Source: Theionarchaea archaeon
GTDB taxonomy: Archaea > Methanobacteriota_B > Thermococci > Methanofastidiosales > SZ-28-30
Direction: 5' to 3'
Assembly (NCBI GenBank): GCA_018992685.1
Contig: JACVGT010000025.1
Span: forward strand, 27,432-91,431
DNA length: 64,000 bases
The translations under genes and the position numbers were made by a program. Below the pieces are notes generated by a model. It searched no databases. It saw only the letters and a program-made list of their open reading frames with translations, and had not been told where the DNA came from. This document shows, piece after piece, positions 1 through 64,000 of this stretch. Position 1 is the first letter of the stretch. Each line of letters begins with the position of its first letter.

Positions 1-926
1 GTCTTACCGAGCTGATTCTCTGACTCTTTTCGGGCATGACGTATGCTATCTCTTTCCCTTGCATGGGTCTCACCAAGTCTGTTGTACATGTCCTCTTCTC
101 GTCTCCATCTCGAAACTTCAGCTTGTAAGTTTGAAATGAGCGGGCTGAACCGTAGTTCTAGAGACTGGATTTCGGAATTCATTTGAGATCGATGGTTAGA
201 AACTGCTGATTCTACTTCTGGAGTGATTTCTCTGATCTTCTCATTAAAATATCTAAGAATTTCTGATTGTTTCTCCGTCAAGTTTTCCTTCCACTCAAAG
301 GTCGCAGAAAACGCTGTGTTCTTTATACTCAAAAGAGATTCAACGTCTCTCAGGGACTTTCTCTTTAGATCCAGCAGCAGATCTAGGTTTTTCTCAGCTT
401 GCTCCACTGACAGATGAGATGAAATCTTAGAGATCTCTGGAAGCTCAGCTGTTTTGTCCACGAACCGCAAATAGTCGACAAGGTCTTTTAACAAATCTTC
501 ATGTGTCAAACACCCTGTTAGCGTTGTAACCACCGTACCGGCGAAATCTCTTAAGGAATCTTCATGGGACTTCAGAAGTGCAATGTATTCCTCACATCGT
601 GCGTGGGACGGTTTGTGCTCTTCAAGACCTCTAATAATACCGGGGATATCTGGCGTTGTCTTATACTCAAAAGTCTGCTCGAAGATTCCCAACATATCAA
701 GAATCACGTATTTGTTCTCTTCAGGTCTTTTCATGACAAAAAGAGGCCAAAAAACTTTTGATACGAAGGAAATGCTCTCGGCAGTCTTTTTCTTCAAAAA
801 TCCACCGCCTTTTTCTCTCTCTGCTTCAACCAGAGAAAGGACCAAGCATAATTCGAGGTCATCTGCAGCAACGGTTTCCTGACCATCATTCTCAAGCCTC
901 ATGGCAAAAGGCAAAATCAATACCAT
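1..926 (-). CDS. Unrecognised coiled-coil-rich protein, C-terminus cut by window edge
   Basis: An open frame runs without a stop from the ATG at 926 to the left edge, giving 308 codons of an unfinished gene. The start MVLILPFAMRL is preceded by a strong GGAGGGG ribosome site about 6 bases upstream, and a TATA-like element lies on this strand near 986-998. The first ~110 residues look globular (GGGFLKKKTAESISFVSKVF, then FVMKRPEENKYVILDMLG). Residues from about 170 onward are rich in Leu, Glu, Lys and Arg in heptad-like spacing and probably form long helices. I do not recognise the family. The N-terminal part may be a small nucleic-acid or effector-binding domain, but this is a guess. Confidence 0.75.
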   Translation of the reverse strand, partial: MVLILPFAMRLENDGQETVAADDLELCLVLSLVEAEREKGGGFLKKKTAESISFVSKVFWPLFVMKRPEENKYVILDMLGIFEQTFEYKTTPDIPGIIRGLEEHKPSHARCEEYIALLKSHEDSLRDFAGTVVTTLTGCLTHEDLLKDLVDYLRFVDKTAELPEISKISSHLSVEQAEKNLDLLLDLKRKSLRDVESLLSIKNTAFSATFEWKENLTEKQSEILRYFNEKIREITPEVESAVSNHRSQMNSEIQSLELRFSPLISNLQAEVSRWRREEDMYNRLGETHARERDSIRHARKESENQLGK

Positions 927-1197
927 TTTAGACCCCTCCTCTTACACCACTGGAGTTTATTTCCCTGAGAATATTTTTCTTTCTGAATTATAAGAATTTT
1001 TCCTCTTCAACATGGGCTATGAATGTGATTTTTCCCCGGTTCTGAAATCCGAAAATCATTACTAAAGTCAGGAAAACACAGGAAACGAAGACGAAAGTTT
1101 TGAATTCAATGCATTTGAAGGGTAACGTCATGAATCTTTGCAGGAATAACATTCGTGCTTATAAGAGATTATTATTCCGGAGTCACGAGACCAGGAA

Positions 1198-1992
1198 TTA
1201 CCTCAAGAGTTTCTTTGCCTTGATGATTGGTTTTCCGAATTCTTCCAGCATGGTGGCTACTGAACTTCTATCAGGTGTTCCCTTCCAATCCAGAATGAAA
1301 GCATCACACCCTCCATTTTTTTCAAGCGCTTTCCTGACATTTTCTTCAGTCACCTGAACATACTTGGCCAAAACATGACCAACGGCATACTCTCTGTGTA
1401 GGGCAACCAACGTGTGTTTCTGGCAGTAGTGCCCGCCCCCAATGCCCACAGCTTGTGGAAACCTGTAATCTGGATAGGCGAGAGCTTTCATCAGAGCGAC
1501 TGCTACCGCTTCTCCTGCCTTCTTGCTAACCCATTGGTCAGGTCCAGATCCAATCTCGATGAACATGGTGGGAAGTTCAGTGAGAGGCCCATGATGTGTT
1601 GCTTCCATGGACACTTCGAATTCCAGGTTCAAGGTATCTTTCTGATTCTTGAGTTCCTGAAGGCCCAGTTTCTGGGCTATGGGATTTGAGACACAGATTT
1701 CACCCGCAGATCCTCCAAAATCTGCAGCTCCGAAATTTCCAGGAGTGTGTACGGTTAATGAGGGAACTCCCGCCTCTGAAGAATGTCGGGAAGCGAATAC
1801 AATAAAATTCACATTTTTGAATTCTTTCTCGGGGAATTCTGCATACACAGAGTCTTTCTCTATGAAGACCAAGAGAGAGTCCCGGTAAGCATAGTGTGAT
1901 TTACCAACCTTTTCAAAGTCGAACAATTCCAGTACATGGTGAGCGATATTCATTCCTGCCAGGTCCTGGGTGGATGCCAAGATGAGATTCAT
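1198..1992 (-). CDS. dtdA: D-aminoacyl-tRNA deacylase (archaeal DtdA/DTD2 type)
   Basis: This enzyme hydrolyses D-amino acids from mischarged tRNAs in the cytoplasm. The 264-aa length fits the archaeal/plant DTD2 (GEK1) family. Conserved family blocks are visible: ASRHSSEAG (about 67-75), HTPGN (82-86), EATHHGP (130-136) and GIGGGHYCQKH (183-193), where histidines are expected to bind metal. The ATG at 1992 is about 25 bases after a TATA element (agctttaaatcc near 2013-2023), so the mRNA is probably leaderless. It is divergent from mutM. The family is essentially absent from bacteria, so this gene is one of the better markers of archaeal origin here. Confidence 0.93.
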   Translation of the reverse strand: MNLILASTQDLAGMNIAHHVLELFDFEKVGKSHYAYRDSLLVFIEKDSVYAEFPEKEFKNVNFIVFASRHSSEAGVPSLTVHTPGNFGAADFGGSAGEICVSNPIAQKLGLQELKNQKDTLNLEFEVSMEATHHGPLTELPTMFIEIGSGPDQWVSKKAGEAVAVALMKALAYPDYRFPQAVGIGGGHYCQKHTLVALHREYAVGHVLAKYVQVTEENVRKALEKNGGCDAFILDWKGTPDRSSVATMLEEFGKPIIKAKKLLR

Positions 1993-2195
1993 CGGACAGA
2001 GTAGACACCAGGATTTAAAGCTTTCACCCTTGACCTCTCGGATTCTTGGGTATTGAGCATGGAGTTGAGGAAGAACAGCTCCTTTTTCGTGGTCTAGAGA
2101 CTGCCTATCCGAATTCCATCTCTAACGACCATCAGATGCTGAAGGCTTTGGGTGTGAGATAGCCAACCTTAAAAAGATTCAGGCAAAACGGGCAC
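1993..2195. promoter_or_regulatory. Divergent promoter region dtdA / mutM
   Basis: On the minus strand ctttaaatcc near 2013-2023 sits about 25 bases before the dtdA ATG. On the plus strand ccttaaaaag near 2166-2176 sits about 25 bases before the mutM ATG. Neither start has a convincing Shine-Dalgarno site, so both transcripts look leaderless. Confidence 0.5.
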
Positions 2196-2999
2196 ATGCC
2201 AGAACTTCCAGACTTGGAGGTACTCAAAGAACGATTGGAACCCTTGATTGGAGACACAATCTCAGACGTTGAGATATTATTTCCTCTGACCTTTCGTGTT
2301 CTGGTAGAAGGTACTCCTCAAAGCCTACTACCGCACCAGACTATTAAGAAAGTCACCCGAAGAGGAAAGGTTTTGATATTCGAGCTTGATACCCTGTTTC
2401 TTGTTCTGAACCTGATGCTCACAGGGAGGTTACAGCTGACGAGAGCTCCAGACAAATCCCGATATCCCGTGGTCGTTCTTCATTTTGCATCAGGGGCTGC
2501 CCTCAAAATCATGGACTACAAGAAGATGGGCAAAATCTACCTAACCGATACTTTAAAGAAGGTGCCTCAGTACACAAAGCTCGGGGTAGAACCTCTAGAA
2601 GGAAAATTCAGTGTGGAAGTTCTCTCGCGAATTCTCAGTGATTCACGGCCTGTTAAAGTAGTCTTAACCGATCAGAACAAGATTGCAGGAATTGGAAATG
2701 CATATGTGGATGAAATACTCTTTCGCGCCAGAATGAACCCTAAGAGAAAGGCAAACTCGGTGAATCCCGAGGAAATCATATATCTGTATGATTCTATCAT
2801 AACAGTCTTGAACAATGGAATTGAGAAGGTCAGAGAGGGTCTTGATGACATGTCAGAGGAAGTCCGGGATTTCCTCCTCGTCCACGGGAAGAAAGGCCAG
2901 AAGTGCCCAGTCTGCGGCGAAGTGATCAGGGAAATCGAAGTCTCCAAGAGAGTCACACATGTCTGTCCTCGCTGCCAGAAGGCTACTCTTCCCTGGTAG
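2196..2999 (+). CDS. mutM: Formamidopyrimidine-DNA glycosylase (Fpg/Nei family)
   Basis: This is a bifunctional base-excision repair glycosylase and AP lyase acting on oxidised purines. The mature N-terminus PELPDLEV carries the catalytic Pro2 and Glu3. The beta-hairpin lysine of the family fits the RRGKVLIF segment near residue 65. An H2TH region (DQNKIAGIGNAYVDEILF) is followed by a C-terminal zinc finger with Cys237, Cys240, Cys257 and Cys260. The 267-aa length is normal. Fpg/Nei proteins are patchy in archaea, so ancient acquisition from bacteria is plausible but base composition does not show recent transfer. Confidence 0.93.
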   Translation: MPELPDLEVLKERLEPLIGDTISDVEILFPLTFRVLVEGTPQSLLPHQTIKKVTRRGKVLIFELDTLFLVLNLMLTGRLQLTRAPDKSRYPVVVLHFASGAALKIMDYKKMGKIYLTDTLKKVPQYTKLGVEPLEGKFSVEVLSRILSDSRPVKVVLTDQNKIAGIGNAYVDEILFRARMNPKRKANSVNPEEIIYLYDSIITVLNNGIEKVREGLDDMSEEVRDFLLVHGKKGQKCPVCGEVIREIEVSKRVTHVCPRCQKATLPW

Positions 3000-3076
3000 G
3001 GGTCTCTGGTTTTTGCCCAGGTACCTGGAGTTGACGTTATTCCAAGGTCAAGAAACAAAGAAAAATGAAAAGGGTG

Positions 3077-4393
3077 TTATATTTTCTTCAGAGCCTTTTC
3101 AAAGATATCCATTGCGAAATCCGCCTGTTCTGCTTCAACTACCAAAGGAGGCACAAATCGAATGGCACTCTTTCCGCATGGCAGGAGTAGCAATCCATTT
3201 CTCCAGGCTTCAAAGATGATTTTTTCCACTTCTTTCTTTGCGTGTTCCTTCGTCTTCCTGTCTTTCACCAGTTCACATGCGATCATTAACCCTTTGCCCC
3301 TTACGTCTCCAATGAGAGAATGGTTTTCGTACATCTCCTTCAGTCGTTTCAGCATGCCAGCTCCCACTTTGGCCGCATTGTCCACGAGTTTACTGGTCAG
3401 CAGATCAATGGTGGCCAAGGATGCAGCACAGGACACAGGATTTCCTCCAAAGGTTGAAGCATGGGCACCGGGAGGCCAGGACATGATTTCAGAAGAGGCA
3501 ACACAGGCACCCAGAGGCAACCCACTGGCAATTCCTTTTGCCATGCATATCACATCCGGGACAACGCCCCAATGTTCAATGGCAAACATTTTTCCTGTCC
3601 TGCCAAACCCTGATTGAACTTCGTCATCCACCAGCAGAATATTGTGTTCATCACATATCTTTTTTATTTTAGGAAGGAACTCCGGAGGGGGAACCACATA
3701 CCCGCCTTCTCCCTGGATGGGTTCAGCAAAGATCGCTGCAACATCGGTAGGAGGAATGACTTTCTCCAGGTAGTGCTCAATGTGTGCAACACATTCAAAG
3801 GCACAGCTCCCATATTCTTTATTGAAAGCACAACGATAACAGTACGCGTAGGGCACATGAGTCACCTCAGGTACAAGGGGAGCGAACCGTTCCTTCTGGA
3901 TAGCTTTTGAAGCTGTCAATGAAAGGGCACCCATGGTTCTCCCGTGGAATGCTCCGAGGAAAGCAATCATCTTGACCCGTCGTGTGTACCATCGGGCTAC
4001 TTTGAGCCCACACTCAACAGCCTCTGCCCCTGAGTTTCCAAAGAATACTCTCTTATCAAAGTCTCCTGGAGTGATCTGTGCCAGCTTCTGAGCCAGATCT
4101 ACCTGCTCTGTATAATAGAAATCTGTTCCCGACAAATGGATTAACTTTTCTGCCTGCTTCTTTATAGCTTCCACAACCTTGGGATGAGAGTGACCGGTTG
4201 CACAGACAGCAATGCCTGCTGCAAAATCAAAGAATGTGTTCCCATCCACATCCTCGATAATCATCCCGCGCCCCTGTTTGGCAACTAGAGGGTAGGATCG
4301 AGTGTAGCTCGTGGATATGTACTTTTCATCCTTCTTGAGGATTTCTTCTGCTTTTGGTCCCGGAAGGGTAGTCCTAATCTGTGGCTTCTCCAT
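3077..4393 (-). CDS. Class III aminotransferase (4-aminobutyrate/ornithine/acetylornithine type)
   Basis: This is a PLP-dependent fold-type I enzyme. The PLP-lysine motif is visible as DVICMAKGIASGLPLGA, the acidic residue pair as LLVDDEVQSGFGRTGK, and the phosphate-binding region as FFGNSGAEAVE. The 438-aa length suits archaeal members annotated as 4-aminobutyrate or ornithine aminotransferases; some archaeal relatives are amino-acid racemases, so the substrate is open. I chose the ATG at 4393 (MEKPQIRTTLPGPKA) because GGTGAT lies just upstream and because a TATA box (catttataagg, 4424-4434) would fall inside the gene if the frame's first ATG at 4441 were used. It is divergent from an Lrp regulator. 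Confidence 0.9.
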   Translation of the reverse strand: MEKPQIRTTLPGPKAEEILKKDEKYISTSYTRSYPLVAKQGRGMIIEDVDGNTFFDFAAGIAVCATGHSHPKVVEAIKKQAEKLIHLSGTDFYYTEQVDLAQKLAQITPGDFDKRVFFGNSGAEAVECGLKVARWYTRRVKMIAFLGAFHGRTMGALSLTASKAIQKERFAPLVPEVTHVPYAYCYRCAFNKEYGSCAFECVAHIEHYLEKVIPPTDVAAIFAEPIQGEGGYVVPPPEFLPKIKKICDEHNILLVDDEVQSGFGRTGKMFAIEHWGVVPDVICMAKGIASGLPLGACVASSEIMSWPPGAHASTFGGNPVSCAASLATIDLLTSKLVDNAAKVGAGMLKRLKEMYENHSLIGDVRGKGLMIACELVKDRKTKEHAKKEVEKIIFEAWRNGLLLLPCGKSAIRFVPPLVVEAEQADFAMDIFEKALKKI

Positions 4394-4519
4394 CAATATC
4401 ACCGTGTGAAATTCAAGCCTCTGCCTTATAAATGTTACCATACCTTTATTAGGGGAAAAGAATATACTGAACTACTCAGGCGATTTAGCCACTTCGCTTG
4501 AATTTGTCAGGTGGTCATT
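4394..4519. promoter_or_regulatory. Divergent promoter region, aminotransferase / Lrp regulator
   Basis: A TATA element for the aminotransferase lies at 4424-4434 on the minus strand. The Lrp gene has AGGTGG six bases before its ATG at 4520. Lrp proteins commonly bind between themselves and a divergent amino-acid gene, so an operator is likely here; I see no clear palindrome. Confidence 0.5.
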
Positions 4520-4963
4520 ATGGACGAACTGGATAGAGATATACTGCGGGAACTGAGAGAAGACGGGAGAATATCCTTTCGAGACGTGGCTCTGAAAACA
4601 AACGTGTCATCCCAGACTGTCAGTGACCGCATCCAGAAACTGATGGATAAGGGAGTGATCAAAGGATTCACCGTGGTGATAGATCAGGGTGCTGCGGGAT
4701 ATCCCATCACCTTCACCGTTGAACTGGATGTAGATGTTCGTAACATGAAGCAGATTTTGGACAGCCTCTGTGAATATCCGGAGCTGCATCAGATCAGTGT
4801 CATCACAGGGGACCACGACATCCTGGCTCTGGGTGTGGCTCGGGATATTTCACACCTCTATGAGATTATTGAGGAAAAGATCAGCAATATTGAAGGGGTC
4901 AAGGCAACGAAGACATCCATATCGTTGAAAACGGTAAAAGAAGTTCCGAAATGTTTTGGCTAG
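4520..4963 (+). CDS. Lrp/AsnC-family transcriptional regulator
   Basis: A 147-aa protein with an N-terminal helix-turn-helix (ILRELREDGRISFRDVALKT, then the recognition helix VSSQTVSDRIQKLMDKG). A C-terminal RAM effector domain (VELDVDVRNMKQILDSLCEY, GDHDILALGVARD) normally binds amino acids and drives octamer assembly. The frame begins with an in-frame GTG at 4511, but the ATG at 4520 has AGGTGG correctly spaced upstream and begins MDELDRDILREL as in the family. The divergent arrangement suggests that it senses an amino acid and controls the neighbouring aminotransferase as well as itself. Confidence 0.92.
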   Translation: MDELDRDILRELREDGRISFRDVALKTNVSSQTVSDRIQKLMDKGVIKGFTVVIDQGAAGYPITFTVELDVDVRNMKQILDSLCEYPELHQISVITGDHDILALGVARDISHLYEIIEEKISNIEGVKATKTSISLKTVKEVPKCFG

Positions 4964-5139
4964 GATGCACAATCGATTCAGTGGGATGAGTTCCAACCAC
5001 TCGCGCTTTCTGAGCTTCTGCAGCAGTACTTCTTCTTGTTCGCAGACCTTGAATCCTTCTATCGATGTCGCCTTGCCCACTCATTCTACTCAGGTCAAAA
5101 GGATTCAGCGGACGGGAATCCCTCAAGGAGGTTCTGAGG

Positions 5140-5880
5140 CTAGGCTGTGGCTGCATACATGACCATGGCAGAGAGAGTACCTGCAACAGTGGCCCACAAA
5201 TTGGTCTGGTTGTTTCCCCACCAGCTAATCTTGGTTTCGCAGGTCGCGCCGAGGACAGAATCCACGTTGGCTCCAATGAACCCTGCTGCACTGATGGCCA
5301 GAAACAGTGTCAGTCCAGCAAATCCACCACTGTGCATTCTCAGAATCCAGGCCAGTCCTCCAATGACAGCAGCAATCCCCAGTTCTGCAGCTTCTCCTAA
5401 GGGAGTGATTCCTCCTTCTGCACCTGCAACTACTGTCTCAAAGGTTGTAATAAGAACAGGGGGTCTCTTGGAGAGTCTTCCGATTTCCCCTCCTGCTGTA
5501 TCTGCCGTGGCGCTCGCCATAGCGCCAAGAAATCCCGCAAGAAAAAATCCGCCACCATAGATACCTTCGAGAATTGCGCATATCATGGCAGCCAGCCCGT
5601 TTCCAAATACATTTCCATAGCCTCTGGCTCCCTTTTTGGCTTCTGCGACACCTCGTTTCTTCTTTTGCTCATATTTGTACTGGGTGGCAGCTCCTGCCAG
5701 AACGAAAAACGTCAGTGAAATGACAAAGTATTCCCAGCCCGCAAATATCCATACGATGAACCCAATCAGGAATCCTGACCATAACCCTGAACCACGGACA
5801 ACTTTCGCTTTGAAGGCCAGAGCTCCTATGGAAATCAAAATGACCACTGGGATTACTATTTCGTTGATTGACGAGATCAT
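5140..5880 (-). CDS. DUF92 integral membrane protein (TIGR00297-like)
   Basis: A 246-aa polytopic membrane protein with about six hydrophobic segments. The DUF92 signature appears as MASATADTAGGEIGRLSKRP and LITTFETVVAGAEGGITPLG, followed by GFIGANVDSVLGATCE. The plant member VTE6 is a phytyl-phosphate kinase, so a role in isoprenoid-phosphate metabolism is possible for archaeal relatives, but this is inference. Upstream of the ATG at 5880 a GTGAT ribosome site and a TATA element (ccttaaatacc, about 5908-5918) are visible. Confidence 0.85.
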   Translation of the reverse strand: MISSINEIVIPVVILISIGALAFKAKVVRGSGLWSGFLIGFIVWIFAGWEYFVISLTFFVLAGAATQYKYEQKKKRGVAEAKKGARGYGNVFGNGLAAMICAILEGIYGGGFFLAGFLGAMASATADTAGGEIGRLSKRPPVLITTFETVVAGAEGGITPLGEAAELGIAAVIGGLAWILRMHSGGFAGLTLFLAISAAGFIGANVDSVLGATCETKISWWGNNQTNLWATVAGTLSAMVMYAATA

Positions 5881-5927
5881 TTTATCACGTTTGATATTTT
5901 GAAGGGGTATTTAAGGGTTTGTGTAGG

Positions 5928-6383
5928 TTATGGGGGCGGTTGCTTCGACGCGTACAGGTAGACAGCTTCTGTATAGCCGGGGGTGGTCATGGCAGGTGGA
6001 TTCACGGTTCTCACCTGGGCAATAGCCCTGGCAGGCGGAATTCCCTGGTGTATGAGATAACAGGAAAGCATGGCCCCCGTTCGGTCATTCCCGGCGTAAC
6101 AGTGGACAAAGGCTGGTGCCGTAAGCAAAGTGGCTGCTTCGAGGAACCGGGGTACAGCATCTACGAACTGTCTCTTTGATTCTGGGGTCGTCAGAGCAAT
6201 ATCGGGGAGGTACAGTGGAATATGTTCTATGGAGGAGGCAGTGATCTCCCGGGAGTTGACCTGCTCATCCAGGGATATGATGGTGCGTATTCCCGCAGTG
6301 TACAACTCAGGAAGGTTCCAGGGCCTTCGTACGGGTCCGCACCGTCCTCCTAGTGAGGGGGTAATCCAGTAAATGTGGTTCAC
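5928..6383 (-). CDS. Dual-specificity/tyrosine phosphatase-like protein
   Basis: A 151-aa cysteine-dependent phosphatase. The P-loop HCYAGNDRTG (His94-Cys95-x5-Arg101) is intact, and Asp61 in LPDIALTTPE is a plausible general acid. Translation starts at GTG 6383: the ribosome site GGTGAT directly follows the TAG stop of the upstream peptidase, and the nearby ATG is followed at once by TGA. The two genes are 8 bases apart and probably cotranscribed. The substrate (phosphoprotein, phosphoinositide or phosphosugar) cannot be told from sequence. Confidence 0.85.
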   Translation of the reverse strand: MNHIYWITPSLGGRCGPVRRPWNLPELYTAGIRTIISLDEQVNSREITASSIEHIPLYLPDIALTTPESKRQFVDAVPRFLEAATLLTAPAFVHCYAGNDRTGAMLSCYLIHQGIPPARAIAQVRTVNPPAMTTPGYTEAVYLYASKQPPP

Positions 6384-6391
6384 ATGATCAC

Positions 6392-7681
6392 CTACATTCT
6401 CTTGATAATTTCTTCAATGACAGTAATTCCTTCCTCATAGTCTGCTAATGAAATACTCTCATTGGGACTGTGTGCCCGGGATTCTGCATCTCCCACGCCA
6501 ATAGAGACCGTGGGGATGCCCAGGACATCAGTGAACAGCCACATGGGGCCTGAACCGGACATGGTAGGATAGATGACAGGTGGCCTCTTATGGACTGCCT
6601 CCATGGATTGCTCCGTAACAGAAACAATTCGTGCAGTAACAGGAGTCTTGGCTGGCCAGAGAGGGCCCAGCAATTCAGTCTTGATGTCTGTGAACCCGTG
6701 CTTTTCAAGATGATGATTCAGTAATTGGAATATTCTGTGTGGATCTTGGTTGGGAACAAGCCTGAAATCGATCTTTGCCATGGCTTCTGCAGGGAGAACA
6801 GTCTTGCTTCCGTCCCCTGTGTAGCCGGAATTAATTCCACATATATTGCAGGTGGGACCATAGAGGAGGTGGAAGACTGCTTCTTCGTCTGACATATTCT
6901 TGAGGAAATGGTCAATGCCCAGGATAGTCTTGGTCTTGTCACCATCATAGGGGATGGAGTTCACCTTGCCGAGTTCTTCTTCGGCGGGGGCCTCAATGTC
7001 CTGGTAGAAGTCTTCTATCAGGATGTGCTCCTGGGAATCTTTCAACGTGGTTAGAGCTCTGATAAGTCTCCATGCAGGATTTTCCACAATGACGGCAGAG
7101 GCTGAATGGAGATCTCTCTTGGGTCCATACGCACGAAGTTCAACGTAACACAAGCCTTTTGCTCCCAGGTACATGGTGGGTCTTCCTGCTTCGTCTTTAT
7201 ATCCTGCTTCCCAGATGCAGGCATCTGCCTTGAGGAGGGACGTGTGAGTTTCAACGAATTTCCCCAGAGAAGGACTGCCGATTTCTTCCTCTCCTTCTAT
7301 GATGAATTTAATGGTAATAGGTAGTGTGGCAAAGCGTTCTACTGCGGCCAGACGGGCCATGATGTTTCCCTTGTTATCTGCAACTCCTCTGGCGTAGAGC
7401 CGATTGCCTCTGACACTCGGTTCAAAGGGTGGGGTGACCCACTGATCAAGGGGGTCAGGGGGCTGGACATCATAATGGTCATAAAAGAGCAGGGTCTTTT
7501 CAGATTCGCCTTTTTTTTCACCGAATACTACGGGATGACCTTCTGTAGGGATGACCCGGGCTTGAAATCCTGCTTCTTGCAGGAATTCCTTGACGTGTTC
7601 TGCACAGTCCTGGATTCCTTGATGATGGGCAGAGATACTGGGGATCTTGAGGAGCTCTTCCAAGGCTTCAACGTTGGTCAT
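6392..7681 (-). CDS. M20-family metallopeptidase (dipeptidase/ArgE/DapE-like)
   Basis: A 429-aa zinc hydrolase. Metal-binding and catalytic motifs are present: the HYDVQPP block (His and catalytic Asp), ARGVADNKGN, IIEGEEEIGSPS, and the C-terminal MSGSGP region. A dimerisation lid lies near the middle. The best start is the ATG at 7681 (MTNVEALEELLKIPSIS), which matches the family N-terminus. A TATA-like element at 7702-7711 places transcription initiation at this codon, so 51 upstream codons in the same frame are probably not translated. Likely a cytosolic dipeptidase of broad specificity. It leads an operon with the downstream phosphatase. Confidence 0.9.
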   Translation of the reverse strand: MTNVEALEELLKIPSISAHHQGIQDCAEHVKEFLQEAGFQARVIPTEGHPVVFGEKKGESEKTLLFYDHYDVQPPDPLDQWVTPPFEPSVRGNRLYARGVADNKGNIMARLAAVERFATLPITIKFIIEGEEEIGSPSLGKFVETHTSLLKADACIWEAGYKDEAGRPTMYLGAKGLCYVELRAYGPKRDLHSASAVIVENPAWRLIRALTTLKDSQEHILIEDFYQDIEAPAEEELGKVNSIPYDGDKTKTILGIDHFLKNMSDEEAVFHLLYGPTCNICGINSGYTGDGSKTVLPAEAMAKIDFRLVPNQDPHRIFQLLNHHLEKHGFTDIKTELLGPLWPAKTPVTARIVSVTEQSMEAVHKRPPVIYPTMSGSGPMWLFTDVLGIPTVSIGVGDAESRAHSPNESISLADYEEGITVIEEIIKRM

Positions 7682-7880
7682 GCGGGAGTGTTGTAAATGG
7701 CTATAATAAAGCTTTGTTCTGAACCTTCTGATCTTTCGAAGGACTTGACCTGGAAATCCGGGATGCAACATCTCGGTGAGGTGAATCTCATATGACCAGG
7801 GGTTAATCAGCAGTTGAAAGATTTCTTGCCACAAGTACCTTTATATTTATATGAGGACACAGGAATAGAGGTGTGGAGGA
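7682..7880. promoter_or_regulatory. Divergent promoter region, M20 peptidase / SDR
   Basis: On the minus strand a TATA-like tract (ctttattatag) covers 7702-7712. On the plus strand ctttatatttatatg at about 7838-7852 serves the SDR gene, which also has a GTGGAGG ribosome site just before its ATG at 7881. Confidence 0.5.
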
Positions 7881-8657
7881 ATGGCAGTGAAATCCGGAAA
7901 CGGTAGGGTGGCCATAATAACAGGGTCATCCAGTGGCCTGGGAGAGGCTTTCGCCAGGAATCTAGCTCTGCAAGGATACAACCTGGTCCTTGTAGCAAGA
8001 AGGGAAGAACGATTATTTGCCTTGAGTACTGAGCTCCAGACTGACTATCTCGTTAAGGCGGAGATTGTGGTTGCAGATTTGACCAGAGAGAGTGACATAG
8101 CGAGGGTGGAAGCCAGAATCTCTGATTTGGAACAGGTAGATATGCTCATAAACAATGCAGGGTTTGCAACCACAGGGACATTTGCAGAGACAGATCTTGA
8201 CGGGCAGCTTAAAATGATAGCACTTCACATTGTCGCGCCTACCAGGCTTATCCATGCTGCCCTGCCCAAGATGGAAAAGGGAGGGTCAATCATAAATGTT
8301 GCTTCTATCGGCGCTTTTGTCAAAGTGCCAGAAAATGTCACCTACTGTGCAACGAAGGCCTACCTTGCGGCCTTCTCAGAGACCCTGCAGCTCGAGCTGA
8401 AAGAGAAAGGAATCCGCGTTCAGGCATTATGTCCAGGGTTCACTATGACAGAATTCCATGAAAGAATTGAAGGATTCGATCGTTCGGTGATTCCACAATT
8501 CCTGTGGATGACGCCTGGAGATGTTGCCAAGGAATCGTTGGAGGCATTGGAGAGGGGATCAGTCCTGTGTATCCCAGGTTTCAGGAACCGCATTATTCTT
8601 CTTCTGTCACGTGTCGGCATTCTTTCATTTCTCCTGAGAATGTTTCGCCCTCAGTAG
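7881..8657 (+). CDS. Short-chain dehydrogenase/reductase (classical SDR)
   Basis: A 258-aa Rossmann-fold oxidoreductase. The cofactor motif TGSSSGLG is at residues 14-21, with VARREER at the end of beta-2 (basic residues suggest NADP(H)). NNAG follows beta-4, the catalytic serine is in NVASIGAF, and YCATK gives the Tyr-x3-Lys pair. The C-terminal stretch RNRIILLLSRVGILSFLLRM is hydrophobic and basic and may hold it at the membrane, as in DltE/YqjQ-like SDRs acting on lipid or sterol-like substrates. The substrate is not determinable. The promoter is shared with the divergent peptidase. Confidence 0.9.
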   Translation: MAVKSGNGRVAIITGSSSGLGEAFARNLALQGYNLVLVARREERLFALSTELQTDYLVKAEIVVADLTRESDIARVEARISDLEQVDMLINNAGFATTGTFAETDLDGQLKMIALHIVAPTRLIHAALPKMEKGGSIINVASIGAFVKVPENVTYCATKAYLAAFSETLQLELKEKGIRVQALCPGFTMTEFHERIEGFDRSVIPQFLWMTPGDVAKESLEALERGSVLCIPGFRNRIILLLSRVGILSFLLRMFRPQ

Positions 8658-8760
8658 AGGAACTCCTCAGTGCATGGACGGTCAGAAGCCTGATTGACTC
8701 GTTCTTCCCGTTCCTTTTCTCACGAACTCAGTAACGTCCCATCTGGTATTCGTACACATC

Positions 8761-9957
8761 TCACTGAATTCCCACTAGGCCCAGAAGTCTCTCCACACCC
8801 AGAGCAATCCCTTCAACCTCAATGCCACCCTCTCCCTTGGCACTATCGCCCACCAAGTATAACCCCTCTATGGGCGTCATCTGATCAAGGTCCTGACCTG
8901 ATGCAGCATGGTTTACAGGGTTGTTCCTCCGGTAGGTCTGAACATTCAAAATCTCGTATCTTCCATCAAACAATTTCTCAAGCTCAGAAAGTCCTTTCTC
9001 CTTCTCCTTCTTGAACTCACGTGATGAACTCCTCTGGTGGGCCATCACCAGATGGTACCCCTCAGGGGCCAGAGAAGGGTCAACATTCGTCACCTGGTTA
9101 ATGCCTCCAATGTAGTCCAGTGCCGGCGTAAACATGACTCCAGAATGATCTATCAGCGGTTCCTTTGAAGCCAGAGAGTACTTGATACCTTCAGAAGGGG
9201 TCATGGCATCGATCCTCTTCTGGTAGTCCCCGGGGAATCTGACCAGTCGTGACGTGGCCTTAGCACCAATATCTGATACCACCTTAGAGTCCGTGTGCTC
9301 TTTTCCGTCCTCATCTACAACGCCGTACACCTTGTCATCTGCCACAATTTCGGTCACCCTTTTGTGTACAATGGCATTCCCTCGTCTTCTTATGGCCGTC
9401 TTCAGTGCTCGTATGACACCTGAACATCCTCCCATGGGTACACCAGGACCTCGATACTTGAACATGGACTTGACAATAGAAAACATCTCCCTGCACGGGA
9501 CCTGTGACGGTTCCAGACTCAAAGACCAGATACAAAAAGACCTGAATCCCCTCAGGATTATTTCGTTTTTCGTTCTGTGCTCAAGAAACTCCTGAAATGA
9601 TCTTTTATCTCCCTTCCTGTACCTCATTTCCAGCAGTGTAGTATACAACCAGGTTTTTTCAGCCAGCTTCAGCTGGTTCAGTACCTGTCCAAACCTCATC
9701 TCCTTATCATAGAAAAACGTTGCCAGAGGATTTGAATCCACAATCGTGCAGGGTGCTCCTGCTCTTTTCAGTAACTGAGCAAGAGGGCCTTTGGAACCGT
9801 GAGGGACCATGTGTAGAGCACCAGTTGTCAGCTGGAATCCCCTGAATGGAATATTACGAAACCGACCACCGACCTGGGATGTCCTCTCGAAAAGCGTCAC
9901 CTTGGGACACAGAGCTGCCACTAGCAACCCTCCAATCCCGCCTCCAATGACGATCAT
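8761..9957 (-). CDS. FAD-dependent oxidoreductase, phytoene desaturase/CrtI-like
   Basis: A 398-aa flavoprotein starting directly with the dinucleotide-binding motif IVIGGGIGGLLVAAL, followed by LFERTSQVGGRF, which is typical of carotenoid desaturases, prolycopene isomerase and related amine oxidase-fold enzymes. The C-terminal FAD motif is LYLVGDSAKGEGGIEVEG. The protein is shorter than CrtI (about 490 aa). Archaeal relatives of this size occur without carotenoid genes, so reduction or desaturation of an isoprenoid lipid is possible but unproven. A TATA-like sequence lies about 27 bases before the ATG at 9957. Confidence 0.85.
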   Translation of the reverse strand: MIVIGGGIGGLLVAALCPKVTLFERTSQVGGRFRNIPFRGFQLTTGALHMVPHGSKGPLAQLLKRAGAPCTIVDSNPLATFFYDKEMRFGQVLNQLKLAEKTWLYTTLLEMRYRKGDKRSFQEFLEHRTKNEIILRGFRSFCIWSLSLEPSQVPCREMFSIVKSMFKYRGPGVPMGGCSGVIRALKTAIRRRGNAIVHKRVTEIVADDKVYGVVDEDGKEHTDSKVVSDIGAKATSRLVRFPGDYQKRIDAMTPSEGIKYSLASKEPLIDHSGVMFTPALDYIGGINQVTNVDPSLAPEGYHLVMAHQRSSSREFKKEKEKGLSELEKLFDGRYEILNVQTYRRNNPVNHAASGQDLDQMTPIEGLYLVGDSAKGEGGIEVEGIALGVERLLGLVGIQ

Positions 9958-10360
9958 GTACTATTACGGACTGATAGGAATAAAAAGGTTACTATATTCA
10001 ATCATAGATAGAGAAAACATTCTTTCAAATCCAGACTGAGTTCTTGTCAATTTATATCTTTTCGGTACGTGGGAGAGCTTCATTTAGCGAATGTTTTCAT
10101 CCTAACGTAACTCATTTACCCTGAGAACCTGGTCGTTGATTGCTCGTGATCATATTATCTCTCAAGATCAGGATACCATCAGTGTGGATTGTAACGCACT
10201 ATCACTCCAGCAGAGGTCGAGAAGTTCTCAGTTCAAGGTGATACTCTTTGGCGAGCAGCTCCTGGAATATTCCTTCTTGTTCAGGAGAACCTGATAGTCT
10301 CTTCCAGGAGGGTTGTCTTCCTGCATCAACGTTTAAATATGTCAATGACTCAGTACTCCT
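9958..10360. other. Intergenic region with promoter of the hydratase operon
   Basis: No coding frame is convincing in these 403 bases. The plus-strand element cgtttaaatatg (10330-10341) is about 25 bases before the ATG at 10361 and should give a leaderless mRNA. Another TATA-like stretch (aatttatatctttt, about 10048-10061) has no gene behind it. Confidence 0.5.
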
Positions 10361-11611
10361 ATGAGCAAAACCATGGCTGAGAAGATACTGGGAAGAGCCA
10401 GTAACCAGGACGTTACGTCAGGTGATATCATAGACGGTACGGTGGATCTGGCCATGTCTCATGAGAATACTGCTGCCATCTCTGGCAAGTTCAAGTCCAT
10501 AGGTGTTTCCAGAGTGTGGGACCCTGAAAAGATTGTGGTCCCCATTGATCATTGTGCACCCGCAGCAAACGAGGATTATGCCAAGAATCACAAGATTATC
10601 AGAGAATTTGTCAAGGAACAGAATATTACCAATTTCTATGATATAAAAGCAGGAGTCTGTCACCAGGTTCTCCCTGAAAAAGGACATGTGAAACCAGGCA
10701 TGCTAATTGTAGGTTCAGATTCTCATACGCCCACATACGGGGCATTTGGTGCCTTTGCCACTGGGATAGGGAGGACAGAGATGGCTGCTGTCTATGCCAC
10801 AGGGAAGATCTGGTTGAGAGTCCCTGAAAGCTTTAAGATAGTCATAGAGGGGAAGGTTCCAGACAAGGTATCGGCAAAGGATGTGATCCTTCATATCATT
10901 GGAAACCTGCGAGCAGATGGTGCAAACTACAAAGCTGTGGAATTTGTGGGAAATACGGTGGATACCATGACAGTGGGTGAGAGAATGGTCCTGTGCAACA
11001 TGTCTGCCGAAATGGGAGCCAAAGCAGGGATGGTTCCTTTCGATGATACTACCAGGACCTATCTGGACGAGAGAACAGACAGAATGTATACCGTGGTGAA
11101 CCCTGATCCAGATGCGGCCTACGAGCAAGTGGTCAACATTACAGTATCCAACCTGGAACCACAGGTGGCCTGCCCCCATGCTGTTGACAATGTGAGACCC
11201 ATCTCTGAAGTGGAAGGGACTCCCATCAACCAGGCAGTCCTTGGTACCTGCACGAATGGCAGAGTGGAGGACCTGGCAGAAGCTGCATCTCTCCTCAAGG
11301 GCAAGAAAATTGCTGACACCGTGAGGCTGATTGTAATTCCTGCTTCCACAGACGTCTACGAGGAAGCCGTACAGAACGGCACAATCCTGGACTTAATCAG
11401 GGCAGGTGCAGTTATCTGCAATCCGAATTGTGGCCCTTGCCTCGGCGCTCACCAGGGCGCCCTCGCTCCGGGCGAGGTATGCATCTCCTCGTCCAACCGC
11501 AACTTCAGAGGGAGAATGGGCTGTAAAGATGCTGAAATCTATCTTGCTTCTCCTGCCACTGTAGCAGCGTCTTCCCTCACTGGCAGAATTACTGATCCCC
11601 GAGGTGTATGA
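10361..11611 (+). CDS. leuC: 3-isopropylmalate dehydratase / homoaconitase-type large subunit
   Basis: A 416-aa large subunit of the aconitase superfamily, which isomerises a 2-hydroxy-acid through a cis-unsaturated intermediate. The 4Fe-4S ligands are expected in VLGTCTNGR and in CNPNCGPCLGAHQG; active-site blocks IDHCAPA and VGSDSHTPTYGAFGAF are present. Archaeal LeuC, homoaconitase and 2,3-dimethylmalate dehydratase share this architecture, so the name is provisional. The stop codon directly abuts the ATG of the small subunit gene. No isopropylmalate or homocitrate synthase lies nearby, so context does not settle the pathway. Confidence 0.9.
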   Translation: MSKTMAEKILGRASNQDVTSGDIIDGTVDLAMSHENTAAISGKFKSIGVSRVWDPEKIVVPIDHCAPAANEDYAKNHKIIREFVKEQNITNFYDIKAGVCHQVLPEKGHVKPGMLIVGSDSHTPTYGAFGAFATGIGRTEMAAVYATGKIWLRVPESFKIVIEGKVPDKVSAKDVILHIIGNLRADGANYKAVEFVGNTVDTMTVGERMVLCNMSAEMGAKAGMVPFDDTTRTYLDERTDRMYTVVNPDPDAAYEQVVNITVSNLEPQVACPHAVDNVRPISEVEGTPINQAVLGTCTNGRVEDLAEAASLLKGKKIADTVRLIVIPASTDVYEEAVQNGTILDLIRAGAVICNPNCGPCLGAHQGALAPGEVCISSSNRNFRGRMGCKDAEIYLASPATVAASSLTGRITDPRGV

Positions 11612-12112
11612 ATGAAAATGAAAGGCAGAGTATTCAAGTACGGAGATGATATCAATACTGATGTCATCTTTCCCGGGAAGTACACCTATACCATAACAGA
11701 CCCCAAAGAAATGGCAGAACATGCCCTGGAAGACCTGGATCCTACATTTGTCCAGAAAGTAAAGAAGGGAGATTGTATCGTCGCAGGAAAGTACTTTGGA
11801 TGCGGATCTTCGCGAGAACAGGCTGTGACCTGCGTGAAGGAGGCTGGAATTTCAGTAGTTATTGCAGAATCATTTGCCCGGATCTACTACCGGAACTGCA
11901 TCAACTCGGGGTTGCCCCCTCTGATACTGGAAGACACATCCTGCATCAGTGACGGAGATGAGCTGGAAATAGATGTAGAAATGGGAACTGTTACAGATGT
12001 AACGACAGGAGCAGAATTTACTGTCAATCCGCTCCCACCCTTCATCATGAAGATCATTCAAGATGGTGGGCTAATCCCGCATCTCAAGAAGGAGCTCCAC
12101 CATGGACGCTGA
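11612..12112 (+). CDS. leuD: 3-isopropylmalate dehydratase / homoaconitase-type small subunit
   Basis: A 166-aa swivelling-domain subunit that partners the preceding large subunit. The N-terminal GDDINTDVIFPGKYTYTITD contains the flexible loop that selects substrate in this family. Studied archaeal pairs carry YLRT (homoaconitase) or YLVY (isopropylmalate isomerase) at this position; here it is YTYT, matching neither. The GCGSSREQAV motif and SFARIYYRNCINSG are conserved. Its last 11 bases overlap the following methyltransferase, indicating translational coupling. Confidence 0.9.
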   Translation: MKMKGRVFKYGDDINTDVIFPGKYTYTITDPKEMAEHALEDLDPTFVQKVKKGDCIVAGKYFGCGSSREQAVTCVKEAGISVVIAESFARIYYRNCINSGLPPLILEDTSCISDGDELEIDVEMGTVTDVTTGAEFTVNPLPPFIMKIIQDGGLIPHLKKELHHGR

Positions 12113-12878
12113 AGGGTTCTATGACGAGAGGGCCCCCTTTTACGATGGGGAGTATAAGACTCCCTTTTTTGATCTCTACCGGGCCATCACCTGGGACAAT
12201 ATCAGCAGGTTTCTTCCATCGAAGGGTGTCATACTGGATGCAGGAGGAGGAACGGGTGAATGGGCTCTTCCCCTGGCTGAGGCAGGATATGACGTTGTCC
12301 TGATCGACATTTCACGGGGAATGCTGAGACAGGCCAGGAGAAAGCTGGAAGAAAGGAATATCAAGAATGTCACTGTGGAAAGGGTGGATATGACTGACAT
12401 GGGGTGTTTTCAGGATAACACGTTTGACATGGTTCTGGCACAGGGTGATCCCCTTTCCTACTGTGGAAATGCGGAACATGCTGCGGCTGAGATTTACAGA
12501 GTGTTAAAAGAGGGACGACATTGCGTGGCATCAGTAGACTGTATGTACGGATTTGTTTTGCGATTGATTACATTGAAACAGTGGGATATCCTGCAGAGGC
12601 TGTTTGAAACAGAACGTGCTGCCTTTCAGACAGGGTTTGAGATTCGCTACTTCACTCCACAATCCCTTAACCACCTATTTGAAGGGGCAGGATTTGAGGT
12701 GGTGCGCATTCTCGGTAAACCCGTCTTCCTTTCTCTAGTTCCCCGGGAGAGAGCGCATGACCTGCTGCGAGACAAGAAGGTGTTTGACAGAGTTCTTGAA
12801 CTGGAACTGCAGTTCTGTGATGATCCAAACCTGGTGGGGTTTGCTGGGCATCTGGAGATTGTCGGAAAAAAAGTGTGA
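12102..12878 (+). CDS. Class I SAM-dependent methyltransferase
   Basis: A 258-aa methyltransferase of the UbiE/Methyltransf_11 type. The SAM-binding motif I is VILDAGGGTGEWALPLA, followed by an acidic beta-2 end (VVLIDIS), motif II VERVDMTDM and motif III-like FDMVLAQGDPLSYC. It overlaps the end of leuD by 11 bases, with its ribosome site inside that gene, so the three genes form an operon. The substrate is unknown; coupling to a hydratase suggests a small organic acid or a linked biosynthetic step, but this is only context. Confidence 0.88.
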   Translation: MDAEGFYDERAPFYDGEYKTPFFDLYRAITWDNISRFLPSKGVILDAGGGTGEWALPLAEAGYDVVLIDISRGMLRQARRKLEERNIKNVTVERVDMTDMGCFQDNTFDMVLAQGDPLSYCGNAEHAAAEIYRVLKEGRHCVASVDCMYGFVLRLITLKQWDILQRLFETERAAFQTGFEIRYFTPQSLNHLFEGAGFEVVRILGKPVFLSLVPRERAHDLLRDKKVFDRVLELELQFCDDPNLVGFAGHLEIVGKKV

Positions 12879-12889
12879 GAAGATGAGAA

Positions 12890-13252
12890 TTACTTCTTGA
12901 GTGTGTATCGTTCCTTTTGGTTGAAGAAGGTCATGTCTTTGAATCCTTTCTTGATTCTTGCCCTGTGCAGAACGCCCTTGGGTATGTAATACGTGTCTCC
13001 CCTTGAGAAGATATGGGTTTCACCACCAATGGTAAGTTCTATTTCCCCGTCAAGGATAACACCCCATTGAGCTTCATGAGAATGTTCGGGAACGGCAACA
13101 TCCTCGGAAAATTCCATGAAAATGATCTGACTGGCTTCACCCTGGACCAGATATGAATGGAGACCTTCAATCGGGATATCTGCTTCTGGCAGTTCTGTAA
13201 TCATGTCGGGAAAGAAGTCTTCCTTCGTGGTATCGGCAGAGTTATTTTTCAT
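12890..13252 (-). CDS. Small cupin-domain protein
   Basis: A 120-aa single-domain cupin. The two conserved motifs are visible: PEHSHEAQWGVILDGEIELT (histidines and glutamate as metal ligands) and GDTYYIPKGVLHRARI (the C-terminal histidine). Such proteins act as small metal-dependent enzymes or ligand sensors; the function is unknown here. It is convergent with the methyltransferase, 11 bases apart. A TATA-like tract (cgttaataagac) lies about 25 bases before its ATG. Confidence 0.85.
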   Translation of the reverse strand: MKNNSADTTKEDFFPDMITELPEADIPIEGLHSYLVQGEASQIIFMEFSEDVAVPEHSHEAQWGVILDGEIELTIGGETHIFSRGDTYYIPKGVLHRARIKKGFKDMTFFNQKERYTLKK

Positions 13253-13366
13253 GGGGGGAAGTTTTTGGTAGTCTTATTAACGTTTTGGTGAGGTATGGGT
13301 AATGAACCAAAAACCATTTAAGTCGTGAGATACAACTAGAATTAACTGGCAGAAAGCAGGTGGAAT

Positions 13367-13498
13367 ATGGCTGAGGCTGAAGAACCTGAGCCTCCTGATA
13401 CGGCTGCAGGATGGCTGTCTCAGGAGGGATACAGAACTGCATGGCTCAACCTGATGATAGAAGAGTTGAAGCTAGAATGTTACGAGGGATTGCTGTGA
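13367..13498 (+). CDS. Possible 43-aa leader ORF before DUF6512 gene
   Basis: The ATG at 13367 has AGGTGG four bases upstream and lies about 50 bases after a TATA-like element (ccatttaagtc). It encodes an acidic 43-residue peptide starting MAEAEEPEPPDTAAGW and ends at TGA 13498, overlapping the most likely DUF6512 start at 13477 in another frame. It may serve for translational coupling. There is no homology support. Confidence 0.3.
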   Translation: MAEAEEPEPPDTAAGWLSQEGYRTAWLNLMIEELKLECYEGLL

Positions 13499-14019
13499 AG
13501 GCTGGACAGTGGGAAGTCCTGGGCATTCTGTTCATCATTGTGGTGGGATCATGTCTGCATTTCCTCTTTGAGCTCTCAGGATCTCTTCCTGTGGTGGGGA
13601 TGGTTGGGGCTGTGAACGAGAGCGTGTGGGAGCACCTGAAGATTGGATTCTGGCCTGCAGTGTTTTTTGCGTTGATTGAATATTCCTTCCTGAAGTCAAA
13701 GGCGAATTTCTGGATGGCAAAAGCCACATCCGCATATGTCATACCTGTCACCATAATCGTCCTGTTCTACGTGTATACGACCATACTGGGGTACAATACG
13801 CTGGCTCTTGATATCACGGTGTTTATTGTAGCTGTCATAGTGGGCCAGGCTGCCAGCTACCGAGTGTTGACGTACAGAGACCTCTCTGCACAGTTGAAAT
13901 GGGCTGGCATCGCTGCACTGCTGGTCCTGGCTGCGCTGTTCATGGTTTTCACATTTTATCCGCCGCATGTTGGACTGTTCCAAGATCCAGTGACAGGCGG
14001 GTACGGCATCGTATCATAA
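13477..14019 (+). CDS. DUF6512-like integral membrane protein
   Basis: A membrane protein of about 180 aa with five to six hydrophobic segments. Its first helix region contains QWEVLGILFIIVVGSCLHFL followed by AVNESVWEHLKIGFWP, a block I recognise from DUF6512 proteins. The frame is open further upstream, with ATG codons at 13411 and 13441. I prefer 13477 because family members begin close to the WEVLG motif and because the 43-residue ORF with a good ribosome site ends over this codon. The function is unknown. Confidence 0.75.
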   Translation: MLRGIAVKAGQWEVLGILFIIVVGSCLHFLFELSGSLPVVGMVGAVNESVWEHLKIGFWPAVFFALIEYSFLKSKANFWMAKATSAYVIPVTIIVLFYVYTTILGYNTLALDITVFIVAVIVGQAASYRVLTYRDLSAQLKWAGIAALLVLAALFMVFTFYPPHVGLFQDPVTGGYGIVS

Positions 14020-14040
14020 GTGAGGTAGGCATCCAGCAGA

Positions 14041-15870
14041 TCATGACAAAGAGAGAAGGTATAAGACTCCACTGGGAGTTACCACCAAAAGATACCCTTC
14101 TGAACTGGTCACTGAAAGGGAGATCTTGTCAGGAAAAATCTCTAGCTCATTCTGCGCCATGAAATACCACGTGATAAAGCCAGTTTCTGCACTTAAACAG
14201 TATATGTATCCATCGTCTGCCGATACACAGATGTTCTCTTTATATTCATGAAAAGACGTCACCGTGGTCCCTCTCACCTCACGAATCCACAGCTCTTCGC
14301 CTGTCTCTACATCGAGGGCCTGGATTATGCCTGCTTCTCTGATGAGGAACACTCTCTGTTCACTCAGGATCATCCTGGAGATGGGATAGTCATTTCTCTC
14401 TAGAGTATGTTCCCACGTTCTCACACCATCTGTATGCACCATGAGGACTGATTGGATTCCGGATTCGTCCTTGAGTACCAGGACGATCCTGTCCCCAAGA
14501 ATGCTCATGGACTCGACAGGTTGTGAGGGCTGGAAAAGATCGGTTTCTGCCATCTGTTCCAGCGCTACTTTGGTGAGTGTCCCTTCCTCATTGAAGAAGT
14601 ACAGGGTACCCTGGGAGTAAAAGGGATGCTGGACTGTGTGCAGAGGTCTCCCCCAGAGTGGTTCCACTGTGGCAATATCCAGGACGATGTAGTGGGGTTG
14701 AGATAGGTCCTGCAGGTAGGCAAAGAGTATCGTGTCATTGTACACTGTTTCATTCCAGGTATCAGATGCTATCTCCCAGAGAACATCACCATGTTCCTTT
14801 TCCAGGCAGACAATGCCCCCCGTGAGGGCAATCACCTTGTCGTCCACGAGCGTTACCGGAATATAGTCAGTAACAGGTGGTATCTTGTACGCCCACCGTA
14901 TGTCCCCGGTATCTGTGTCAATACTGTAGATATGAGAATCAGGAGCGCCAACGTACAGGGTGTTATCGGAGACAGCAATCTTCTGGTCTTGAACAGGCAG
15001 ATATGGCTGCTGTACAACCTCAAAGGGGATGGTATACAATTGAGCTCTTGATTGGGCGTCAATACATTCGATTCTGTCAGCAAAGGGAAGGAATACTTTC
15101 TGATTATAGTAGACAGGCGTGCATACGGGAATTTCTGGAAGGGTCAGCAACCACTGGAGATGGGTCTTTCCGAGGAGTTCTTCTGCGGGAGGGGGGGTAT
15201 TGGCCGAAGGAAAGTCAAGGCTGATTCCTTTTTCTTGGGTGGAGACAGGAACTCGAGCAGGATAACATCCCCAGGTCGCTACTTTCTGGTATGGCGCCCA
15301 CTGGTCCCTGTCCAGCGTAGTGAGGATTTTGAACAGGGTACTGGGGATCATTCCATTGTACTGGACGTAGTTGGAGCCTTCATAGCTGACATTCCACGGA
15401 ATGAAGCAGTAGTAGCTTGATTCGGATTCTGCTCGTACAGTCCTCCCATTGAGAAGCGTTATTTCAAGTGTAAAGTGGAGGCCGGAGTCACGGCGCGAAT
15501 AGGCGTTGTATGATTTCTGATAACCAACTTTGTAGAGGTCTGCAAAGCTTTCTGATACTTCTCTGATTAATTCCGGATCTACATGGTCTCCAGTACTGGC
15601 AAAGTAATCATCGCCAATTTTCTGTATTCTGTAGAAGTTGTAGGCAAGGACAGAACTTGTCGTGTTGTCAGGATTTCCCGTGTTGTTCGAAATGATATCG
15701 GAAGTCGCTACAGCAGTATAGGTGATGTCAATGGCTGCTATGGACTGAACAGGAGAGGATACTGTGAAAGAGTCAGATTCATGAGGAAGGTACCACTGGA
15801 CAGCCATGATGCCTCCTATCACGATTATTATCAGTAACAGGGAACCACTCTTTCTGAGGGTAGACGTCAC
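14041..15870 (-). CDS. Membrane-anchored PQQ-like beta-propeller protein
   Basis: A 609-aa protein with one N-terminal membrane segment (SLLLIIIVIGGIMAVQWYL), so the rest is probably outside the cell. Residues ~45-250 form a unique domain with Asn-x-Ser/Thr sites. Residues 250-609 contain PQQ/YVTN-type propeller blades such as DTDTGDIRWAYKIP, LEKEHGDVLWEIAS and DVETGEELWIREV. The start is GTG at 15870, since the preceding ATG is followed immediately by TGA; a TATA element (attcttaaaaagg) lies near 15888-15900. A 158-bp internal segment of this gene is repeated at 18840-18997. It is probably structural or ligand-binding; no enzyme motif is seen. Confidence 0.85.
   Translation of the reverse strand: MTSTLRKSGSLLLIIIVIGGIMAVQWYLPHESDSFTVSSPVQSIAAIDITYTAVATSDIISNNTGNPDNTTSSVLAYNFYRIQKIGDDYFASTGDHVDPELIREVSESFADLYKVGYQKSYNAYSRRDSGLHFTLEITLLNGRTVRAESESSYYCFIPWNVSYEGSNYVQYNGMIPSTLFKILTTLDRDQWAPYQKVATWGCYPARVPVSTQEKGISLDFPSANTPPPAEELLGKTHLQWLLTLPEIPVCTPVYYNQKVFLPFADRIECIDAQSRAQLYTIPFEVVQQPYLPVQDQKIAVSDNTLYVGAPDSHIYSIDTDTGDIRWAYKIPPVTDYIPVTLVDDKVIALTGGIVCLEKEHGDVLWEIASDTWNETVYNDTILFAYLQDLSQPHYIVLDIATVEPLWGRPLHTVQHPFYSQGTLYFFNEEGTLTKVALEQMAETDLFQPSQPVESMSILGDRIVLVLKDESGIQSVLMVHTDGVRTWEHTLERNDYPISRMILSEQRVFLIREAGIIQALDVETGEELWIREVRGTTVTSFHEYKENICVSADDGYIYCLSAETGFITWYFMAQNELEIFPDKISLSVTSSEGYLLVVTPSGVLYLLSLS
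15419..15576 (-). repeat. Source copy of 158-bp duplicated segment (inside PQQ gene)
   Basis: This interval, coding for about residues 99-151 of the PQQ-like protein, recurs in the same orientation at 18840-18997 with three single-base differences (about 98% identical). The near identity implies a recent duplication or rearrangement. Confidence 0.9.
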
Positions 15871-16206
15871 ATGTGATTCTTGGAATACCCCTTTTTAAGA
15901 ATTCCTGCAAAAGGCGTTGCCGTGGAGAGATCTCGTAAGAATCGTGCAGAGCCCTATGGTTTTTTCAGGAGACGAGAGATGTGATGGAATCCCATTCTCA
16001 CTCTTCATTTGTTGGGTATCGGACGGGGGATTTCTCACTAGGCCGGAGGCATTCTTGCTGGACCGGATCCCTCTTGTGCCAGTTCCGAAAGATCTACAGT
16101 TTTTTGCCAATGTGATTGCCTGGATAGATGATTAAGGTGTAAAGAAATCCCAGTCACCATCCACTTCTCAGCCAAATCCTTATAACCTTTGTGATGTGAT
16201 CCAGAC
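15871..16206. other. Intergenic region with promoters and an ASGLVRN-coding remnant
   Basis: No gene is convincing in these 336 bases. Promoters are visible at both sides: attcttaaaaagg for the PQQ gene and tccttataacc (16177-16188) for the serine hydrolase. On the minus strand, 16032-16055 can be read as NASGLVRN, the same unit repeated in the protein at 29239-29895; the surrounding frame has only a TTG start and looks degenerate. Confidence 0.4.
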
Positions 16207-17385
16207 ATGAGGAAGATGACTAAACCAACAGGCGATTCACTAAAGAATAAAGATAATTCCAGAAAACTCAACATTCGAAAGGAAAAATCCCACAAGGACC
16301 CACATTCAATGAGAAATCCTCTGAATCCTTTCTGGGTACTTGTTCTTGCTGCAACCTGTGCTCTTGCAGGCTGTATGTCACAGGATGTGGGAATAGAAGA
16401 GAATACCGCCATGGTAGACTACGTTGTTGATGAGGACTGGAGAGTCGCATCACCTGAAGCTCTGGGGCTGGACGGAACTCAGCTGGCACTACTCATTGAC
16501 TCTCTGGAAGGGCTCCCCATATCAAGCATCCTCATTGTGAAGGATGGGTATCTTATTGTGGAGGAATATTCCAATGGGTATGATAGATCCTGCCAGCATT
16601 TTATTGAATCGTGCACCCAGGGTATCATGTCGGCTCTCATAGGAATTGCTCGTGATAAGGGGTACATTGATAGCGTTGACCAGAAGATAGTGGATTTCTT
16701 CCCTGAACTTGAAAGTGACAGTGAGTGGAAAAAGGACATTACCGTTGAACACCTTTTAACCATGAGTTCGGGATTGGATCAGGGAGCTTGGCATCCTGGG
16801 CGCCCAATATTTGCACTGGCTCCTGACTGGATAGCCCATATTCTCTCCGGGGGGGCTGTGACAAAACCCGGAACTTCCTTTGATTATTATCCAGGCAATG
16901 CCCATATTCTGTCTGCTCTCCTGCAGAGAGCAACTAAGGAAGATACACGCTCTTTTGCTCTAAGATACTTATTCGAGCCTTTGGGCATCTCAGAAAAGGA
17001 TATCGAATGGGAAAAAGATCCTCAAGGTGTCTTCTCAGGCAGTTGGGGGCTGTACATGAGACCGAGGGACATGGCAAAGGTTGGTTTTCTATATCTTGAA
17101 AAAGGAGCATGGAACGGAGCCCAGATAATCCCAGAAGCGTGGATAGAGAAATCAGTAACTCCCTCCTTCAAGGGAATATCTATTGGAGGCCTTGCTGCAG
17201 ACTATGGCTATCTCTGGTGGATAGAGGAAAAGGACTCCGCACCAGGATACTTTGCACTGGGAACCAAAGGACAGTGCATCTATGTCAATTCAGAATTGAA
17301 CCTCGTCATTGTGATTACCGGGAGTTTTCTGGACACCACTGCACCTTTAAAGATGATAAATGACGTGGTCTTGATATTGAAGTGA
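16207..17385 (+). CDS. Beta-lactamase-family serine hydrolase, lipoprotein, SxxK Lys replaced by Gln
   Basis: A 392-aa member of the class C beta-lactamase/6-aminohexanoate-dimer hydrolase superfamily. A lipobox (LAATCALAGC, Cys56) predicts a surface lipoprotein. The expected active-site SxxK reads S135-C-T-Q138: the catalytic lysine is replaced by Gln (codon CAG at 16618-16620), while FDYYPGN and the C-terminal GTKGQCIYV block are retained. Activity is therefore doubtful. The ATG at 16207 is about 25 bases after a TATA element, but the signal sequence would begin better at ATG 16309; the 34-residue charged extension is unusual. Confidence 0.85.
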   Translation: MRKMTKPTGDSLKNKDNSRKLNIRKEKSHKDPHSMRNPLNPFWVLVLAATCALAGCMSQDVGIEENTAMVDYVVDEDWRVASPEALGLDGTQLALLIDSLEGLPISSILIVKDGYLIVEEYSNGYDRSCQHFIESCTQGIMSALIGIARDKGYIDSVDQKIVDFFPELESDSEWKKDITVEHLLTMSSGLDQGAWHPGRPIFALAPDWIAHILSGGAVTKPGTSFDYYPGNAHILSALLQRATKEDTRSFALRYLFEPLGISEKDIEWEKDPQGVFSGSWGLYMRPRDMAKVGFLYLEKGAWNGAQIIPEAWIEKSVTPSFKGISIGGLAADYGYLWWIEEKDSAPGYFALGTKGQCIYVNSELNLVIVITGSFLDTTAPLKMINDVVLILK

Positions 17386-17473
17386 TAATGAATGATCAGT
17401 TCGGAGACAATCGAATTCAGTTTTTTGGTTCAACATCAAGTGGGGGTTTTGAATGAACTGTGTTAATTCCTAA

Positions 17474-17626
17474 ATGCATCAGATCTCTTCAGGAATAGAG
17501 AGAGGGCCGCAAGGGTACGGCCACCCGGGAGGAATGGGTGGCCACCCGGGAGGAATGGGTGACCCATTCAGAAGTCCCAATCCATCAAGGTTGCCTGCAC
17601 CAATAGTATATCTAGAAATAAGATAA
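17474..17626 (+). CDS. Possible 50-aa Gly/Pro/His-rich peptide with two 7-residue repeats
   Basis: This frame encodes two tandem copies of GHPGGMG, from a perfect 21-bp DNA repeat (17520-17561). The opposite strand also has an open frame rich in Pro and Trp. A stop lies directly before the ATG and no good ribosome site is seen. It could be a relic, or just a minisatellite. Confidence 0.25.
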   Translation: MHQISSGIERGPQGYGHPGGMGGHPGGMGDPFRSPNPSRLPAPIVYLEIR

Positions 17627-17651
17627 ATTATTGACAGTTCAAAAGACGAAT

Positions 17652-18134
17652 TTACTTCCAATTTGCAGATGCTTCTACGATGTGTTCAGCAATCTTTTCA
17701 ATAGATGAAAATAGCATCTGATCAGGAAGTTTGCTATCCCCTAGGTATATATGGTTTCCCCTTATTTCTATGTGGGGTGCCTTTGCTCTTCTCAGCATAT
17801 CAGCTAATTCACTATCTTGATTTAGTCTCTCAGCAAACTCTCCTCCTTGCCATTCATAGTCTATAATCTTTTCGGAAAATAGACCAATTAAGAAAATAAT
17901 GCCTCCTAAAAACCCAGATATAAAAGAAGATTCAAATAAGAAAAATAAAAATAAGGCTATTCCTAAGCCAAATATAACTATTTCTGTTCTTTTAACTTTA
18001 ACTGGTGCACCATAAGATTCAATTTGAGAAACTAGTAGAATATTTACTATGAAGTCAAAATGATATTTTGAATAAAATCTTAGTTCATCCCTACGAATAT
18101 TGGATGATCCATATGAAGATTCAAAGGGACTCAT
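17652..18134 (-). CDS. Unrecognised two-pass membrane protein
   Basis: A 160-aa protein from ATG 18134, which has AGGAG about 8 bases upstream. After a ~45-residue N-terminal part, two adjacent hydrophobic segments (IVIFGLGIALFLFFLF and SGFLGGIIFLIGLFS) form a hairpin. A C-terminal soluble domain contains APHIEIRGNHIYLGDSKLP and a helix ending in ANWK. Codon use is more AT-rich than in the genes to the left, in line with an accessory region. I recognise no family. Confidence 0.7.
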   Translation of the reverse strand: MSPFESSYGSSNIRRDELRFYSKYHFDFIVNILLVSQIESYGAPVKVKRTEIVIFGLGIALFLFFLFESSFISGFLGGIIFLIGLFSEKIIDYEWQGGEFAERLNQDSELADMLRRAKAPHIEIRGNHIYLGDSKLPDQMLFSSIEKIAEHIVEASANWK

Positions 18135-18237
18135 GGTATCGCTCCTAGTTTTTTATCATCTTGCTCGCGGTGTTATTCATCAATGCAACGAAAGGTTTCT
18201 ATTACTCTAAGGCCTTCTTGTTTTAGTAAGTGGATTA

Positions 18238-18810
18238 TTATACGCATTCAATCGTGGCGTATCCACTTTCGGTTACCTTGATTGAGTGGATGTAACTGTT
18301 TTTTAGCTTGAGGATTCCCAGCTCTCTTCTCCAATATGCGATCCTCCTAGGACCAGGTAAAGATATCTCTAAATCAACCTGGGTAGGCTTAGTGAACCCA
18401 ACGTATAACCCCAAATTTCTTAATAATTCGACAAATTTCGTAAGGCTTTTATCTAATTGTTGTTCTATTATGTGCCCTTGGTGTTGTGAAATAATAAGAA
18501 TACTATAGTACAATTTCAATGCACCGAGAACATCATCAAAACATGAATGAAGCTTTAATGTATTATGGTTCTCCTTTTCATCTGAATACTCTATAATACA
18601 GGTATCTCTCTTACCAACTCGAGAATCCTCAGGATTCCGGAAATAGTTACACTTACAGATTGCAGCATATGGTATAAATATATCACTCAAGAGCCATCGA
18701 GGAATATATACGCCTTCATGTGTAAGATAGACTTTTCTATTTAGAAGCCATGTACGAACCTTATACCATTCGATAGTTTCTTCTTTCAAATCCCAACTCA
18801 TAATAATCAT
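18238..18810 (-). CDS. Unrecognised soluble protein
   Basis: A 190-aa protein without membrane segments, from ATG 18810 with AGGGGT six bases upstream. It begins MIIMSWDLKEETIEWYKVRT; the middle has a few cysteines (ICKCNYF, TCIIEYSD) without a recognisable metal-binding pattern. It is AT-rich and lies about 100 bases downstream of nothing else on this strand, so it is probably transcribed alone or with the membrane protein at 17652. No family is recognised. Confidence 0.65.
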   Translation of the reverse strand: MIIMSWDLKEETIEWYKVRTWLLNRKVYLTHEGVYIPRWLLSDIFIPYAAICKCNYFRNPEDSRVGKRDTCIIEYSDEKENHNTLKLHSCFDDVLGALKLYYSILIISQHQGHIIEQQLDKSLTKFVELLRNLGLYVGFTKPTQVDLEISLPGPRRIAYWRRELGILKLKNSYIHSIKVTESGYATIECV

Positions 18811-18839
18811 ATACCCCTACATTACTTATATCTTTTTCC

Positions 18840-18997
18840 GATTCGGATTCTGCTCGTACAGTCCCCCCATTGAGAAGCGTTATTTCAAGTGTAAAGTGGA
18901 GGCCGGAGTCACGGCGCGAATAGGCGTTGTATGATTTCTGATAACCAACTTTATAGAGGTCTGCAAAGCTTTCTGATACTTCTCTGATTAATTCTGG
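18840..18997 (-). pseudogene. 158-bp duplicated fragment of the PQQ-propeller gene
   Basis: This segment matches 15419-15576 in the same orientation with three substitutions, and homology stops abruptly on both sides. It has no start and no gene context. It sits between an orphan gene and a radical SAM gene and probably marks a recent recombination junction. Confidence 0.88.
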
Positions 18998-19080
18998 TAT
19001 TCTTGATCGTGAAGTTTCCTGTCAATTGCTTTTCTAGTTTTTCTTTAAATGTCTTGACAAAATCGCAAAATCGAAGTGAA

Positions 19081-20124
19081 TTACAATTGAAAACCTAGGA
19101 TATTAGTTGGGAAAAGGAAGTTTGCTACATAAACATTTAGAGCATAACCACATGTACATCCGGGGCATTTTTTCACGAACATCTGCTGAGCCCTTCTCTT
19201 GTATTCATCGGACCGAAGGATATTTCTCAATTTGGTTTTTCTGAGATTACCTATCGGATTCAAAACCCAACATCCCGAATAAACTTCTCCTCTTGAGCTG
19301 AGATATACTGATAGGTAACCATGGGCGCACAGAAATTCTTTAGGAGTACCTTTACAATATGCTCTGACATATTCCAGGGCATTGCTGTCTTCGCTGATGA
19401 TCCAAGGAGTTTCTTTTTTCATCGTTTCAATATGGTCTAATGTCTTATCAACAACTTGTTTATTATCGATTGACAATGCTGACATCTCAACTCCCCGAAA
19501 TTCATATGGATTCTTATCGAGTAAATTTATTCTAAATGATATACCCAGATCCCTGCACACCTCTAGGAGCATAGGAACCTCTTCAATACTGTACTTGGTT
19601 AATGTTGTTGAAATCCTTACATTTATTTTCTTTTTAAGAGTTTTCGCTAACAGGGTTATGGCTTTAATGCCCAACAGTGAAGCATCATAGGCATACGGAA
19701 TTCCTCTAATGATGTTGTTTGTTTTTCCTATACCATCAACTGAAATTGATATGTCTGTAATGCCGCTTTTAACAAGTTCTTCAGCTCTATTACATAGCAA
19801 GAGACCATTAGTTTGGATTGCTACCTCTTTGAATCCAAGATTCCGTGCTTCCTTTATCAAAAGGGTGGCGTCTTCCCTCAAAAGAGGTTCACCACCAGTA
19901 AATTTAATAACTCGTATCCCCACATCTCTCATTTGATTCATGATATTCTGAAGTTCCTCAGTACTCAATTCATTTGTGTGTTTTGTTTTCCATGTATTGC
20001 ATGTGATGCAATGACCATTACAATTTTCAGTGATTTTTATTTTTGCAGCATACGGGTGAATGGGAATTACTCCTAGCAGTTTATTGAAGTATTGGCTAAA
20101 GTAGAGCAATGACCTAACAACCAT
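19081..20124 (-). CDS. Radical SAM protein with C-terminal SPASM-like cysteines
   Basis: A 347-aa radical SAM enzyme. The 4Fe-4S/SAM motif is Cys35-x3-Cys39-x2-Cys42 (ENCNGHCITCNTW), followed by the GGEPLL motif and ISVDGIG. The C-terminus holds CAHGYLSVYLSSRGEVYSGC and KCPGCTCGY, consistent with auxiliary cluster (SPASM/twitch) binding. Such enzymes modify peptides, cofactors or lipids; no precursor peptide gene is evident beside it. A TATA element (agtatatagg, about 20144-20153) precedes the ATG by about 25 bases, so the mRNA is probably leaderless. It lies in the AT-rich accessory zone. Confidence 0.9.
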   Translation of the reverse strand: MVVRSLLYFSQYFNKLLGVIPIHPYAAKIKITENCNGHCITCNTWKTKHTNELSTEELQNIMNQMRDVGIRVIKFTGGEPLLREDATLLIKEARNLGFKEVAIQTNGLLLCNRAEELVKSGITDISISVDGIGKTNNIIRGIPYAYDASLLGIKAITLLAKTLKKKINVRISTTLTKYSIEEVPMLLEVCRDLGISFRINLLDKNPYEFRGVEMSALSIDNKQVVDKTLDHIETMKKETPWIISEDSNALEYVRAYCKGTPKEFLCAHGYLSVYLSSRGEVYSGCWVLNPIGNLRKTKLRNILRSDEYKRRAQQMFVKKCPGCTCGYALNVYVANFLFPTNILGFQL

Positions 20125-20605
20125 CGTTGTATAATGAATTCTATACCTATATACTTTTCCATGTTCGCAAATATTAGCAAGGATTACAGAATCGTAAGAC
20201 TCTAGGAAATTCTAGTAAAACAATTCATTTTCATGATTTCCTGCCAAAATCTTTCGAAAATGTCACTATTTTCAAAAAAGGTAAAAGGAAATATCTCTGG
20301 CAATTTATGTACACAGGATAACGAGTGAAATAAGTAGGATTACATCTCCGGAGACTATCAATAGTCTCGTGAGCCTTTGCTTCTATAGGTAGAGCATTGA
20401 ACCTAGTCGGAAATAGTGCTGACCATTCACCTTGGCAAAATAGCTGAGGAGTACTAAAATATCAATATTGTTTTCTTCTTGATTATCAATATTGCCAATC
20501 CAGCGAAGAATATTTAAAACTAGAAGATCAGTTTCCTTTTAAGTAAAGAGTGCTTAGATAGAAGTACAAGTTGCCGCAGGAGATGATAGACTGCAGAAAA
20601 AAGCT
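20125..20605. other. Non-coding AT-rich interval
   Basis: Apart from the radical SAM promoter near 20144-20153 I see no gene. Two copies of atcaatattg lie about 26 bases apart near 20460-20496, which may be a short direct repeat without clear meaning. Confidence 0.35.
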
Positions 20606-20917
20606 TTGTATAAAACAGGGTCTATTCTCATAGGGATAATACTGGTGGTGGGAATGATTCTGGATACGTACGTAGAAAGAAGCATTTCTAGCCTAGATCT
20701 AGATTCATTGCATGACTTAGAAACTTGGTCTAAATTTTTTATCCAGAAAGGGGAAGGTCCATCGGATCAATATGAGTTAATTGCAGAAACTTACGCTGAT
20801 ATCATCAGAGATGGGATTCAATTCCTTACTCCTTCCTGGATCACAACATTCCTGACCATTACAGGCGTCTTCCTTCTAGCGTGGTTCAGTTATAAGGTTG
20901 GTGTTTTGAGTAAATGA
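20606..20917 (+). CDS. Small two-pass membrane protein, start codon uncertain
   Basis: A frame of 103 codons from TTG 20606. Hydrophobic segments occur at each end (GSILIGIILVVGMILDTYV and ITTFLTITGVFLLAWFSYKV), separated by an acidic ~55-residue loop. The sequence looks like a real protein, but there is no ATG or GTG in frame after the upstream stop at 20557, and the only ribosome-like site (AGGAG, 20578-20582) is too far from the TTG. It may be a gene with a rare start or one that has lost its 5' end. The family is unknown. Confidence 0.5.
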   Translation: MYKTGSILIGIILVVGMILDTYVERSISSLDLDSLHDLETWSKFFIQKGEGPSDQYELIAETYADIIRDGIQFLTPSWITTFLTITGVFLLAWFSYKVGVLSK

Positions 20918-20935
20918 GAGAAGATCTTTTCTTTC

Positions 20936-21091
20936 ATGCAGAAGAAGAAGGTGGAGTTTTTTCTGCTGAGAATGGTGGCGAGTTTCAGATCGTTTAGGAC
21001 GATAATGGAAATGGCAAAAATCGCCTTACAGCCAAAACTGGCAAATAGATATATCGACGATGTTATCACGGCATTAGATGCTTCCATCTGA
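20936..21091 (+). CDS. Possible 51-aa basic peptide
   Basis: An ATG-initiated frame begins MQKKKVEFFLLRMV and ends ITALDASI, amphipathic and basic at the start. There is no clear ribosome site. It lies in a stretch of broken coding sequence upstream of the integrase, so it may be a remnant. Confidence 0.25.
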   Translation: MQKKKVEFFLLRMVASFRSFRTIMEMAKIALQPKLANRYIDDVITALDASI

Positions 21092-21205
21092 AGTAGTAGG
21101 GAATTCTATGCATCTTCAAGCCTATGCTGTCAACCCAGAACAATCTCTCGCTTAAGATACAGCGCAACCTTCTAATTCAGTGAGGTCACAGTCAAAGATG
21201 ATGCT

Positions 21206-21436
21206 ATGACCCAGAGAATTGTCGTAGGGACCGGAGAATCCTTGGACATCATGGATCATCATGATTTATGGCGATTGCTCAAGGAAGCTTTCAGGACACC
21301 TGTTGTCTGCAGTGAATGTTAGATCGTGGTACAGGTGTGTAACATTACCTCCTTGGAGACTCCCCAGGATCTGGTGAATCTCCTATCTTCTCTGGATAAG
21401 ACATGGAACCTGATTAGACATCACATCGGTCAGTAG
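21206..21436 (+). pseudogene. Broken ORF upstream of the palindrome array
   Basis: The frame reads MTQRIVVGTGESLDIMDHHD, then stops at TAG after CSEC, and continues in the same frame to TETPQDLVNLLSSL-like sequence and LDKTWNLIRHHIGQ before another TAG at 21434. The end resembles the degenerate coding sequence before the second array (LDKVLNLARHHAGQ near 43530-43570). The two loci therefore share homology beyond the palindromes. No family is recognised. Confidence 0.4.
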
Positions 21437-21620
21437 ATGGCTCAAAAATTGTAATGGCACGGTGCCACAAATTGGCCTTTTGAGATGGCACCGTGCTGCT
21501 CATTGAGTGATTTTACATCAAAATGAGCCCAGATTCAAGGAAAATGTAGTGAAGAAGATGGCACTGTGCCAATCAAACCTCCTTGGATAACTGAATTCAA
21601 AAGTTTTAACAATTCCAAGT
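21390..21620. repeat. Left copy of long repeat with phased TGGCACnGTGCCA palindromes
   Basis: Palindromes are at 21455-21467 (perfect), 21486-21498 (last three bases altered) and 21559-21571 (perfect), with start-to-start spacing of 31 and 73 bp. The surrounding sequence aligns along its length with 43525-43775, including the shared blocks aaattggcctt, ctcattgagtgattt, acatcaaaatgag, ggataactg and attcaaaagtttt. It directly precedes the integrase gene. Confidence 0.85.
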
Positions 21621-21662
21621 ATCGTGTAAGCCTTGGCAGCAATCAAATTACTGAAAGTGAGA

Positions 21663-22994
21663 ATGAAAAAAGGAAAAGTTGTTAGGGATCAAAACAAGTT
21701 AACTCAAGCCGAGGGAGCGCTTCTGAAGTTGGTGTTAAGAGCCCACCAAAACATTTATAAAGGGCAGGTGGTTCCAGGGTGTATGTTGTATGACTTTGAC
21801 CGCCGCCTTGAAAGCATGAAAAAAAAGATAAGGGGGCTTGAGGAAAAAGAGAATGCTGAGATCATCTTGAAGTTTCTCAATCAGCTCTTTGCAGAAGGGT
21901 TGTCAAAGCCCAGGGTCTTGAAGTATGCCACTCATCTCAAAGTGATATCAGAGAAAATGGGCAAGAACTTCTCAGAGATAGAAAAGGATGATCTAATTTG
22001 GTATTTATCAGAGTTGGAACAATCTGACTATTCTGCTCAAACAAAAAGAGACTACAAGGTGGTTCTCAAACGATTCTTTCCATACATTGGGAAAGGGGAG
22101 CTGGTATCGGATATAAAGACGACTTTAAGAGGAAATAAGAAGACACTGCCAGAGGAGCTACTAACAAAGAAGGATGTGGAAACATTGATTGAGGCTGCAA
22201 AACATCCTCGAGATAAGGCTCTCATCGGCATTCTGTATGAGGGAGGATTGAGGATAGGAGAACTGACAAGTCTCAAGATTAAGAATGTGCAATTTGATGA
22301 ACATGGTGCTGTCTTAAAGGTTCGGGGTAAAACGGGGGAACGACGGGTAAGAGTTGTGTTGTTTGCTTCTTCACTGGCAAAATGGATGGAAATGCATCCT
22401 GAGGGCGACAACAAGGAAGCACCCCTCTGGGTTAATCTGTCGAATAATTACAGGAAAAAGGGAATAACATATGAAGGGTTATACCAGAAGCTCAAGAGGA
22501 TTGCCAAGAAGGCAGGGATAAAGAAGAAGTTGAATTTTCACAATTTCAGGCATTCCAGGGCCACCCACCTGGCTCAGCAATTGACAGAGGCCCAGATGAA
22601 CGTGTACTTTGGGTGGGTCCAGGGAAGTGATATGCCAGCTACATATGTGCACTTGAGTGGGAGAGATGTTGATGACAGGATCCTAGAGATCCATGGAGTG
22701 AAACCCAAAGACAACGACAAGGATGACCAGTTAAAACCTCAGGTGTGCCCCCGGTGCAAGTACATCAATTCACCTGTTAGCCGATATTGTGGAAGGTGTG
22801 GGACAGTCCTTGATGAGAAGGAACGATTGAGAATGGAGATGGAGAGCAGGGGATTAACGAAGGGCTTCCCAGATATAGGTGTTGAGGATGCTGGGGTATT
22901 GGAGGGGATGAAGAAGTTCAGAGATGTGCTGGAATTGCTTGAGAAGCATCCGGATCTGTTCAAGAAAATGAGAACACTGCTGGAAGGGACGTGA
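21663..22994 (+). CDS. Tyrosine recombinase/integrase with C-terminal zinc ribbon
   Basis: A 443-aa site-specific recombinase (453 aa if the in-frame TTG at 21633 is used; the ATG at 21663 has an AGTGAG-like site). A SAM-like N-terminal core-binding domain (about residues 70-150) precedes the catalytic domain. The catalytic set is visible: Arg in EGGLRIGELTSL, His-x2-Arg in HNFRHSRATHL, and the nucleophile Tyr in ATYVHLSGRD. A C4 zinc ribbon follows (CPRCKYINSPVSRYCGRCG), an arrangement common in archaeal integrases. The gene begins right after a phased palindrome array, consistent with the left end of a mobile element. Confidence 0.92.
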   Translation: MKKGKVVRDQNKLTQAEGALLKLVLRAHQNIYKGQVVPGCMLYDFDRRLESMKKKIRGLEEKENAEIILKFLNQLFAEGLSKPRVLKYATHLKVISEKMGKNFSEIEKDDLIWYLSELEQSDYSAQTKRDYKVVLKRFFPYIGKGELVSDIKTTLRGNKKTLPEELLTKKDVETLIEAAKHPRDKALIGILYEGGLRIGELTSLKIKNVQFDEHGAVLKVRGKTGERRVRVVLFASSLAKWMEMHPEGDNKEAPLWVNLSNNYRKKGITYEGLYQKLKRIAKKAGIKKKLNFHNFRHSRATHLAQQLTEAQMNVYFGWVQGSDMPATYVHLSGRDVDDRILEIHGVKPKDNDKDDQLKPQVCPRCKYINSPVSRYCGRCGTVLDEKERLRMEMESRGLTKGFPDIGVEDAGVLEGMKKFRDVLELLEKHPDLFKKMRTLLEGT

Positions 22995-23072
22995 TATAAT
23001 TTGGGCTATTTCCCCCCATCTTTATTAGTGAGAGGAGAATCATAGAACTAGACCACATATCTTTCGTATTGT

Positions 23073-25355
23073 ATGAGCAGCCTTTATATACTTAGATTTC
23101 AATCTCCAAATATGTTATATAGTGCCATACTCTTCGCGGTGTTTTTATTCTTCGTCTCTATATGCGTTAGATTGTTCATGAAGGTTAAAAAGTGGAAGTT
23201 GATTTTAATTGATATCATTTGTTTCGCAATAATCGCTTCTACTACTGCTTACTACATTTTCCCAAAAGACACAAAGTCTGAGGATATCTACGTTTTCCTG
23301 AATGTATATTTCGATGACCGCGGGGAAAACGACTATGATGAGAATGGAAAGGTACAACAAGTTTTCCTTCTTTATCAAGAAGACCACACAAGGGTCCTGA
23401 TGTATTGCTGTTGCGTTCATCACCCCCAAGACATCGATTTTCGGCTGCTTCTTGAATATTGGAATCCCTATTCACTAAGCATGGATTTCCCGCAGAACGA
23501 AACTCTCAAATTTTTTATAATCCCTTTAGATAATTATAGTGACCGAGACCTTCTTTTTCGATCTGAAGATGATCTAGAAAAGGAATTTCCTGATTTCCAG
23601 ATGACCCGCGATCCTAATAAAGAAACGGGATATTTTAGTATGTCATCTGTTGAAGATAAGATCATGGAAAGAAATTTCTGGATTTGCTTTGATGTTGAGC
23701 CATTAGAATTTGGAACGCAGGCATATGTCCATGTCAAATTTAATAGTTGGTTGCCTGCTGACTTAATTTCACTGTGGGTCGATGAAAAACATGATATAGT
23801 TCTCAGTTTTCCTCCGGGAAAACCATCCACTGACCATGTGAACTTTGATGTCTATGGAAAATTTCAGGAATGTACGATCAAAGTCAGAGAGACTAAACGA
23901 TTCAATGAAGCTTGGTTCGTAGCAGTATTCGCAACTTTGATTACTATGACATCCTATTATCCCAGTATTAATAGAGAGAACGGCCAAACTGGAGAAATGC
24001 ATGAAAGAGGACACCTAAATCCCGAAATATCCCCTTTCTTGATTTCTCTTATCTCTGCAATATTTGTGTTCATTATTTCTTCAAGAGATAATTTTGTCGA
24101 TAATAGCGACAATACTCGATATATGCTTAGTGCTCTTGTGCAAAGCGAAGCAGCAATCATTGCTATTTTTGTGACGATAGGGCTCGTCGGGGTGCAACTG
24201 GCAGGAGTTTATTCTCCTGCATTAGCGAAAGCTTTCAGAACAAGCAATGGGCTCAAAGGACTCGTTTTTCTGTATATTTTTTCGATATCCTTAGGGCTTT
24301 ATATTCTTGGAGCGCATGATTCAACTCCGGCAATCTACATCAGACTTTGTTTTTCTCTTGGAGTTTTCTGTTTTGTAGCTTTTGCTCTTTATGCATTTGA
24401 CGCGATTGAAATGACCGAACCTACCCGATTCATCGAGAAACAGTGCCAAAAGATTAATGGATGTAATATTTTCCAGAAAGATGATCCTATTCAATCCATT
24501 TTCGATATTATAGGAGCGCTGATACGGAAATATGATGAAAGAACGGCAATATACGGATTAGACAAAATGGGAGAAGGAATTGAACTTATGTTGAAAAATG
24601 AGAAGTTCGAGAAAAAGGAGGAAATCGAAGTCTCAAATAAGATCCGCTTTGCATTCAAGGATATCGGTATATTGGCATTTCATCAAGGAAATGAGAATGT
24701 GGTACTCGAGGTTTTAGAACGTCTCGAGAGTATAGGCAATATAGCAATAGAAAATGATCTTGAAATAGTGGCTCGGAAATCTGCAGAATCTCTTGGGTCG
24801 ATTGGAGAGACCATTGTCACCAAGCAGTTCTTAGAAGAGAGAATGGATGACAGCCTAGTAGCCTACAATATCCAGGAAACTGAGAAAATTGCTTTGTCTG
24901 CTTTGGAGAAGGGATACAAAGCAGCAACTGTTGCGACGAGAAAGCTTGGAATAATTGGAGAAATTGCTATCAAGAGAGGATTTGGGAATGTAACACATGA
25001 TATAATCGAGTCATTGGAAGAAATCACGAAGAGTGCTGGAAAAAGGAAAGGGAAGACAAATAAGAGTGGGATAGTGATATCAAATATTGAGCTGGATAGA
25101 ACCATAGGAGGTGCAGTCGAATACATTAATAGTATTGCGAAGAATGCTGTTGAATTAAAATACGAGGATATAAGCGAGCACGCAATTCACTCTCTTGAGG
25201 CAGTAATTGACTGCGTTCTCATGATTGATCATAGCTACACAGCCAAACAAGTTAGAGAACAAATAGAGAAAACAAAGCACGCAGTACAAAAGGAGAAAAA
25301 CAGAAGTTTATCATTAGACTTGGAAGAGATCCTTAGAAAGCTTGATTCTGCTTGA
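23073..25355 (+). CDS. Large membrane protein with DUF2254-like core and helical cytoplasmic tail
   Basis: A 760-aa protein with two N-terminal membrane segments (about residues 13-60), an extracellular beta-rich region to ~280 with a CCC motif (VLMYCCCVHH), then several membrane segments at ~285-460. The block YMLSALVQSEAAIIAIFVTI followed by GLVGVQLAGVYSPALAKAF resembles DUF2254 membrane proteins. Residues ~470-760 are helical with repeating units around LERLESIGNIAIENDLE and RKLGIIGEIAIKRGF, spaced about 60 residues apart, suggesting a solenoid. The function is unknown. It lies just after the integrase within the mobile segment. Confidence 0.75.
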   Translation: MSSLYILRFQSPNMLYSAILFAVFLFFVSICVRLFMKVKKWKLILIDIICFAIIASTTAYYIFPKDTKSEDIYVFLNVYFDDRGENDYDENGKVQQVFLLYQEDHTRVLMYCCCVHHPQDIDFRLLLEYWNPYSLSMDFPQNETLKFFIIPLDNYSDRDLLFRSEDDLEKEFPDFQMTRDPNKETGYFSMSSVEDKIMERNFWICFDVEPLEFGTQAYVHVKFNSWLPADLISLWVDEKHDIVLSFPPGKPSTDHVNFDVYGKFQECTIKVRETKRFNEAWFVAVFATLITMTSYYPSINRENGQTGEMHERGHLNPEISPFLISLISAIFVFIISSRDNFVDNSDNTRYMLSALVQSEAAIIAIFVTIGLVGVQLAGVYSPALAKAFRTSNGLKGLVFLYIFSISLGLYILGAHDSTPAIYIRLCFSLGVFCFVAFALYAFDAIEMTEPTRFIEKQCQKINGCNIFQKDDPIQSIFDIIGALIRKYDERTAIYGLDKMGEGIELMLKNEKFEKKEEIEVSNKIRFAFKDIGILAFHQGNENVVLEVLERLESIGNIAIENDLEIVARKSAESLGSIGETIVTKQFLEERMDDSLVAYNIQETEKIALSALEKGYKAATVATRKLGIIGEIAIKRGFGNVTHDIIESLEEITKSAGKRKGKTNKSGIVISNIELDRTIGGAVEYINSIAKNAVELKYEDISEHAIHSLEAVIDCVLMIDHSYTAKQVREQIEKTKHAVQKEKNRSLSLDLEEILRKLDSA

Positions 25356-25564
25356 GAAGTACTCAAGACTGTCAGATTTCTATCAATCTATCGATAGAGA
25401 GTAGCTGAACAGAGACTACTCAACACGGGCTGATAGAGAAAAATGCCATGGAGCACTGGATCAATGTCCTTATTCTCTTAATTCTGCTACTCATGCTTTA
25501 TGATCTCACATTCGAAAGTTGTGCTGACTCATCAAGACAAGAAAAACGGAAAAATAAAAAAGGT

Positions 25565-25580
25565 GGCAGCATATGCTGCC
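25565..25580 (-). terminator. Palindromic hairpin plus T-tract after the small RHH-like gene
   Basis: GGCAGCATATGCTGCC is a perfect 16-base palindrome. On the minus strand it is followed by a run of T residues (complement of 25551-25561), as in a factor-independent terminator. The same element occurs at 27572-27587. Confidence 0.55.
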
Positions 25581-25587
25581 TGCAAAA

Positions 25588-25917
25588 TCACTGCTCAGGA
25601 TCTGCCCCTAGTTCCATTATGGCCAGAGCCATACTCCTGACCACAATGTCACCGCTCATTGCGATCTTCTGGAGCCACTCCTTGTTCTCCTCGTCTGCCT
25701 CGTCAGTATCATCACTGCATTCCCACAAAGATTCATGAGCCCGGACATCCTTGACCAGACGCCTGTACAACTGTGCTTCAGAGAGGATTTTCCTGAATTG
25801 TTTCACCAGCCAGATAAAGGTCTGATTCTTATTCCCTGTGCTGAAGTGGCTCATGATCTTGCGGAACTCCTTTTCCGTGTCTTTATCCACCACAAAACTG
25901 AGACGTTGTGTACGCAT
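25588..25917 (-). CDS. Small ribbon-helix-helix-like protein, intact copy
   Basis: A 109-aa protein. I start it at ATG 25917 (MRTQRLSFVVDKDTEKEFRK) because GGATGGGAT lies upstream and the same start is conserved in copy B; the longer frame from 25959 includes diverged non-coding sequence. The N-terminal strand-helix pattern LSFVVDKDTEKEFRKIMSHF suggests a RHH-type DNA-binding or dimerisation fold, but this is weak. The C-terminus is acidic (DDTDEADEENKE) and ends with MALAIMELGADPEQ. It is followed by a hairpin terminator. Confidence 0.65.
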   Translation of the reverse strand: MRTQRLSFVVDKDTEKEFRKIMSHFSTGNKNQTFIWLVKQFRKILSEAQLYRRLVKDVRAHESLWECSDDTDEADEENKEWLQKIAMSGDIVVRSMALAIMELGADPEQ

Positions 25918-25955
25918 GGTATCCCATCCATAATTGAATATTGCAGCCATTGGTC

Positions 25956-26066
25956 TCACATGACGGCACCGATGGAGTCAATGAGCATGTGCCAGAAGAC
26001 ACCGTTCTGGACGAAGATGGCAAACTGGACAATGAAGGGAGCATCAGGGTTTAAATTCAATTTCTC
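25956..26066 (-). pseudogene. C-terminal remnant of the membrane protein gene (copy A)
   Basis: These 111 bases correspond to the last 37 codons of the gene at 27981-28403, ending WHMLIDSIGAVM and the same TGA. The 5' part is missing and sequence upstream is unrelated. It is left over from the duplication. Confidence 0.75.
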
Positions 26067-26092
26067 AGGATTATTGCGTGATTGTCCTATTG

Positions 26093-26473
26093 TTATGATT
26101 CCCAAAATGGGCAATACTGCCTGCTGATTGGCTTTCTGTGCAGTTTTCGCTTGATTTGTATTTTATATTTTTTCTTTTCAGTCATTCTTTCTTTCATTTG
26201 TCCTAAGGATATTAGAATAATTATAACTCCACCTACTGCAAGCGAACAATAGAAAAAGTTTATATCTGACCCTGGAAGAGGTTTCCTAAAAATGCCGTAA
26301 TAAGAAACTGAAAAACCTGCATAAATTCCACATATACAAAGAAAGAAATAATACATATCCAGAACTATCTCGTTAATTGATATCAATTTTCCCTTTGTAA
26401 AGAGAATTATGAATTTGATAAACACCAATACTAAGAGAAGGATTATTAGAATCAATGTGGGATTATGAGGCAT
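26093..26473 (-). CDS. Unrecognised membrane protein, last gene of a three-gene operon
   Basis: A 126-aa protein with four hydrophobic segments (LILIILLLVLVFIKFIILF, VLDMYYFFLCICGIYAGF, NFFYCSLAVGGVIIILIS) and a basic tail (KKKYKIQIKRKLHRK). It overlaps the end of the upstream gene by 11 bases, indicating coupled translation. It lies inside the duplicated-block pair, in AT-rich DNA. No family is recognised. Confidence 0.65.
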   Translation of the reverse strand: MPHNPTLILIILLLVLVFIKFIILFTKGKLISINEIVLDMYYFFLCICGIYAGFSVSYYGIFRKPLPGSDINFFYCSLAVGGVIIILISLGQMKERMTEKKKYKIQIKRKLHRKPISRQYCPFWES

Positions 26474-26894
26474 TTGATTGTTCCCTCCTTTCGATGATGT
26501 GGAAATTGGAATTATTAACCAGATTTGAATATCTGAGTAATATCTTCAAATTTTCTAGTAGGATATTATCTACATACTCTAGTTCAAGCTGTATTCCCAT
26601 CCCAAACTCATTATACCATTTTTTATACTCTAGAAAAGCTCCTTTGATCTTTTCACACGTTCTATCTAGACTCTCTTCATCAAACCTTATCCTGGTTTGC
26701 TCATTCAAACAGTATTCGACATCCTTTATCAAATCTTCAATCAGAGGATACACTCTATTGATATGAGATCCAATCTTCTGCCTCATTTCAATTTTTCTTT
26801 GATGCCTAAATCTGATCTCTTCAACGGAGATTTCGATTATCAGATTTCGTAGAGCTGATAATAGTACTTTTAAGACTTCGATTACAGCATTCAT
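26463..26894 (-). CDS. Unrecognised helical protein, middle gene of operon
   Basis: A 143-aa, mostly helical, charged protein beginning MNAVIEVLKVLLSALRNLII, a possible amphipathic or membrane-associated helix. The middle (EIRFRHQRKIEMRQKIGSHI) is strongly basic and amphipathic. Its ATG overlaps the TGA of the upstream gene (ATGA at 26891-26894). The function is unknown. Confidence 0.65.
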   Translation of the reverse strand: MNAVIEVLKVLLSALRNLIIEISVEEIRFRHQRKIEMRQKIGSHINRVYPLIEDLIKDVEYCLNEQTRIRFDEESLDRTCEKIKGAFLEYKKWYNEFGMGIQLELEYVDNILLENLKILLRYSNLVNNSNFHIIERREQSNAS

Positions 26895-27142
26895 TTCAGA
26901 CCACCTAATGCCTTTCTCTCTATTAGGAAATTGAGAACGCGAGAATAATCTCTGGGGAGTTTCATTTTAGAATATCCTATGAGATGATAATCTATTGAAA
27001 TTTCCCGAGTTTTGAAGGTTCTTGTCTTGCTTTCTATTAGAAATCTTATGATTGACAGTATATCCCCTTCATCATTATTATCGTCCTCCCTCTTCATCAA
27101 ATATGTTCTCTTCAGAGGTTTTGCATTAAATCCCGGATCCAT
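26891..27142 (-). CDS. Small unrecognised protein, first gene of operon
   Basis: An 83-aa protein starting MDPGFNAKPLKRTYLMKRED. A TATA-like gcttaaaag near 27164-27172 lies about 25 bases upstream, suggesting a leaderless start. The part from ILSIIRFLIESKTRTFKTRE to VLNFLIERKALGGLK has the helix pattern of a small winged-helix DNA-binding protein, with ISIDYHLIGYSK in the middle; this is only a structural impression. It overlaps the next gene by 4 bases. Confidence 0.6.
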   Translation of the reverse strand: MDPGFNAKPLKRTYLMKREDDNNDEGDILSIIRFLIESKTRTFKTREISIDYHLIGYSKMKLPRDYSRVLNFLIERKALGGLK

Positions 27143-27557
27143 GAGTAGAAGTTGGTTCAGCTGCTTTTAAGCTTTTGCCGAAAGGATTATAGACTGTCAA
27201 AAATAGATATAAAAGCATATAATGGTATATAATTGCGTAGAGTGTTACATAACTAATTAGACAAATATGAGTAACATGAGTTTTTCCTAGTCCTGGTTCA
27301 CTTCCACATTAATTGACATATAGCATTTTAAATTCCTTGAATGGGAAGAAGATTTAAGAATATGGCATACAGAAACTCCATTGCTCCAGTACACGAACCT
27401 GAGAATTTAGTATTACTTCAATTGGTTATTCACCTTCCAAGTAATCCAAAAAATGGAACACCAAGCATTTTCATCATGAAATCGTGTTTATCAAGTTCGA
27501 ATATTCGAGAATTTTATTGAACATACCATGTTCTCAAAAGAAGATATTCTAAATCAA
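27143..27557. other. AT-rich non-coding interval
   Basis: Apart from the promoter of the three-gene operon near 27164-27172 I see no supported gene. Several short AT-rich stretches (agatataaaagcatataatggtatataattg region, 27202-27233) resemble stacked TATA elements. Confidence 0.35.
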
Positions 27558-28091
27558 AAAATAAAAAAGGTGGCAGCATATGCTGCCTGCAAAATCACTG
27601 CTCAGGATCTGCCCCTAGTTCCATTATGGCCAGAGCCATACTCCTGACCACAATGTCACCGCTCATTGCGATCTTCTGGAGCCACTCCTTGTTCTCCTCG
27701 TATCCTGGTCATCTGACTCTGCCTCTTCAGTGTCATCAGTGCATTCCCACAGAGCTTCATGGGCCTGGACATCCTTGACCAGACGCCTGTACAACTGTGC
27801 TTCAGAGAGGATTCTCCTGAATTGTTTTACCAGCCAGATAAAGGTCTGATTCTTGTTTCCTGTGCTGAAGTGGCTCATGATCTTGCGGAACTCCTTTTCC
27901 GTGTCTTTGTCCACCACAAAACTGAGACGTTGTGTGCGCATGGTATCCCATCCATGAGTTGTATGTTGTAATCATTGGTCTCACATGACGGCACCGATGG
28001 AGTCAATGAGCATGTGCCAGAAGACACCGTTCTGGACGAAGATTGCGAACTGGACAATGAAAGGCGCATCAGGGTTCAAGTTCAATTTCTC
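27558..28091. repeat. Duplicated block, copy B (534 bp)
   Basis: The direct counterpart of 25551-26066. Copy B continues into the full membrane protein gene, so it is the copy in its native context. However, a 17-base insertion near 27698-27715 has shifted the frame of its small gene, whereas copy A is intact. Confidence 0.88.
27595..27941 (-). pseudogene. Ribbon-helix-helix-like gene, frameshifted copy
   Basis: The first ~80 codons match the intact copy (25588-25917) almost exactly. A 17-base insertion then shifts the frame, replacing the C-terminus with an Arg/Ser-rich tail that stops at 27663. The original C-terminal coding sequence remains in another frame down to 27595. It may still give a 92-aa truncated protein. 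A terminator hairpin follows at 27572-27587. Confidence 0.7.
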
Positions 28092-28403
28092 GTAGACCAC
28101 GGGGATAATGACGAAAGCAACGACAGCAGAGAGGATCACCTCAGGGATGCTGACGGCTGGGTTTAGAGTTCCAGATCTGAACTGCATGATGGCTGAACTG
28201 AGTAGGACACCCACAAAGGCTCCAAGATACATGAGGACCTGGCGCAGCACAGTGAGGTAAGGGAGATCATCAAGTTCAGGTGCATCCAGTTCTTCAGTCT
28301 CCTGGTATGCAGCTGCCATGGTGCCATTATGCAGAGAGCCACCGTTGTTATTCTCCCATGCTTTTCTCACCCGTTCATTGAGATCAAAGTACTGCTTCAT
28401 CAT
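27981..28403 (-). CDS. Three-pass membrane protein of the envelope-like module
   Basis: A 140-aa protein with a polar ~50-residue N-terminus and three hydrophobic segments (VLRQVLMYLGAFVGVLLSSA, VSIPEVILSAVVAFVIIPVV, FIVQFAIFVQNGVFWHMLID). The start MMKQYFDLNERV overlaps the TGA of the S-layer-like gene by 4 bases, so the genes are coupled. The size and topology resemble small holin-like or anchoring proteins, but no family is recognised. Its 3' end is duplicated at 25956-26066. Confidence 0.7.
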   Translation of the reverse strand: MMKQYFDLNERVRKAWENNNGGSLHNGTMAAAYQETEELDAPELDDLPYLTVLRQVLMYLGAFVGVLLSSAIMQFRSGTLNPAVSIPEVILSAVVAFVIIPVVYEKLNLNPDAPFIVQFAIFVQNGVFWHMLIDSIGAVM

Positions 28404-29218
28404 AGAGATTCCTCCACAGTAATCTCTGACTCCTGAATTAAACCGTCCTCATTGAGATCCTTCCAGCGCAGTAACACCATTCGGCAGTCTTCATAGTCTT
28501 TCCAGGTATCAGGGTTGGCCACAAAGATGGATCCAGCTAGTGTCCCCTGCCACCCGTAGCCCCAGACCATCAGGATGTTCCGCCCTCTGTATTCTCTTAA
28601 GTAGACAATGCAGATGTCTTCTGCAGGGTATTTCTCCAGATCCAGGTAGATGGACTTTGACTCAGCATTGATCTTGAAGGACTCGTTGATGTTGTACTCA
28701 TAGGTTATTCTCAGTAGCTTTCCCAGTTCAACAGCCAATTCGTTTACTGCAGGTCCTCCCACAACAATGAGGTTCCCCGTGTCATGTTCCTCGTCAGTCA
28801 GCAGCATGTCAGTTCGACTTTCCGGGTTCTGCTGGCACCCACCCCAAGCCAATGCATACGAGATATTGGCTGCACCCAGGACATCGGGAGTTTCAGCCTT
28901 TTCTCCCACGATCAGGTAAGAATTCTTGCGGAAGAGTGTGGCCAGCGTGTGAAAGGTTTCTCTCAAGTGGTCAGTATTGTCAACATCGATAATGTCAGGT
29001 TCGTAATCAGTCTCAGGTTCATCCTCTTCAGCACTGTAGACTGCAGGTGCCGGAATAGGTGATTGCTGTAACTCAGAAAACAAGGTAGCAGGATCTACGG
29101 TCACCGTGATGTGACCAGGTACACCAGGATCTCCCACAGCTACCAACACAACAACTGAATTGACCCCGGACATGACCACTACAAGAACCAGGACTAGAGA
29201 AATCATTCTGTCATCCAT
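28400..29218 (-). CDS. Secreted protein related to archaeal S-layer C-terminal domains
   Basis: A 272-aa protein with an N-terminal signal/membrane segment (MISLVLVLVVVMSGVNSVVV). The block NLIVVGGPAVNELAVELG and the later ILMVWGYGWQGTLAGSIF are typical of the S-layer-like C-terminal domain (S_layer_C), in which a GGP(A)VN strand and a GY..(D/E)T..A motif recur. The tail KDLNEDGLIQESEITVEE looks like a dockerin/EF-hand-type calcium loop. It is too short to be the main S-layer protein, and is more likely an accessory envelope protein. It is coupled to the downstream membrane gene. Confidence 0.75.
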   Translation of the reverse strand: MDDRMISLVLVLVVVMSGVNSVVVLVAVGDPGVPGHITVTVDPATLFSELQQSPIPAPAVYSAEEDEPETDYEPDIIDVDNTDHLRETFHTLATLFRKNSYLIVGEKAETPDVLGAANISYALAWGGCQQNPESRTDMLLTDEEHDTGNLIVVGGPAVNELAVELGKLLRITYEYNINESFKINAESKSIYLDLEKYPAEDICIVYLREYRGRNILMVWGYGWQGTLAGSIFVANPDTWKDYEDCRMVLLRWKDLNEDGLIQESEITVEESL

Positions 29219-29238
29219 GTACTATCACCCCAGAAGAA

Positions 29239-29895
29239 TTAAGGGACTAGCCCCGAATCGCGCACCAGTCCGGAGGCATCTCTGACAAGGCCTGAAGCAT
29301 CTCGTACGAGACCAGAAGCCTGGCCTGCCAGTAGTATAACGTCTTCAGTCTCTGCGTAGGCTACCTGGTTCTCCAGTTGTCCCGCTCTCTTTTCGATCTC
29401 ATCTGCTCTCTTGATTTGCGATTCAATTTTCTCTGTAGAATTACCTCTCACCAGTCCTGAGGCATTGCGTACCAGACTGGATGCATCCCTCACGAGACCG
29501 GAGGCATCTTTTACCAGACTGGATACGTCCTGTACCAATGCTGAGGGATCTGCAGTCTCTGCCAACGTAATAACACGTCTCACATACCGTGAAAATTGGA
29601 CAGTCCCTTTTGATAGATTCTGGACAGTCTCAGTCAATCTCCGGTAAGAACAAGCAGTCTCATCATCTGTGACCAGTCTGGATGAATCTCTCACGAGACC
29701 TGAGGCATCCCTCACTAATCCAGAGGCATCCCGAACCAATCCAGAGGCATTCCTTACAAGCCCAGATGCGGAAGGTCTTACCTTTCCGCAGTCCAGAGCG
29801 GCAGTACTTTCACGTACTGCTTCATCGAGCTCCAGGATAGCATTATCTGTATCCTGGACAGTCCTAATTTCAATTACGACTATATCCGTTCGCAT
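29239..29895 (-). CDS. Protein built from ASGLVRD heptad repeats
   Basis: A 218-aa protein with three blocks of a 7-residue repeat, consensus ASGLVRD: residues about 43-77, 117-151 and 193-217, about thirteen units in all, separated by helical linkers (YRRLTETVQNLSKGT, EKIESQIKRADEIEKRAGQ). Synonymous codons differ between units, so the repeat is kept at protein level rather than being a recent DNA duplication. Heptad spacing with Ala, Leu and Val suggests helices packing as a coiled coil or small solenoid. GGAAGGT precedes the ATG at 29895. It is the first gene of the envelope-like module. I know of no named family. Confidence 0.75.
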   Translation of the reverse strand: MRTDIVVIEIRTVQDTDNAILELDEAVRESTAALDCGKVRPSASGLVRNASGLVRDASGLVRDASGLVRDSSRLVTDDETACSYRRLTETVQNLSKGTVQFSRYVRRVITLAETADPSALVQDVSSLVKDASGLVRDASSLVRNASGLVRGNSTEKIESQIKRADEIEKRAGQLENQVAYAETEDVILLAGQASGLVRDASGLVRDASGLVRDSGLVP

Positions 29896-30393
29896 TTTAA
29901 TACCTTCCTTTTTTTTCTCAAAGGAAAGTCCTTCACCCTCTAGATTTTCGGAATGGTTATCGTTCCGTCAAAAAATATACCCTATATAAATGTTTCGGCC
30001 ATTTAAAAGCTTTAAAACAGAAATGCAATCTGTCAGTGTAACGATTTCAGAATGATGACGGAAGAAGTGGACAGTATTCGATAAGAAAAATAGCAAGAAT
30101 ACCCACTTCTACAGAGATGGTAAGATTTGCTTCACTTTCGAGAATTTCTTGAATTTTTCGCAAAAGTAGAATTTTCTTCTTTTTCTGCAGGTTGCTCTGT
30201 CCAGAATTCCTGTGAAACAGCATCATCAAGTACTCTTGAAGTGATTTGAGTACCAATATCTTTATATGAAAAGAAGAAAACAATATACACCCGATTCAGA
30301 AGAGATTTAAAATGGAATTTTCCCCTATTTTCTTCTACATTATTGCCACATTTTTTAGAGTTGCACAATCGTACAATTTCTATGGTTATTCAT
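29896..30393. other. Non-coding or degenerate interval
   Basis: Two overlapping minus-strand frames (30132-30368 and 30047-30283) could together form one small membrane protein if a frameshift lay in the A-rich stretch near 30160-30180: the first reads TQITSRVLDDAVSQEFWTEQ and the second KIQEILESEANLTISVEVGI. Neither alone has a convincing start. I regard this as a possible decayed gene. Confidence 0.3.
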
Positions 30394-32031
30394 CTAAAAA
30401 AAGTCGTTCAAACTCAATTGTTTCTCTTTATGTATTCTGAGGTCCCGCCTTGTAGGAATAGCTGATGGAATACATAAGAAGTAAATCTCTCTTCTTCTTT
30501 TTGCATTTCCAGTGTATACTAACCAATTCATTAACGTTCTAGTATTTTCTGGAATTGAAGAATCACCATACACTCTCAGACCCGCTCGTTTTCTTTCTTC
30601 TTGAATCAGATGCTGTATTTTCTTAGGATTCAAACCTTTGTCCTCAGAGAGATTATCATAAATAGTTCTGTATAACTTCACCGTTTTCAGTGCCTGTTCA
30701 TGAAAGATCTTTTTCTTTGTGAATTCATCGGAATCTGCGAATATGCTCCCCAAGTCGGTAATCCTCACATAACTCATAAAAGGAGATTCTGTGAATCCTA
30801 ACGTATCCGAACATTTCCGTTCATGGTGAATATTTTCTTTATGTAGAGTGTTCTTTAGAGTATCAATTGTCGTCAATCCCCCATGATAAGCTACTGCTTC
30901 AACAAATCTGACAATTGGGAGCGCGTCTGCATTAGGTACATAAGGCATCTTCGTTGGAGAGACACCTTCAGTTTCTTTAGGTTTCACTCTCAATCCAAAA
31001 TCGAATGCTGTTTCTTTTTCAGCAAAATCTTTGTAAATATCCGGACCGATTCTTCTACTTCTGAATTTCAGGGGAAATCCATATCTTGACGTTCCTGTAG
31101 AATCATCCTTCTTCAGGACATTAATTTGAGAAAGTTTCTCAAGAGCGTCTTTTATCCATTCACTATTTAGATCATTTCCTGAAATTGTCAAAGGTTTCAA
31201 ACTCCTTATTCTTTCCATTAGTTCTTCACGAGATAAATACAAGAATTCTTCTTTCCTATATTCTCCTCTTTCAACTAAGGACTCCAAACAGGGAATGATC
31301 ATTTCCAGTATAAATTTCATTGTATATTCTACAGCTGGTGGTTTTTGTGAAACAAAATACGTTTTCTTACCAAGTAGTAATATTCTCTCTGAATAAAAGT
31401 TTCGCTGTTGGCTAATAAGAGGACAAAGAATCTCACCCCTTACATGATTGATGTAAAGACCATCCTTGTTCCGTTTATCTTTAGTACAAAAATACCATAG
31501 GCTGAAATCATGAGGAGAATTTTTGAGAAAATCTAACTGCTGATAGTTTCTTTCTAGGAATTCAATTACACTGCCATAATCGTGTTCACTCACAATCAGC
31601 CAGACTTCGTGTCTATCGAATTCTTTCATTTCCTGGAAATATTTTTTCAAGTCACTTAGTCTATTTAGCATATTTGCTTCGAAATCAGCAGAATTTCTGT
31701 TTGGTAATGACGACTTTATCTCTATGAGAATCCCCTTTCTTCTTGAACCGTATGCAAAAGTAAGATCCGGGGTTTTTGGATCTTCATCTTCATTCATAGG
31801 ATTGATTTTAATACTTTCCCCTAAGAAAGAAATTTCATCATCCATAGAACTAAGTTTAGGTATTTCTTCTGCTAACATTTCTGAAATCATAACACAGTAC
31901 TCATAATCTGTACATTTCTTTCTTATTTCATTTTCTCTTTTTTTTATTACTTTTTGTAACTCTCCCTCATCAAGTTCATTTTCTCTTCCTTTTTGATCCT
32001 CATCATCATTTGTTTTCATTAAATCACTCAT
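30394..32031 (-). CDS. Candidate PD-(D/E)XK nuclease with C-terminal helical/wHTH region
   Basis: A 545-aa protein. Residues 88-106 carry a PD-(D/E)XK signature: Pro88-Asp89 in KTPDLTFAYG, then ILIEIKSS with Glu104-x-Lys106, preceded by helical acidic residues that could supply the first ligand. The nuclease-like domain spans about residues 35-200, with IWLIVSEHD-like core strands (HEVWLIVSEHDYGS). The central and C-terminal parts are helical with winged-helix-like stretches (LEKLSQINVLKKDDSTGTSR) and end basic. It overlaps the upstream gene by 8 bases, so the two are cotranslated. The AT-rich mobile segment and pairing suggest a defence or element-maintenance role; unproven. Confidence 0.65.
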   Translation of the reverse strand: MSDLMKTNDDEDQKGRENELDEGELQKVIKKRENEIRKKCTDYEYCVMISEMLAEEIPKLSSMDDEISFLGESIKINPMNEDEDPKTPDLTFAYGSRRKGILIEIKSSLPNRNSADFEANMLNRLSDLKKYFQEMKEFDRHEVWLIVSEHDYGSVIEFLERNYQQLDFLKNSPHDFSLWYFCTKDKRNKDGLYINHVRGEILCPLISQQRNFYSERILLLGKKTYFVSQKPPAVEYTMKFILEMIIPCLESLVERGEYRKEEFLYLSREELMERIRSLKPLTISGNDLNSEWIKDALEKLSQINVLKKDDSTGTSRYGFPLKFRSRRIGPDIYKDFAEKETAFDFGLRVKPKETEGVSPTKMPYVPNADALPIVRFVEAVAYHGGLTTIDTLKNTLHKENIHHERKCSDTLGFTESPFMSYVRITDLGSIFADSDEFTKKKIFHEQALKTVKLYRTIYDNLSEDKGLNPKKIQHLIQEERKRAGLRVYGDSSIPENTRTLMNWLVYTGNAKRRREIYFLCIPSAIPTRRDLRIHKEKQLSLNDFF

Positions 32032-33142
32032 CGAGAAGAGATATTTCGGCTACTCCTATTGCCATTTGGATTTCTTCAACGATGTCAGAAAGAGATGAAG
32101 GGGAACATCTTGTTTGAGGGACAATTGCGATTTTGTTGTTTAAAGCATTGATAGAAAAAGTTGAGTAGTCTTTGAAATCAACCACATTAGCTGAAAAATA
32201 TGGATTTGAAGACTGATTGATGGTATAAGATAAGAATTTCATTTTCTCAAGAACGAAGGTCAATCTCTCTAACTGTGACTCATTTAAATCATTCTTGAAT
32301 TTCAATACAATGGGAGATAATTCAATTTGCTTTTTTTGATTGTTGTAACGTCTTTCTCTGTTAAGATAAGACTTGTTTGTCTTTGCAAATGTCTCGATAC
32401 AATTCCTCAAAACGTCGGCCCAGAAATAATCCAGCGCTCCGGAATACAGAGTAAATGATTTGTCTTTTCTCTTATATCTAAATCTCATAATTGTCTCTCC
32501 TCCCTTCCCAGAACAATCTATGATTATCCTATTAATGACTTTCCCGTAAAGCTCATTTTCTATTCCTTTTCTGAATTCAGAATAATTCTTATCGGCAGAT
32601 TTGCCCCTCAATTGAACTGATGAATATTGCGATTTATTTTTCAACGGGTCGTAAATTACACTTTGAACTTCAGTAACATAGATTTCGCCATAAATTTCTT
32701 TGAGTCTGTCAATCATCTCAATAATACCTTTGTTGTCCAAATGAACTCTATACAAATAAGGATATGAATATTCTATCCATTTCAGAAGAGTTACAGACAA
32801 GGAATTCTTCAGGATTTCATCACTTAGAAACATATAAAAGTTTTTCTTGATTCTTACTACCAATGAAATAGATGCTACTTCCTTTTCGGTGTTCACGACT
32901 ATGAGTGAATAAATGTCATTCGAAATTTTGCTAGACGCTATTCTAAATGTTTTTCTATTTGAAATATTCTGCCAGTTTTCTATGTCGTATTTCGAAAAGC
33001 AGAAAAAGAATTTCAATCCCGTTCTGGTATTGTTGACAAAGTTTTCATTGAAAAACGATTTCAATTCATCAAAATTAGCTATATTCTCAATTTCATTCTG
33101 GAATTCTCTTATCAAGGAGCCTGGTGTTGCAGGTACTAACAT
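32024..33142 (-). CDS. Unrecognised protein paired with the candidate nuclease
   Basis: A 372-aa soluble protein, first gene of a two-gene operon, with GAGGTGAG before its ATG. No membrane segments are seen. The N-terminal part (LKFFFCFSKYDIENW, YSLIVVNTEKEVASISLVVR) and the mid part (IMRFRYKRKDKSFTLYSGAL) suggest alpha/beta domains. The gene is preceded by a ~125-base leader containing a 13-codon ORF. I recognise no family. The tight overlap with a putative nuclease suggests a sensor or regulatory partner. Confidence 0.65.
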   Translation of the reverse strand: MLVPATPGSLIREFQNEIENIANFDELKSFFNENFVNNTRTGLKFFFCFSKYDIENWQNISNRKTFRIASSKISNDIYSLIVVNTEKEVASISLVVRIKKNFYMFLSDEILKNSLSVTLLKWIEYSYPYLYRVHLDNKGIIEMIDRLKEIYGEIYVTEVQSVIYDPLKNKSQYSSVQLRGKSADKNYSEFRKGIENELYGKVINRIIIDCSGKGGETIMRFRYKRKDKSFTLYSGALDYFWADVLRNCIETFAKTNKSYLNRERRYNNQKKQIELSPIVLKFKNDLNESQLERLTFVLEKMKFLSYTINQSSNPYFSANVVDFKDYSTFSINALNNKIAIVPQTRCSPSSLSDIVEEIQMAIGVAEISLLDE

Positions 33143-33182
33143 TCTATTCTCACCTCTTTATGTAATGAAGATGTCTCTATTA

Positions 33183-33224
33183 TTAAGCTTTTTGGAATTC
33201 TTTCATCCATACTATCAGCTTCAT
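33183..33224 (-). CDS. Possible 13-aa leader peptide
   Basis: The ATG at 33224 is preceded by GGAGGG six bases upstream and encodes MKLIVWMKEFQKA before TAA. It lies in the leader between a TATA-like element (ggttataaag, about 33264-33273) and the start of the 372-aa gene. It could be an upstream regulatory ORF or chance. Confidence 0.25.
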   Translation of the reverse strand: MKLIVWMKEFQKA

Positions 33225-33450
33225 GGATATCCCTCCGAGAATCATGCCCTCTTTTGGTCTTTTTTCTTTATAACCTTATCTACTACTAACTCCTATCACG
33301 ATATCACCTCCTTTCTTTGCTCCTATGACCAGTACAACCACCACTGTTTCCTGGTGAAGAGCTCCCGTGAATGCCACGCACTGAATGTGGTGAGCTGCCT
33401 CCCTGCCACCTGTCGCGTTGTTGAAATGGAGAATCACTTATTGATATTCG

Positions 33451-33933
33451 TTAATACGGTGTCCGTAGCTGTCCTGCAGAAGTTGATGATCCTGATGATG
33501 AGCATGAAGACCTCAGGACTACTGGATGACTTGAGGTATGCATCAGTGTTGGAAGTGGCTCACCAACCTGTACGATTGGGATCTCCTGCAGAAGAGGATA
33601 GGAACAATAGAAAAGAACGTACTGATTGAAATACAGGAACCTGACTTCATGGATCCTCCTCCATAACGTGGTGTAATCTGCAGATGTCAATCCTTCTATA
33701 TACTGCGACAACTTTTCTAAAATGCCTTCTAACTGTCTATAGGGTACATTGAATACTGTTTTCATCAGGACAGTATATGCTATGAATGACTGGGGAAATG
33801 CAAAAGGGCTACCTCGTTTATTCACATTCATCGTTTGGAGTTCTTCATTCCAATGTTCAATAAAATCCATTGTTAAGTAAAATTCTCCTCTTCTTACCAG
33901 TTTCTTGTTATATTCTTTCCAATTTCTGGTCAT
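33451..33933 (-). pseudogene. Truncated IS5-like transposase
   Basis: Residues 1-95 (MTRNWKEYNKKLVRRGEFYL, SFIAYTVLMKTVFNVPYRQL, SADYTTLWRRI) match the N-terminal domain of IS5-type archaeal transposases. After RRIHEV the frame continues into unrelated Ser-rich sequence, and the DDE catalytic region is missing. No inverted repeats are recognisable. It is a dead fragment, downstream of which (33143-33450) is only leader and debris. Confidence 0.7.
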
Positions 33934-34033
33934 GAAACCGTCTGGTTTCCCTATGGTTCAAATCTTTCCATTGGTTTATACTTCAAATGAGGCATTTGAA
34001 TGGTAAATTGTACAACACAGCAGATTTGTCGAG

Positions 34034-34471
34034 TCACTGTAATTGAAGAGTTTTCAATTCAATCTTGGTTCCTTTTTTCCATAAATCCTTTCTCATAGCA
34101 ATTGCAACTTCCATGAAAGTAGATTCGGAGGGTTGATTTATGAATTGCTTGAACTTTCTTAGGACGTCGTCGGAAGCATAGAGAACAGAGTTGTAATAGA
34201 ATTCCGTCAACCTCACCATGGCATATTCTTTGATTTCTTCTTCATTTTTCAGATGCGGTATTTTGGGGTCTTCGATATGAAAGTGACTTACATTTTCCGG
34301 TTTCAGAACACAACGCATGAACACAAGGGTAGAACGATACTTATTCTCGTTGAGATTTTGAATTCTCAATTCAGTTTCTCTCTTTTGACTCCAAAGATGT
34401 TGAAGGTAACTCCCAGCAATACCTCCAATTCCCAACAAGCCGAAAACCGAGATTATTGTTTGAATGTCCAT
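34034..34471 (-). CDS. Unrecognised protein with N-terminal membrane anchor
   Basis: A 145-aa protein: one membrane segment (IISVFGLLGIGGIAGSYLQH), then a helical cytoplasmic part (QKRETELRIQNLNENKYRST) and a charged C-terminal domain with many Lys and Glu. This layout is common among small accessory proteins in archaeal and bacterial islands. A TATA-like tract (cttaaatattcg, about 34491-34502) lies about 25 bases before ATG 34471. The function is unknown. Confidence 0.7.
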   Translation of the reverse strand: MDIQTIISVFGLLGIGGIAGSYLQHLWSQKRETELRIQNLNENKYRSTLVFMRCVLKPENVSHFHIEDPKIPHLKNEEEIKEYAMVRLTEFYYNSVLYASDDVLRKFKQFINQPSESTFMEVAIAMRKDLWKKGTKIELKTLQLQ

Positions 34472-34985
34472 GAGCTATAGTTGAGGCAGCGAATATTTAA
34501 GTCTTCTAGTTGTTCCTCCTCTAGTTGTCTACAAGGCTGCTATCCTCCTCCGAATAATGAGGACCTTTTCGAGGAAGACCGCGTGCATCCATTTCCTCTT
34601 ACCACAGGATTATTGTTCCCTCTACCATATTTCACGTTCTTGGTTTCATATTTTTTCAAGTTCTTCAAGGTGCTCTTTTAGTCATTTTTTCCATGAATAT
34701 ATCCCGAAAATATGAACGGTCATAAATGCCCATAATTACACTGTTTTCAACTCTTATTCTCCACTTTGTGAAGGTCATTCTTTTCCGGTAACAGCCATGT
34801 GGATTTTTGTCATGAAACTATGGACAGAATTCTTGAATACTAGTGTGACGTTCGGCGGATAATTATTTTCTTGAATACAAATGCTCAATATATTCCGAGT
34901 ACGTGAGATTTCTTTCCAAATTTAGAACGTAGACATTCAACCGTAAACCTTATAAATTGCTCAACGAATTGGAGTTGGCCTGTGC
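34472..34985. other. Intergenic region between accessory gene and RHS gene
   Basis: No gene is supported. A plus-strand TATA element (accttataaattg, 34948-34959) precedes the RHS start, and a GGAG (34971-34974) lies 11 bases before ATG 34986. Confidence 0.45.
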
Positions 34986-37900
34986 ATGTATTCCATGGGG
35001 GATGCTTTGCATAAGAACTGGGAGACATACGTGCGAAAAGAACAAATGAAGGAGATGACGAAGATGAGAGACAAAATCTTAATATTGGGGTTAAGTGCTG
35101 CTCTTCTTATGAGTTTATTTTGTTATGTTCAGGAGATAGCAGCAGGGTATGATGGTTTGAGTGAGAGAATTCCTGTTGTGGGAGATGATGTTGCAGGCTC
35201 TCTCAGTAATGTGCCACCTGTGGTGGAAGTTGTACCTGATGTATCCAGTGGGAAGGCACCCTTGCGCGTGCAATTTGAGGGAGATGTGTATGATGAGGAC
35301 GGGGAGATTACTAGTCTGGAATGGGACTTTGAAGGAGACGGGGCCTTTGAGGTTACGAGTGATCTGAAGAGTATTGAGAGACCTCAGAAGTTGCAGGCGG
35401 CACGGGAAGGATTACAGAAGGAGCATGTATATGATAATCCAGGAATCTACCATGCGGTCGTCAGGGTGACGGATGATAAAGAGGAGAGTACTACAGCATC
35501 TGTGACCATACAGGTGTATTCGGATAGACCATGGCTGGATATTACGCCATCCAACAAGGATGGATTTTTGTATCAGGCACAGGCTGGATATGAGGCCTTC
35601 TTTGGGGAAAATGTGGGTAAAGAGATAAAATTTGAGTTGAATAACGCATATATTACGTACCGAATGGTGAATCAGTCTTTTGGTGCTGTCAATACCGCAA
35701 AGGGTGAACCTGAAGGGAACAGAATCTGGTACAGGAATGTCTTCCCCGGAGTTGATATACGATATACGGTGCATGAGGATTTGTTACTGGAAGAATTTGT
35801 GGTATACCAGCCCGTGGGTATAACGGTGATTGAGCAGGAATTTGTAACGCATGGAGTGGACTATAAGATGGAGGAAGATGGGTCCATTGGGTTCTACAAT
35901 GGGGAAGATCTGGTATTTTCTATCCCGAAACCGGTGATGTATGAGTTTAATAACCCGGAAAGGAAGTGTTACGGGTTACATTATGAAGTTGTGGAGAAAG
36001 GTAATTTGTACATACTGAGGAAGGTTATTGATAATTTAGAATGGTTAAAGTCTGCCAAATATCCCGTGGTCATTGATTCGTCCACGCAGGGCGAGATAGC
36101 TGATCCCTGGGAACAGCAGGGGTTAACACCGTACGGGCAGTACTTCCAGAACATGAATGAATATGTTGATCCCTTGACTGGGCATCTTAATATAAGACAG
36201 ACAGATTATTCTCTATCTGGGAGAGGGCTGGATTTATCCATATCCAGGGTCTACTCCACGGTGGTGGCTTACAAGGAAGATGAAGAGGAGAGTGGCTCTG
36301 GGGAGTATGTACCCATTGCTACCTATAAAGAAGCACCCACGGATCTGGGATATGGATGGTCTCTGGATTTTCCCTGGCTGGAATTTAACGAGGATGACCA
36401 GGAACCTGGCCACTACTTACATTTACCCAAAGGGGTCCAGATCAAGACCAATTTTGTTGATGGAGTATGGATTGATGAGACACACCACTTTGTTATGTAC
36501 ATTAATGGAGATTATTCCTATACCAAATACAGAGATGATGGTGTGAGAGAAGACTATGATAGTCAGGGGCGATTGACATCTATCACTGATTTGAATGGGA
36601 ATGTCATTACCTTCTCCTACGGGCAGTATGGTATCTCCCAGATTGCGGATACCGTGGGAAGGACTGTCACCTTCAACTACAGTTCTGACACGTTAATGAG
36701 TATTACAGATGGGGTGAGGACTATCTCCTACAGTTATTCTGGAGGTAAATTAACAGCAGTAACGGACCCCATTGGGAGGGTAACAACCTACGAGTATATG
36801 TCAGAAAATAGCTTCCTGATAACGGGGGTGCATTACCCTTCAGGTGGATTTTCTTCCTATGAGTATGGTACCGTCATACCGGAAGCGGGAAAGATTGCAC
36901 CTTATAAATCTTCTGAGACTGAAGATGGGGAAACCCAGTACTACTTCTACAAGGTGGACAGCCCGGATACGGTCACCTGGACCTCACCCAAGGATTTAGC
37001 GGGTGTTACGGGAGCTGCAGGGAGGCCGTATGTTGTCCAGAGAGATGATGGCTCCTTTGTTATGTACTTCAAAGAGAAGTACGTGTGGACAGAAACGGTC
37101 TGGAAATGTGGAGGAGGTGACTGCTGGGAAGAGATAATTACCCATACAGAATACTGGATCAAGAGATCGACCAGTACTGATCAACAGCACTGGTCAACTC
37201 CTCAGAACGTATTACAGGTCAAGAGCACCACAGGAAATCCCATAGTCATTGAGAAACAGGATGGTACTCTTATCATGTACTACATGGATCATTACCAATG
37301 GACAGAAGAGAACTGCTACTGGGATAACAGGTTACATGAGTGGGTCTGTGAGACTATTACGCATAATGAGTTCTATATTTACAGGAGATCGAGTTCAGAT
37401 GGGATAACCTGGGGGAGTCCCGTCAAGGTACAACAGACAACAGTAGGTGTGAGGAATATTGCTGCCATCCAGAAGCAGGATGGTACCTTTCTACTGGTGT
37501 ATATGGATAAGGTAGGTTCAGCATACTACATGAGACAGAAAACGTCTGCAGATGGGTTATCCTGGGGAACTGCTTCCAATGTTGTTCAGGTGGATAGTGG
37601 GACGGGAGGCCCTGCTCTACTGCAAGCTGATTCAGGTACCGTTTATCTCGCATATAGAAAAGGTAATTCTTCTTTGTATGTCACCTCCAACTCTGGAAGT
37701 GAATGGTCCACCCCTGTTCAAACTACGGGGGTAGCATCAGGTGATCCTGCCTTCCTACAGACAGAAACGGAGATTGTCTTGATCTACAAGGGGACGGATA
37801 ACTACTGTTACCGCATTTCCAGTAGCGATGGTGCTAACTGGTCTTCTCCTTCCCAGATCGCTCCCAATAAGATCGTCTCAGATCCTGCATCTGTACAGAG

Positions 37901-40900
37901 GACAGACAGATCTTATAGAGTAACTGCCCAGTATATTTCAGCTTCAGCATTGGATTTGGTGAAAATCACTGAATTCTCTTACACTGGATCAGGGTATCTG
38001 TCTGAATCTACTGATGTCTTAATCCGTGACTCTCAAACACTGAAATCCTCTATGCATTTTGAATATGATTCCAAAGGGAGGACTACGGAAAGAATATCAA
38101 AGGATGAAAATGGTACCCAAACGGAGAAGACAGTCTTTACCTATAATAATGGTGATAAAGTCATCAGGCAGGATGTCTATGCGGGTACCTCCACAGGGAT
38201 TTCCTACAGTGTTCTCATTGGCTACGATAATGGAGGTAACGTCGTTTATACCAGAAATCCAGAAGGTGCAGAACACTTCTACTCGTATGCCAATACGAAC
38301 TCTCAAAACCAGTTCATTGACTCCAAGGGTAATCCCGTTCAGTTATTCAGTAACCAGTTCTACACCAATTCCGTTCCCTCTCACTGCCACACCTTGTTGG
38401 CAGGAGAAGCCTTCATCAATAATGGGAAGGTCACTGAGTGCTATTATAAGTATGATAATAATGGCAACATGATTGAAACCAAAACCTTGTACCCAACTCG
38501 TGATTACGAAGTCTTCTCAGGCACTTTTGATGAGAATGGACAGACTACCTTTGACATTGATTTGACAGGACTGACCATAACTGATGCCGTCCTGGTCATT
38601 TCCAGCATAGCTGTCCCCACCCAGGAAACTCTCTACGAGACTCACTCTGAAGTGGGGAAAGGCTGGTTAGACACTGGTACGTGGTCAGGGAAGTACTTCA
38701 TGGCTGATTACTTCAGATGCTACAGCACAAGTCCTCCAGACTGCTTTGATGGTTCCACTAAGATCGGGCCTTTTGAACATTATCCTGGAACACCCAATTA
38801 CACAGGATATACGACCTGGGTAGAGGAGAATACTCAATACGTCAAAACAAGCTACACAGCAATCGTCAATGAGTACCCTGAAATGGTGGAATACAGTCTT
38901 AATGATTCATCTTGGAATGAAATTACTGATAACTTGGGCTCTGGTACGACTTCAACTTTGATTCCGGAATCTTCCTTTGTTCAAGGAGCCAATACACTGC
39001 AACTCAGAGAATCCAACGCGTTTTCCACCAGGTTTGACTGGGTCCTGTACATTGACCAGGGTGCCACACCACAGGAATACATGACAAGCCTCGCTTACGA
39101 TAGTAATGGAAATGTTATCTCCGCCACTGATGCAAAGGGGAATACAACCTTGTTCAGCTACGATTCGCATTATATGTATTTGACCTCCCTCACTGATACC
39201 CTCAGCAGGACAATTTCAGCTGCATACAATTTCACGACAGGGTGGATGATTAGCGTAACAGATGCACAGGGCAATGTAACATCATACGAGTATGATGAAC
39301 TGGGGAGGGTAACCAAGAAGATCCTTCCAGATCTCGCAGAATTGGAAGTTTCATATGATGATCAGAATAGCACTGTCACCATCTATGATGAGTTGGATCA
39401 TTTCCAGACAAAGTACTACGATGGGCTGGGCAGGCTCATTAGAGATGAACGGTATCTCTCTCCCTCAAGTGCTTTGACAGAAATTTACACCTACAACTAC
39501 ATGGGTAAAATGGAATCAAGAACTGACTCAGGAGGTCAAACGTACTCTTACCAGTACGATTCTCTGGGGAGACCCACTAGAATCACCAATCCGGATTCCT
39601 CATTCGTTCACTTTGACTATAATTATACTACCAACACGGTGAATAGCTATGATGAGAATCAGCACAGAAAGCAGTATCACTATGATTGGACTGGATTGTT
39701 GCTGTGGGTGAAAGAGTATACAGGCCCAGAATCCTACTACTTCACTGAGTACAAGTATGATTCTCTGGGGCACCTGACCTCTCTCACTGATGCCAGGGGA
39801 AATACGACCTCTTATGAGTATGGTTCATTATTCGGAGCGACTCAGGTCACGTATCCTGACTCCACGAATGAGACATACCTGTACGATGCAGTGGGTAATG
39901 TGGTACAGAAGACGGATGCCAATGGTACCACTGGTTTTGTTTATGATAATGGATATCAGTTGTCTTCTGTCACCTATACAGATGGATCTGTGGTCACATT
40001 TGAGTATGATGTAAATGGCAGCCGCACCCTCCTTACAGATAGTGAGGGCAGTACATGGTACACCTATGACAACAGGAACAGGCTGCTATCAGAAACACGG
40101 AGTATTGATGGACAGGAATACACCGTGAGCTACAGTTATGATCTGGCTTCCCGACTGGTTTCCACCACCTATCCAGATCAGACTGTAATCACCTATGAAT
40201 ATGATGCTGCCAATCGATTGGTTACTATTCCTGGATATGCCCACTATACCTATAATGCTGATTCTCTTGTGGAATCTGTTGGTTATGCCAATGATGTTAT
40301 AGCATCGTTCCAGTATGACAGTCGCAACAGACCCATTTCCATCCAGGCACAGAGTGCTGGAAGTGATGTCCTTTCCATGAGCTATCAGTATGATCCAGTG
40401 GGGAATATTACAGAGATGGACTACGGAAGGAGACTTCCAGATCAACAGTGGAACGAGTCCCAGGAAACCTTCGAATATGATTGGCTCGATAGAGTGGTGT
40501 CTGCCCAGGGGGACTATGGATTGCTTTCATATTCGTATGATCCTGTGGGAAATCGGGTATCACAGAACGGTGTAGCTTACACGTACAATGAGATGAATGA
40601 ACTCATTTCCACCAGTGACGGCATTCTCTTCACTTATGATGGTAATGGAAACACCCTATCGAAAGCTGACAGAACCAATACCTGGATATACAGCTATGAC
40701 AGCAGGAACCAATTGAAGGAAGTGCAGAAGGACCAGCATATGACAGCCCAGTACTGGTATGATGGTGATAATCGTCGAGTCAAGAAAACAGAATGGAAGG
40801 ACGATTTGCAGGAATACCAGACTACCATCTATATCTACTCTGGTACAAATGTGATCTATGAGAAAAATGTGACTACAGATGGTGAAGCTGACTATATCTG

Positions 40901-41858
40901 CAGTTCAAAGGGACTCATTGCCAAAAAAGTGGGTGACTACGTGGACTACTACCACACGGATCACGTGGGGTCAACACGGTTAGTAACAAATGAAGAAGGA
41001 CAACCAGTAGCTGAATCTGAATACGATCCCTTTGGTGCTACAGACACTGAAGAAGGATACCTCTTCAATGGAAAGGAAAAAGACTCCACAGGCCTGTATT
41101 ACTATGGGGCCCGTTACTACAGCCCGGAAACTGGGCGGTTCATAACCAGGGACCCTCTTCCAGGAAAGATCGAGTCTCCCCAGACTTCAAACCAGTATGT
41201 CTACTGCTTGAATAATCCTTTGAAGTATGTAGATCCCAGAGGTATGGACTGTGAATATGTCATCCTCCCTGATGGCACAATTTCCTACGATTTGGCCGAA
41301 CTCTACAACAAGATGCAGAAAGCACTAGAAACAATGAGCGAAGAGGACTGGGCGCAACTCGACGAATACCTTGCTCCTGGTACTGATGCAGCAACCAAAA
41401 TGGAAGCTGTTAAGGTCATTCTGGAAAAAGCTGGCATAAACTTTAAAGATGAGACAACATCATTAGAGGTAGAGGTTGGTACTGTGAATTTTACGATCGA
41501 ATTCAGTGATCTGCCTTTTCCCGAATGGGGAGAAACCAGAAGGAAAAAGGGATTTTCTACTGGAGAAATTCTGCTTTCCAATCACATCCACAGCGGCGGT
41601 GACCTATTTCTCGTTTTAGGTCATGAGATGACTCATGCATATATGTTGAGCTATCACGAAAATAGCATCAATTCGGTGCAATGCCAATTCGGAGACGAAG
41701 GTAGGAAGGCATACATGGAGCTCATCAGCTATCAATGGGAAGTTGGAATCTTGAACCAAGTACCTCATGTTTCACTTATGCAGAGAGAAACCATCTTGGA
41801 GCAATTTGACAGATATAAACTCCTGTGGCCTCTCATTCAGACCTATGGTGCATCATAG
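34986..41858 (+). CDS. Giant RHS/YD-repeat protein with PKD domain and C-terminal HExxH domain
   Basis: A 2290-aa surface or secreted protein. Order of parts: membrane/signal segment (about 27-54; ATG 35064 is an alternative start), PKD domain (about 76-178), a beta-rich domain to ~370, and an RHS N-terminal block (VDPLTGHLNIRQTDYSLSGR). YD repeats follow, then a BNR/sialidase-like propeller insert with repeated WSTP/WGSP units (about 640-990), more YD repeats, and the RHS core near 2021-2056 (GLYYYGARYYSPETGRFITR). The last ~230 residues differ and carry His2213-Glu-Met-Thr-His2217, a zincin metallopeptidase motif. This is polymorphic-toxin architecture, with a probable metalloprotease tip. 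The PQQ gene starts 21 bases downstream. Confidence 0.9.
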   Translation: MYSMGDALHKNWETYVRKEQMKEMTKMRDKILILGLSAALLMSLFCYVQEIAAGYDGLSERIPVVGDDVAGSLSNVPPVVEVVPDVSSGKAPLRVQFEGDVYDEDGEITSLEWDFEGDGAFEVTSDLKSIERPQKLQAAREGLQKEHVYDNPGIYHAVVRVTDDKEESTTASVTIQVYSDRPWLDITPSNKDGFLYQAQAGYEAFFGENVGKEIKFELNNAYITYRMVNQSFGAVNTAKGEPEGNRIWYRNVFPGVDIRYTVHEDLLLEEFVVYQPVGITVIEQEFVTHGVDYKMEEDGSIGFYNGEDLVFSIPKPVMYEFNNPERKCYGLHYEVVEKGNLYILRKVIDNLEWLKSAKYPVVIDSSTQGEIADPWEQQGLTPYGQYFQNMNEYVDPLTGHLNIRQTDYSLSGRGLDLSISRVYSTVVAYKEDEEESGSGEYVPIATYKEAPTDLGYGWSLDFPWLEFNEDDQEPGHYLHLPKGVQIKTNFVDGVWIDETHHFVMYINGDYSYTKYRDDGVREDYDSQGRLTSITDLNGNVITFSYGQYGISQIADTVGRTVTFNYSSDTLMSITDGVRTISYSYSGGKLTAVTDPIGRVTTYEYMSENSFLITGVHYPSGGFSSYEYGTVIPEAGKIAPYKSSETEDGETQYYFYKVDSPDTVTWTSPKDLAGVTGAAGRPYVVQRDDGSFVMYFKEKYVWTETVWKCGGGDCWEEIITHTEYWIKRSTSTDQQHWSTPQNVLQVKSTTGNPIVIEKQDGTLIMYYMDHYQWTEENCYWDNRLHEWVCETITHNEFYIYRRSSSDGITWGSPVKVQQTTVGVRNIAAIQKQDGTFLLVYMDKVGSAYYMRQKTSADGLSWGTASNVVQVDSGTGGPALLQADSGTVYLAYRKGNSSLYVTSNSGSEWSTPVQTTGVASGDPAFLQTETEIVLIYKGTDNYCYRISSSDGANWSSPSQIAPNKIVSDPASVQRTDRSYRVTAQYISASALDLVKITEFSYTGSGYLSESTDVLIRDSQTLKSSMHFEYDSKGRTTERISKDENGTQTEKTVFTYNNGDKVIRQDVYAGTSTGISYSVLIGYDNGGNVVYTRNPEGAEHFYSYANTNSQNQFIDSKGNPVQLFSNQFYTNSVPSHCHTLLAGEAFINNGKVTECYYKYDNNGNMIETKTLYPTRDYEVFSGTFDENGQTTFDIDLTGLTITDAVLVISSIAVPTQETLYETHSEVGKGWLDTGTWSGKYFMADYFRCYSTSPPDCFDGSTKIGPFEHYPGTPNYTGYTTWVEENTQYVKTSYTAIVNEYPEMVEYSLNDSSWNEITDNLGSGTTSTLIPESSFVQGANTLQLRESNAFSTRFDWVLYIDQGATPQEYMTSLAYDSNGNVISATDAKGNTTLFSYDSHYMYLTSLTDTLSRTISAAYNFTTGWMISVTDAQGNVTSYEYDELGRVTKKILPDLAELEVSYDDQNSTVTIYDELDHFQTKYYDGLGRLIRDERYLSPSSALTEIYTYNYMGKMESRTDSGGQTYSYQYDSLGRPTRITNPDSSFVHFDYNYTTNTVNSYDENQHRKQYHYDWTGLLLWVKEYTGPESYYFTEYKYDSLGHLTSLTDARGNTTSYEYGSLFGATQVTYPDSTNETYLYDAVGNVVQKTDANGTTGFVYDNGYQLSSVTYTDGSVVTFEYDVNGSRTLLTDSEGSTWYTYDNRNRLLSETRSIDGQEYTVSYSYDLASRLVSTTYPDQTVITYEYDAANRLVTIPGYAHYTYNADSLVESVGYANDVIASFQYDSRNRPISIQAQSAGSDVLSMSYQYDPVGNITEMDYGRRLPDQQWNESQETFEYDWLDRVVSAQGDYGLLSYSYDPVGNRVSQNGVAYTYNEMNELISTSDGILFTYDGNGNTLSKADRTNTWIYSYDSRNQLKEVQKDQHMTAQYWYDGDNRRVKKTEWKDDLQEYQTTIYIYSGTNVIYEKNVTTDGEADYICSSKGLIAKKVGDYVDYYHTDHVGSTRLVTNEEGQPVAESEYDPFGATDTEEGYLFNGKEKDSTGLYYYGARYYSPETGRFITRDPLPGKIESPQTSNQYVYCLNNPLKYVDPRGMDCEYVILPDGTISYDLAELYNKMQKALETMSEEDWAQLDEYLAPGTDAATKMEAVKVILEKAGINFKDETTSLEVEVGTVNFTIEFSDLPFPEWGETRRKKGFSTGEILLSNHIHSGGDLFLVLGHEMTHAYMLSYHENSINSVQCQFGDEGRKAYMELISYQWEVGILNQVPHVSLMQRETILEQFDRYKLLWPLIQTYGAS

Positions 41859-41879
41859 GATCTTCAAGGAAGTGACAAA

Positions 41880-43280
41880 ATGAAATTGGCATTGATAATA
41901 ATCGTCCTTTTGAGTGTATGCTCAACTGAGACATGCGAAAACTGGCCCATGTACCAGCATGATCCCCAGCATTCGGGGTACAGCTTGTGTCCAGCTCCCG
42001 ATACTGGGTATTGGCTCTGGACCTATGATGCTGGAGCTCCCATTATTGCCTCACCTATTGTTGTTGGAAACATGATATACTTCCCGGCTTTGGGAAAGAT
42101 GGTTGCATTGAAAGCAGATTCTGGTGAAGTGCTTTGGACGCAGAAAGTTCCAGTGGCAGGTTCAACACCTGCAGCATCTGGAGAAACGCTTGTCGTAGGA
42201 ACGACATGGGGTTTCATGGCTTTGGATACTAAAACTGGTGAGACTAGATGGGAACAGGAGATCGCGAGGCTGTACGCCAGTGATGAGTTTTTTGAATCAT
42301 CACCTTTGATACTGAAAGACAAAGTATACGTAGCGACAGGGACAAATGCTATGATCCTGTATCCAGGACGAGGTGTTGGCGAGCTGCCTCTGAGAAACGT
42401 TATGTGCATGGATATCAAGACAGGGCAAATAGTCTGGAAAAAGGATGTGCATGCAGAAGTCAGTTCCTCGCCCGCCTTCTCTCATGATACCCTCTACGTC
42501 AGCAGTGAATCTTGCGTTGCACTTGATTTAGATGGTAACATAAAGTGGGAATATAACCATGGGTATTCCCTGAGCAGCTCTCCTGTTATCATTGATGACA
42601 GTTTAGTGCTGGCTGCCCAGAATGCCTTTTCGGGACGCAGGATCATCAGAATTCAGCGAGGTAACGTATTGTGGTCAAGAGAGCCAAAAGATATGATAAC
42701 GACCCCTCCTGCTGCATATGGAAAGAAGATTGTTTTCATTACTATTAAGGGGGATGTATTAGCCCTGGATCTTGAGACTGGTGATCCTATCTGGACCACT
42801 CACTTAGGGGGGGAACTTCTCATAGACGATACGTCTCTTGCATGTTCCTCTTCACCCGTTATTGCTGATGGGAAAGTCTACGTCGGTACTCTAAGTGGAG
42901 TATTCACCTGCTTGGATCTGGAAAATGGAACAATACTATGGCAATACCAGACAGAAGGAGCTATCGTATCACCTGCTGCCATAGCGAACGAAAGAATCTA
43001 TGTAGGTTCTACAGATGGTACATTGTACTGCTTTGGTATCGACCCTGAAACCTATTTTCAAAAGGCACAACGCTACGAAGAGAAAGGAGACACAGAAAGG
43101 GCCCGAGAATTCTACAGGAAAGCCAGAGACTACTACCAGGAACAAGGTGATATAACCATGATAAAAAGATGTGACGAAATCCTGAGGGAAAGAGACTACC
43201 TCTGGGGTGCAGCTCTGGCAGCAGTCGTTATAGTGATCTTGTTGCTTCTGTTCTACTATAGAAAACGGCGAACAAGTTAG
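41880..43280 (+). CDS. PQQ-like beta-propeller protein with C-terminal membrane anchor
   Basis: A 466-aa protein with a signal peptide (LALIIIVLLSVCSTETCENW) and about seven PQQ/YVTN blades, for example MVALKADSGEVLWTQKVP, LDTKTGETRWEQEI, MDIKTGQIVWKKDV and LDLENGTILWQYQTEG. A TPR-like helical pair follows (KAQRYEEKGDTERAREFYRK). It ends in one membrane segment (GAALAAVVIVILLLLFYY) and a basic tail, so the propeller is displayed outside. It lies 21 bases after the RHS gene, likely in the same operon, and could assist display of the RHS protein or be an immunity/adhesion partner; this is inference. Confidence 0.87.
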   Translation: MKLALIIIVLLSVCSTETCENWPMYQHDPQHSGYSLCPAPDTGYWLWTYDAGAPIIASPIVVGNMIYFPALGKMVALKADSGEVLWTQKVPVAGSTPAASGETLVVGTTWGFMALDTKTGETRWEQEIARLYASDEFFESSPLILKDKVYVATGTNAMILYPGRGVGELPLRNVMCMDIKTGQIVWKKDVHAEVSSSPAFSHDTLYVSSESCVALDLDGNIKWEYNHGYSLSSSPVIIDDSLVLAAQNAFSGRRIIRIQRGNVLWSREPKDMITTPPAAYGKKIVFITIKGDVLALDLETGDPIWTTHLGGELLIDDTSLACSSSPVIADGKVYVGTLSGVFTCLDLENGTILWQYQTEGAIVSPAAIANERIYVGSTDGTLYCFGIDPETYFQKAQRYEEKGDTERAREFYRKARDYYQEQGDITMIKRCDEILRERDYLWGAALAAVVIVILLLLFYYRKRRTS

Positions 43281-43379
43281 AACACTTTTATTATCAGCTT
43301 GCTATCCTTTGAACCAATGTTGGCTGGATTGAATTGGGTATTGTCAGTCTTGATGAGAAATGCAGTTGAAGATTAGGAA

Positions 43380-43524
43380 GTCGGAGAGATATCGAATAAG
43401 GAAGTAGTTGAGATTATCAGATCACAAGTCTTTGACTCACTTGCCAGTGAAATCGAGAAGCTTCTCAAGGAAAAATGTAACCCCTCTATTGTAGAATACG
43501 AGAAACCTGTTCAGGAAAGGAGTT
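43380..43524 (+). pseudogene. Start-less coding remnant before the right palindrome array
   Basis: After a TAG at about 43375 the frame reads EVGEISNKEVVEIIRSQVFD, then SLASEIEKLLKEKCNPSIVE, with no start codon. Coding character then shifts to a second frame (LDKVLNLARHHAGQ) that resembles the sequence before the left array. I read it as a decayed gene. Confidence 0.4.
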
Positions 43525-43775
43525 TTAGACAAAGTATTGAATCTAGCCAGACATCATGCTGGCCAGCAGGTGGCTCGAAAATTCGCAGTGGCACCGTGCC
43601 AGAAATTGGCCTTACAAGATGGCACCGTGCCACTCATTGAGTGATTTCACATCAAAATGAGTCCAAATTCCAGAAAAATGCAGGGATCGGAATGGCACAG
43701 TGCCAAAATCTACACAATACCAATGGCACTGTGCCAATCAGAATTTTGTGGATAACTGGATTCAAAAGTTTTCGC
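43525..43775. repeat. Right copy of long repeat with four phased TGGCACnGTGCCA palindromes
   Basis: Perfect palindromes lie at 43589-43601, 43620-43632, 43693-43705 and 43724-43736, with spacing of 31, 73 and 31 bp. It aligns with 21390-21620; the left copy appears to have lost one 31-bp unit by recombination between its last two palindromes. It lies between convergent genes, so it is not simply a promoter region. The rest of 43776-43868 shows no gene. Confidence 0.87.
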
Positions 43776-43868
43776 CAATGCAGACAAGGAGGGTAGCAGA
43801 CTACATGAATACATCAGCATCTTAAATTCCTGTACCGATGAAATAGTCAGAAATAAGAGTATAGGTCA

Positions 43869-45863
43869 TCATGCAATCTCCATCCCTATTGCCGTTTTTT
43901 CCTGATTCCGTAAAACTGCATCCATCTCTCTCCTGATGATATAGGCTGCATCCACCACTGATTCCGAAACTTCACCAATTCTTCTTACCATTTCCATACA
44001 AGAAACCATATTCTGAGATACATCCAGTTGGTTCTGATGTAGCAACTTCTGGGTATCTTCAATGTGCGTGACACTCTTGCTGAGTCTCTCTTCAATTTTT
44101 TCAATTTCATTTCCCAGTTCCTTCCTTAGACTTTCAATCCTGGATGGCACTTCTCTCAGTGCATTCCTGTCAATTCTACCACTTATCACATCATCAACAA
44201 AAGCCTCTAAATTTGCAGTTAAAATATGGGCTTCAGTTCCCTCAACTTCGAAATGCAGTTTCTTGGATTTATCTATACCTATGACATATTCCATGACCTC
44301 TCCTGTTGAATCTATAGTTTTCACCGTGCTCCTGAAGTAGAGAAGGCCTCTTTGAATGACTTTCCGTGCAAAGGGGTCATCTTCTACTGCTTCGTGCTGC
44401 ATTCTGACCTCCGCAGGTTCTGCTAAATCAAGGACTATACCGTAATCTCGTAATCTCACAATGATCTCATTGGTGAAATCAATTATTTTGGTGTGGAAAT
44501 CAATTTCTGATGTGAAGATAAAAGGGTCCTTGGGCAGTACGTTGATGACTTCTCGTGATGGGTCCTTGGACTTGAAGATATAGGCTTCAGTGAAGTGTTT
44601 GTGAATACTCTTCTTACCAAAGATCCACCCTGTGTTTTTCAGTCTGCTGTGATTGCAACGTAGTAACTTGAATTGTATGAAGAGTCTGTGGGCATTCTTC
44701 TGCTGCCAAGTGATGTAATCATCAAAGGTTTCGAGAGGGTTACCGGGATCTGGATCTGCGGGGATATCTTGTTGAGCTGTCTGAGTCTGTGGGACCTCTC
44801 TGTCTGCAGGCTGTACCTCATGGGATGGCTGAACTTCTGATGAATCTGGCTCATCGGTTGGCAGAATTTTTGAGGATGAACTATCAATTTTTGAGCCATT
44901 TTTTACCGAATCAAAAAACCCTGTTAACCCCTTGATGGCAAGCTCTGTAGGTGTATAGACATATTGATTTCCCACCTTATTGATGGTAATTAGTTTATCT
45001 TTTTCCAATTTTTCAGTATATTTTTTGACCATGTACCTGGAAATCTTATTTCTCCTGGCTAATTCCCTTTCTGAGAACTGTTCATACTTATTCTCCTTGG
45101 ACAGTATATCCATCAAAATACTCTTTTCCACAGGGTCCAGGTTACCAGATTCTCTTCTCCCCCTACCCGGTTGGCTGAAATTCTTCAAAAGTTTTTCAAA
45201 AGGTTTACCATCATTATCCAAAAAAATTTTGGAGTTTCTATCCACATTATCTGAAAGAGTATAGTGTCCCCAGGCCATCTTGATGACTCTCTCATCTCTC
45301 ATCAAGTTTCTCATATGGTAGTGAGCTGTGGAAGGGTCCACTCCAGCAAAGGAAGCAATGTCCTTGAGACGAGATATGTTATTAGTCAAAGCCTGCAGAA
45401 CCAATGCCCTGGTAGTCAGGCCTTGGATTTTTTCGGGGGTACTGGCTGCAGTATTGGGAATAGCACTGGCAACCTGGATGGAATCAGTAAGTGTATCAGA
45501 TCCAGCTGGGATCTCATTTTCCTGGCCATCAACCTGCTCAGCATAGACCTCATCAGCTCGCTTAAACAGATCTTCACAAGACTTACCAGATTCTTCCTCT
45601 TCACTAACCTCATCGGACAGGTGTTGGCCTTTACACACCTTCCATTCCCATTTCTCCCAGAATTTTCGTGATATTCTTTCTCTACTCTCTTCAAATTTCT
45701 TACAGTCCTCTCTCTTCATCAATTTCCTGACATCATTATCTTTCCAGCAACCGTCAAAGAATATTCTCTTACTGGGACCAGAGTATTCTTCAAAAATAAC
45801 AGCATGCCTGCACTGCAGGCATGTGTGTAAACATTTCGGCAGTCGATCAATCACCACATTCAC
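43869..45863 (-). CDS. Large multi-wHTH transcription regulator-like protein
   Basis: A 664-aa protein with an N-terminal Cys cluster (CLHTCLQC) and a second at CWKD/DCKK, possibly metal-binding. Two winged-helix domains follow: LKDIASFAGVDPSTAHYHMR (about 165-195) and FSERELARRNKISRYMVKKY (about 262-285). A Pro/Gln/Ser-rich linker precedes a ~120-residue mixed domain (WIFGKKSIHKHFTEAYIFKS) and a long C-terminal coiled coil (about 560-650). The start is GTG at 45863, with CAGGA upstream and 15 bases after the small HTH gene, so the two form an operon. It lies just outside the right palindrome array and may act on it; no direct evidence. Confidence 0.75.
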   Translation of the reverse strand: MNVVIDRLPKCLHTCLQCRHAVIFEEYSGPSKRIFFDGCWKDNDVRKLMKREDCKKFEESRERISRKFWEKWEWKVCKGQHLSDEVSEEEESGKSCEDLFKRADEVYAEQVDGQENEIPAGSDTLTDSIQVASAIPNTAASTPEKIQGLTTRALVLQALTNNISRLKDIASFAGVDPSTAHYHMRNLMRDERVIKMAWGHYTLSDNVDRNSKIFLDNDGKPFEKLLKNFSQPGRGRRESGNLDPVEKSILMDILSKENKYEQFSERELARRNKISRYMVKKYTEKLEKDKLITINKVGNQYVYTPTELAIKGLTGFFDSVKNGSKIDSSSSKILPTDEPDSSEVQPSHEVQPADREVPQTQTAQQDIPADPDPGNPLETFDDYITWQQKNAHRLFIQFKLLRCNHSRLKNTGWIFGKKSIHKHFTEAYIFKSKDPSREVINVLPKDPFIFTSEIDFHTKIIDFTNEIIVRLRDYGIVLDLAEPAEVRMQHEAVEDDPFARKVIQRGLLYFRSTVKTIDSTGEVMEYVIGIDKSKKLHFEVEGTEAHILTANLEAFVDDVISGRIDRNALREVPSRIESLRKELGNEIEKIEERLSKSVTHIEDTQKLLHQNQLDVSQNMVSCMEMVRRIGEVSESVVDAAYIIRREMDAVLRNQEKTAIGMEIA

Positions 45864-45878
45864 ATTCCTGGTTGTCTT

Positions 45879-46190
45879 CTATGAATTCATCATGTCCTTG
45901 AGTCTGCAGTAGTTGTCTTCAAGGTCCAGAGTTTCCATCACCACGGAAACAGAAGCCACACTCGTTCCCAGTATCAAGGCAATCCCCACGTTGGTTACTC
46001 CCATGTTGTGGAGTATACTCACCCGGTCAGGATCTACGTCAGAACGTAAGTGATAGTTATTCACCATCTCCAGCTTCTCAAGTCGGTAACTAACAGCAGG
46101 CTGGGTGACACCCAATCTCATTGCGATTTCTTTGTTAGTCAGTCCTTCACGATAGAGCTCCAGAAGCTCTCCATCTGAAAACTTATTCAT
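45879..46190 (-). CDS. Small regulator with two helix-turn-helix motifs
   Basis: A 103-aa protein from ATG 46190, which follows a strong GGGGAGGAGG ribosome site. Two similar HTH units are visible: LTNKEIAMRLGVTQPAVSYR and VTNVGIALILGTSVASVSVV. The frame extends 52 codons upstream but crosses the leader hairpin region, so I reject the longer form. It heads an operon with the large regulator. A promoter with a nested hairpin and upstream AT-rich palindromes suggests autoregulation. Confidence 0.75.
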   Translation of the reverse strand: MNKFSDGELLELYREGLTNKEIAMRLGVTQPAVSYRLEKLEMVNNYHLRSDVDPDRVSILHNMGVTNVGIALILGTSVASVSVVMETLDLEDNYCRLKDMMNS

Positions 46191-46294
46191 CCTTTCGACC
46201 TCCTCCCCTTGCAGGATCATACGGAGTGATCCCTTCGCCTTTGACAGGAACAGAGTTAGTCCGTTCCACAAGGGGTATGTATAGACTATGTCCA

Positions 46295-46344
46295 GGTTAT
46301 GCGGGACCGCCTTTCTTGAGAAAGGCAATAAATCCCACATAACC
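46295..46344 (-). promoter_or_regulatory. Nested hairpin at the predicted 5' end of the HTH operon mRNA
   Basis: Outer arms GGTTATGCGGGA (46295-46306) and TCCCACATAACC (46333-46344) pair with a single G-T wobble. Within them GCCTTTCT (46309-46316) and AGAAAGGC (46319-46326) pair perfectly. The minus-strand TATA element (ctttatatacc, 46363-46374) puts transcription start at about the outer arm, so the mRNA would begin with this structure, about 100 bases before the ribosome site. Confidence 0.7.
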
Positions 46345-46386
46345 AAAAAAAAAGAATAAGAAGGGGTATATAAAGTTAATTAATAC

Positions 46387-46409
46387 AAAATATGATATTA
46401 TAATATTTT
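46387..46409. promoter_or_regulatory. AT-rich operator-like palindrome next to the HTH promoter
   Basis: The left arm AAAATATGATA, a central T and the right arm TATAATATTTT form a 23-base palindrome with one mismatch. It lies about 12 bases upstream (on the minus strand) of the TATA element. A perfect relative is at 46645-46667. Confidence 0.5.
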
Positions 46410-46779
46410 TTGAGGCAAATTATTTCAGATTTTGACACCAGTTCAAGCTACTTTATAATTTTAAATGATAAGAAGGAGAAAAGATTATTTTTTCCGTGAT
46501 GTATCTGATGATTGAGTCAAAAGAATATCAGAATTTAAAATAATGAACAGATCATGAAATGAAAGCAGATTAATCTTATCAAGACAATATGATTTCTCTT
46601 AATCAAAAAATCGAAGTGAATTTCATACTTTATTTTCCTGTAAAAAAATATGATATTATCATATTTTATAACATTTTTTAGCTTGTAAAGCTTTCTGTAA
46701 GCGATGAAAGGTTTCTGCAAAAGCTCCACGGGATTAAAATGCATAAAAAGAGAAAAGGGCTTAAAAGCCAGGGTCTGAG
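46410..46779. other. AT-rich non-coding interval with second operator-like palindrome
   Basis: No gene is seen. At 46645-46667 the arms AAAATATGATA and TATCATATTTT flank a single T, a perfect 23-base palindrome matching that at 46387-46409. The region separates the accessory island from the tRNA genes. Confidence 0.5.
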
Positions 46780-46850
46780 AGCCGAGGGAGGGATTCGAAC
46801 CCCCATAAACCGGTCTGCAGCCGGTCACATAGCCGCTCTGACACCTCGGC
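46780..46850 (-). tRNA. tRNA-Cys (GCA)
   Basis: The cloverleaf is readable on the minus strand. Acceptor arms GCCGAGG and CCTCGGC are followed by a T discriminator (usual for Cys). The anticodon stem ACCGG/CCGGT holds the loop CTGCAGA with anticodon GCA, and the T-arm has loop TTCGAAT. No intron and no encoded CCA. A TATA-like element (ctttataaatg) lies just upstream near 46875-46886. Confidence 0.93.
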
Positions 46851-46929
46851 ATCAAACACTCTAATGAACTTTTCATTTATAAAGTCTTTGTTCATCTTTT
46901 TTCCTTTTGTCTCGGAAAAAAGGAGTCCA

Positions 46930-47002
46930 TGGGCCCACCGAGATTCGAACTCGGGACCTTTGCCTCGTGAAGGCAACGTCATAACCACTAGACCATGGGC
47001 CC
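46930..47002 (-). tRNA. tRNA-Val (CAC)
   Basis: On the minus strand acceptor arms GGGCCCA and TGGGCCC are followed by an A discriminator. The D-arm contains TAGTGGTTA. The anticodon stem TTGCC/GGCAA encloses loop TTCACGA, with anticodon CAC. The T-arm is CCGAG-TTCGAAT-CTCGG. No intron. A TATA-like tttatatgaa lies near 47022-47031. Confidence 0.92.
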
Positions 47003-47361
47003 TAGTCCTCTTCTTCCTGTTCATATAAAAGGTTATCTGTTGGGCTCAGTGTCCCCTATCAATGCCCGTTGAAAGTCCACTACCTACCTCCGTCCATGTT
47101 CTAGAAACTTCCTGAAGTTTCTGTAAGCTCGCCACCTCAACGTTGCTGCCTTGATTCTCTGCGGGTATCAATCGAATATATCTGCAATTGTCATATGAAT
47201 CCATCGTATAGGCTTAATGAAAAGGAGTCACACATGTTACCGTGCGTTCTTATTCAATCATCAATTGATGCTTGTTTCAGTGAAAAGATTTATAAGTGAA
47301 GATTTTAATATAGTAAGCGCCTGTAAGCTATCAGGCATCTTTTCCCGGGAGGTGAAGATGA
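47003..47361. other. Intergenic region with tRNA and small-gene promoters
   Basis: No other gene is supported. Visible are the tRNA-Val TATA element (about 47022-47031, minus) and a plus-strand TATA (agatttataagtg, about 47285-47297) for the small secreted protein. Confidence 0.45.
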
Positions 47362-47547
47362 ATGAGGAAAGGAATTGTTCTCTTGCTGGTGGCAGCTGTG
47401 CTGCTTTTAGGAGGAGCGGCTGCTCTTCTGGAAACCATTTCTGTTAGTTCTTGGAACGTTGTTTCTTTTGATCCACAGGATCCGGAGGGCAGCTTTATCC
47501 TGTTACCTGATGGAGATGACCTACCACCAGGTCCGATACCTTTGTAA
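47362..47547 (+). CDS. Small secreted or membrane-anchored peptide
   Basis: A 61-aa protein from ATG 47362, with GGGAGGTG seven bases upstream and a TATA element about 70 bases upstream. Residues 5-22 are strongly hydrophobic (IVLLLVAAVLLLGGAAALL), a signal peptide or anchor. The remaining ~38 residues are acidic and Pro-rich (DPQDPEGSFILLPDGDDLPP). The family is unknown. Many such short genes are missed by gene finders. A T-rich terminator follows. Confidence 0.7.
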   Translation: MRKGIVLLLVAAVLLLGGAAALLETISVSSWNVVSFDPQDPEGSFILLPDGDDLPPGPIPL

Positions 47548-47548
47548 A

Positions 47549-47595
47549 CTTTTACCCTTTTATTTTTTTTATGATTTCCTTTTTTCTTTTTTTTA
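47549..47595. terminator. Bidirectional T-rich archaeal terminator
   Basis: Several oligo-T runs (up to eight T) lie between the convergent small gene and wHTH gene, as expected for archaeal transcription termination. Confidence 0.5.
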
Positions 47596-48585
47596 AATCC
47601 ACTTCACTTCTCTTAATACATCATCTCTGAAGTATTCGAAGGGAATCGTCCTTCTCACTTCAAAGGGTGCTTGGTCAAAAAAGGTCACATCATCAAGATA
47701 CTTTTTGAAAATTCCCAGAATATCCCATTTCTGACTGTAATGGTACTGCAGAGACACATATGACTTCTCGGGGAGATTCAACACGTCAGCATATCGAACC
47801 ATGACACTGAGACTGGACAGAGCAGCAAGAACTTGATGGAAATTCTCATTCTTGTTCACGATTGCAGAATCCAGACCATAGTATGGTCTCAGAGGAACGA
47901 GGTTCAAGGGATTGGACTTACAGATGACGCCATCCTTTTTGAGCTGCCGCATTCTCCTGCTTATATTACTGATACTGGGTTGAACTCCCAGTTGTTCTTC
48001 ATCTATCTGTTCAGAAATCGCCTGGGCGAGTGTTCTCGCTCCATATCTGCCCCTCTGGATTTCCTTGCATAGGTATATGGAGAGAAGATCCACCTTTCCA
48101 TTTCTCTTCTTGACCTTTTTTTCGTAAAGAGCCAGTTCTGCTTCCTTAAACTCCTTCTCAAACTCAGTTCTAAAATCCTTTCGAATAAAGGGCATGCTGA
48201 ATGTATTTATTAAATCGGAACCTGCTCCCAAATGATAGCCGTCTTCCACCATATGGGTAGGCAATAATCGTGCTCTCATGTAGCCAAAAGGACGGGAAAT
48301 ACGTGCAAGAAAAGTAAGAAACACATCATCCAGTGGAGGTGGTTCTCGTGGGAAGTCAATTACTTGGATGAGTCCCAGCTTCTCGTAATTGATACTCAGA
48401 AATCCTGCAGTCAGAAGACCCTTCTTCTTCAGCTTGCTGCGATAGTTGGCAACCTTATCAATTCTTACTCTGTAGTGACTTGATATTTGCTTGTCACTCC
48501 AGTGGCGAACGATTCCATTGAGGATGTTCAGATTCTTTTCGTTGCCAAACCACTTCTTGATTATTGTCTCGATGTAGATGGGCAT
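47593..48585 (-). CDS. Winged-helix regulator-like protein with two HTH regions
   Basis: A 330-aa protein. An N-terminal HTH (IVRHWSDKQISSHYRVRIDK, then VANYRSKLKKKGLL) is followed by a ~110-residue domain similar in layout to ligand-binding regulator domains. A second winged helix follows (LGVQPSISNISRRMRQLKKD) and another ~100-residue domain. This repeats an HTH-plus-effector unit, possibly a duplicated Lrp-like regulator, but sequence similarity to Lrp is weak. GAGGT precedes its ATG. A 45-codon ORF lies directly upstream. The target is unknown. Confidence 0.75.
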   Translation of the reverse strand: MPIYIETIIKKWFGNEKNLNILNGIVRHWSDKQISSHYRVRIDKVANYRSKLKKKGLLTAGFLSINYEKLGLIQVIDFPREPPPLDDVFLTFLARISRPFGYMRARLLPTHMVEDGYHLGAGSDLINTFSMPFIRKDFRTEFEKEFKEAELALYEKKVKKRNGKVDLLSIYLCKEIQRGRYGARTLAQAISEQIDEEQLGVQPSISNISRRMRQLKKDGVICKSNPLNLVPLRPYYGLDSAIVNKNENFHQVLAALSSLSVMVRYADVLNLPEKSYVSLQYHYSQKWDILGIFKKYLDDVTFFDQAPFEVRRTIPFEYFRDDVLREVKWI

Positions 48586-48589
48586 GCTG

Positions 48590-48727
48590 TTACCTCTTTT
48601 TTCCTTTTGTTCTCTGATTTATCACTCTTGCGCCGCCATATCGATTTCCTCCTGAGCCTACATCTTCCCTCTTCCGCCATAAGACAACAAAAAAGAAGAA
48701 AAGTCCCTCCAGACGGGGGGACATCAT
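48590..48727 (-). CDS. Possible 45-aa membrane peptide before the wHTH gene
   Basis: The ATG at 48727 follows GGGAGGTGA. The peptide MMSPRLEGLFFFFVVLWRKR has a short hydrophobic segment and a basic tail, and its TAA is 4 bases before the next gene. The spacing and ribosome site suggest real coupled translation, but there is no homology support. Confidence 0.35.
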   Translation of the reverse strand: MMSPRLEGLFFFFVVLWRKREDVGSGGNRYGGARVINQRTKGKKR

Positions 48728-49039
48728 TCACCTCCCTTCGAGACCGGCTTTCTTTCACACAAACGTTACACATCCCTCTATACACAAGAGGTATATAAAT
48801 CTTTCGGTTGCAGACTTACCGAATGTTATCATTTTGCTGTATAACATCTATATTTTTCGAAACACGGTGGATAAATAGTAATATTTCATGGTGGTAGAGC
48901 TTTTTCAGGTGTGTGAGAGATATGCTAATTTTATTCAAATTGGGCCCCTGTCCTCCCCTCAGCAGTAGAGGAAGTGCCATAAACCAGGAGGGAAGTTACA
49001 GGAGCAAACTGTTATTAACTACGATGACCCCTACAGCGT
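48728..49039. other. Intergenic promoter region
   Basis: A TATA-like element (gatttatatacctc, 48788-48801, minus strand) serves the wHTH gene and puts its transcript start near 48765, leaving a ~180-base leader. On the plus side no strong TATA is seen before uridine phosphorylase; ctgttattaac (49009-49019) is a candidate. Confidence 0.4.
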
Positions 49040-49861
49040 ATGAGTAATAAGAGGTGCACCTCTCCTGATTCTCGGGACACACAGTACCATATTCAGTGTG
49101 GGAGAGATGATTTGACTCCATATGTCCTCTTGCCGGGAGACCCCCAACGAGTGCTGAAGATAGCTTCCCTGTGGGACACGTTTCATGAGGTTCGGAATCA
49201 CAGAGAGTTCCGGTCAGTACGAGGAAAATACGAGGGAAGAGATATCTCGTGTGTCTCTACAGGGATTGGATCCCCGTCTGCTGGAATAGTGGTGGAGGAA
49301 TTGGCCAGGATTGGGTGCCACACACTAATCAGAGTAGGATCGACGGGTGTTATCCAGGACATCCCCTGCGGTGATCTGATTATCAACACAGGGTCTGTAC
49401 GATTTGAAGGTACGTCAAAAGACTACGTGTGTGCAGAATACCCAGCACTGTCTCATTATGAAGTGATCCTCTCACTGGTGGAAGCCTGTGAGCGTCTCAA
49501 GTACGCGTACCATCTCGGCATTGGGGCGACGACTAATTCTTTTTTTGTGGGTCAGGCGAGAGAGGGATTCAATGGGTATTTTCCTTCAAGATACAGATCA
49601 TTTATTGAGGATTTGCACAAGGCAAAAATCCTGAACTTTGAAATGGAAACAGCCTCTGTTCTGACATTAGGCTCGTTATTCGGGCTGAGAGCAGGTGCCA
49701 TTTGCGCAGTCTTTGCCAACAGAGTTACAGGAGAATTCCGTGTAACTGGTGAAGAAAAAGCGGGGAAGGCAGCTTCAGAAGCAGTAAAGATACTGCAGGA
49801 ATGGGATGAGAGAAAAAGAGCCATGGGAAAGAACTGGATTTACCCCTCGTTGTTGCAGTGA
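49040..49861 (+). CDS. udp: Uridine/purine nucleoside phosphorylase (PNP_UDP_1 family)
   Basis: A 273-aa nucleoside phosphorylase that splits nucleosides with phosphate into base and ribose-1-phosphate. Phosphate-binding motifs are LPGDPQRVLKI near residue 32 and RVGSTGVIQDI. The ribose/active-site motif is VSTGIGSPSAGIVVEEL, and the family Glu-Met-Glu motif is NFEMETASVLTL. The insertion with FVGQAREGFNG suits uridine phosphorylase rather than MTAP types. The length fits. It is probably in cytosolic nucleoside salvage, with no partner genes nearby. Confidence 0.9.
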   Translation: MSNKRCTSPDSRDTQYHIQCGRDDLTPYVLLPGDPQRVLKIASLWDTFHEVRNHREFRSVRGKYEGRDISCVSTGIGSPSAGIVVEELARIGCHTLIRVGSTGVIQDIPCGDLIINTGSVRFEGTSKDYVCAEYPALSHYEVILSLVEACERLKYAYHLGIGATTNSFFVGQAREGFNGYFPSRYRSFIEDLHKAKILNFEMETASVLTLGSLFGLRAGAICAVFANRVTGEFRVTGEEKAGKAASEAVKILQEWDERKRAMGKNWIYPSLLQ

Positions 49862-50219
49862 GAGAGGAGATGAATCCTTCCTGCAGTGAGAAGTGTCATC
49901 ACGCCTTTTACTCTGTTGTAGAAGCAATGGGTTTCGGGATATGTGGAAAAGTTTTATAAATGTAGAATAAACATGATAAAGGGAGGTGATAAAAAAGTAA
50001 GCCAAAGCAACGATGGTGGAGGTTCATCGTTAATCGGAGTGTACAGATCAAGGAGAGAATGGCGTGTGAGTGTACATTGTGTCGAATTGTATCCTATCCG
50101 TTGTCTCACATCCTTTCCGGTGGCTAGGGAGAGTGGATCGAAGGGCTGACAACCAGCGATTCCTGAAAGGTTAGGCGACTGTCCAGTCGTCAGATACGAA
50201 AAGGAAAGGAGGTGGCTGT
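49862..50219. other. Long leader with hairpin before a small membrane gene
   Basis: A TATA element (gttttataaatg, 49951-49962) predicts transcription from about 49976. A 58-codon frame (ATG 49973 to 50149) with an internal GGGAGGTGAT is open but starts before the predicted transcript. A short hairpin CGACTG-TC-CAGTCG occupies 50176-50189. It could be a structured 5' leader or a small RNA. Confidence 0.4.
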
Positions 50220-50387
50220 ATGGTAAAGTCGAAAACAATCTTGATAATTGTGGGTATCATTGTCCTGCTTATGGGAATTCTAGGACTCTTGGATCTTGAT
50301 TACGCAACTGAGCCGTCATGGCATGCTGTGCTGAAGATCATTGTGGGGCTTGTGGCAGTGGTCTTTGGCTACATGGACAAGACCTGA
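50220..50387 (+). CDS. 55-aa two-pass membrane protein
   Basis: ATG 50220 is preceded by AAAGGAGGTGG, one of the strongest ribosome sites in the window. The peptide has two hydrophobic segments (ILIIVGIIVLLMGILGLLDL and VLKIIVGLVAVVFGYM) joined by a short polar loop (DYATEPSWHA) and ends YMDKT. The layout matches small archaeal membrane proteins of unknown function. A T-rich terminator follows. Its coding quality and ribosome site make it a confident small gene. Confidence 0.75.
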   Translation: MVKSKTILIIVGIIVLLMGILGLLDLDYATEPSWHAVLKIIVGLVAVVFGYMDKT

Positions 50388-50429
50388 TCCAGGACCCATA
50401 AGTGTGTCCCACAGGGTTCTCTACTCTGT

Positions 50430-50450
50430 ATTTCCTTTTTTTTATCTTTT
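50430..50450 (+). terminator. T-rich terminator after the 55-aa gene
   Basis: A run of eight T and a following tatctttt tract lie about 45 bases past the stop. Confidence 0.45.
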
Positions 50451-50591
50451 GCTGGTTCTGGTGTTGATTTAATTGGGTTGGGTTATTGGTTTTTGTGACG
50501 CACATACCCAGTATAGGAATTATTCACCATTGGATTCTGCACGAGATCACATACTCTGAAACCTTTTTATGGTTCTAATCACAGATAACCT

Positions 50592-52268
50592 ATGGATAAT
50601 TCAGACGTTGCCCGCATTCTTTATGAGATTGCAGATATACTGGAACGTCAGGGCATAAAATTCAAGCCTCAGGCCTATAGAAAGGCTGCGCGCTCTATTG
50701 AATCCCTTGAAGAATCCATTGAAACATTTGATGACTACAGGGTGATCCCGGGTGTGGGGGAGGCAATCGCCAAGAAGATTGATGAGATTGTCAGGACAGG
50801 CAGACTCGAATATCTGGAAAAGCTGAAAGAAGAAACCCCGGATGAATATGGAGAACTTTTGCAGCTTCCTGAAATTGGACCCAAGACTGCCCAGATTCTT
50901 GCACGTCAGGGTATTACCAGTATTTCTGCGCTGGAAAAGGCCCTGGAACGCCATACATTGCGTAGAGTGAAAGGATTTGGACCAAAGACCGAATCAAATC
51001 TGAAACGGTCAATTGAGCTGCATCAATTCAAAACAGAGAGGAGGCTCCTGGGAAAAATACTTCCGCTCTGTCGACAGCTGAAAAGAGCTCTCCAGCCAGT
51101 CTGTGAGCAGGCTGTGGTGGCAGGGTCTGTGAGACGGTGGAAAGAGACGGTGGGGGACATTGACATCCTGGTGATATCACGCATGTCAGAGCAGGTCATG
51201 GACACTTTCACAGGGCTTTCTGACGTTGAGCATGTCATATCCAGGGGGACCACGAGATCGACAGTGATCCTCAGAAATGGAATACAGGCCGATGTGCGCG
51301 TCCTCCCTGAGGAGAGCTTTGGTTCAGCTTTGCAGTATTTTACCGGATCAAAAGAACACAATATCAGCCTGAGGCAGCTGGCTGCAGGAAAGGGGCTGAA
51401 ACTGAGTGAATATGGGCTTTTTGACCGAAAGACTGATGAACGGGTGGCGGGTGAATCAGAAGAGGAGATATACCGGCACCTGGGGTTGCAGTACATCCCC
51501 CCTGAACTGCGGGAGAATCAGGGGGAAATCGAGGCCGCTCAAACCAATTCGCTCCCTCAACTAGTGGAACTGGGAGACATCAAAGGAGATTTCCACATCC
51601 ATACTGACTGGAGTGACGGGTCTGGGTCAATTAACGCCATGGTACAGAAAGCAGAGGTACTCGGGTATGAGTTCGTTGGAATTGCAGATCACTCACAGAG
51701 CCTGCATATTGCAGGCGGACTTTCATCAGAGAAACTGCTGAACCAGCATGCAATCATCAAGGAGATGAATGATTCCATTGATGGGATAACAATTCTCTCA
51801 GGCGTGGAAAGTGATATCCTGCCCGATGGCTCTCTGGATTATCCAGATAGTGTTCTTGAGCAACTAGATTTTGTTGTTGCATCGATCCACTCTCGATTCA
51901 AGGCCTCCCGGAATGAGACTACATCCCGGGTGGTGGAGGCTCTGAGGAACCCTCTTGTCACCATTCTGGGTCACCCCACAGGAAGAATTATTGGAAGGAG
52001 AGAAGTCCTGAATCTTGATCTCGACATAATATTGAGCGCCGCTGCAGAGACTGGTATCGCCCTCGAGGTGAACTGTTATCCAGACCGCCTCGACTTGAAT
52101 GACGTTCACGTGAGAAGAGCACGGGAGTATGGTGTTGCACTGGCACTGGGGACAGATGCGCATTCCATCCAGGATCTTGATTACATGGAATTGGGAGTGG
52201 GAACAGCAAGGCGAGGATGGGCTTCTCCTGAGATGATCATGAATACGCAGTGCTACACACCACGGTGA
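50592..52268 (+). CDS. polX: DNA polymerase X family with C-terminal PHP domain
   Basis: A 558-aa repair polymerase. The N-terminal 8-kDa/HhH region (KAARSIESLEE, IPGVGEAIAKKIDEI, LPEIGPKTAQILARQG) binds gapped DNA. The polymerase active site has GDIDIL with Asp-x-Asp and the third acid in QADVRVL; SGRT-like GSVRRWKE precedes it. The PHP domain begins at GDFHIHTDWSDGSG and has metal ligands in GIADHSQ, GVESDI, VASIHSR, LGHPTGR and GTDAHS, giving 3'-5' exonuclease or AP-end processing. Length is normal. A TATA element (ctttttatgg) about 25 bases before the ATG suggests a leaderless mRNA. Confidence 0.95.
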   Translation: MDNSDVARILYEIADILERQGIKFKPQAYRKAARSIESLEESIETFDDYRVIPGVGEAIAKKIDEIVRTGRLEYLEKLKEETPDEYGELLQLPEIGPKTAQILARQGITSISALEKALERHTLRRVKGFGPKTESNLKRSIELHQFKTERRLLGKILPLCRQLKRALQPVCEQAVVAGSVRRWKETVGDIDILVISRMSEQVMDTFTGLSDVEHVISRGTTRSTVILRNGIQADVRVLPEESFGSALQYFTGSKEHNISLRQLAAGKGLKLSEYGLFDRKTDERVAGESEEEIYRHLGLQYIPPELRENQGEIEAAQTNSLPQLVELGDIKGDFHIHTDWSDGSGSINAMVQKAEVLGYEFVGIADHSQSLHIAGGLSSEKLLNQHAIIKEMNDSIDGITILSGVESDILPDGSLDYPDSVLEQLDFVVASIHSRFKASRNETTSRVVEALRNPLVTILGHPTGRIIGRREVLNLDLDIILSAAAETGIALEVNCYPDRLDLNDVHVRRAREYGVALALGTDAHSIQDLDYMELGVGTARRGWASPEMIMNTQCYTPR

Positions 52269-52391
52269 GCCATCTTCAATCAATGAAACAGAGCAGCGGT
52301 TCTCATTACTTCCCAGATGCCACCTCGTGTCACATAAACCTTTTAAGTTATTATACAAGTAGGACTCAGAGCTTACCTGAAGGTGATTGTA

Positions 52392-53363
52392 ATGGAAGTA
52401 CTGGAATCTGGCAAAGGAGAACTCTTTCTTCCCCCTCGCATGAACGAAGATCGTCAATGGATGCGGGAAAAGAAATCCTGGGCCTTGGAACCGAAGATAA
52501 TGTCTGAACACGAGGCAGTGAAGAAATTCATTCATGAAGGCGATTATATCGGCACTGAACTATATGGATTTGTCAGGTGTCCCATGTCACTTGCTCGGGA
52601 AATTGTGCGGCAGAAGATCGGCCATCTGCAGGTGGCTGGTCAGGGCATCATGGAGGTGGACGTGCTCATTGCAGCAGGACTGGTAGACAAGATTGATCTG
52701 ACGTACCTGGGATACGAGGTGTATGGGCTATCCAATGTGCTGAGACGAGCGGCCCAATCCGGGAAGCTGAAGATCAATGAGTGGAGCAATGCAGCGCTGG
52801 CGTGGCGGCTGAAGGCAGCTGCACTGGGGGTGCCTTTCCTCCCCGTCCGGGTGATGCTGGGGACTGACACCTTCACGTATAGTGCAGCAAAAGTGGTGAA
52901 GTGTCCTTTCACGGGTGAGAAGGTAATGCTCCTTCCTGCTACCATGCTGGATGCGGGCATCATCCACGTGCACAGGGCAGATCAATATGGGAACTGCCAG
53001 ATAGATGGCATTTCTGGATTCGCCTTTGAACTGGCCCGGGCGTCTCGTCGTCTCATTATATCTGCAGAAGAAATCATTTCTACAGAAGAAATCAGGAAAT
53101 ATCCCGAGAGGACCATCATCCCGTGGTACCTTGTGGACGCTGTGGTGGAGGCTCCCTTTGGATCACATCCGGGAGAAATGCCCTACTACTACTGGAGAGA
53201 TGAAGAACACCTCTCCTGGTACGTGACAGCTTCCAAAGAAGAAGAAACTACTCAGGAGTACCTGCAGAAATGGATATGGGATGTACCTTCTCATGAGGAA
53301 TATCTGGAGCTGGTGGGGAAAGAGACTCTGGATATCATGAAGAGTAAGGTGAAAGGTAGGTGA
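52392..53363 (+). CDS. Family I CoA-transferase alpha subunit (glutaconate CoA-transferase-like)
   Basis: A 323-aa alpha subunit. Recognised blocks: LQVAGQGIMEVDVLIAAGLV, YEVYGLSNVLRRAAQ and LPATMLDAGIIHVHRADQYG. The start is ATG 52392 with GGTGAT upstream; an in-frame GTG at 52383 is inside that site. It pairs with the beta subunit gene 4 bases downstream. The complex moves CoA between organic acids, probably a branched or dicarboxylic acid; the substrate is unresolved. The operon promoter (ccttttaagttattatac) lies near 52341-52358. Confidence 0.88.
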   Translation: MEVLESGKGELFLPPRMNEDRQWMREKKSWALEPKIMSEHEAVKKFIHEGDYIGTELYGFVRCPMSLAREIVRQKIGHLQVAGQGIMEVDVLIAAGLVDKIDLTYLGYEVYGLSNVLRRAAQSGKLKINEWSNAALAWRLKAAALGVPFLPVRVMLGTDTFTYSAAKVVKCPFTGEKVMLLPATMLDAGIIHVHRADQYGNCQIDGISGFAFELARASRRLIISAEEIISTEEIRKYPERTIIPWYLVDAVVEAPFGSHPGEMPYYYWRDEEHLSWYVTASKEEETTQEYLQKWIWDVPSHEEYLELVGKETLDIMKSKVKGR

Positions 53364-53367
53364 ACCC

Positions 53368-54126
53368 ATGGAATACAACCAACGGGAATTATTGATCTGC
53401 ATCGCTTCCAGACAGATGGAGGACAGAACCAGTGCCTTCATCGGGACTGGTATCCCCATGCTGGCTGCATCTTTAGCCCAGAAAATCCACGCTCCCAACC
53501 TCATCTGCGTGTTTGAATTCGGGGGGACAGGTGCACGGCTAGAAGAACTTCCCCTGGGCGTGGGCGGGTCACGGTCATTCTACAAAGCACTGGCTGCATC
53601 ATCAATCTGTGATGTCATGGAAGCAGCTCAGAGAGGGTTAATCATGTATGGATTTGTGGGTGGAGCCCAGATTGATCCGTATGGAAACTTGAACTCCACC
53701 ATCATTGGTGATCACGACAAGCCCAAAGTCCGATTTCCCGGAAGTGGCGGGGCCAATGATATTGGCTCACTGGTGTGGCGGACTATTGCGATCATGCCCC
53801 ATGACAGTCGGCATTTTGTGGAGAAGGTGGACTTTATCACGACACCAGGGTATTTGGCGGGACCTGGTGCAAGGGAAGAGGCTGGACTTCCTCCGGGAAC
53901 TGGTCCCTACCGGGTTGTTACTGACCTGGCACTATTAGGGTTTGACGAGAGTACCAAGAGGATGACTCTTTTGGCTCTGAACCCCGGGGTGACAGTTGAG
54001 AAGGTAAAGGAGAATACAGGATTTGAATTGATCATTCCGAGTGACGTCGGTCAGAACGAGCCCCCAACTGACCAGGAGCTACAGATTCTGAGGAAAGAGA
54101 TCGACCCCACAAACCTGTACATTTAG
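53368..54126 (+). CDS. Family I CoA-transferase beta subunit
   Basis: A 252-aa beta subunit. In glutaconate CoA-transferase the catalytic glutamate that forms the acyl-enzyme thioester is in this subunit; here Glu50 in CVFEFGGTGAR is the likely equivalent. The glycine-rich YGFVGGAQIDPYGNLNSTII and FPGSGGANDIGS motifs are typical. It follows the alpha subunit by 4 bases. Both subunits are full length, so the enzyme is probably active. The cytosolic pathway may be fermentation or oxidation of organic acids. Confidence 0.9.
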   Translation: MEYNQRELLICIASRQMEDRTSAFIGTGIPMLAASLAQKIHAPNLICVFEFGGTGARLEELPLGVGGSRSFYKALAASSICDVMEAAQRGLIMYGFVGGAQIDPYGNLNSTIIGDHDKPKVRFPGSGGANDIGSLVWRTIAIMPHDSRHFVEKVDFITTPGYLAGPGAREEAGLPPGTGPYRVVTDLALLGFDESTKRMTLLALNPGVTVEKVKENTGFELIIPSDVGQNEPPTDQELQILRKEIDPTNLYI

Positions 54127-54215
54127 ATCGGGAAATGCCGGGAAGCTGTATACTCCTGGAGGCCAGGACGGTATTCTGGACGTCTGACGCCAGAGCGGTA
54201 GGCTGTACAACGAGA

Positions 54216-55196
54216 CTACTCCGCCCCATACTTTTTGATCCTGGCCTTTATCGCTCCTGGGGTCCTCTCTGTTGCCACTTTCTTGATTTGGGAAGCTGTC
54301 AATTCCGACTTCACAAGCAAGTCAATATCCTTTCCACTAACGTGAGACGTGTTCAGGACCTCGAATTTCTCTTGAGACAACTGGGTGATGTTCTCAATCA
54401 AGAGGGGGTCAATATGTCTCGCCTGGCTGAATGTTTCTCTATCTACCTTTCCAGTGGGTTCAAGTCCCCGGTATTCCTGGAACAACTTAATGTGCTCTTC
54501 AGTCGTTGACGGTTCCTTTATCTTCTGCCAGGAGCTCCTCTTCCACAGCCTTGTTCTCAGTTTCCTGTACACAGGAGTGATCCTACTGGTTCCCCATCCT
54601 TTCTTATAGATGATCCAGGGCGCTTCCGGTAATGGAGACTCAGTAGTCCCAACGGCAGTCAGCGTGCAGTCTTCAGGTTCAGTACGGATTCCTGGTGATC
54701 TGAATCGCTCAAACCCAAGTATGCCCTGGGGGGGTTCAGCGTAACTGGCATGTTTCCCAAGCGACCAGTAGACTGTGACTCCGCAGTCTTTTCGGGCACA
54801 AGGTACATAAGAGCTCTTATCCACCAGAGGGACACCTTCGTGGGCTGCATAGTAAGCCTCATGGACACTGAACTCTTCAGGGTCTTTGCTGTTCACAGGG
54901 CCCACCACAAGGACTGCGGTTCTTTCTGTATCCCACTGGTGACCACTGATTCTGCCCAGAACACCCCCAGTATCCCAGTCCCAGATGGTCAGATAATTGA
55001 TCTCAAAGGCCGTCTTTCCCCTGTGAGATCCGAGGTTGAGAGCAGAAAAATAGACATGAGGGTTCCACACAGGATATGCCAGGGCGACCTGAGGTTTCTC
55101 TTTCTGTCTCAACTCAGTGAGATAACACCTTTCTCCTTCGCTTGCAATATACGTGGGAGCGAATTTCTTGGCAAGCTTTTCTCTCAATTTCTTCAT
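54216..55196 (-). CDS. Unrecognised protein with Myb/HTH-like C-terminal motif
   Basis: A 326-aa protein. Residues ~20-205 form a beta-rich domain with YFSALNLGSHRGKTAFEINY, then LTIWDWDTGG and ISGHQWDTERTAVLVVGP, recalling NPP1- or VPS62/DUF946-like proteins (WD and GHxxD..R pattern), but only weakly. Residues ~235-265 resemble a peptidoglycan-binding-like helix pair (HIKLFQEYRGLEPTGKVDRE). The C-terminus ends RTPGAIKARIKKYG, a Myb/SANT-like motif. The combination is unusual. It is probably cytoplasmic (no signal peptide). The function is unknown. Confidence 0.7.
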   Translation of the reverse strand: MKKLREKLAKKFAPTYIASEGERCYLTELRQKEKPQVALAYPVWNPHVYFSALNLGSHRGKTAFEINYLTIWDWDTGGVLGRISGHQWDTERTAVLVVGPVNSKDPEEFSVHEAYYAAHEGVPLVDKSSYVPCARKDCGVTVYWSLGKHASYAEPPQGILGFERFRSPGIRTEPEDCTLTAVGTTESPLPEAPWIIYKKGWGTSRITPVYRKLRTRLWKRSSWQKIKEPSTTEEHIKLFQEYRGLEPTGKVDRETFSQARHIDPLLIENITQLSQEKFEVLNTSHVSGKDIDLLVKSELTASQIKKVATERTPGAIKARIKKYGAE

Positions 55197-55429
55197 TTAG
55201 ATCCCCGTAGGAGATGGGATTCTAGATTTAAATACTCTTGTTCCTCCTGATTTTTTTCACGCGCAACGACACCTTCACACGCATCATGTGTTCACCATGT
55301 GGGACGACTTCAATGCGAGAACATGGTTCACGGCGGTAGGATACGAGGTATTGCACATGAGCTACCCCCCCTTTTCTGCTGCATAGTCCATGTGTGAAAG
55401 AAACGTTATGTATTTATACGAGGGGGGCC

Positions 55430-55444
55430 AATCTCGCAGCGAGA
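55430..55444 (+). promoter_or_regulatory. Perfect hairpin in the 5' leader of the propeller gene
   Basis: ATCTCGCAGCGAGAT is a perfect inverted repeat with a one-base centre. It lies between the TATA element at 55411-55421 and ATG 55450, at about the expected transcription start. It could be an operator or mRNA hairpin. Confidence 0.4.
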
Positions 55445-55449
55445 TACAC

Positions 55450-56541
55450 ATGAAAATGAGAATCATTCCCTTGATCACAGTATGTACACTCACACTGTGC
55501 CTCCTTTCTGGCCGCGGGGACTGCGAATTCCCTATAACAACAGACCCTCATGATCAGAGGGCTCCTGCAATCTACGGGAACATTGTCGTGTGGACAGACA
55601 GGAGGAACCAGAATGAGGACATCTACGGGTACAACCTGGAAACACAGGAGGAATTTCAGATAACCACAAATGGCGAAGATCAATACCAGCCCGCAATCTA
55701 TGGAGATATTGTCGTGTACACAGATTCACGGAACGATAACAGGGACATTTACGGGTACAACCTGAAAACAAAGAGGGAATTTCAGATCACTGTTGACATC
55801 CATAATCAGTGGGATCCTGCAATTTATGAGGACATCGTGGTATGGACTGACGAACGGCATGACTCTGCCGACGTTTATGGGTACAATCTTGCGACTGGAG
55901 AGGAATTTCCCATTGCTACCGAACCCTGCGCTGAATGGTTTCCAGATATTCACAATAACATTGTGGTTTGGCTCAATATGCAAGATGATCGTTTGGACAT
56001 ATATGGGGTTAACCTGGTCACGGGAGAGAGACTATTCATTGTAGAAGATACGAAAATGCAGATCTTCCCTGCAATTCACAATGATATTGTGGTGTGGTCA
56101 GATTACAGGAATGAGTCACTTGATATCTGGGCATACAACCTGAAGACAGGCAGAGAATTTCCCATTAGAGAAAGTACATGCCTCAAGATGACTCCCAAGA
56201 TCTATGGTGATTGTGTTGTGTGGCTTGACTGGGACGTCACTAATAGTCAGATTTCGGGCTACGACATATCCACAGGACGGTACATCCCTATTACAAGAAT
56301 GCCTAGCGATAAGCGAGGGCCCGCTATCTATGAGAATGTGGTGGTGTGGGAAGATAACAGACAGGGGAACCCAGATATCTTTGGATGTACTCTGGAATTC
56401 CCTGACCGGAAAACCGTGCAGGACCCGTCAAGTGTGCAGGACCGCAGAGGATCGGAAGAAGTTTTCATGATCCTGATTATGACAGGTCTCACGATACTTG
56501 CATTGATGGCCATTGCTCAGAGGCGCCGCCCAAATAGATGA
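55450..56541 (+). CDS. Secreted TolB-like beta-propeller protein with C-terminal anchor
   Basis: A 363-aa protein from ATG 55450 (signal peptide RIIPLITVCTLTLCLLSG). The frame is open from 55390, but a TATA element (gtatttatacg, 55411-55421) and a hairpin lie between, so the longer start is unlikely. Seven repeats of ~43 residues carry the pattern PAIYGNIVVWTDRRNQNEDI followed by YGYNLETQEEF, typical of archaeal TolB/WD40-like propellers. A single C-terminal membrane segment (MILIMTGLTILALMAIA) and a basic end anchor it. It likely binds cell-surface ligands or proteins. Confidence 0.87.
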   Translation: MKMRIIPLITVCTLTLCLLSGRGDCEFPITTDPHDQRAPAIYGNIVVWTDRRNQNEDIYGYNLETQEEFQITTNGEDQYQPAIYGDIVVYTDSRNDNRDIYGYNLKTKREFQITVDIHNQWDPAIYEDIVVWTDERHDSADVYGYNLATGEEFPIATEPCAEWFPDIHNNIVVWLNMQDDRLDIYGVNLVTGERLFIVEDTKMQIFPAIHNDIVVWSDYRNESLDIWAYNLKTGREFPIRESTCLKMTPKIYGDCVVWLDWDVTNSQISGYDISTGRYIPITRMPSDKRGPAIYENVVVWEDNRQGNPDIFGCTLEFPDRKTVQDPSSVQDRRGSEEVFMILIMTGLTILALMAIAQRRRPNR

Positions 56542-56619
56542 ACTCTCGCCGAGGATGGCACCTCATGTGTAGCACCTATATAGGAGTGCTGTCTCATATC
56601 CCGTCAGAATGGTGGCATA

Positions 56620-58242
56620 TCACTCTATTCTATCTATGGTGACGCTGCTACATGAGTAAATCCTGTCGAATCGCCCGAATTGCTCAATGGAATGGGGAAC
56701 CCAGTCTGCATCATCATAGAAATATGCAGGCTGCAGACCAAGGGAGAATGGAGCATCAAAATCTGTTATGATGTGCATTCTGCGGTATGAAAGGGGGTAA
56801 ATATAGGTATAATTCCTCCCATACACGTAGAAGAAAGGATCCAATGTAGAGTCTTGAATCCACACGGTTGCCTGGAGGTTGTCACTGTCAGTTCCCGGCC
56901 AGAACTGTTGAGGGTAGGCCACAAGAATCAGAAGCAGGAGAGCATACCACCAGTGACGGCTGATTCGAGAGCATATACTGATAATTCCGAAGCTAACCAG
57001 GACAGATCCGGGCAGGATAAAGAAAGCGGGAAATCTCCAGGGTAAGAAATATATGGGGAAAACGGGCTGGGAGGCTATGAAGAGGACAAGAGCCCACGTG
57101 AATATGAATGTTTTCCTGTGATTCCTCCTAGTCAATGCTGTGTATACGCCAACCATACACAAGATGATAACCAGGGGAGAAATGGTATTGAGATACGGAG
57201 AAAAGAACCCCGCCGCCGTGTAGGAAGAAGGAGAAGCTCCAGCGTCAATGGAGGTCGTTCTGAAGGGAACGTGAATCCACCACGGGGCAGACACCGCAAG
57301 AGCCACCCCGCCAGTACCTATTGCATACCGAAGGTAGTCAAGCTTCTTAGAACTCAGGGCCAGAGCCACAGCTCCTACAGAAAGCACAGCAGCAAAGGCG
57401 GAAAGATGATGGATGAGAACAACAGCTCCCAGGAGTATGCCGGCAGCCACCCATTTTTTCATGTAGAACACATACAGGATCAGGGGAACCATGTACATGG
57501 CAAGGCACTGGGCAGTGATCTCTGTGGTCATTATCATGTGGGGCACAAACACAGCTACGATACCTGCCGACAGCAGTGCTGTCTTTTCGTCAAACAGGGT
57601 CCGGACCCCCACGTACACTGAAAGAACAGTCCCCGTTCCCATCCCAAGGAAGAGTACCTTCAGCAGACCAAATGATATGCCACCTGCTGCCTGAGAGATG
57701 AGAGCGCCCATGCAGTGGACACCCGGAGGATACAAATCCAGTGTAACAGGTACAGCCGGTTCAATCCAGGGAAGAACGTCAGGAAGAGACTCGTACTGGT
57801 AGATATAGTAGATAAAGGAGAGATGCGTCCAGGCGTCCTGCCCTCTGGGCAGAGGGTCAAGTAAGGTATAGGAACGAAGCAGAAATGCATAGCAGACCAC
57901 CAACAGGATCATAATATACGTCCTGTCCACATTCGGCATTGCTGGCCATTTTCTTGTGATCACAGGCGGATCACGGAAGAATGCTGTTGCGATGAGTATT
58001 CCAGATAGAATGCCACTTGCCACCACAATGGAGACAACTGATATTTCCCATACTGCATCCAGCAGGGGACATACAATGACGGCATAAGCAAGACCGAATC
58101 CTGTGCTGTAGATCAGAATGTCCATGGCTCTGTCGCTCTTGAGAAAGGTGCGCTGAAGCAGGAACCCTGGCCATACCACGATCCCTCCCCAGAATATGAA
58201 CCCTTTCAACCAAGAAAGCGCTTCACCGAGCATAGAGGGCAC
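56620..58242 (-). CDS. Polytopic membrane protein, GT-C glycosyltransferase-like
   Basis: A 540-aa protein with about 12 membrane segments. The first large loop carries DPLPRGQDAWTHLSFIYYIY, placing acidic residues where GT-C enzymes (ArnT, STT3, DUF6541-type) have their metal or catalytic site. The C-terminal ~90 residues are soluble and outside (TDSDNLQATVWIQDSTLDP). It is divergent from a GT2 gene and next to sugar-nucleotide genes, so a role in moving a lipid-linked sugar onto a surface glycan is likely, but the assignment rests on layout rather than a clear motif match. Confidence 0.75.
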   Translation of the reverse strand: MPSMLGEALSWLKGFIFWGGIVVWPGFLLQRTFLKSDRAMDILIYSTGFGLAYAVIVCPLLDAVWEISVVSIVVASGILSGILIATAFFRDPPVITRKWPAMPNVDRTYIMILLVVCYAFLLRSYTLLDPLPRGQDAWTHLSFIYYIYQYESLPDVLPWIEPAVPVTLDLYPPGVHCMGALISQAAGGISFGLLKVLFLGMGTGTVLSVYVGVRTLFDEKTALLSAGIVAVFVPHMIMTTEITAQCLAMYMVPLILYVFYMKKWVAAGILLGAVVLIHHLSAFAAVLSVGAVALALSSKKLDYLRYAIGTGGVALAVSAPWWIHVPFRTTSIDAGASPSSYTAAGFFSPYLNTISPLVIILCMVGVYTALTRRNHRKTFIFTWALVLFIASQPVFPIYFLPWRFPAFFILPGSVLVSFGIISICSRISRHWWYALLLLILVAYPQQFWPGTDSDNLQATVWIQDSTLDPFFYVYGRNYTYIYPLSYRRMHIITDFDAPFSLGLQPAYFYDDADWVPHSIEQFGRFDRIYSCSSVTIDRIE

Positions 58243-58358
58243 TCAAACTGGAGCAATTTAAACCTTTTGTGAACCCGTCATCGGTTCAGAAGAGACTGAT
58301 TTGCTCACACAAGAGGTGAGGAAAACCTTAAATATACTCCTTTTGAGGCTACAATGAA

Positions 58359-59366
58359 ATGAAGATTGTGGCCCTTATTCCTGCATTCAATGAGGAGAAG
58401 ACCATAGAACGCATGGTGACCAACGTTACTCCCCATGTTGATACAGTGGTGGTTATAGATGATGGTTCTCGGGACAAGACAGCTCAGTATGCCGAGAAAG
58501 CAGGTGCAGTTGTAGTGTCTCACCATGAGAATCGGGGAGTGGGAGCTGCTGTGAAGACCGGCGTGGAAAAGGGCCTGCAGCTTGGTGCTGACATTCTGGT
58601 AAGCATTGATGCGGATGAGCAATTCAGACCGGAAGACATTCCCCGGTTGATTGCACCTATCATGAATGATGAAGCAGACTTTGTCACAGGTTCCCGATTC
58701 CTCGGTGGAAGCCCCAAAATGCCCAGGGTGAAACGGGTGGGGAATACGTTGTTTACCTGGCTGGTTAATATGCTAACGCATTCTTCATTTACTGATACTC
58801 AGTGCGGATTTAGAGCCATGTCGAGAGAGGCTGCCCTCAGAATAACGTTGTTCGGAGATTTCACCTACACTCAAGAAACATTTCTGGATTTAATCTCCAA
58901 GAAGATGCGCATGAAAGAAGTTCCGGTCAAGGTAGCCTACGATGTAACCAGAAAATCGCGGGTAGTCAAGAACCCCCTGTCGTACGGAGTGAGTGCCCTG
59001 CTGATTATTGTGAGGACAATTGTGGACCTGTATCCCTTCAAGATTTTTGGCATCCTGGGATCAGTCATTTTTGCTTCAGGAGCCATTTCTGGGCTTGCCC
59101 TGTTTGTGCGGTGGGTACTAACGTCCCTGGTCTCCCCCTACAGATCTCTGGTGACCTTGAGTGGAGTTTTGCTGATCGTTGGGTTCTTGTGTGTTATTTT
59201 GGCCTTGATCGCAGATATGCTGGGAAGGCAAAAGAAGATACAGGAGGAGATACTGTACTATGCCAGAGTGGAGGCACTGGAAAGAAGAAATAGCACCCAT
59301 GAAGACGGCAAGAAAGGGATTTTGAGAAAGGAGAAAGGAGAAGCACAAGACCACGTACAGAGGTGA
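58359..59366 (+). CDS. GT2 glycosyltransferase, dolichyl-phosphate sugar synthase-like
   Basis: A 335-aa protein with an N-terminal GT-A domain: IPAFNEEKTIERMV, VVIDDGSRDKTA, HHENRGVGAAVKTG and the metal-binding Asp-x-Asp in VSIDADEQF. DTQCGFRAMSREAA is typical of DPM1/DPG synthases. Two C-terminal membrane segments (IFGILGSVIFASGAISGLAL; TLSGVLLIVGFLCVILALIA) hold it at the inner face. It probably transfers a sugar from a nucleotide to dolichyl phosphate. It leads an operon with the epimerase (4 bases) and nucleotidyltransferase. A TATA element (ccttaaatatac) lies about 25 bases before the ATG. Confidence 0.92.
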   Translation: MKIVALIPAFNEEKTIERMVTNVTPHVDTVVVIDDGSRDKTAQYAEKAGAVVVSHHENRGVGAAVKTGVEKGLQLGADILVSIDADEQFRPEDIPRLIAPIMNDEADFVTGSRFLGGSPKMPRVKRVGNTLFTWLVNMLTHSSFTDTQCGFRAMSREAALRITLFGDFTYTQETFLDLISKKMRMKEVPVKVAYDVTRKSRVVKNPLSYGVSALLIIVRTIVDLYPFKIFGILGSVIFASGAISGLALFVRWVLTSLVSPYRSLVTLSGVLLIVGFLCVILALIADMLGRQKKIQEEILYYARVEALERRNSTHEDGKKGILRKEKGEAQDHVQR

Positions 59367-59370
59367 TTAC

Positions 59371-60261
59371 ATGGAAGTCCTGGTAACAGGAGGGTGTGGC
59401 TTCATTGGCAGCCACCTCGTAGAAGAATTGGTATCTCAGGGACATGAGGTGATGGTAGTGGACAACCTACACACAGGATCACGGAAGAATATCAAAGGAC
59501 TGGATATCACCTTCTTGGAAAAAGACTGTGGGGTCCTGACTGCAGAAGACGTGTCCCACACAGAGGGGATATTTCACCTCGGCATATATTCTTCTTCCCC
59601 CATGTACAGGAAAGACCCCTCGTTGGTGGGAAAGGCGGTGACTGATTTCTTGAATATGCTTGCACTGGCCCGGACTTTCGATGTTCGAATGGTGTGGGCC
59701 TCCACATCTTCCATATACAACGGGAACCCGCTTCCCTGGAAGGAAGATATGTCCATACTGGTAAAGGACTACTATACAGAGGCTCGGTATTTCATGGAGA
59801 GACTGGCAGATCTGCACTATGACTGGTACAGAACGGAGACTATTGGACTGCGGTTTTTCTCGGTATACGGCCCACGAGAAGAAGCCAAAGGACGGTTCGC
59901 CAATCTCGCTTCCCAGTTTCTGTGGTCTATGAAAGAAGGAAATCCACCTATTATCTATGGGGATGGCACCCAAAAGCGGGACTTCACCCATGTGTATGAC
60001 ATCGTACAGGGGATTCTCAGAGCATTTGGTTCTCATGTGGAACATGACATTTTCAATCTGGGGACAGGTGTCTCCTACAGCCTCAATGAGCTGACAGATC
60101 TTATCAATGGAGCGTTACATTCAGACGTACGGCCAGAGTACGTAAACAATCCTATCAAGGGATATATCGAAGAGACGCTGGCAGACATCACCAAGGCAAA
60201 GGACATTCTCGATTTTGAAGCAGATATTGACCTTGAGAAGGGAATTCAGACTATGGTCTGA
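59371..60261 (+). CDS. NAD-dependent sugar-nucleotide epimerase/dehydratase
   Basis: A 296-aa extended SDR. The NAD motif is VTGGCGFIGSHLVEEL, with Asp in VVDNLHTGS. The catalytic Ser/Thr region is WASTSSIYNG. The usual Tyr-x3-Lys reads Tyr-Thr-Glu-Ala-Arg (YYTEARYFMERL), so the lysine is replaced by Arg. RFFSVYGPRE and IIYGDGTQKRDFTHVYDI are conserved. It likely makes a sugar nucleotide (UDP- or dTDP-linked) for the neighbouring glycosyltransferase. Genes are 4 and 18 bases apart. Confidence 0.9.
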   Translation: MEVLVTGGCGFIGSHLVEELVSQGHEVMVVDNLHTGSRKNIKGLDITFLEKDCGVLTAEDVSHTEGIFHLGIYSSSPMYRKDPSLVGKAVTDFLNMLALARTFDVRMVWASTSSIYNGNPLPWKEDMSILVKDYYTEARYFMERLADLHYDWYRTETIGLRFFSVYGPREEAKGRFANLASQFLWSMKEGNPPIIYGDGTQKRDFTHVYDIVQGILRAFGSHVEHDIFNLGTGVSYSLNELTDLINGALHSDVRPEYVNNPIKGYIEETLADITKAKDILDFEADIDLEKGIQTMV

Positions 60262-60279
60262 TTGAAAAGGGGTATCACC

Positions 60280-61203
60280 ATGAGATCAGTTATTATGGCA
60301 GGAGGATATGCTACCCGGCTCTTACCTCTCACTGAAACCAGGCCCAAATCGCTGCTGCCAGTGGCAGGAATCCCCCTCATCGAGTATCTCGTGAAGAGAA
60401 TTCCAGGCACCGAGATTGCGGTGACTATCAACAGGAAATTCGAGGGAGCTTTCAGAAAGTGGAAATCTGAATGTCCTGGTGGGAAGGATATCCACTTGTG
60501 CATTGAGGACACCCGTGATGAAGAGGGAAAACTGGGAACAATAGGCGCTCTGGCTCATTTTATTGAAAAAGAAAACGTGAAAGAGGATCTCCTGGTAGTT
60601 GCAGGGGATAATCTGTTTGAATTTGATATATCGGATTTCATGAATCGCTTCTCTGGTAACATCCTTATTGCACTTCATGATATGAAAGACCCACAGAAGG
60701 TCAGGGGAAGATATGGCGTAGCAGCACTTAGCGGGGGAAAGATTCTCACGTTTGAGGAAAAGCCCGAGTTCCCTCAGTCAGCACTGATCAGCACAGGGGT
60801 TTATGTACTCCCAGAAAGGGCGCTCCCTCTCCTTTCTGAATTCTTGATGTGTCAAGAAGGTGAACAAAGAATGCTGGGAGGGAGCAGGGACGCTCCTGGT
60901 CATTTTGTGGAGTGGGTGCTTGAGCGGGAGAATGTGGATGGATTTCCATTTGAGGATGCCTGGTTTGACATTGGAGATAGGGAATCATACATACAGGCAA
61001 ATATGGAATATGGTCATAAATCATATGTGGGCAGGGGATGTTCCATTGAGAGGTCAATACTTGAGGAATCAGTTGTTCTCGACGGCGTCACTATGGTGGA
61101 CTGCACAATACGAAAGAGTATCGTTGATGAGGGCTGTGAACTCGAGGGAGTCACCCTCGCTGAGAGTATCGTGGGAGCTGGCTCCAAAATCAGGAAGTGT
61201 TAG
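60280..61203 (+). CDS. Sugar-1-phosphate nucleotidyltransferase with left-handed beta-helix tail
   Basis: A 307-aa protein that activates a sugar-1-phosphate with an NTP. The signature is VIMAGGYATRLLPLTETRPK followed by SLLPVAGIPLIEY. The metal-binding Asp is in VVAGDNLFEF, and FDIGDRESYIQAN is typical of RmlA/GlmU-type enzymes. The C-terminus has several hexapeptide-like turns (YVGRGCSIERSILEESVVLD). I start it at ATG 60280 with AGGGGT upstream; the frame extends 6 codons to TTG 60262, directly after the epimerase stop. It is the third gene of the glycan operon. Confidence 0.92.
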   Translation: MRSVIMAGGYATRLLPLTETRPKSLLPVAGIPLIEYLVKRIPGTEIAVTINRKFEGAFRKWKSECPGGKDIHLCIEDTRDEEGKLGTIGALAHFIEKENVKEDLLVVAGDNLFEFDISDFMNRFSGNILIALHDMKDPQKVRGRYGVAALSGGKILTFEEKPEFPQSALISTGVYVLPERALPLLSEFLMCQEGEQRMLGGSRDAPGHFVEWVLERENVDGFPFEDAWFDIGDRESYIQANMEYGHKSYVGRGCSIERSILEESVVLDGVTMVDCTIRKSIVDEGCELEGVTLAESIVGAGSKIRKC

Positions 61204-61560
61204 TAGCAGCAATTGAATACCGGTGAACCTTGAGAGCACGATTCAAGATGAATACTTCTTGCATTTGGAACAATAGCGTAAGAGTGTAGTGAATTCTATG
61301 GATCACCGGAAGGGCGTGAGGGAAAAGTGGAGTTGTCTAATAAATCCTCCCTTCTCTCAATAGTTCAATGACCTTTGCTTATGCCTTGAGGTTCCAGTAT
61401 CTCTGTCGCTTTGAAGACCAGGTTCGTATTCTGGTTGTTTTGTTCATAAAAACCTGAGAACCGGTCTCTTTTTAGATTTAAGTCATGACCCACCGAAACT
61501 GAAAAAAATTGTCAGACAACCCCGGGAAAACCATAAATAGTGTAGGTAACTCATGCACTC
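61204..61560. other. Intergenic region before the ABC exporter
   Basis: No gene is supported. A TATA element (accataaatagtg, 61530-61542) is about 25 bases before ATG 61561. GTTGTCTAA (61333-61341) and the reverse AGACAAC (61513-61519) are too short to call an IS remnant. Confidence 0.4.
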
Positions 61561-62679
61561 ATGGGTATGAAGGAACGTATATTTGGAATGACTCTCAAGA
61601 GCATTGTTAGAAAAAAGATGAGAAGCGGGCTGACGGTTCTCGGTATCGCCATTGGAATCATGCTAGTGACTGCTTTGCTGATGGTATCCACAGGACTGGA
61701 AGCTCAGTTCAAGAGAGTCGTTGAGGAAGGCGGCGGCGATTTTGTTGTCATGGATAAAACTGCACCCGATCTCATGCTGAGCAGAGTGGACAGTACTGCA
61801 CAGCAGGCCATTGAACGTATGGGGGGCATCTCTTGGGTATCAGGAATGATTTTCACCACAGCGCAGATAGGAGACAGACCGTATGTCATGATGTTTGGCG
61901 TGGAAACAACTGAAAGGAACCTCCAGCAATTCAAAATTATTCAAGGGAGAACGCTGAACCAGGATGACAGAGGCAAAATCATCATGGGAAGGACGATTGC
62001 AGTGCAAGAAGGATACCAGGTGGGAAGCACTCTTGAAATAAAGGGCAGTTCTTTTAGTGTCGTTGGTATTTATGAGACAGGAGCTTCTTTTGAAGATGGT
62101 GGTGTCATCATGTCCCTGTCTGAGGTGCAGACTCTCTTTGATATGAGAAACCTGGTCTCACTGCTTCAGGTGAAAGCGGAAGACACAACCAACACGGAGG
62201 CAATCAGAGCCGAGGTGGAGAGCACGTTCCCGAAATTCATAGCTTTGAAGAGCACAGACGTGGCGTCAAAACAGGAGGACCTCCAGCTGATTACGAGTAT
62301 TTCCGCGTTGATTTCTCTCATTGCCATAGTGGTGGGAAGCATTATCGTCATGAATACCATGATCATGTCAGTCATGGAAAGAACACGGGAAATTGGGATT
62401 TTAAGAGCAGTTGGTTGGAAGAGCAGAAAAGTCCTGTCCATGGTTCTCAAGGAATCGCTGGCTATGAGTATTATTGGGGGAGTCATTGGAATCGTGATAG
62501 CTGCGGGATTGGTGAATGCTTTGGCTAAAGCGGCCCAACTTCCAGTAGATCTTCCTGTTACGGCAGACCTCGTGGTGAGCGCCTTTATTATTGCAGTGAT
62601 CTTGGGCTTTCTGGGAGGATTCTACCCTGCTTTGAGGGCTTCTCGAATGAGTCCTATGGAGGCTTTATCTCATGAGTGA
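61561..62679 (+). CDS. MacB/FtsX-type ABC transporter permease
   Basis: A 372-aa permease. One N-terminal membrane segment (SGLTVLGIAIGIMLVTALLM) is followed by a ~200-residue extracellular MacB-periplasmic-like domain. Three C-terminal membrane segments form the FtsX domain (SISALISLIAIVVGSIIVMN, IIGGVIGIVIAAGLVNALAK, AFIIAVILGFLGGFYPALRA). MMSVMERTREIGILRAVGW-like sequence (SVMERTREIGILRAVGWKSR) is the coupling-helix signature. It pairs with the ATPase 9 bases downstream. It likely exports a peptide, lipid or lipoprotein, or acts by mechanotransmission. A leaderless start is predicted. Confidence 0.92.
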   Translation: MGMKERIFGMTLKSIVRKKMRSGLTVLGIAIGIMLVTALLMVSTGLEAQFKRVVEEGGGDFVVMDKTAPDLMLSRVDSTAQQAIERMGGISWVSGMIFTTAQIGDRPYVMMFGVETTERNLQQFKIIQGRTLNQDDRGKIIMGRTIAVQEGYQVGSTLEIKGSSFSVVGIYETGASFEDGGVIMSLSEVQTLFDMRNLVSLLQVKAEDTTNTEAIRAEVESTFPKFIALKSTDVASKQEDLQLITSISALISLIAIVVGSIIVMNTMIMSVMERTREIGILRAVGWKSRKVLSMVLKESLAMSIIGGVIGIVIAAGLVNALAKAAQLPVDLPVTADLVVSAFIIAVILGFLGGFYPALRASRMSPMEALSHE

Positions 62680-62688
62680 GGTGATATC

Positions 62689-63531
62689 ATGTTTCTTACA
62701 ACAGAGAATTTGACCAAGGATTTTGGGGACGTACAGGCAGTGCTGGATGTCAACCTTGAGATTGACAGGGGAGAATTTGTCTCTATCATGGGACCTTCAG
62801 GATCGGGAAAGACAACACTCCTCACTTTGCTCGGCGCTCTGGATACACCTTCTTCAGGAGAGGTCTTCATTGAGGGTGAACCTCTTTCTGGCATCAAAGA
62901 CGTGGATTTATTCAGATCAAAGAAGGTGGGGTTTGTCTTCCAGTTTCATAACCTCATTAGCTATCTCAATGCTCTTGAAAATGTTGAAATACCCATGCAT
63001 GGGCCGATGTCAGGCACTGAGCGTCGAGCACGAGCAATTGAGCTTCTGGAGCTGGTGGGCCTTGGGGAGAGGGTGTACCACAACCCGTCTCAACTCTCGG
63101 GTGGGGAACGACAGAGAGTGGCAGTGGCCAGAGCCCTAGTGAACGATCCTGCACTTGTTCTCGCAGATGAGCCTACGGGTGAGTTGGACTCTAAGACCTC
63201 AATAGAGATCATCCAACTCATGAAAAAAATCAACAAGGAGAAAGGGACAACTTTTATTGTGGTAACCCATGATCCTGAAGTGGCCAAAAAGGCAGAGAAG
63301 ATTATTTTCCTGAAAAATGGGACAATTGCGAGACAAGAAGCAGTCAAGAGTGAATCTGTAGAAGACGTCCTAGCTCTGAGGAATTCAGCCTTTGGACAGC
63401 AGCTGATCGAAAAGAAAGCCACAGACCCTTACATGGAGAACCTGGGAGTTTTCAAAGGAGGAACCCTCACCAAAGAGGGAGAAGCAGTGCTTTCTGTACT
63501 GGAGAAGGCTGAAGCTATTGAACGTGATTGA
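62689..63531 (+). CDS. ABC transporter ATPase (MacB/LolD type) with C-terminal extension
   Basis: A 280-aa ATP-binding subunit. Walker A is GPSGSGKTTL, the Q-loop FQFHNL, the signature LSGGERQRVAVARAL, Walker B LVLADEPTGELD and the H-loop VVTHD. The family usually ends near residue 225; here a ~50-residue tail follows (ATDPYMENLGVFKGGTLTKE), possibly regulatory. GAGGTGATATC precedes the ATG. It forms the exporter with the preceding permease. Confidence 0.94.
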   Translation: MFLTTENLTKDFGDVQAVLDVNLEIDRGEFVSIMGPSGSGKTTLLTLLGALDTPSSGEVFIEGEPLSGIKDVDLFRSKKVGFVFQFHNLISYLNALENVEIPMHGPMSGTERRARAIELLELVGLGERVYHNPSQLSGGERQRVAVARALVNDPALVLADEPTGELDSKTSIEIIQLMKKINKEKGTTFIVVTHDPEVAKKAEKIIFLKNGTIARQEAVKSESVEDVLALRNSAFGQQLIEKKATDPYMENLGVFKGGTLTKEGEAVLSVLEKAEAIERD

Positions 63532-63883
63532 GGAACTTCTTCTTTTCTTCTCTTTTTTTTGAAAACCTATCAGATCGTGGGGTTGCAATATCATGATGTG
63601 GAGATATACGTTCTGTCCCTTGGCTTTTGAATCAGGGGGGCACTTTCTTCAGTCAATTTCCGCTCCCTAGAGATTATCTCTTGAATCCGTATATGTAGAG
63701 GTACTCACTTCATTAGCTTTTCATTCTGTCAATAACAAGCATCCATGAGCTGCTTCCTTAGATTCAAGCTGCATACAACAGATTTCCACATCCGGGATTA
63801 CTGTCAAACTCAAAACCGATGTAATATCACCAGACATGGGTGACACTTTTGACACTACACATAGGTAACACTTCTTATAAGTC
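63532..63883. other. Intergenic region with terminator and IS end
   Basis: T-rich runs at 63539-63560 should end the exporter operon. The rest to about 63828 has no supported gene. From about 63829 the sequence reads as the terminal part of an insertion sequence. Confidence 0.5.
63539..63560 (+). terminator. T-rich terminator after the ABC exporter operon
   Basis: Pyrimidine-rich sequence ending in eight T lies just after the ATPase stop, without a strong hairpin, as is usual for archaeal termination. Confidence 0.5.
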
Positions 63884-64000
63884 TCATGGCAACCGCTCCT
63901 CATATCTCGCGTGAGGCGTTGCACCGTTGATGCCCATGTGAGACCTTTCGTGATTGTAGTAGTACACGTATTCGTCCAATGCCAGCTGGGCCTCCTCTAC
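63829..64000 (-). mobile_element. 3' end of an IS481-type insertion sequence, continues beyond the window
   Basis: The transposase end (63884-64000) is followed on the minus strand by gtgttacctatgtgtagtg and tgtcacccatgtctggtg. These two related motifs are typical of the terminal repeats of IS481-type elements, placing the element end at about 63829-63835. The other end is outside the window. Confidence 0.65.
63884..64000 (-). CDS. IS481-type transposase, C-terminal 38 residues
   Basis: The frame is open from the right edge to TGA at 63884. It reads ALDEYVYYYNHERSHMGING followed by ATPHARYEERLP, the classic end of the rve/DDE integrase core in IS481/IS3-type transposases, where YNxxRxHxxxxxxTP is conserved. 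The N-terminal part and DDE residues lie beyond the window. Confidence 0.8.
   Translation of the reverse strand, partial: VEEAQLALDEYVYYYNHERSHMGINGATPHARYEERLP

Follow-up and report, generated by a model that had tools for sequence, protein, structure and literature searches.

Candidate protein-binding palindrome arrays at and near the ends of tRNA-associated islands in a Theionarchaea genome

The window, a 64,000-nucleotide stretch of a Theionarchaea archaeon genome, contains what is best read as an integrated element of 25.07 kb (~21707–46779), lying at the 3′ end of a tRNA-Cys gene (Table 1). A direct repeat of the tRNA 3′ end is present at both element boundaries, at 21707 and 46780. The repeat is short (11 bp); on the left side within the window, AGCCGAGGGAG is the sole exact match of at least 11 bases to the tRNA-Cys end, and its match to the right-end tRNA was equalled in 4 of 4000 shuffles. 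A second integrase, on contig C8 of the same genome, has GCCCCTGCCG at the equivalent position, a 10-bp match to the 3′ end of tRNA-Ser(GGA) (1 of 4000 shuffles). Together, the window and C8 att cases make an element at a tRNA 3′ end the best reading. The first-pass annotation had inferred an archaeal integrated element that carries cargo besides its tyrosine recombinase, and such an element is indeed present, with RHS and PQQ proteins in the cargo; it had also taken two palindrome arrays as the ends of a 22-kb element. The arrays are ruled out as boundaries because the att repeats lie elsewhere (21707–21717 and 46780–46790). Of the two, the left array falls outside the 25-kb element and flanks attL, and the right array is internal, with 3.0 kb between it and the element's right end.

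Table 1. Features of the tRNA-Cys element and its left flank (window coordinates).
Feature	Position	Strand	Remarks
Left palindrome array	21430..21572	.	sites 21455-21467, 21486-21498 (degenerate), 21559-21571
Tail 1	21573..21706	.	non-coding, left array to attL core
attL core AGCCGAGGGAG	21707..21717	.	direct repeat of tRNA-Cys 3′ end (46780-46790)
Tyrosine recombinase (XerA-like)	21783..22994	+	C-terminal zinc ribbon; start inferred from homologues
760-aa cargo protein	23073..25355	+	no family match
Module common to the C8 element, near its integrase	25544..29906	.	85-94% identity
Two cargo genes	30394..33142	-	545 aa with AAA_assoc_C; 372 aa without match
RHS-repeat protein, cargo	34986..41858	+	2290 aa
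PQQ beta-propeller protein, cargo	41880..43280	+	
Degenerate ORF tail	43386..43565	+	recurs 5′ of the tail at tRNA-Thr(TGT), contig C6, without array
Right palindrome array module	43566..43777	.	sites 43589-43601, 43620-43632, 43693-43705, 43724-43736
HTH genes	43869..46346	-	155-aa HTH (45879-46346) and 664-aa winged-HTH-like (43869-45863)
Tail 2	46643..46778	.	terminal segment before tRNA-Cys, 136 bp
tRNA-Cys (gca)	46779..46850	-	target gene; 3′ end forms attR

The integrase matches Pfam Phage_integrase at 7.8e-24. In a three-sequence alignment its similarity to two homologues begins at the methionine at 21783, making the 21633 start of the mechanical ORF unlikely; a TATA-like TTTATAAA precedes the start at 21754–21761. 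Residues R157, K183, H253/R256, W278 and Y288, which we take to be the catalytic ones, are invariant in that alignment, and by them the enzyme is predicted to be catalytically intact. The recombinase does not begin directly after the left array, as had been thought: its start is 212 bp past the last palindrome, with the tail and the attachment core between. An SSV-type (suicide) integrase element was considered and rejected, as 65 bp separate the core from the conserved start downstream of it and the integrase gene is intact. The arrangement is closer to that of the pNOB8-type unsplit-integrase elements, which likewise have a tyrosine recombinase beside an att core copying a tRNA 3′ end, an intact tRNA at the opposite end and variable cargo, and for which tandem insertion is known (PMC8371274). 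Unlike them, the window element has extra phased palindrome arrays in its terminal region. A further difference is one of orientation: the attachment core adjoining the window integrase points the opposite way to the tRNA found beside several homologous integrases, where the tRNA is on the integrase side (L042, L048 and, for the G008 integrase, the tRNA end preceding it). The homologous integrases of L042, L048 and L054 (reverse complement, first 130 bases) were seen directly downstream of a tRNA 3′ end, and a promoter string, CCCACCAAAACATTTATAAAG, is common to L054 and the window.

Relatives of the window integrase were not found among viral contigs. The integrase of Geoglobus acetivorans pleomorphic virus 1 (Pleolipoviridae) is ~41% identical over 94% and is likewise the first gene of its element. 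In contrast to that virus, VP3/VP4, Rep and other viral structural genes were not recognized in the scanned proteins of the window element, and on this ground a pleolipovirus-like provirus was rejected. No palindrome array is present in the short sequence that precedes the viral integrase.

Further detail was noted in the cargo and the HTH genes. The module common to the C8 element contains an internal direct duplication (25550–26066 and 27557–28091) of ~530 bp and 92% identity, whose unit is single-copy in the C8 element (L027 1921–2519). An in-frame TAG splits the HTH gene pair, and its position is kept in the C1a copy; this indicates either two coupled genes or a read-through codon. The pair is 74% identical at the amino-acid level to L139 8910–11214. 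The 155-aa HTH protein weakly resembles the ParB-like family phrog_1033 (E 0.0044).

The window is syntenic with a congener, G001, at 5141–15950 and 48861–63557. Between these blocks, no G001 DNA matching 15950–24900 or 44000–48861 was found besides tRNA-Val and minor repeats. The contigs of G001 break near the edges of the variable region, so the empty-site check called for by the first-pass annotation gave no clean empty site. A 158-bp repeat of 98% identity (15419–15576 and 18840–18997) was noted at the left edge of the variable region; it has a 74% match in the congener (L093 4535–4692).

Six exact copies of a 13-bp palindrome, TGGCACNGTGCCA, and one degenerate copy make up the two clusters in the window. 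The first-pass annotation had located all seven correctly; the exact copies are six rather than seven, the left-array site at 21486 (TGGCACCGTGCTG) having two mismatches to the palindrome. Its spacings were borne out (31 and 73 bp in the left array; 31, 73 and 31 bp in the right), as was their nearness to 3 and 7 helical turns, being 2.95 and 6.95 turns if 10.5 bp per turn is taken. The 3.03-Mb genome has 10 exact matches: two in the left array, four in the right, three in an array on contig C1 (at 301953, 302026 and 302057) and one on contig C9. Chance expectation is ~0.2 exact copies under uniform base composition, so the lone C9 site needs no explanation, but the arrays do. Nine of the 10 fall in three homologous arrays and the C9 copy is the only isolated one, ruling out lone palindromes as a genome-wide signal.

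Aligned with one another, the three arrays imply an ancestor with four sites, spaced 31, 73 and 31 bp apart. The left array has lost a 31-bp unit, as first surmised, between sites 3 and 4, and the C1 array is without the unit between sites 1 and 2. The two window arrays align over ~158 bp at 80%, so the ~230 bp of aligned flanks claimed earlier shrink to ~160 bp between them; a stretch of ~285 bp is reached only for the left array against the C1 array. Because the three arrays are related by descent, their equal spacing is no independent evidence of phasing. Still, with 13–20% divergence within the arrays, no spacer indels are found besides losses of the exact 31-bp unit, a pattern compatible with constraint on spacing. 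Of the 48 module columns that make up the palindrome arms, 46 are invariant; for the remaining 156 columns the figure is 120 (Fisher P = 0.0025). The central base varies among copies where the arms do not. Since the arms are better kept than the spacers, the palindromes are probably protein-binding sites; kept arms, a free centre and paired phased sites point to a dimeric DNA-binding protein. Single-strand hairpins at the palindromes (z −5.1) are a direct consequence of the palindromes and hence no independent evidence.

Arrays of this kind appear restricted in the searches made. None was found in 201 relatives, and the archaea represented among GTDB species yielded none either. When 84,980 species were scanned for two such palindromes 5–35 bp apart, five stretches were returned, all from unrelated bacteria. 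A search of the literature for the exact string TGGCACTGTGCCA gave a sole match, which is unrelated. In IMG/VR, the scan for paired TGGCACNGTGCCA yielded seven contigs (L102–L108). Three of these were looked at closely, and in them the sites sit next to, or in between, genes for Arc-family ribbon-helix-helix proteins; flanking sequence in the remaining contigs has a similar look; we regard these viral sites as candidate operators of the Arc-type repressor family. The likeness to the archaeal arrays is that the same 13-bp palindrome is clustered in non-coding DNA. Unlike the archaeal arrays, the phage sites are between or beside Arc genes and at other spacings. No Arc-like reading frame was found in the examined archaeal loci, so the archaeal sites are not classed as Arc/Mnt operators, and the motif common to the two may be convergent. 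By analogy, the viral Arc neighbourhood suggests a dimeric, repressor-like type of binder for the archaeal palindromes.

The array recurs with a particular tail. Tail 1 and the left array are together 76% identical to a segment abutting tRNA-Thr(GGT) on C1. The same tail joins array to core at both places: the C1 array ends 133 bp from the tRNA-Thr(GGT) 3′ end, and the left array ends 136 bp from the tRNA-Cys-derived core, across tail 1. At tRNA-Thr(GGT), G001 is syntenic only on the side of the tRNA, over a single piece, and its contig there starts within that tRNA. About 45 bp of tail 1 also adjoin the tRNA-Ser-derived core on C8. The terminal segment before tRNA-Cys is of another type, tail 2; similarity between tails 1 and 2 is not significant, and their homology was rejected. 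Tail 2 is found at the 3′ ends of seven tRNA genes (Cys twice, Ser, Glu, Thr-CGT, Thr-TGT and Asp) and once more in the same genome without a tRNA; the palindrome array is absent from this type. It is absent from G001, and its only other match is 21 bp of G011, in the tRNA part.

The tRNA-Ser(GGA) gene whose 3′ end the C8 core matches is on C1, and it has the HTH gene and tail of the window tRNA-Cys (44242–46802 against L139 9118–11669, 84%). We infer that C8 and C1 are linked, from the att match and the shared modules; no end overlap between the two contigs was found. At tRNA-Thr(TGT) on C6, the degenerate ORF tail joins tail 2 directly, with array and HTH genes missing, which makes the array dispensable. 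It is likewise missing from the tRNA-Ser end and from the C8 integrase, and so is not required for integration. The C8 integrase is 68% identical to that of the window, and the C1 array has no integrase; the co-occurrence of array and integrase that had been anticipated is therefore not general. Among 23 more distant integrase homologues with sufficient upstream DNA, none was found to have an array upstream. These array-free homologues and relatives rule out the arrays as a general trait of the integrase family.

We give about even odds to the following reading: the palindromes are operator-like candidate sites for a dimeric DNA-binding protein and belong to a movable stretch of non-coding DNA, which sits at the tRNA-facing end, or close to it, of related tRNA-targeting integrative islands in this archaeon. 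The binder might be a regulator from the element itself or a ribbon-helix-helix or HTH protein of the host. In the simplest history, which is stacking, the left array would mark the tail of an element that had integrated earlier at this tRNA, and the 25-kb element would later have inserted between tail 1 and tRNA-Cys, displacing the older tail. Tandem integration is known in archaea (PMC8371274). The bound protein might form a phased multimer controlling recombination at the adjacent att, nearby transcription, or both. Points against this reading are the shortness of the att repeat, the other orientation of the tRNA on the integrase side in several relatives, and the lack of an Arc-like gene in the examined loci.

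In two of three cases the array is at most 140 bp from an att core, which suggests a role in recombination or integrase control; its absence from related integrases and other tails argues against an essential role. The position of the right array, 3 kb from the end of the 25-kb element, also counts against the main reading. We consider it improbable that the arrays represent a novel class of accessory recombination site, at which a dimeric archaeal protein on the phased palindromes, 130–280 bp from the att core, would build a higher-order complex and so set the direction of integration at tRNA genes. Lambda-type attP has arm and accessory sites, and the window islands resemble it in having phased protein sites within ~300 bp of the crossover core; unlike the lambda type, other elements with related integrases have no arrays. 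Again unlike the lambda type, the archaeal integrases characterized so far need no directionality factor (PMC8371274), which we count against the main reading. An accessory site as just described would, if real, provide a directional control so far not described for these enzymes; one concrete candidate is the phased, constrained protein-binding array found beside att cores at two tRNA islands.

The arrays might instead be operators of a self-regulating repressor, for example the HTH proteins at 43869–46346, that would govern the integrase or genes nearby, with no role in recombination. The right array is 133 bp from the HTH gene 3′ end, the left array 212–328 bp upstream of the integrase start, and in phages this palindrome forms arrays that flank Arc-type repressor genes. 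However, the right array is downstream of the HTH gene rather than upstream, the C1 array faces no clear gene start within ~350 bp, and the C1a copy of the HTH genes has no array, so we consider self-regulation possible but rather unlikely. An iteron-type plasmid replication origin or partition site of the excised element, raised by the first-pass annotation, would explain phased repeated sites in non-coding DNA at one array per 25-kb element. Yet no Rep, ParA or ParB was recognized among the scanned proteins of that element, which leaves an origin without its initiator and a ParB-type site with only the weak phrog_1033 resemblance and no ParA. With the array also missing from related tails and C8, and with four palindromes in two pairs being fewer and otherwise arranged than typical iterons, we think this function very unlikely. 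We likewise put little weight on the module being a passive repeat or miniature element copied among islands, its palindromes now functionless. Such copying would account for three copies in different upstream contexts with a common left boundary, for lost units and a decayed site, and for restriction of the module to one genome, but not for arms that are significantly better conserved than the spacers.

A bacterial DnaA box sequence, TTATCCACA, was noted near the right array (43748–43756, reverse strand). It is not conserved in the left and C1 arrays and is probably a chance occurrence; to our knowledge, DnaA does not exist in archaea.

Tails of 80–450 bp are present at seven tRNA 3′ ends (L139–L143, L028 and window 46643–46778), mostly without a nearby integrase. 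They are possibly non-autonomous or decayed integrative elements. With island tails of one type or the other at eight different tRNA genes, this genome is a good case for the stacking of integrative elements at tRNAs and their spread among them.
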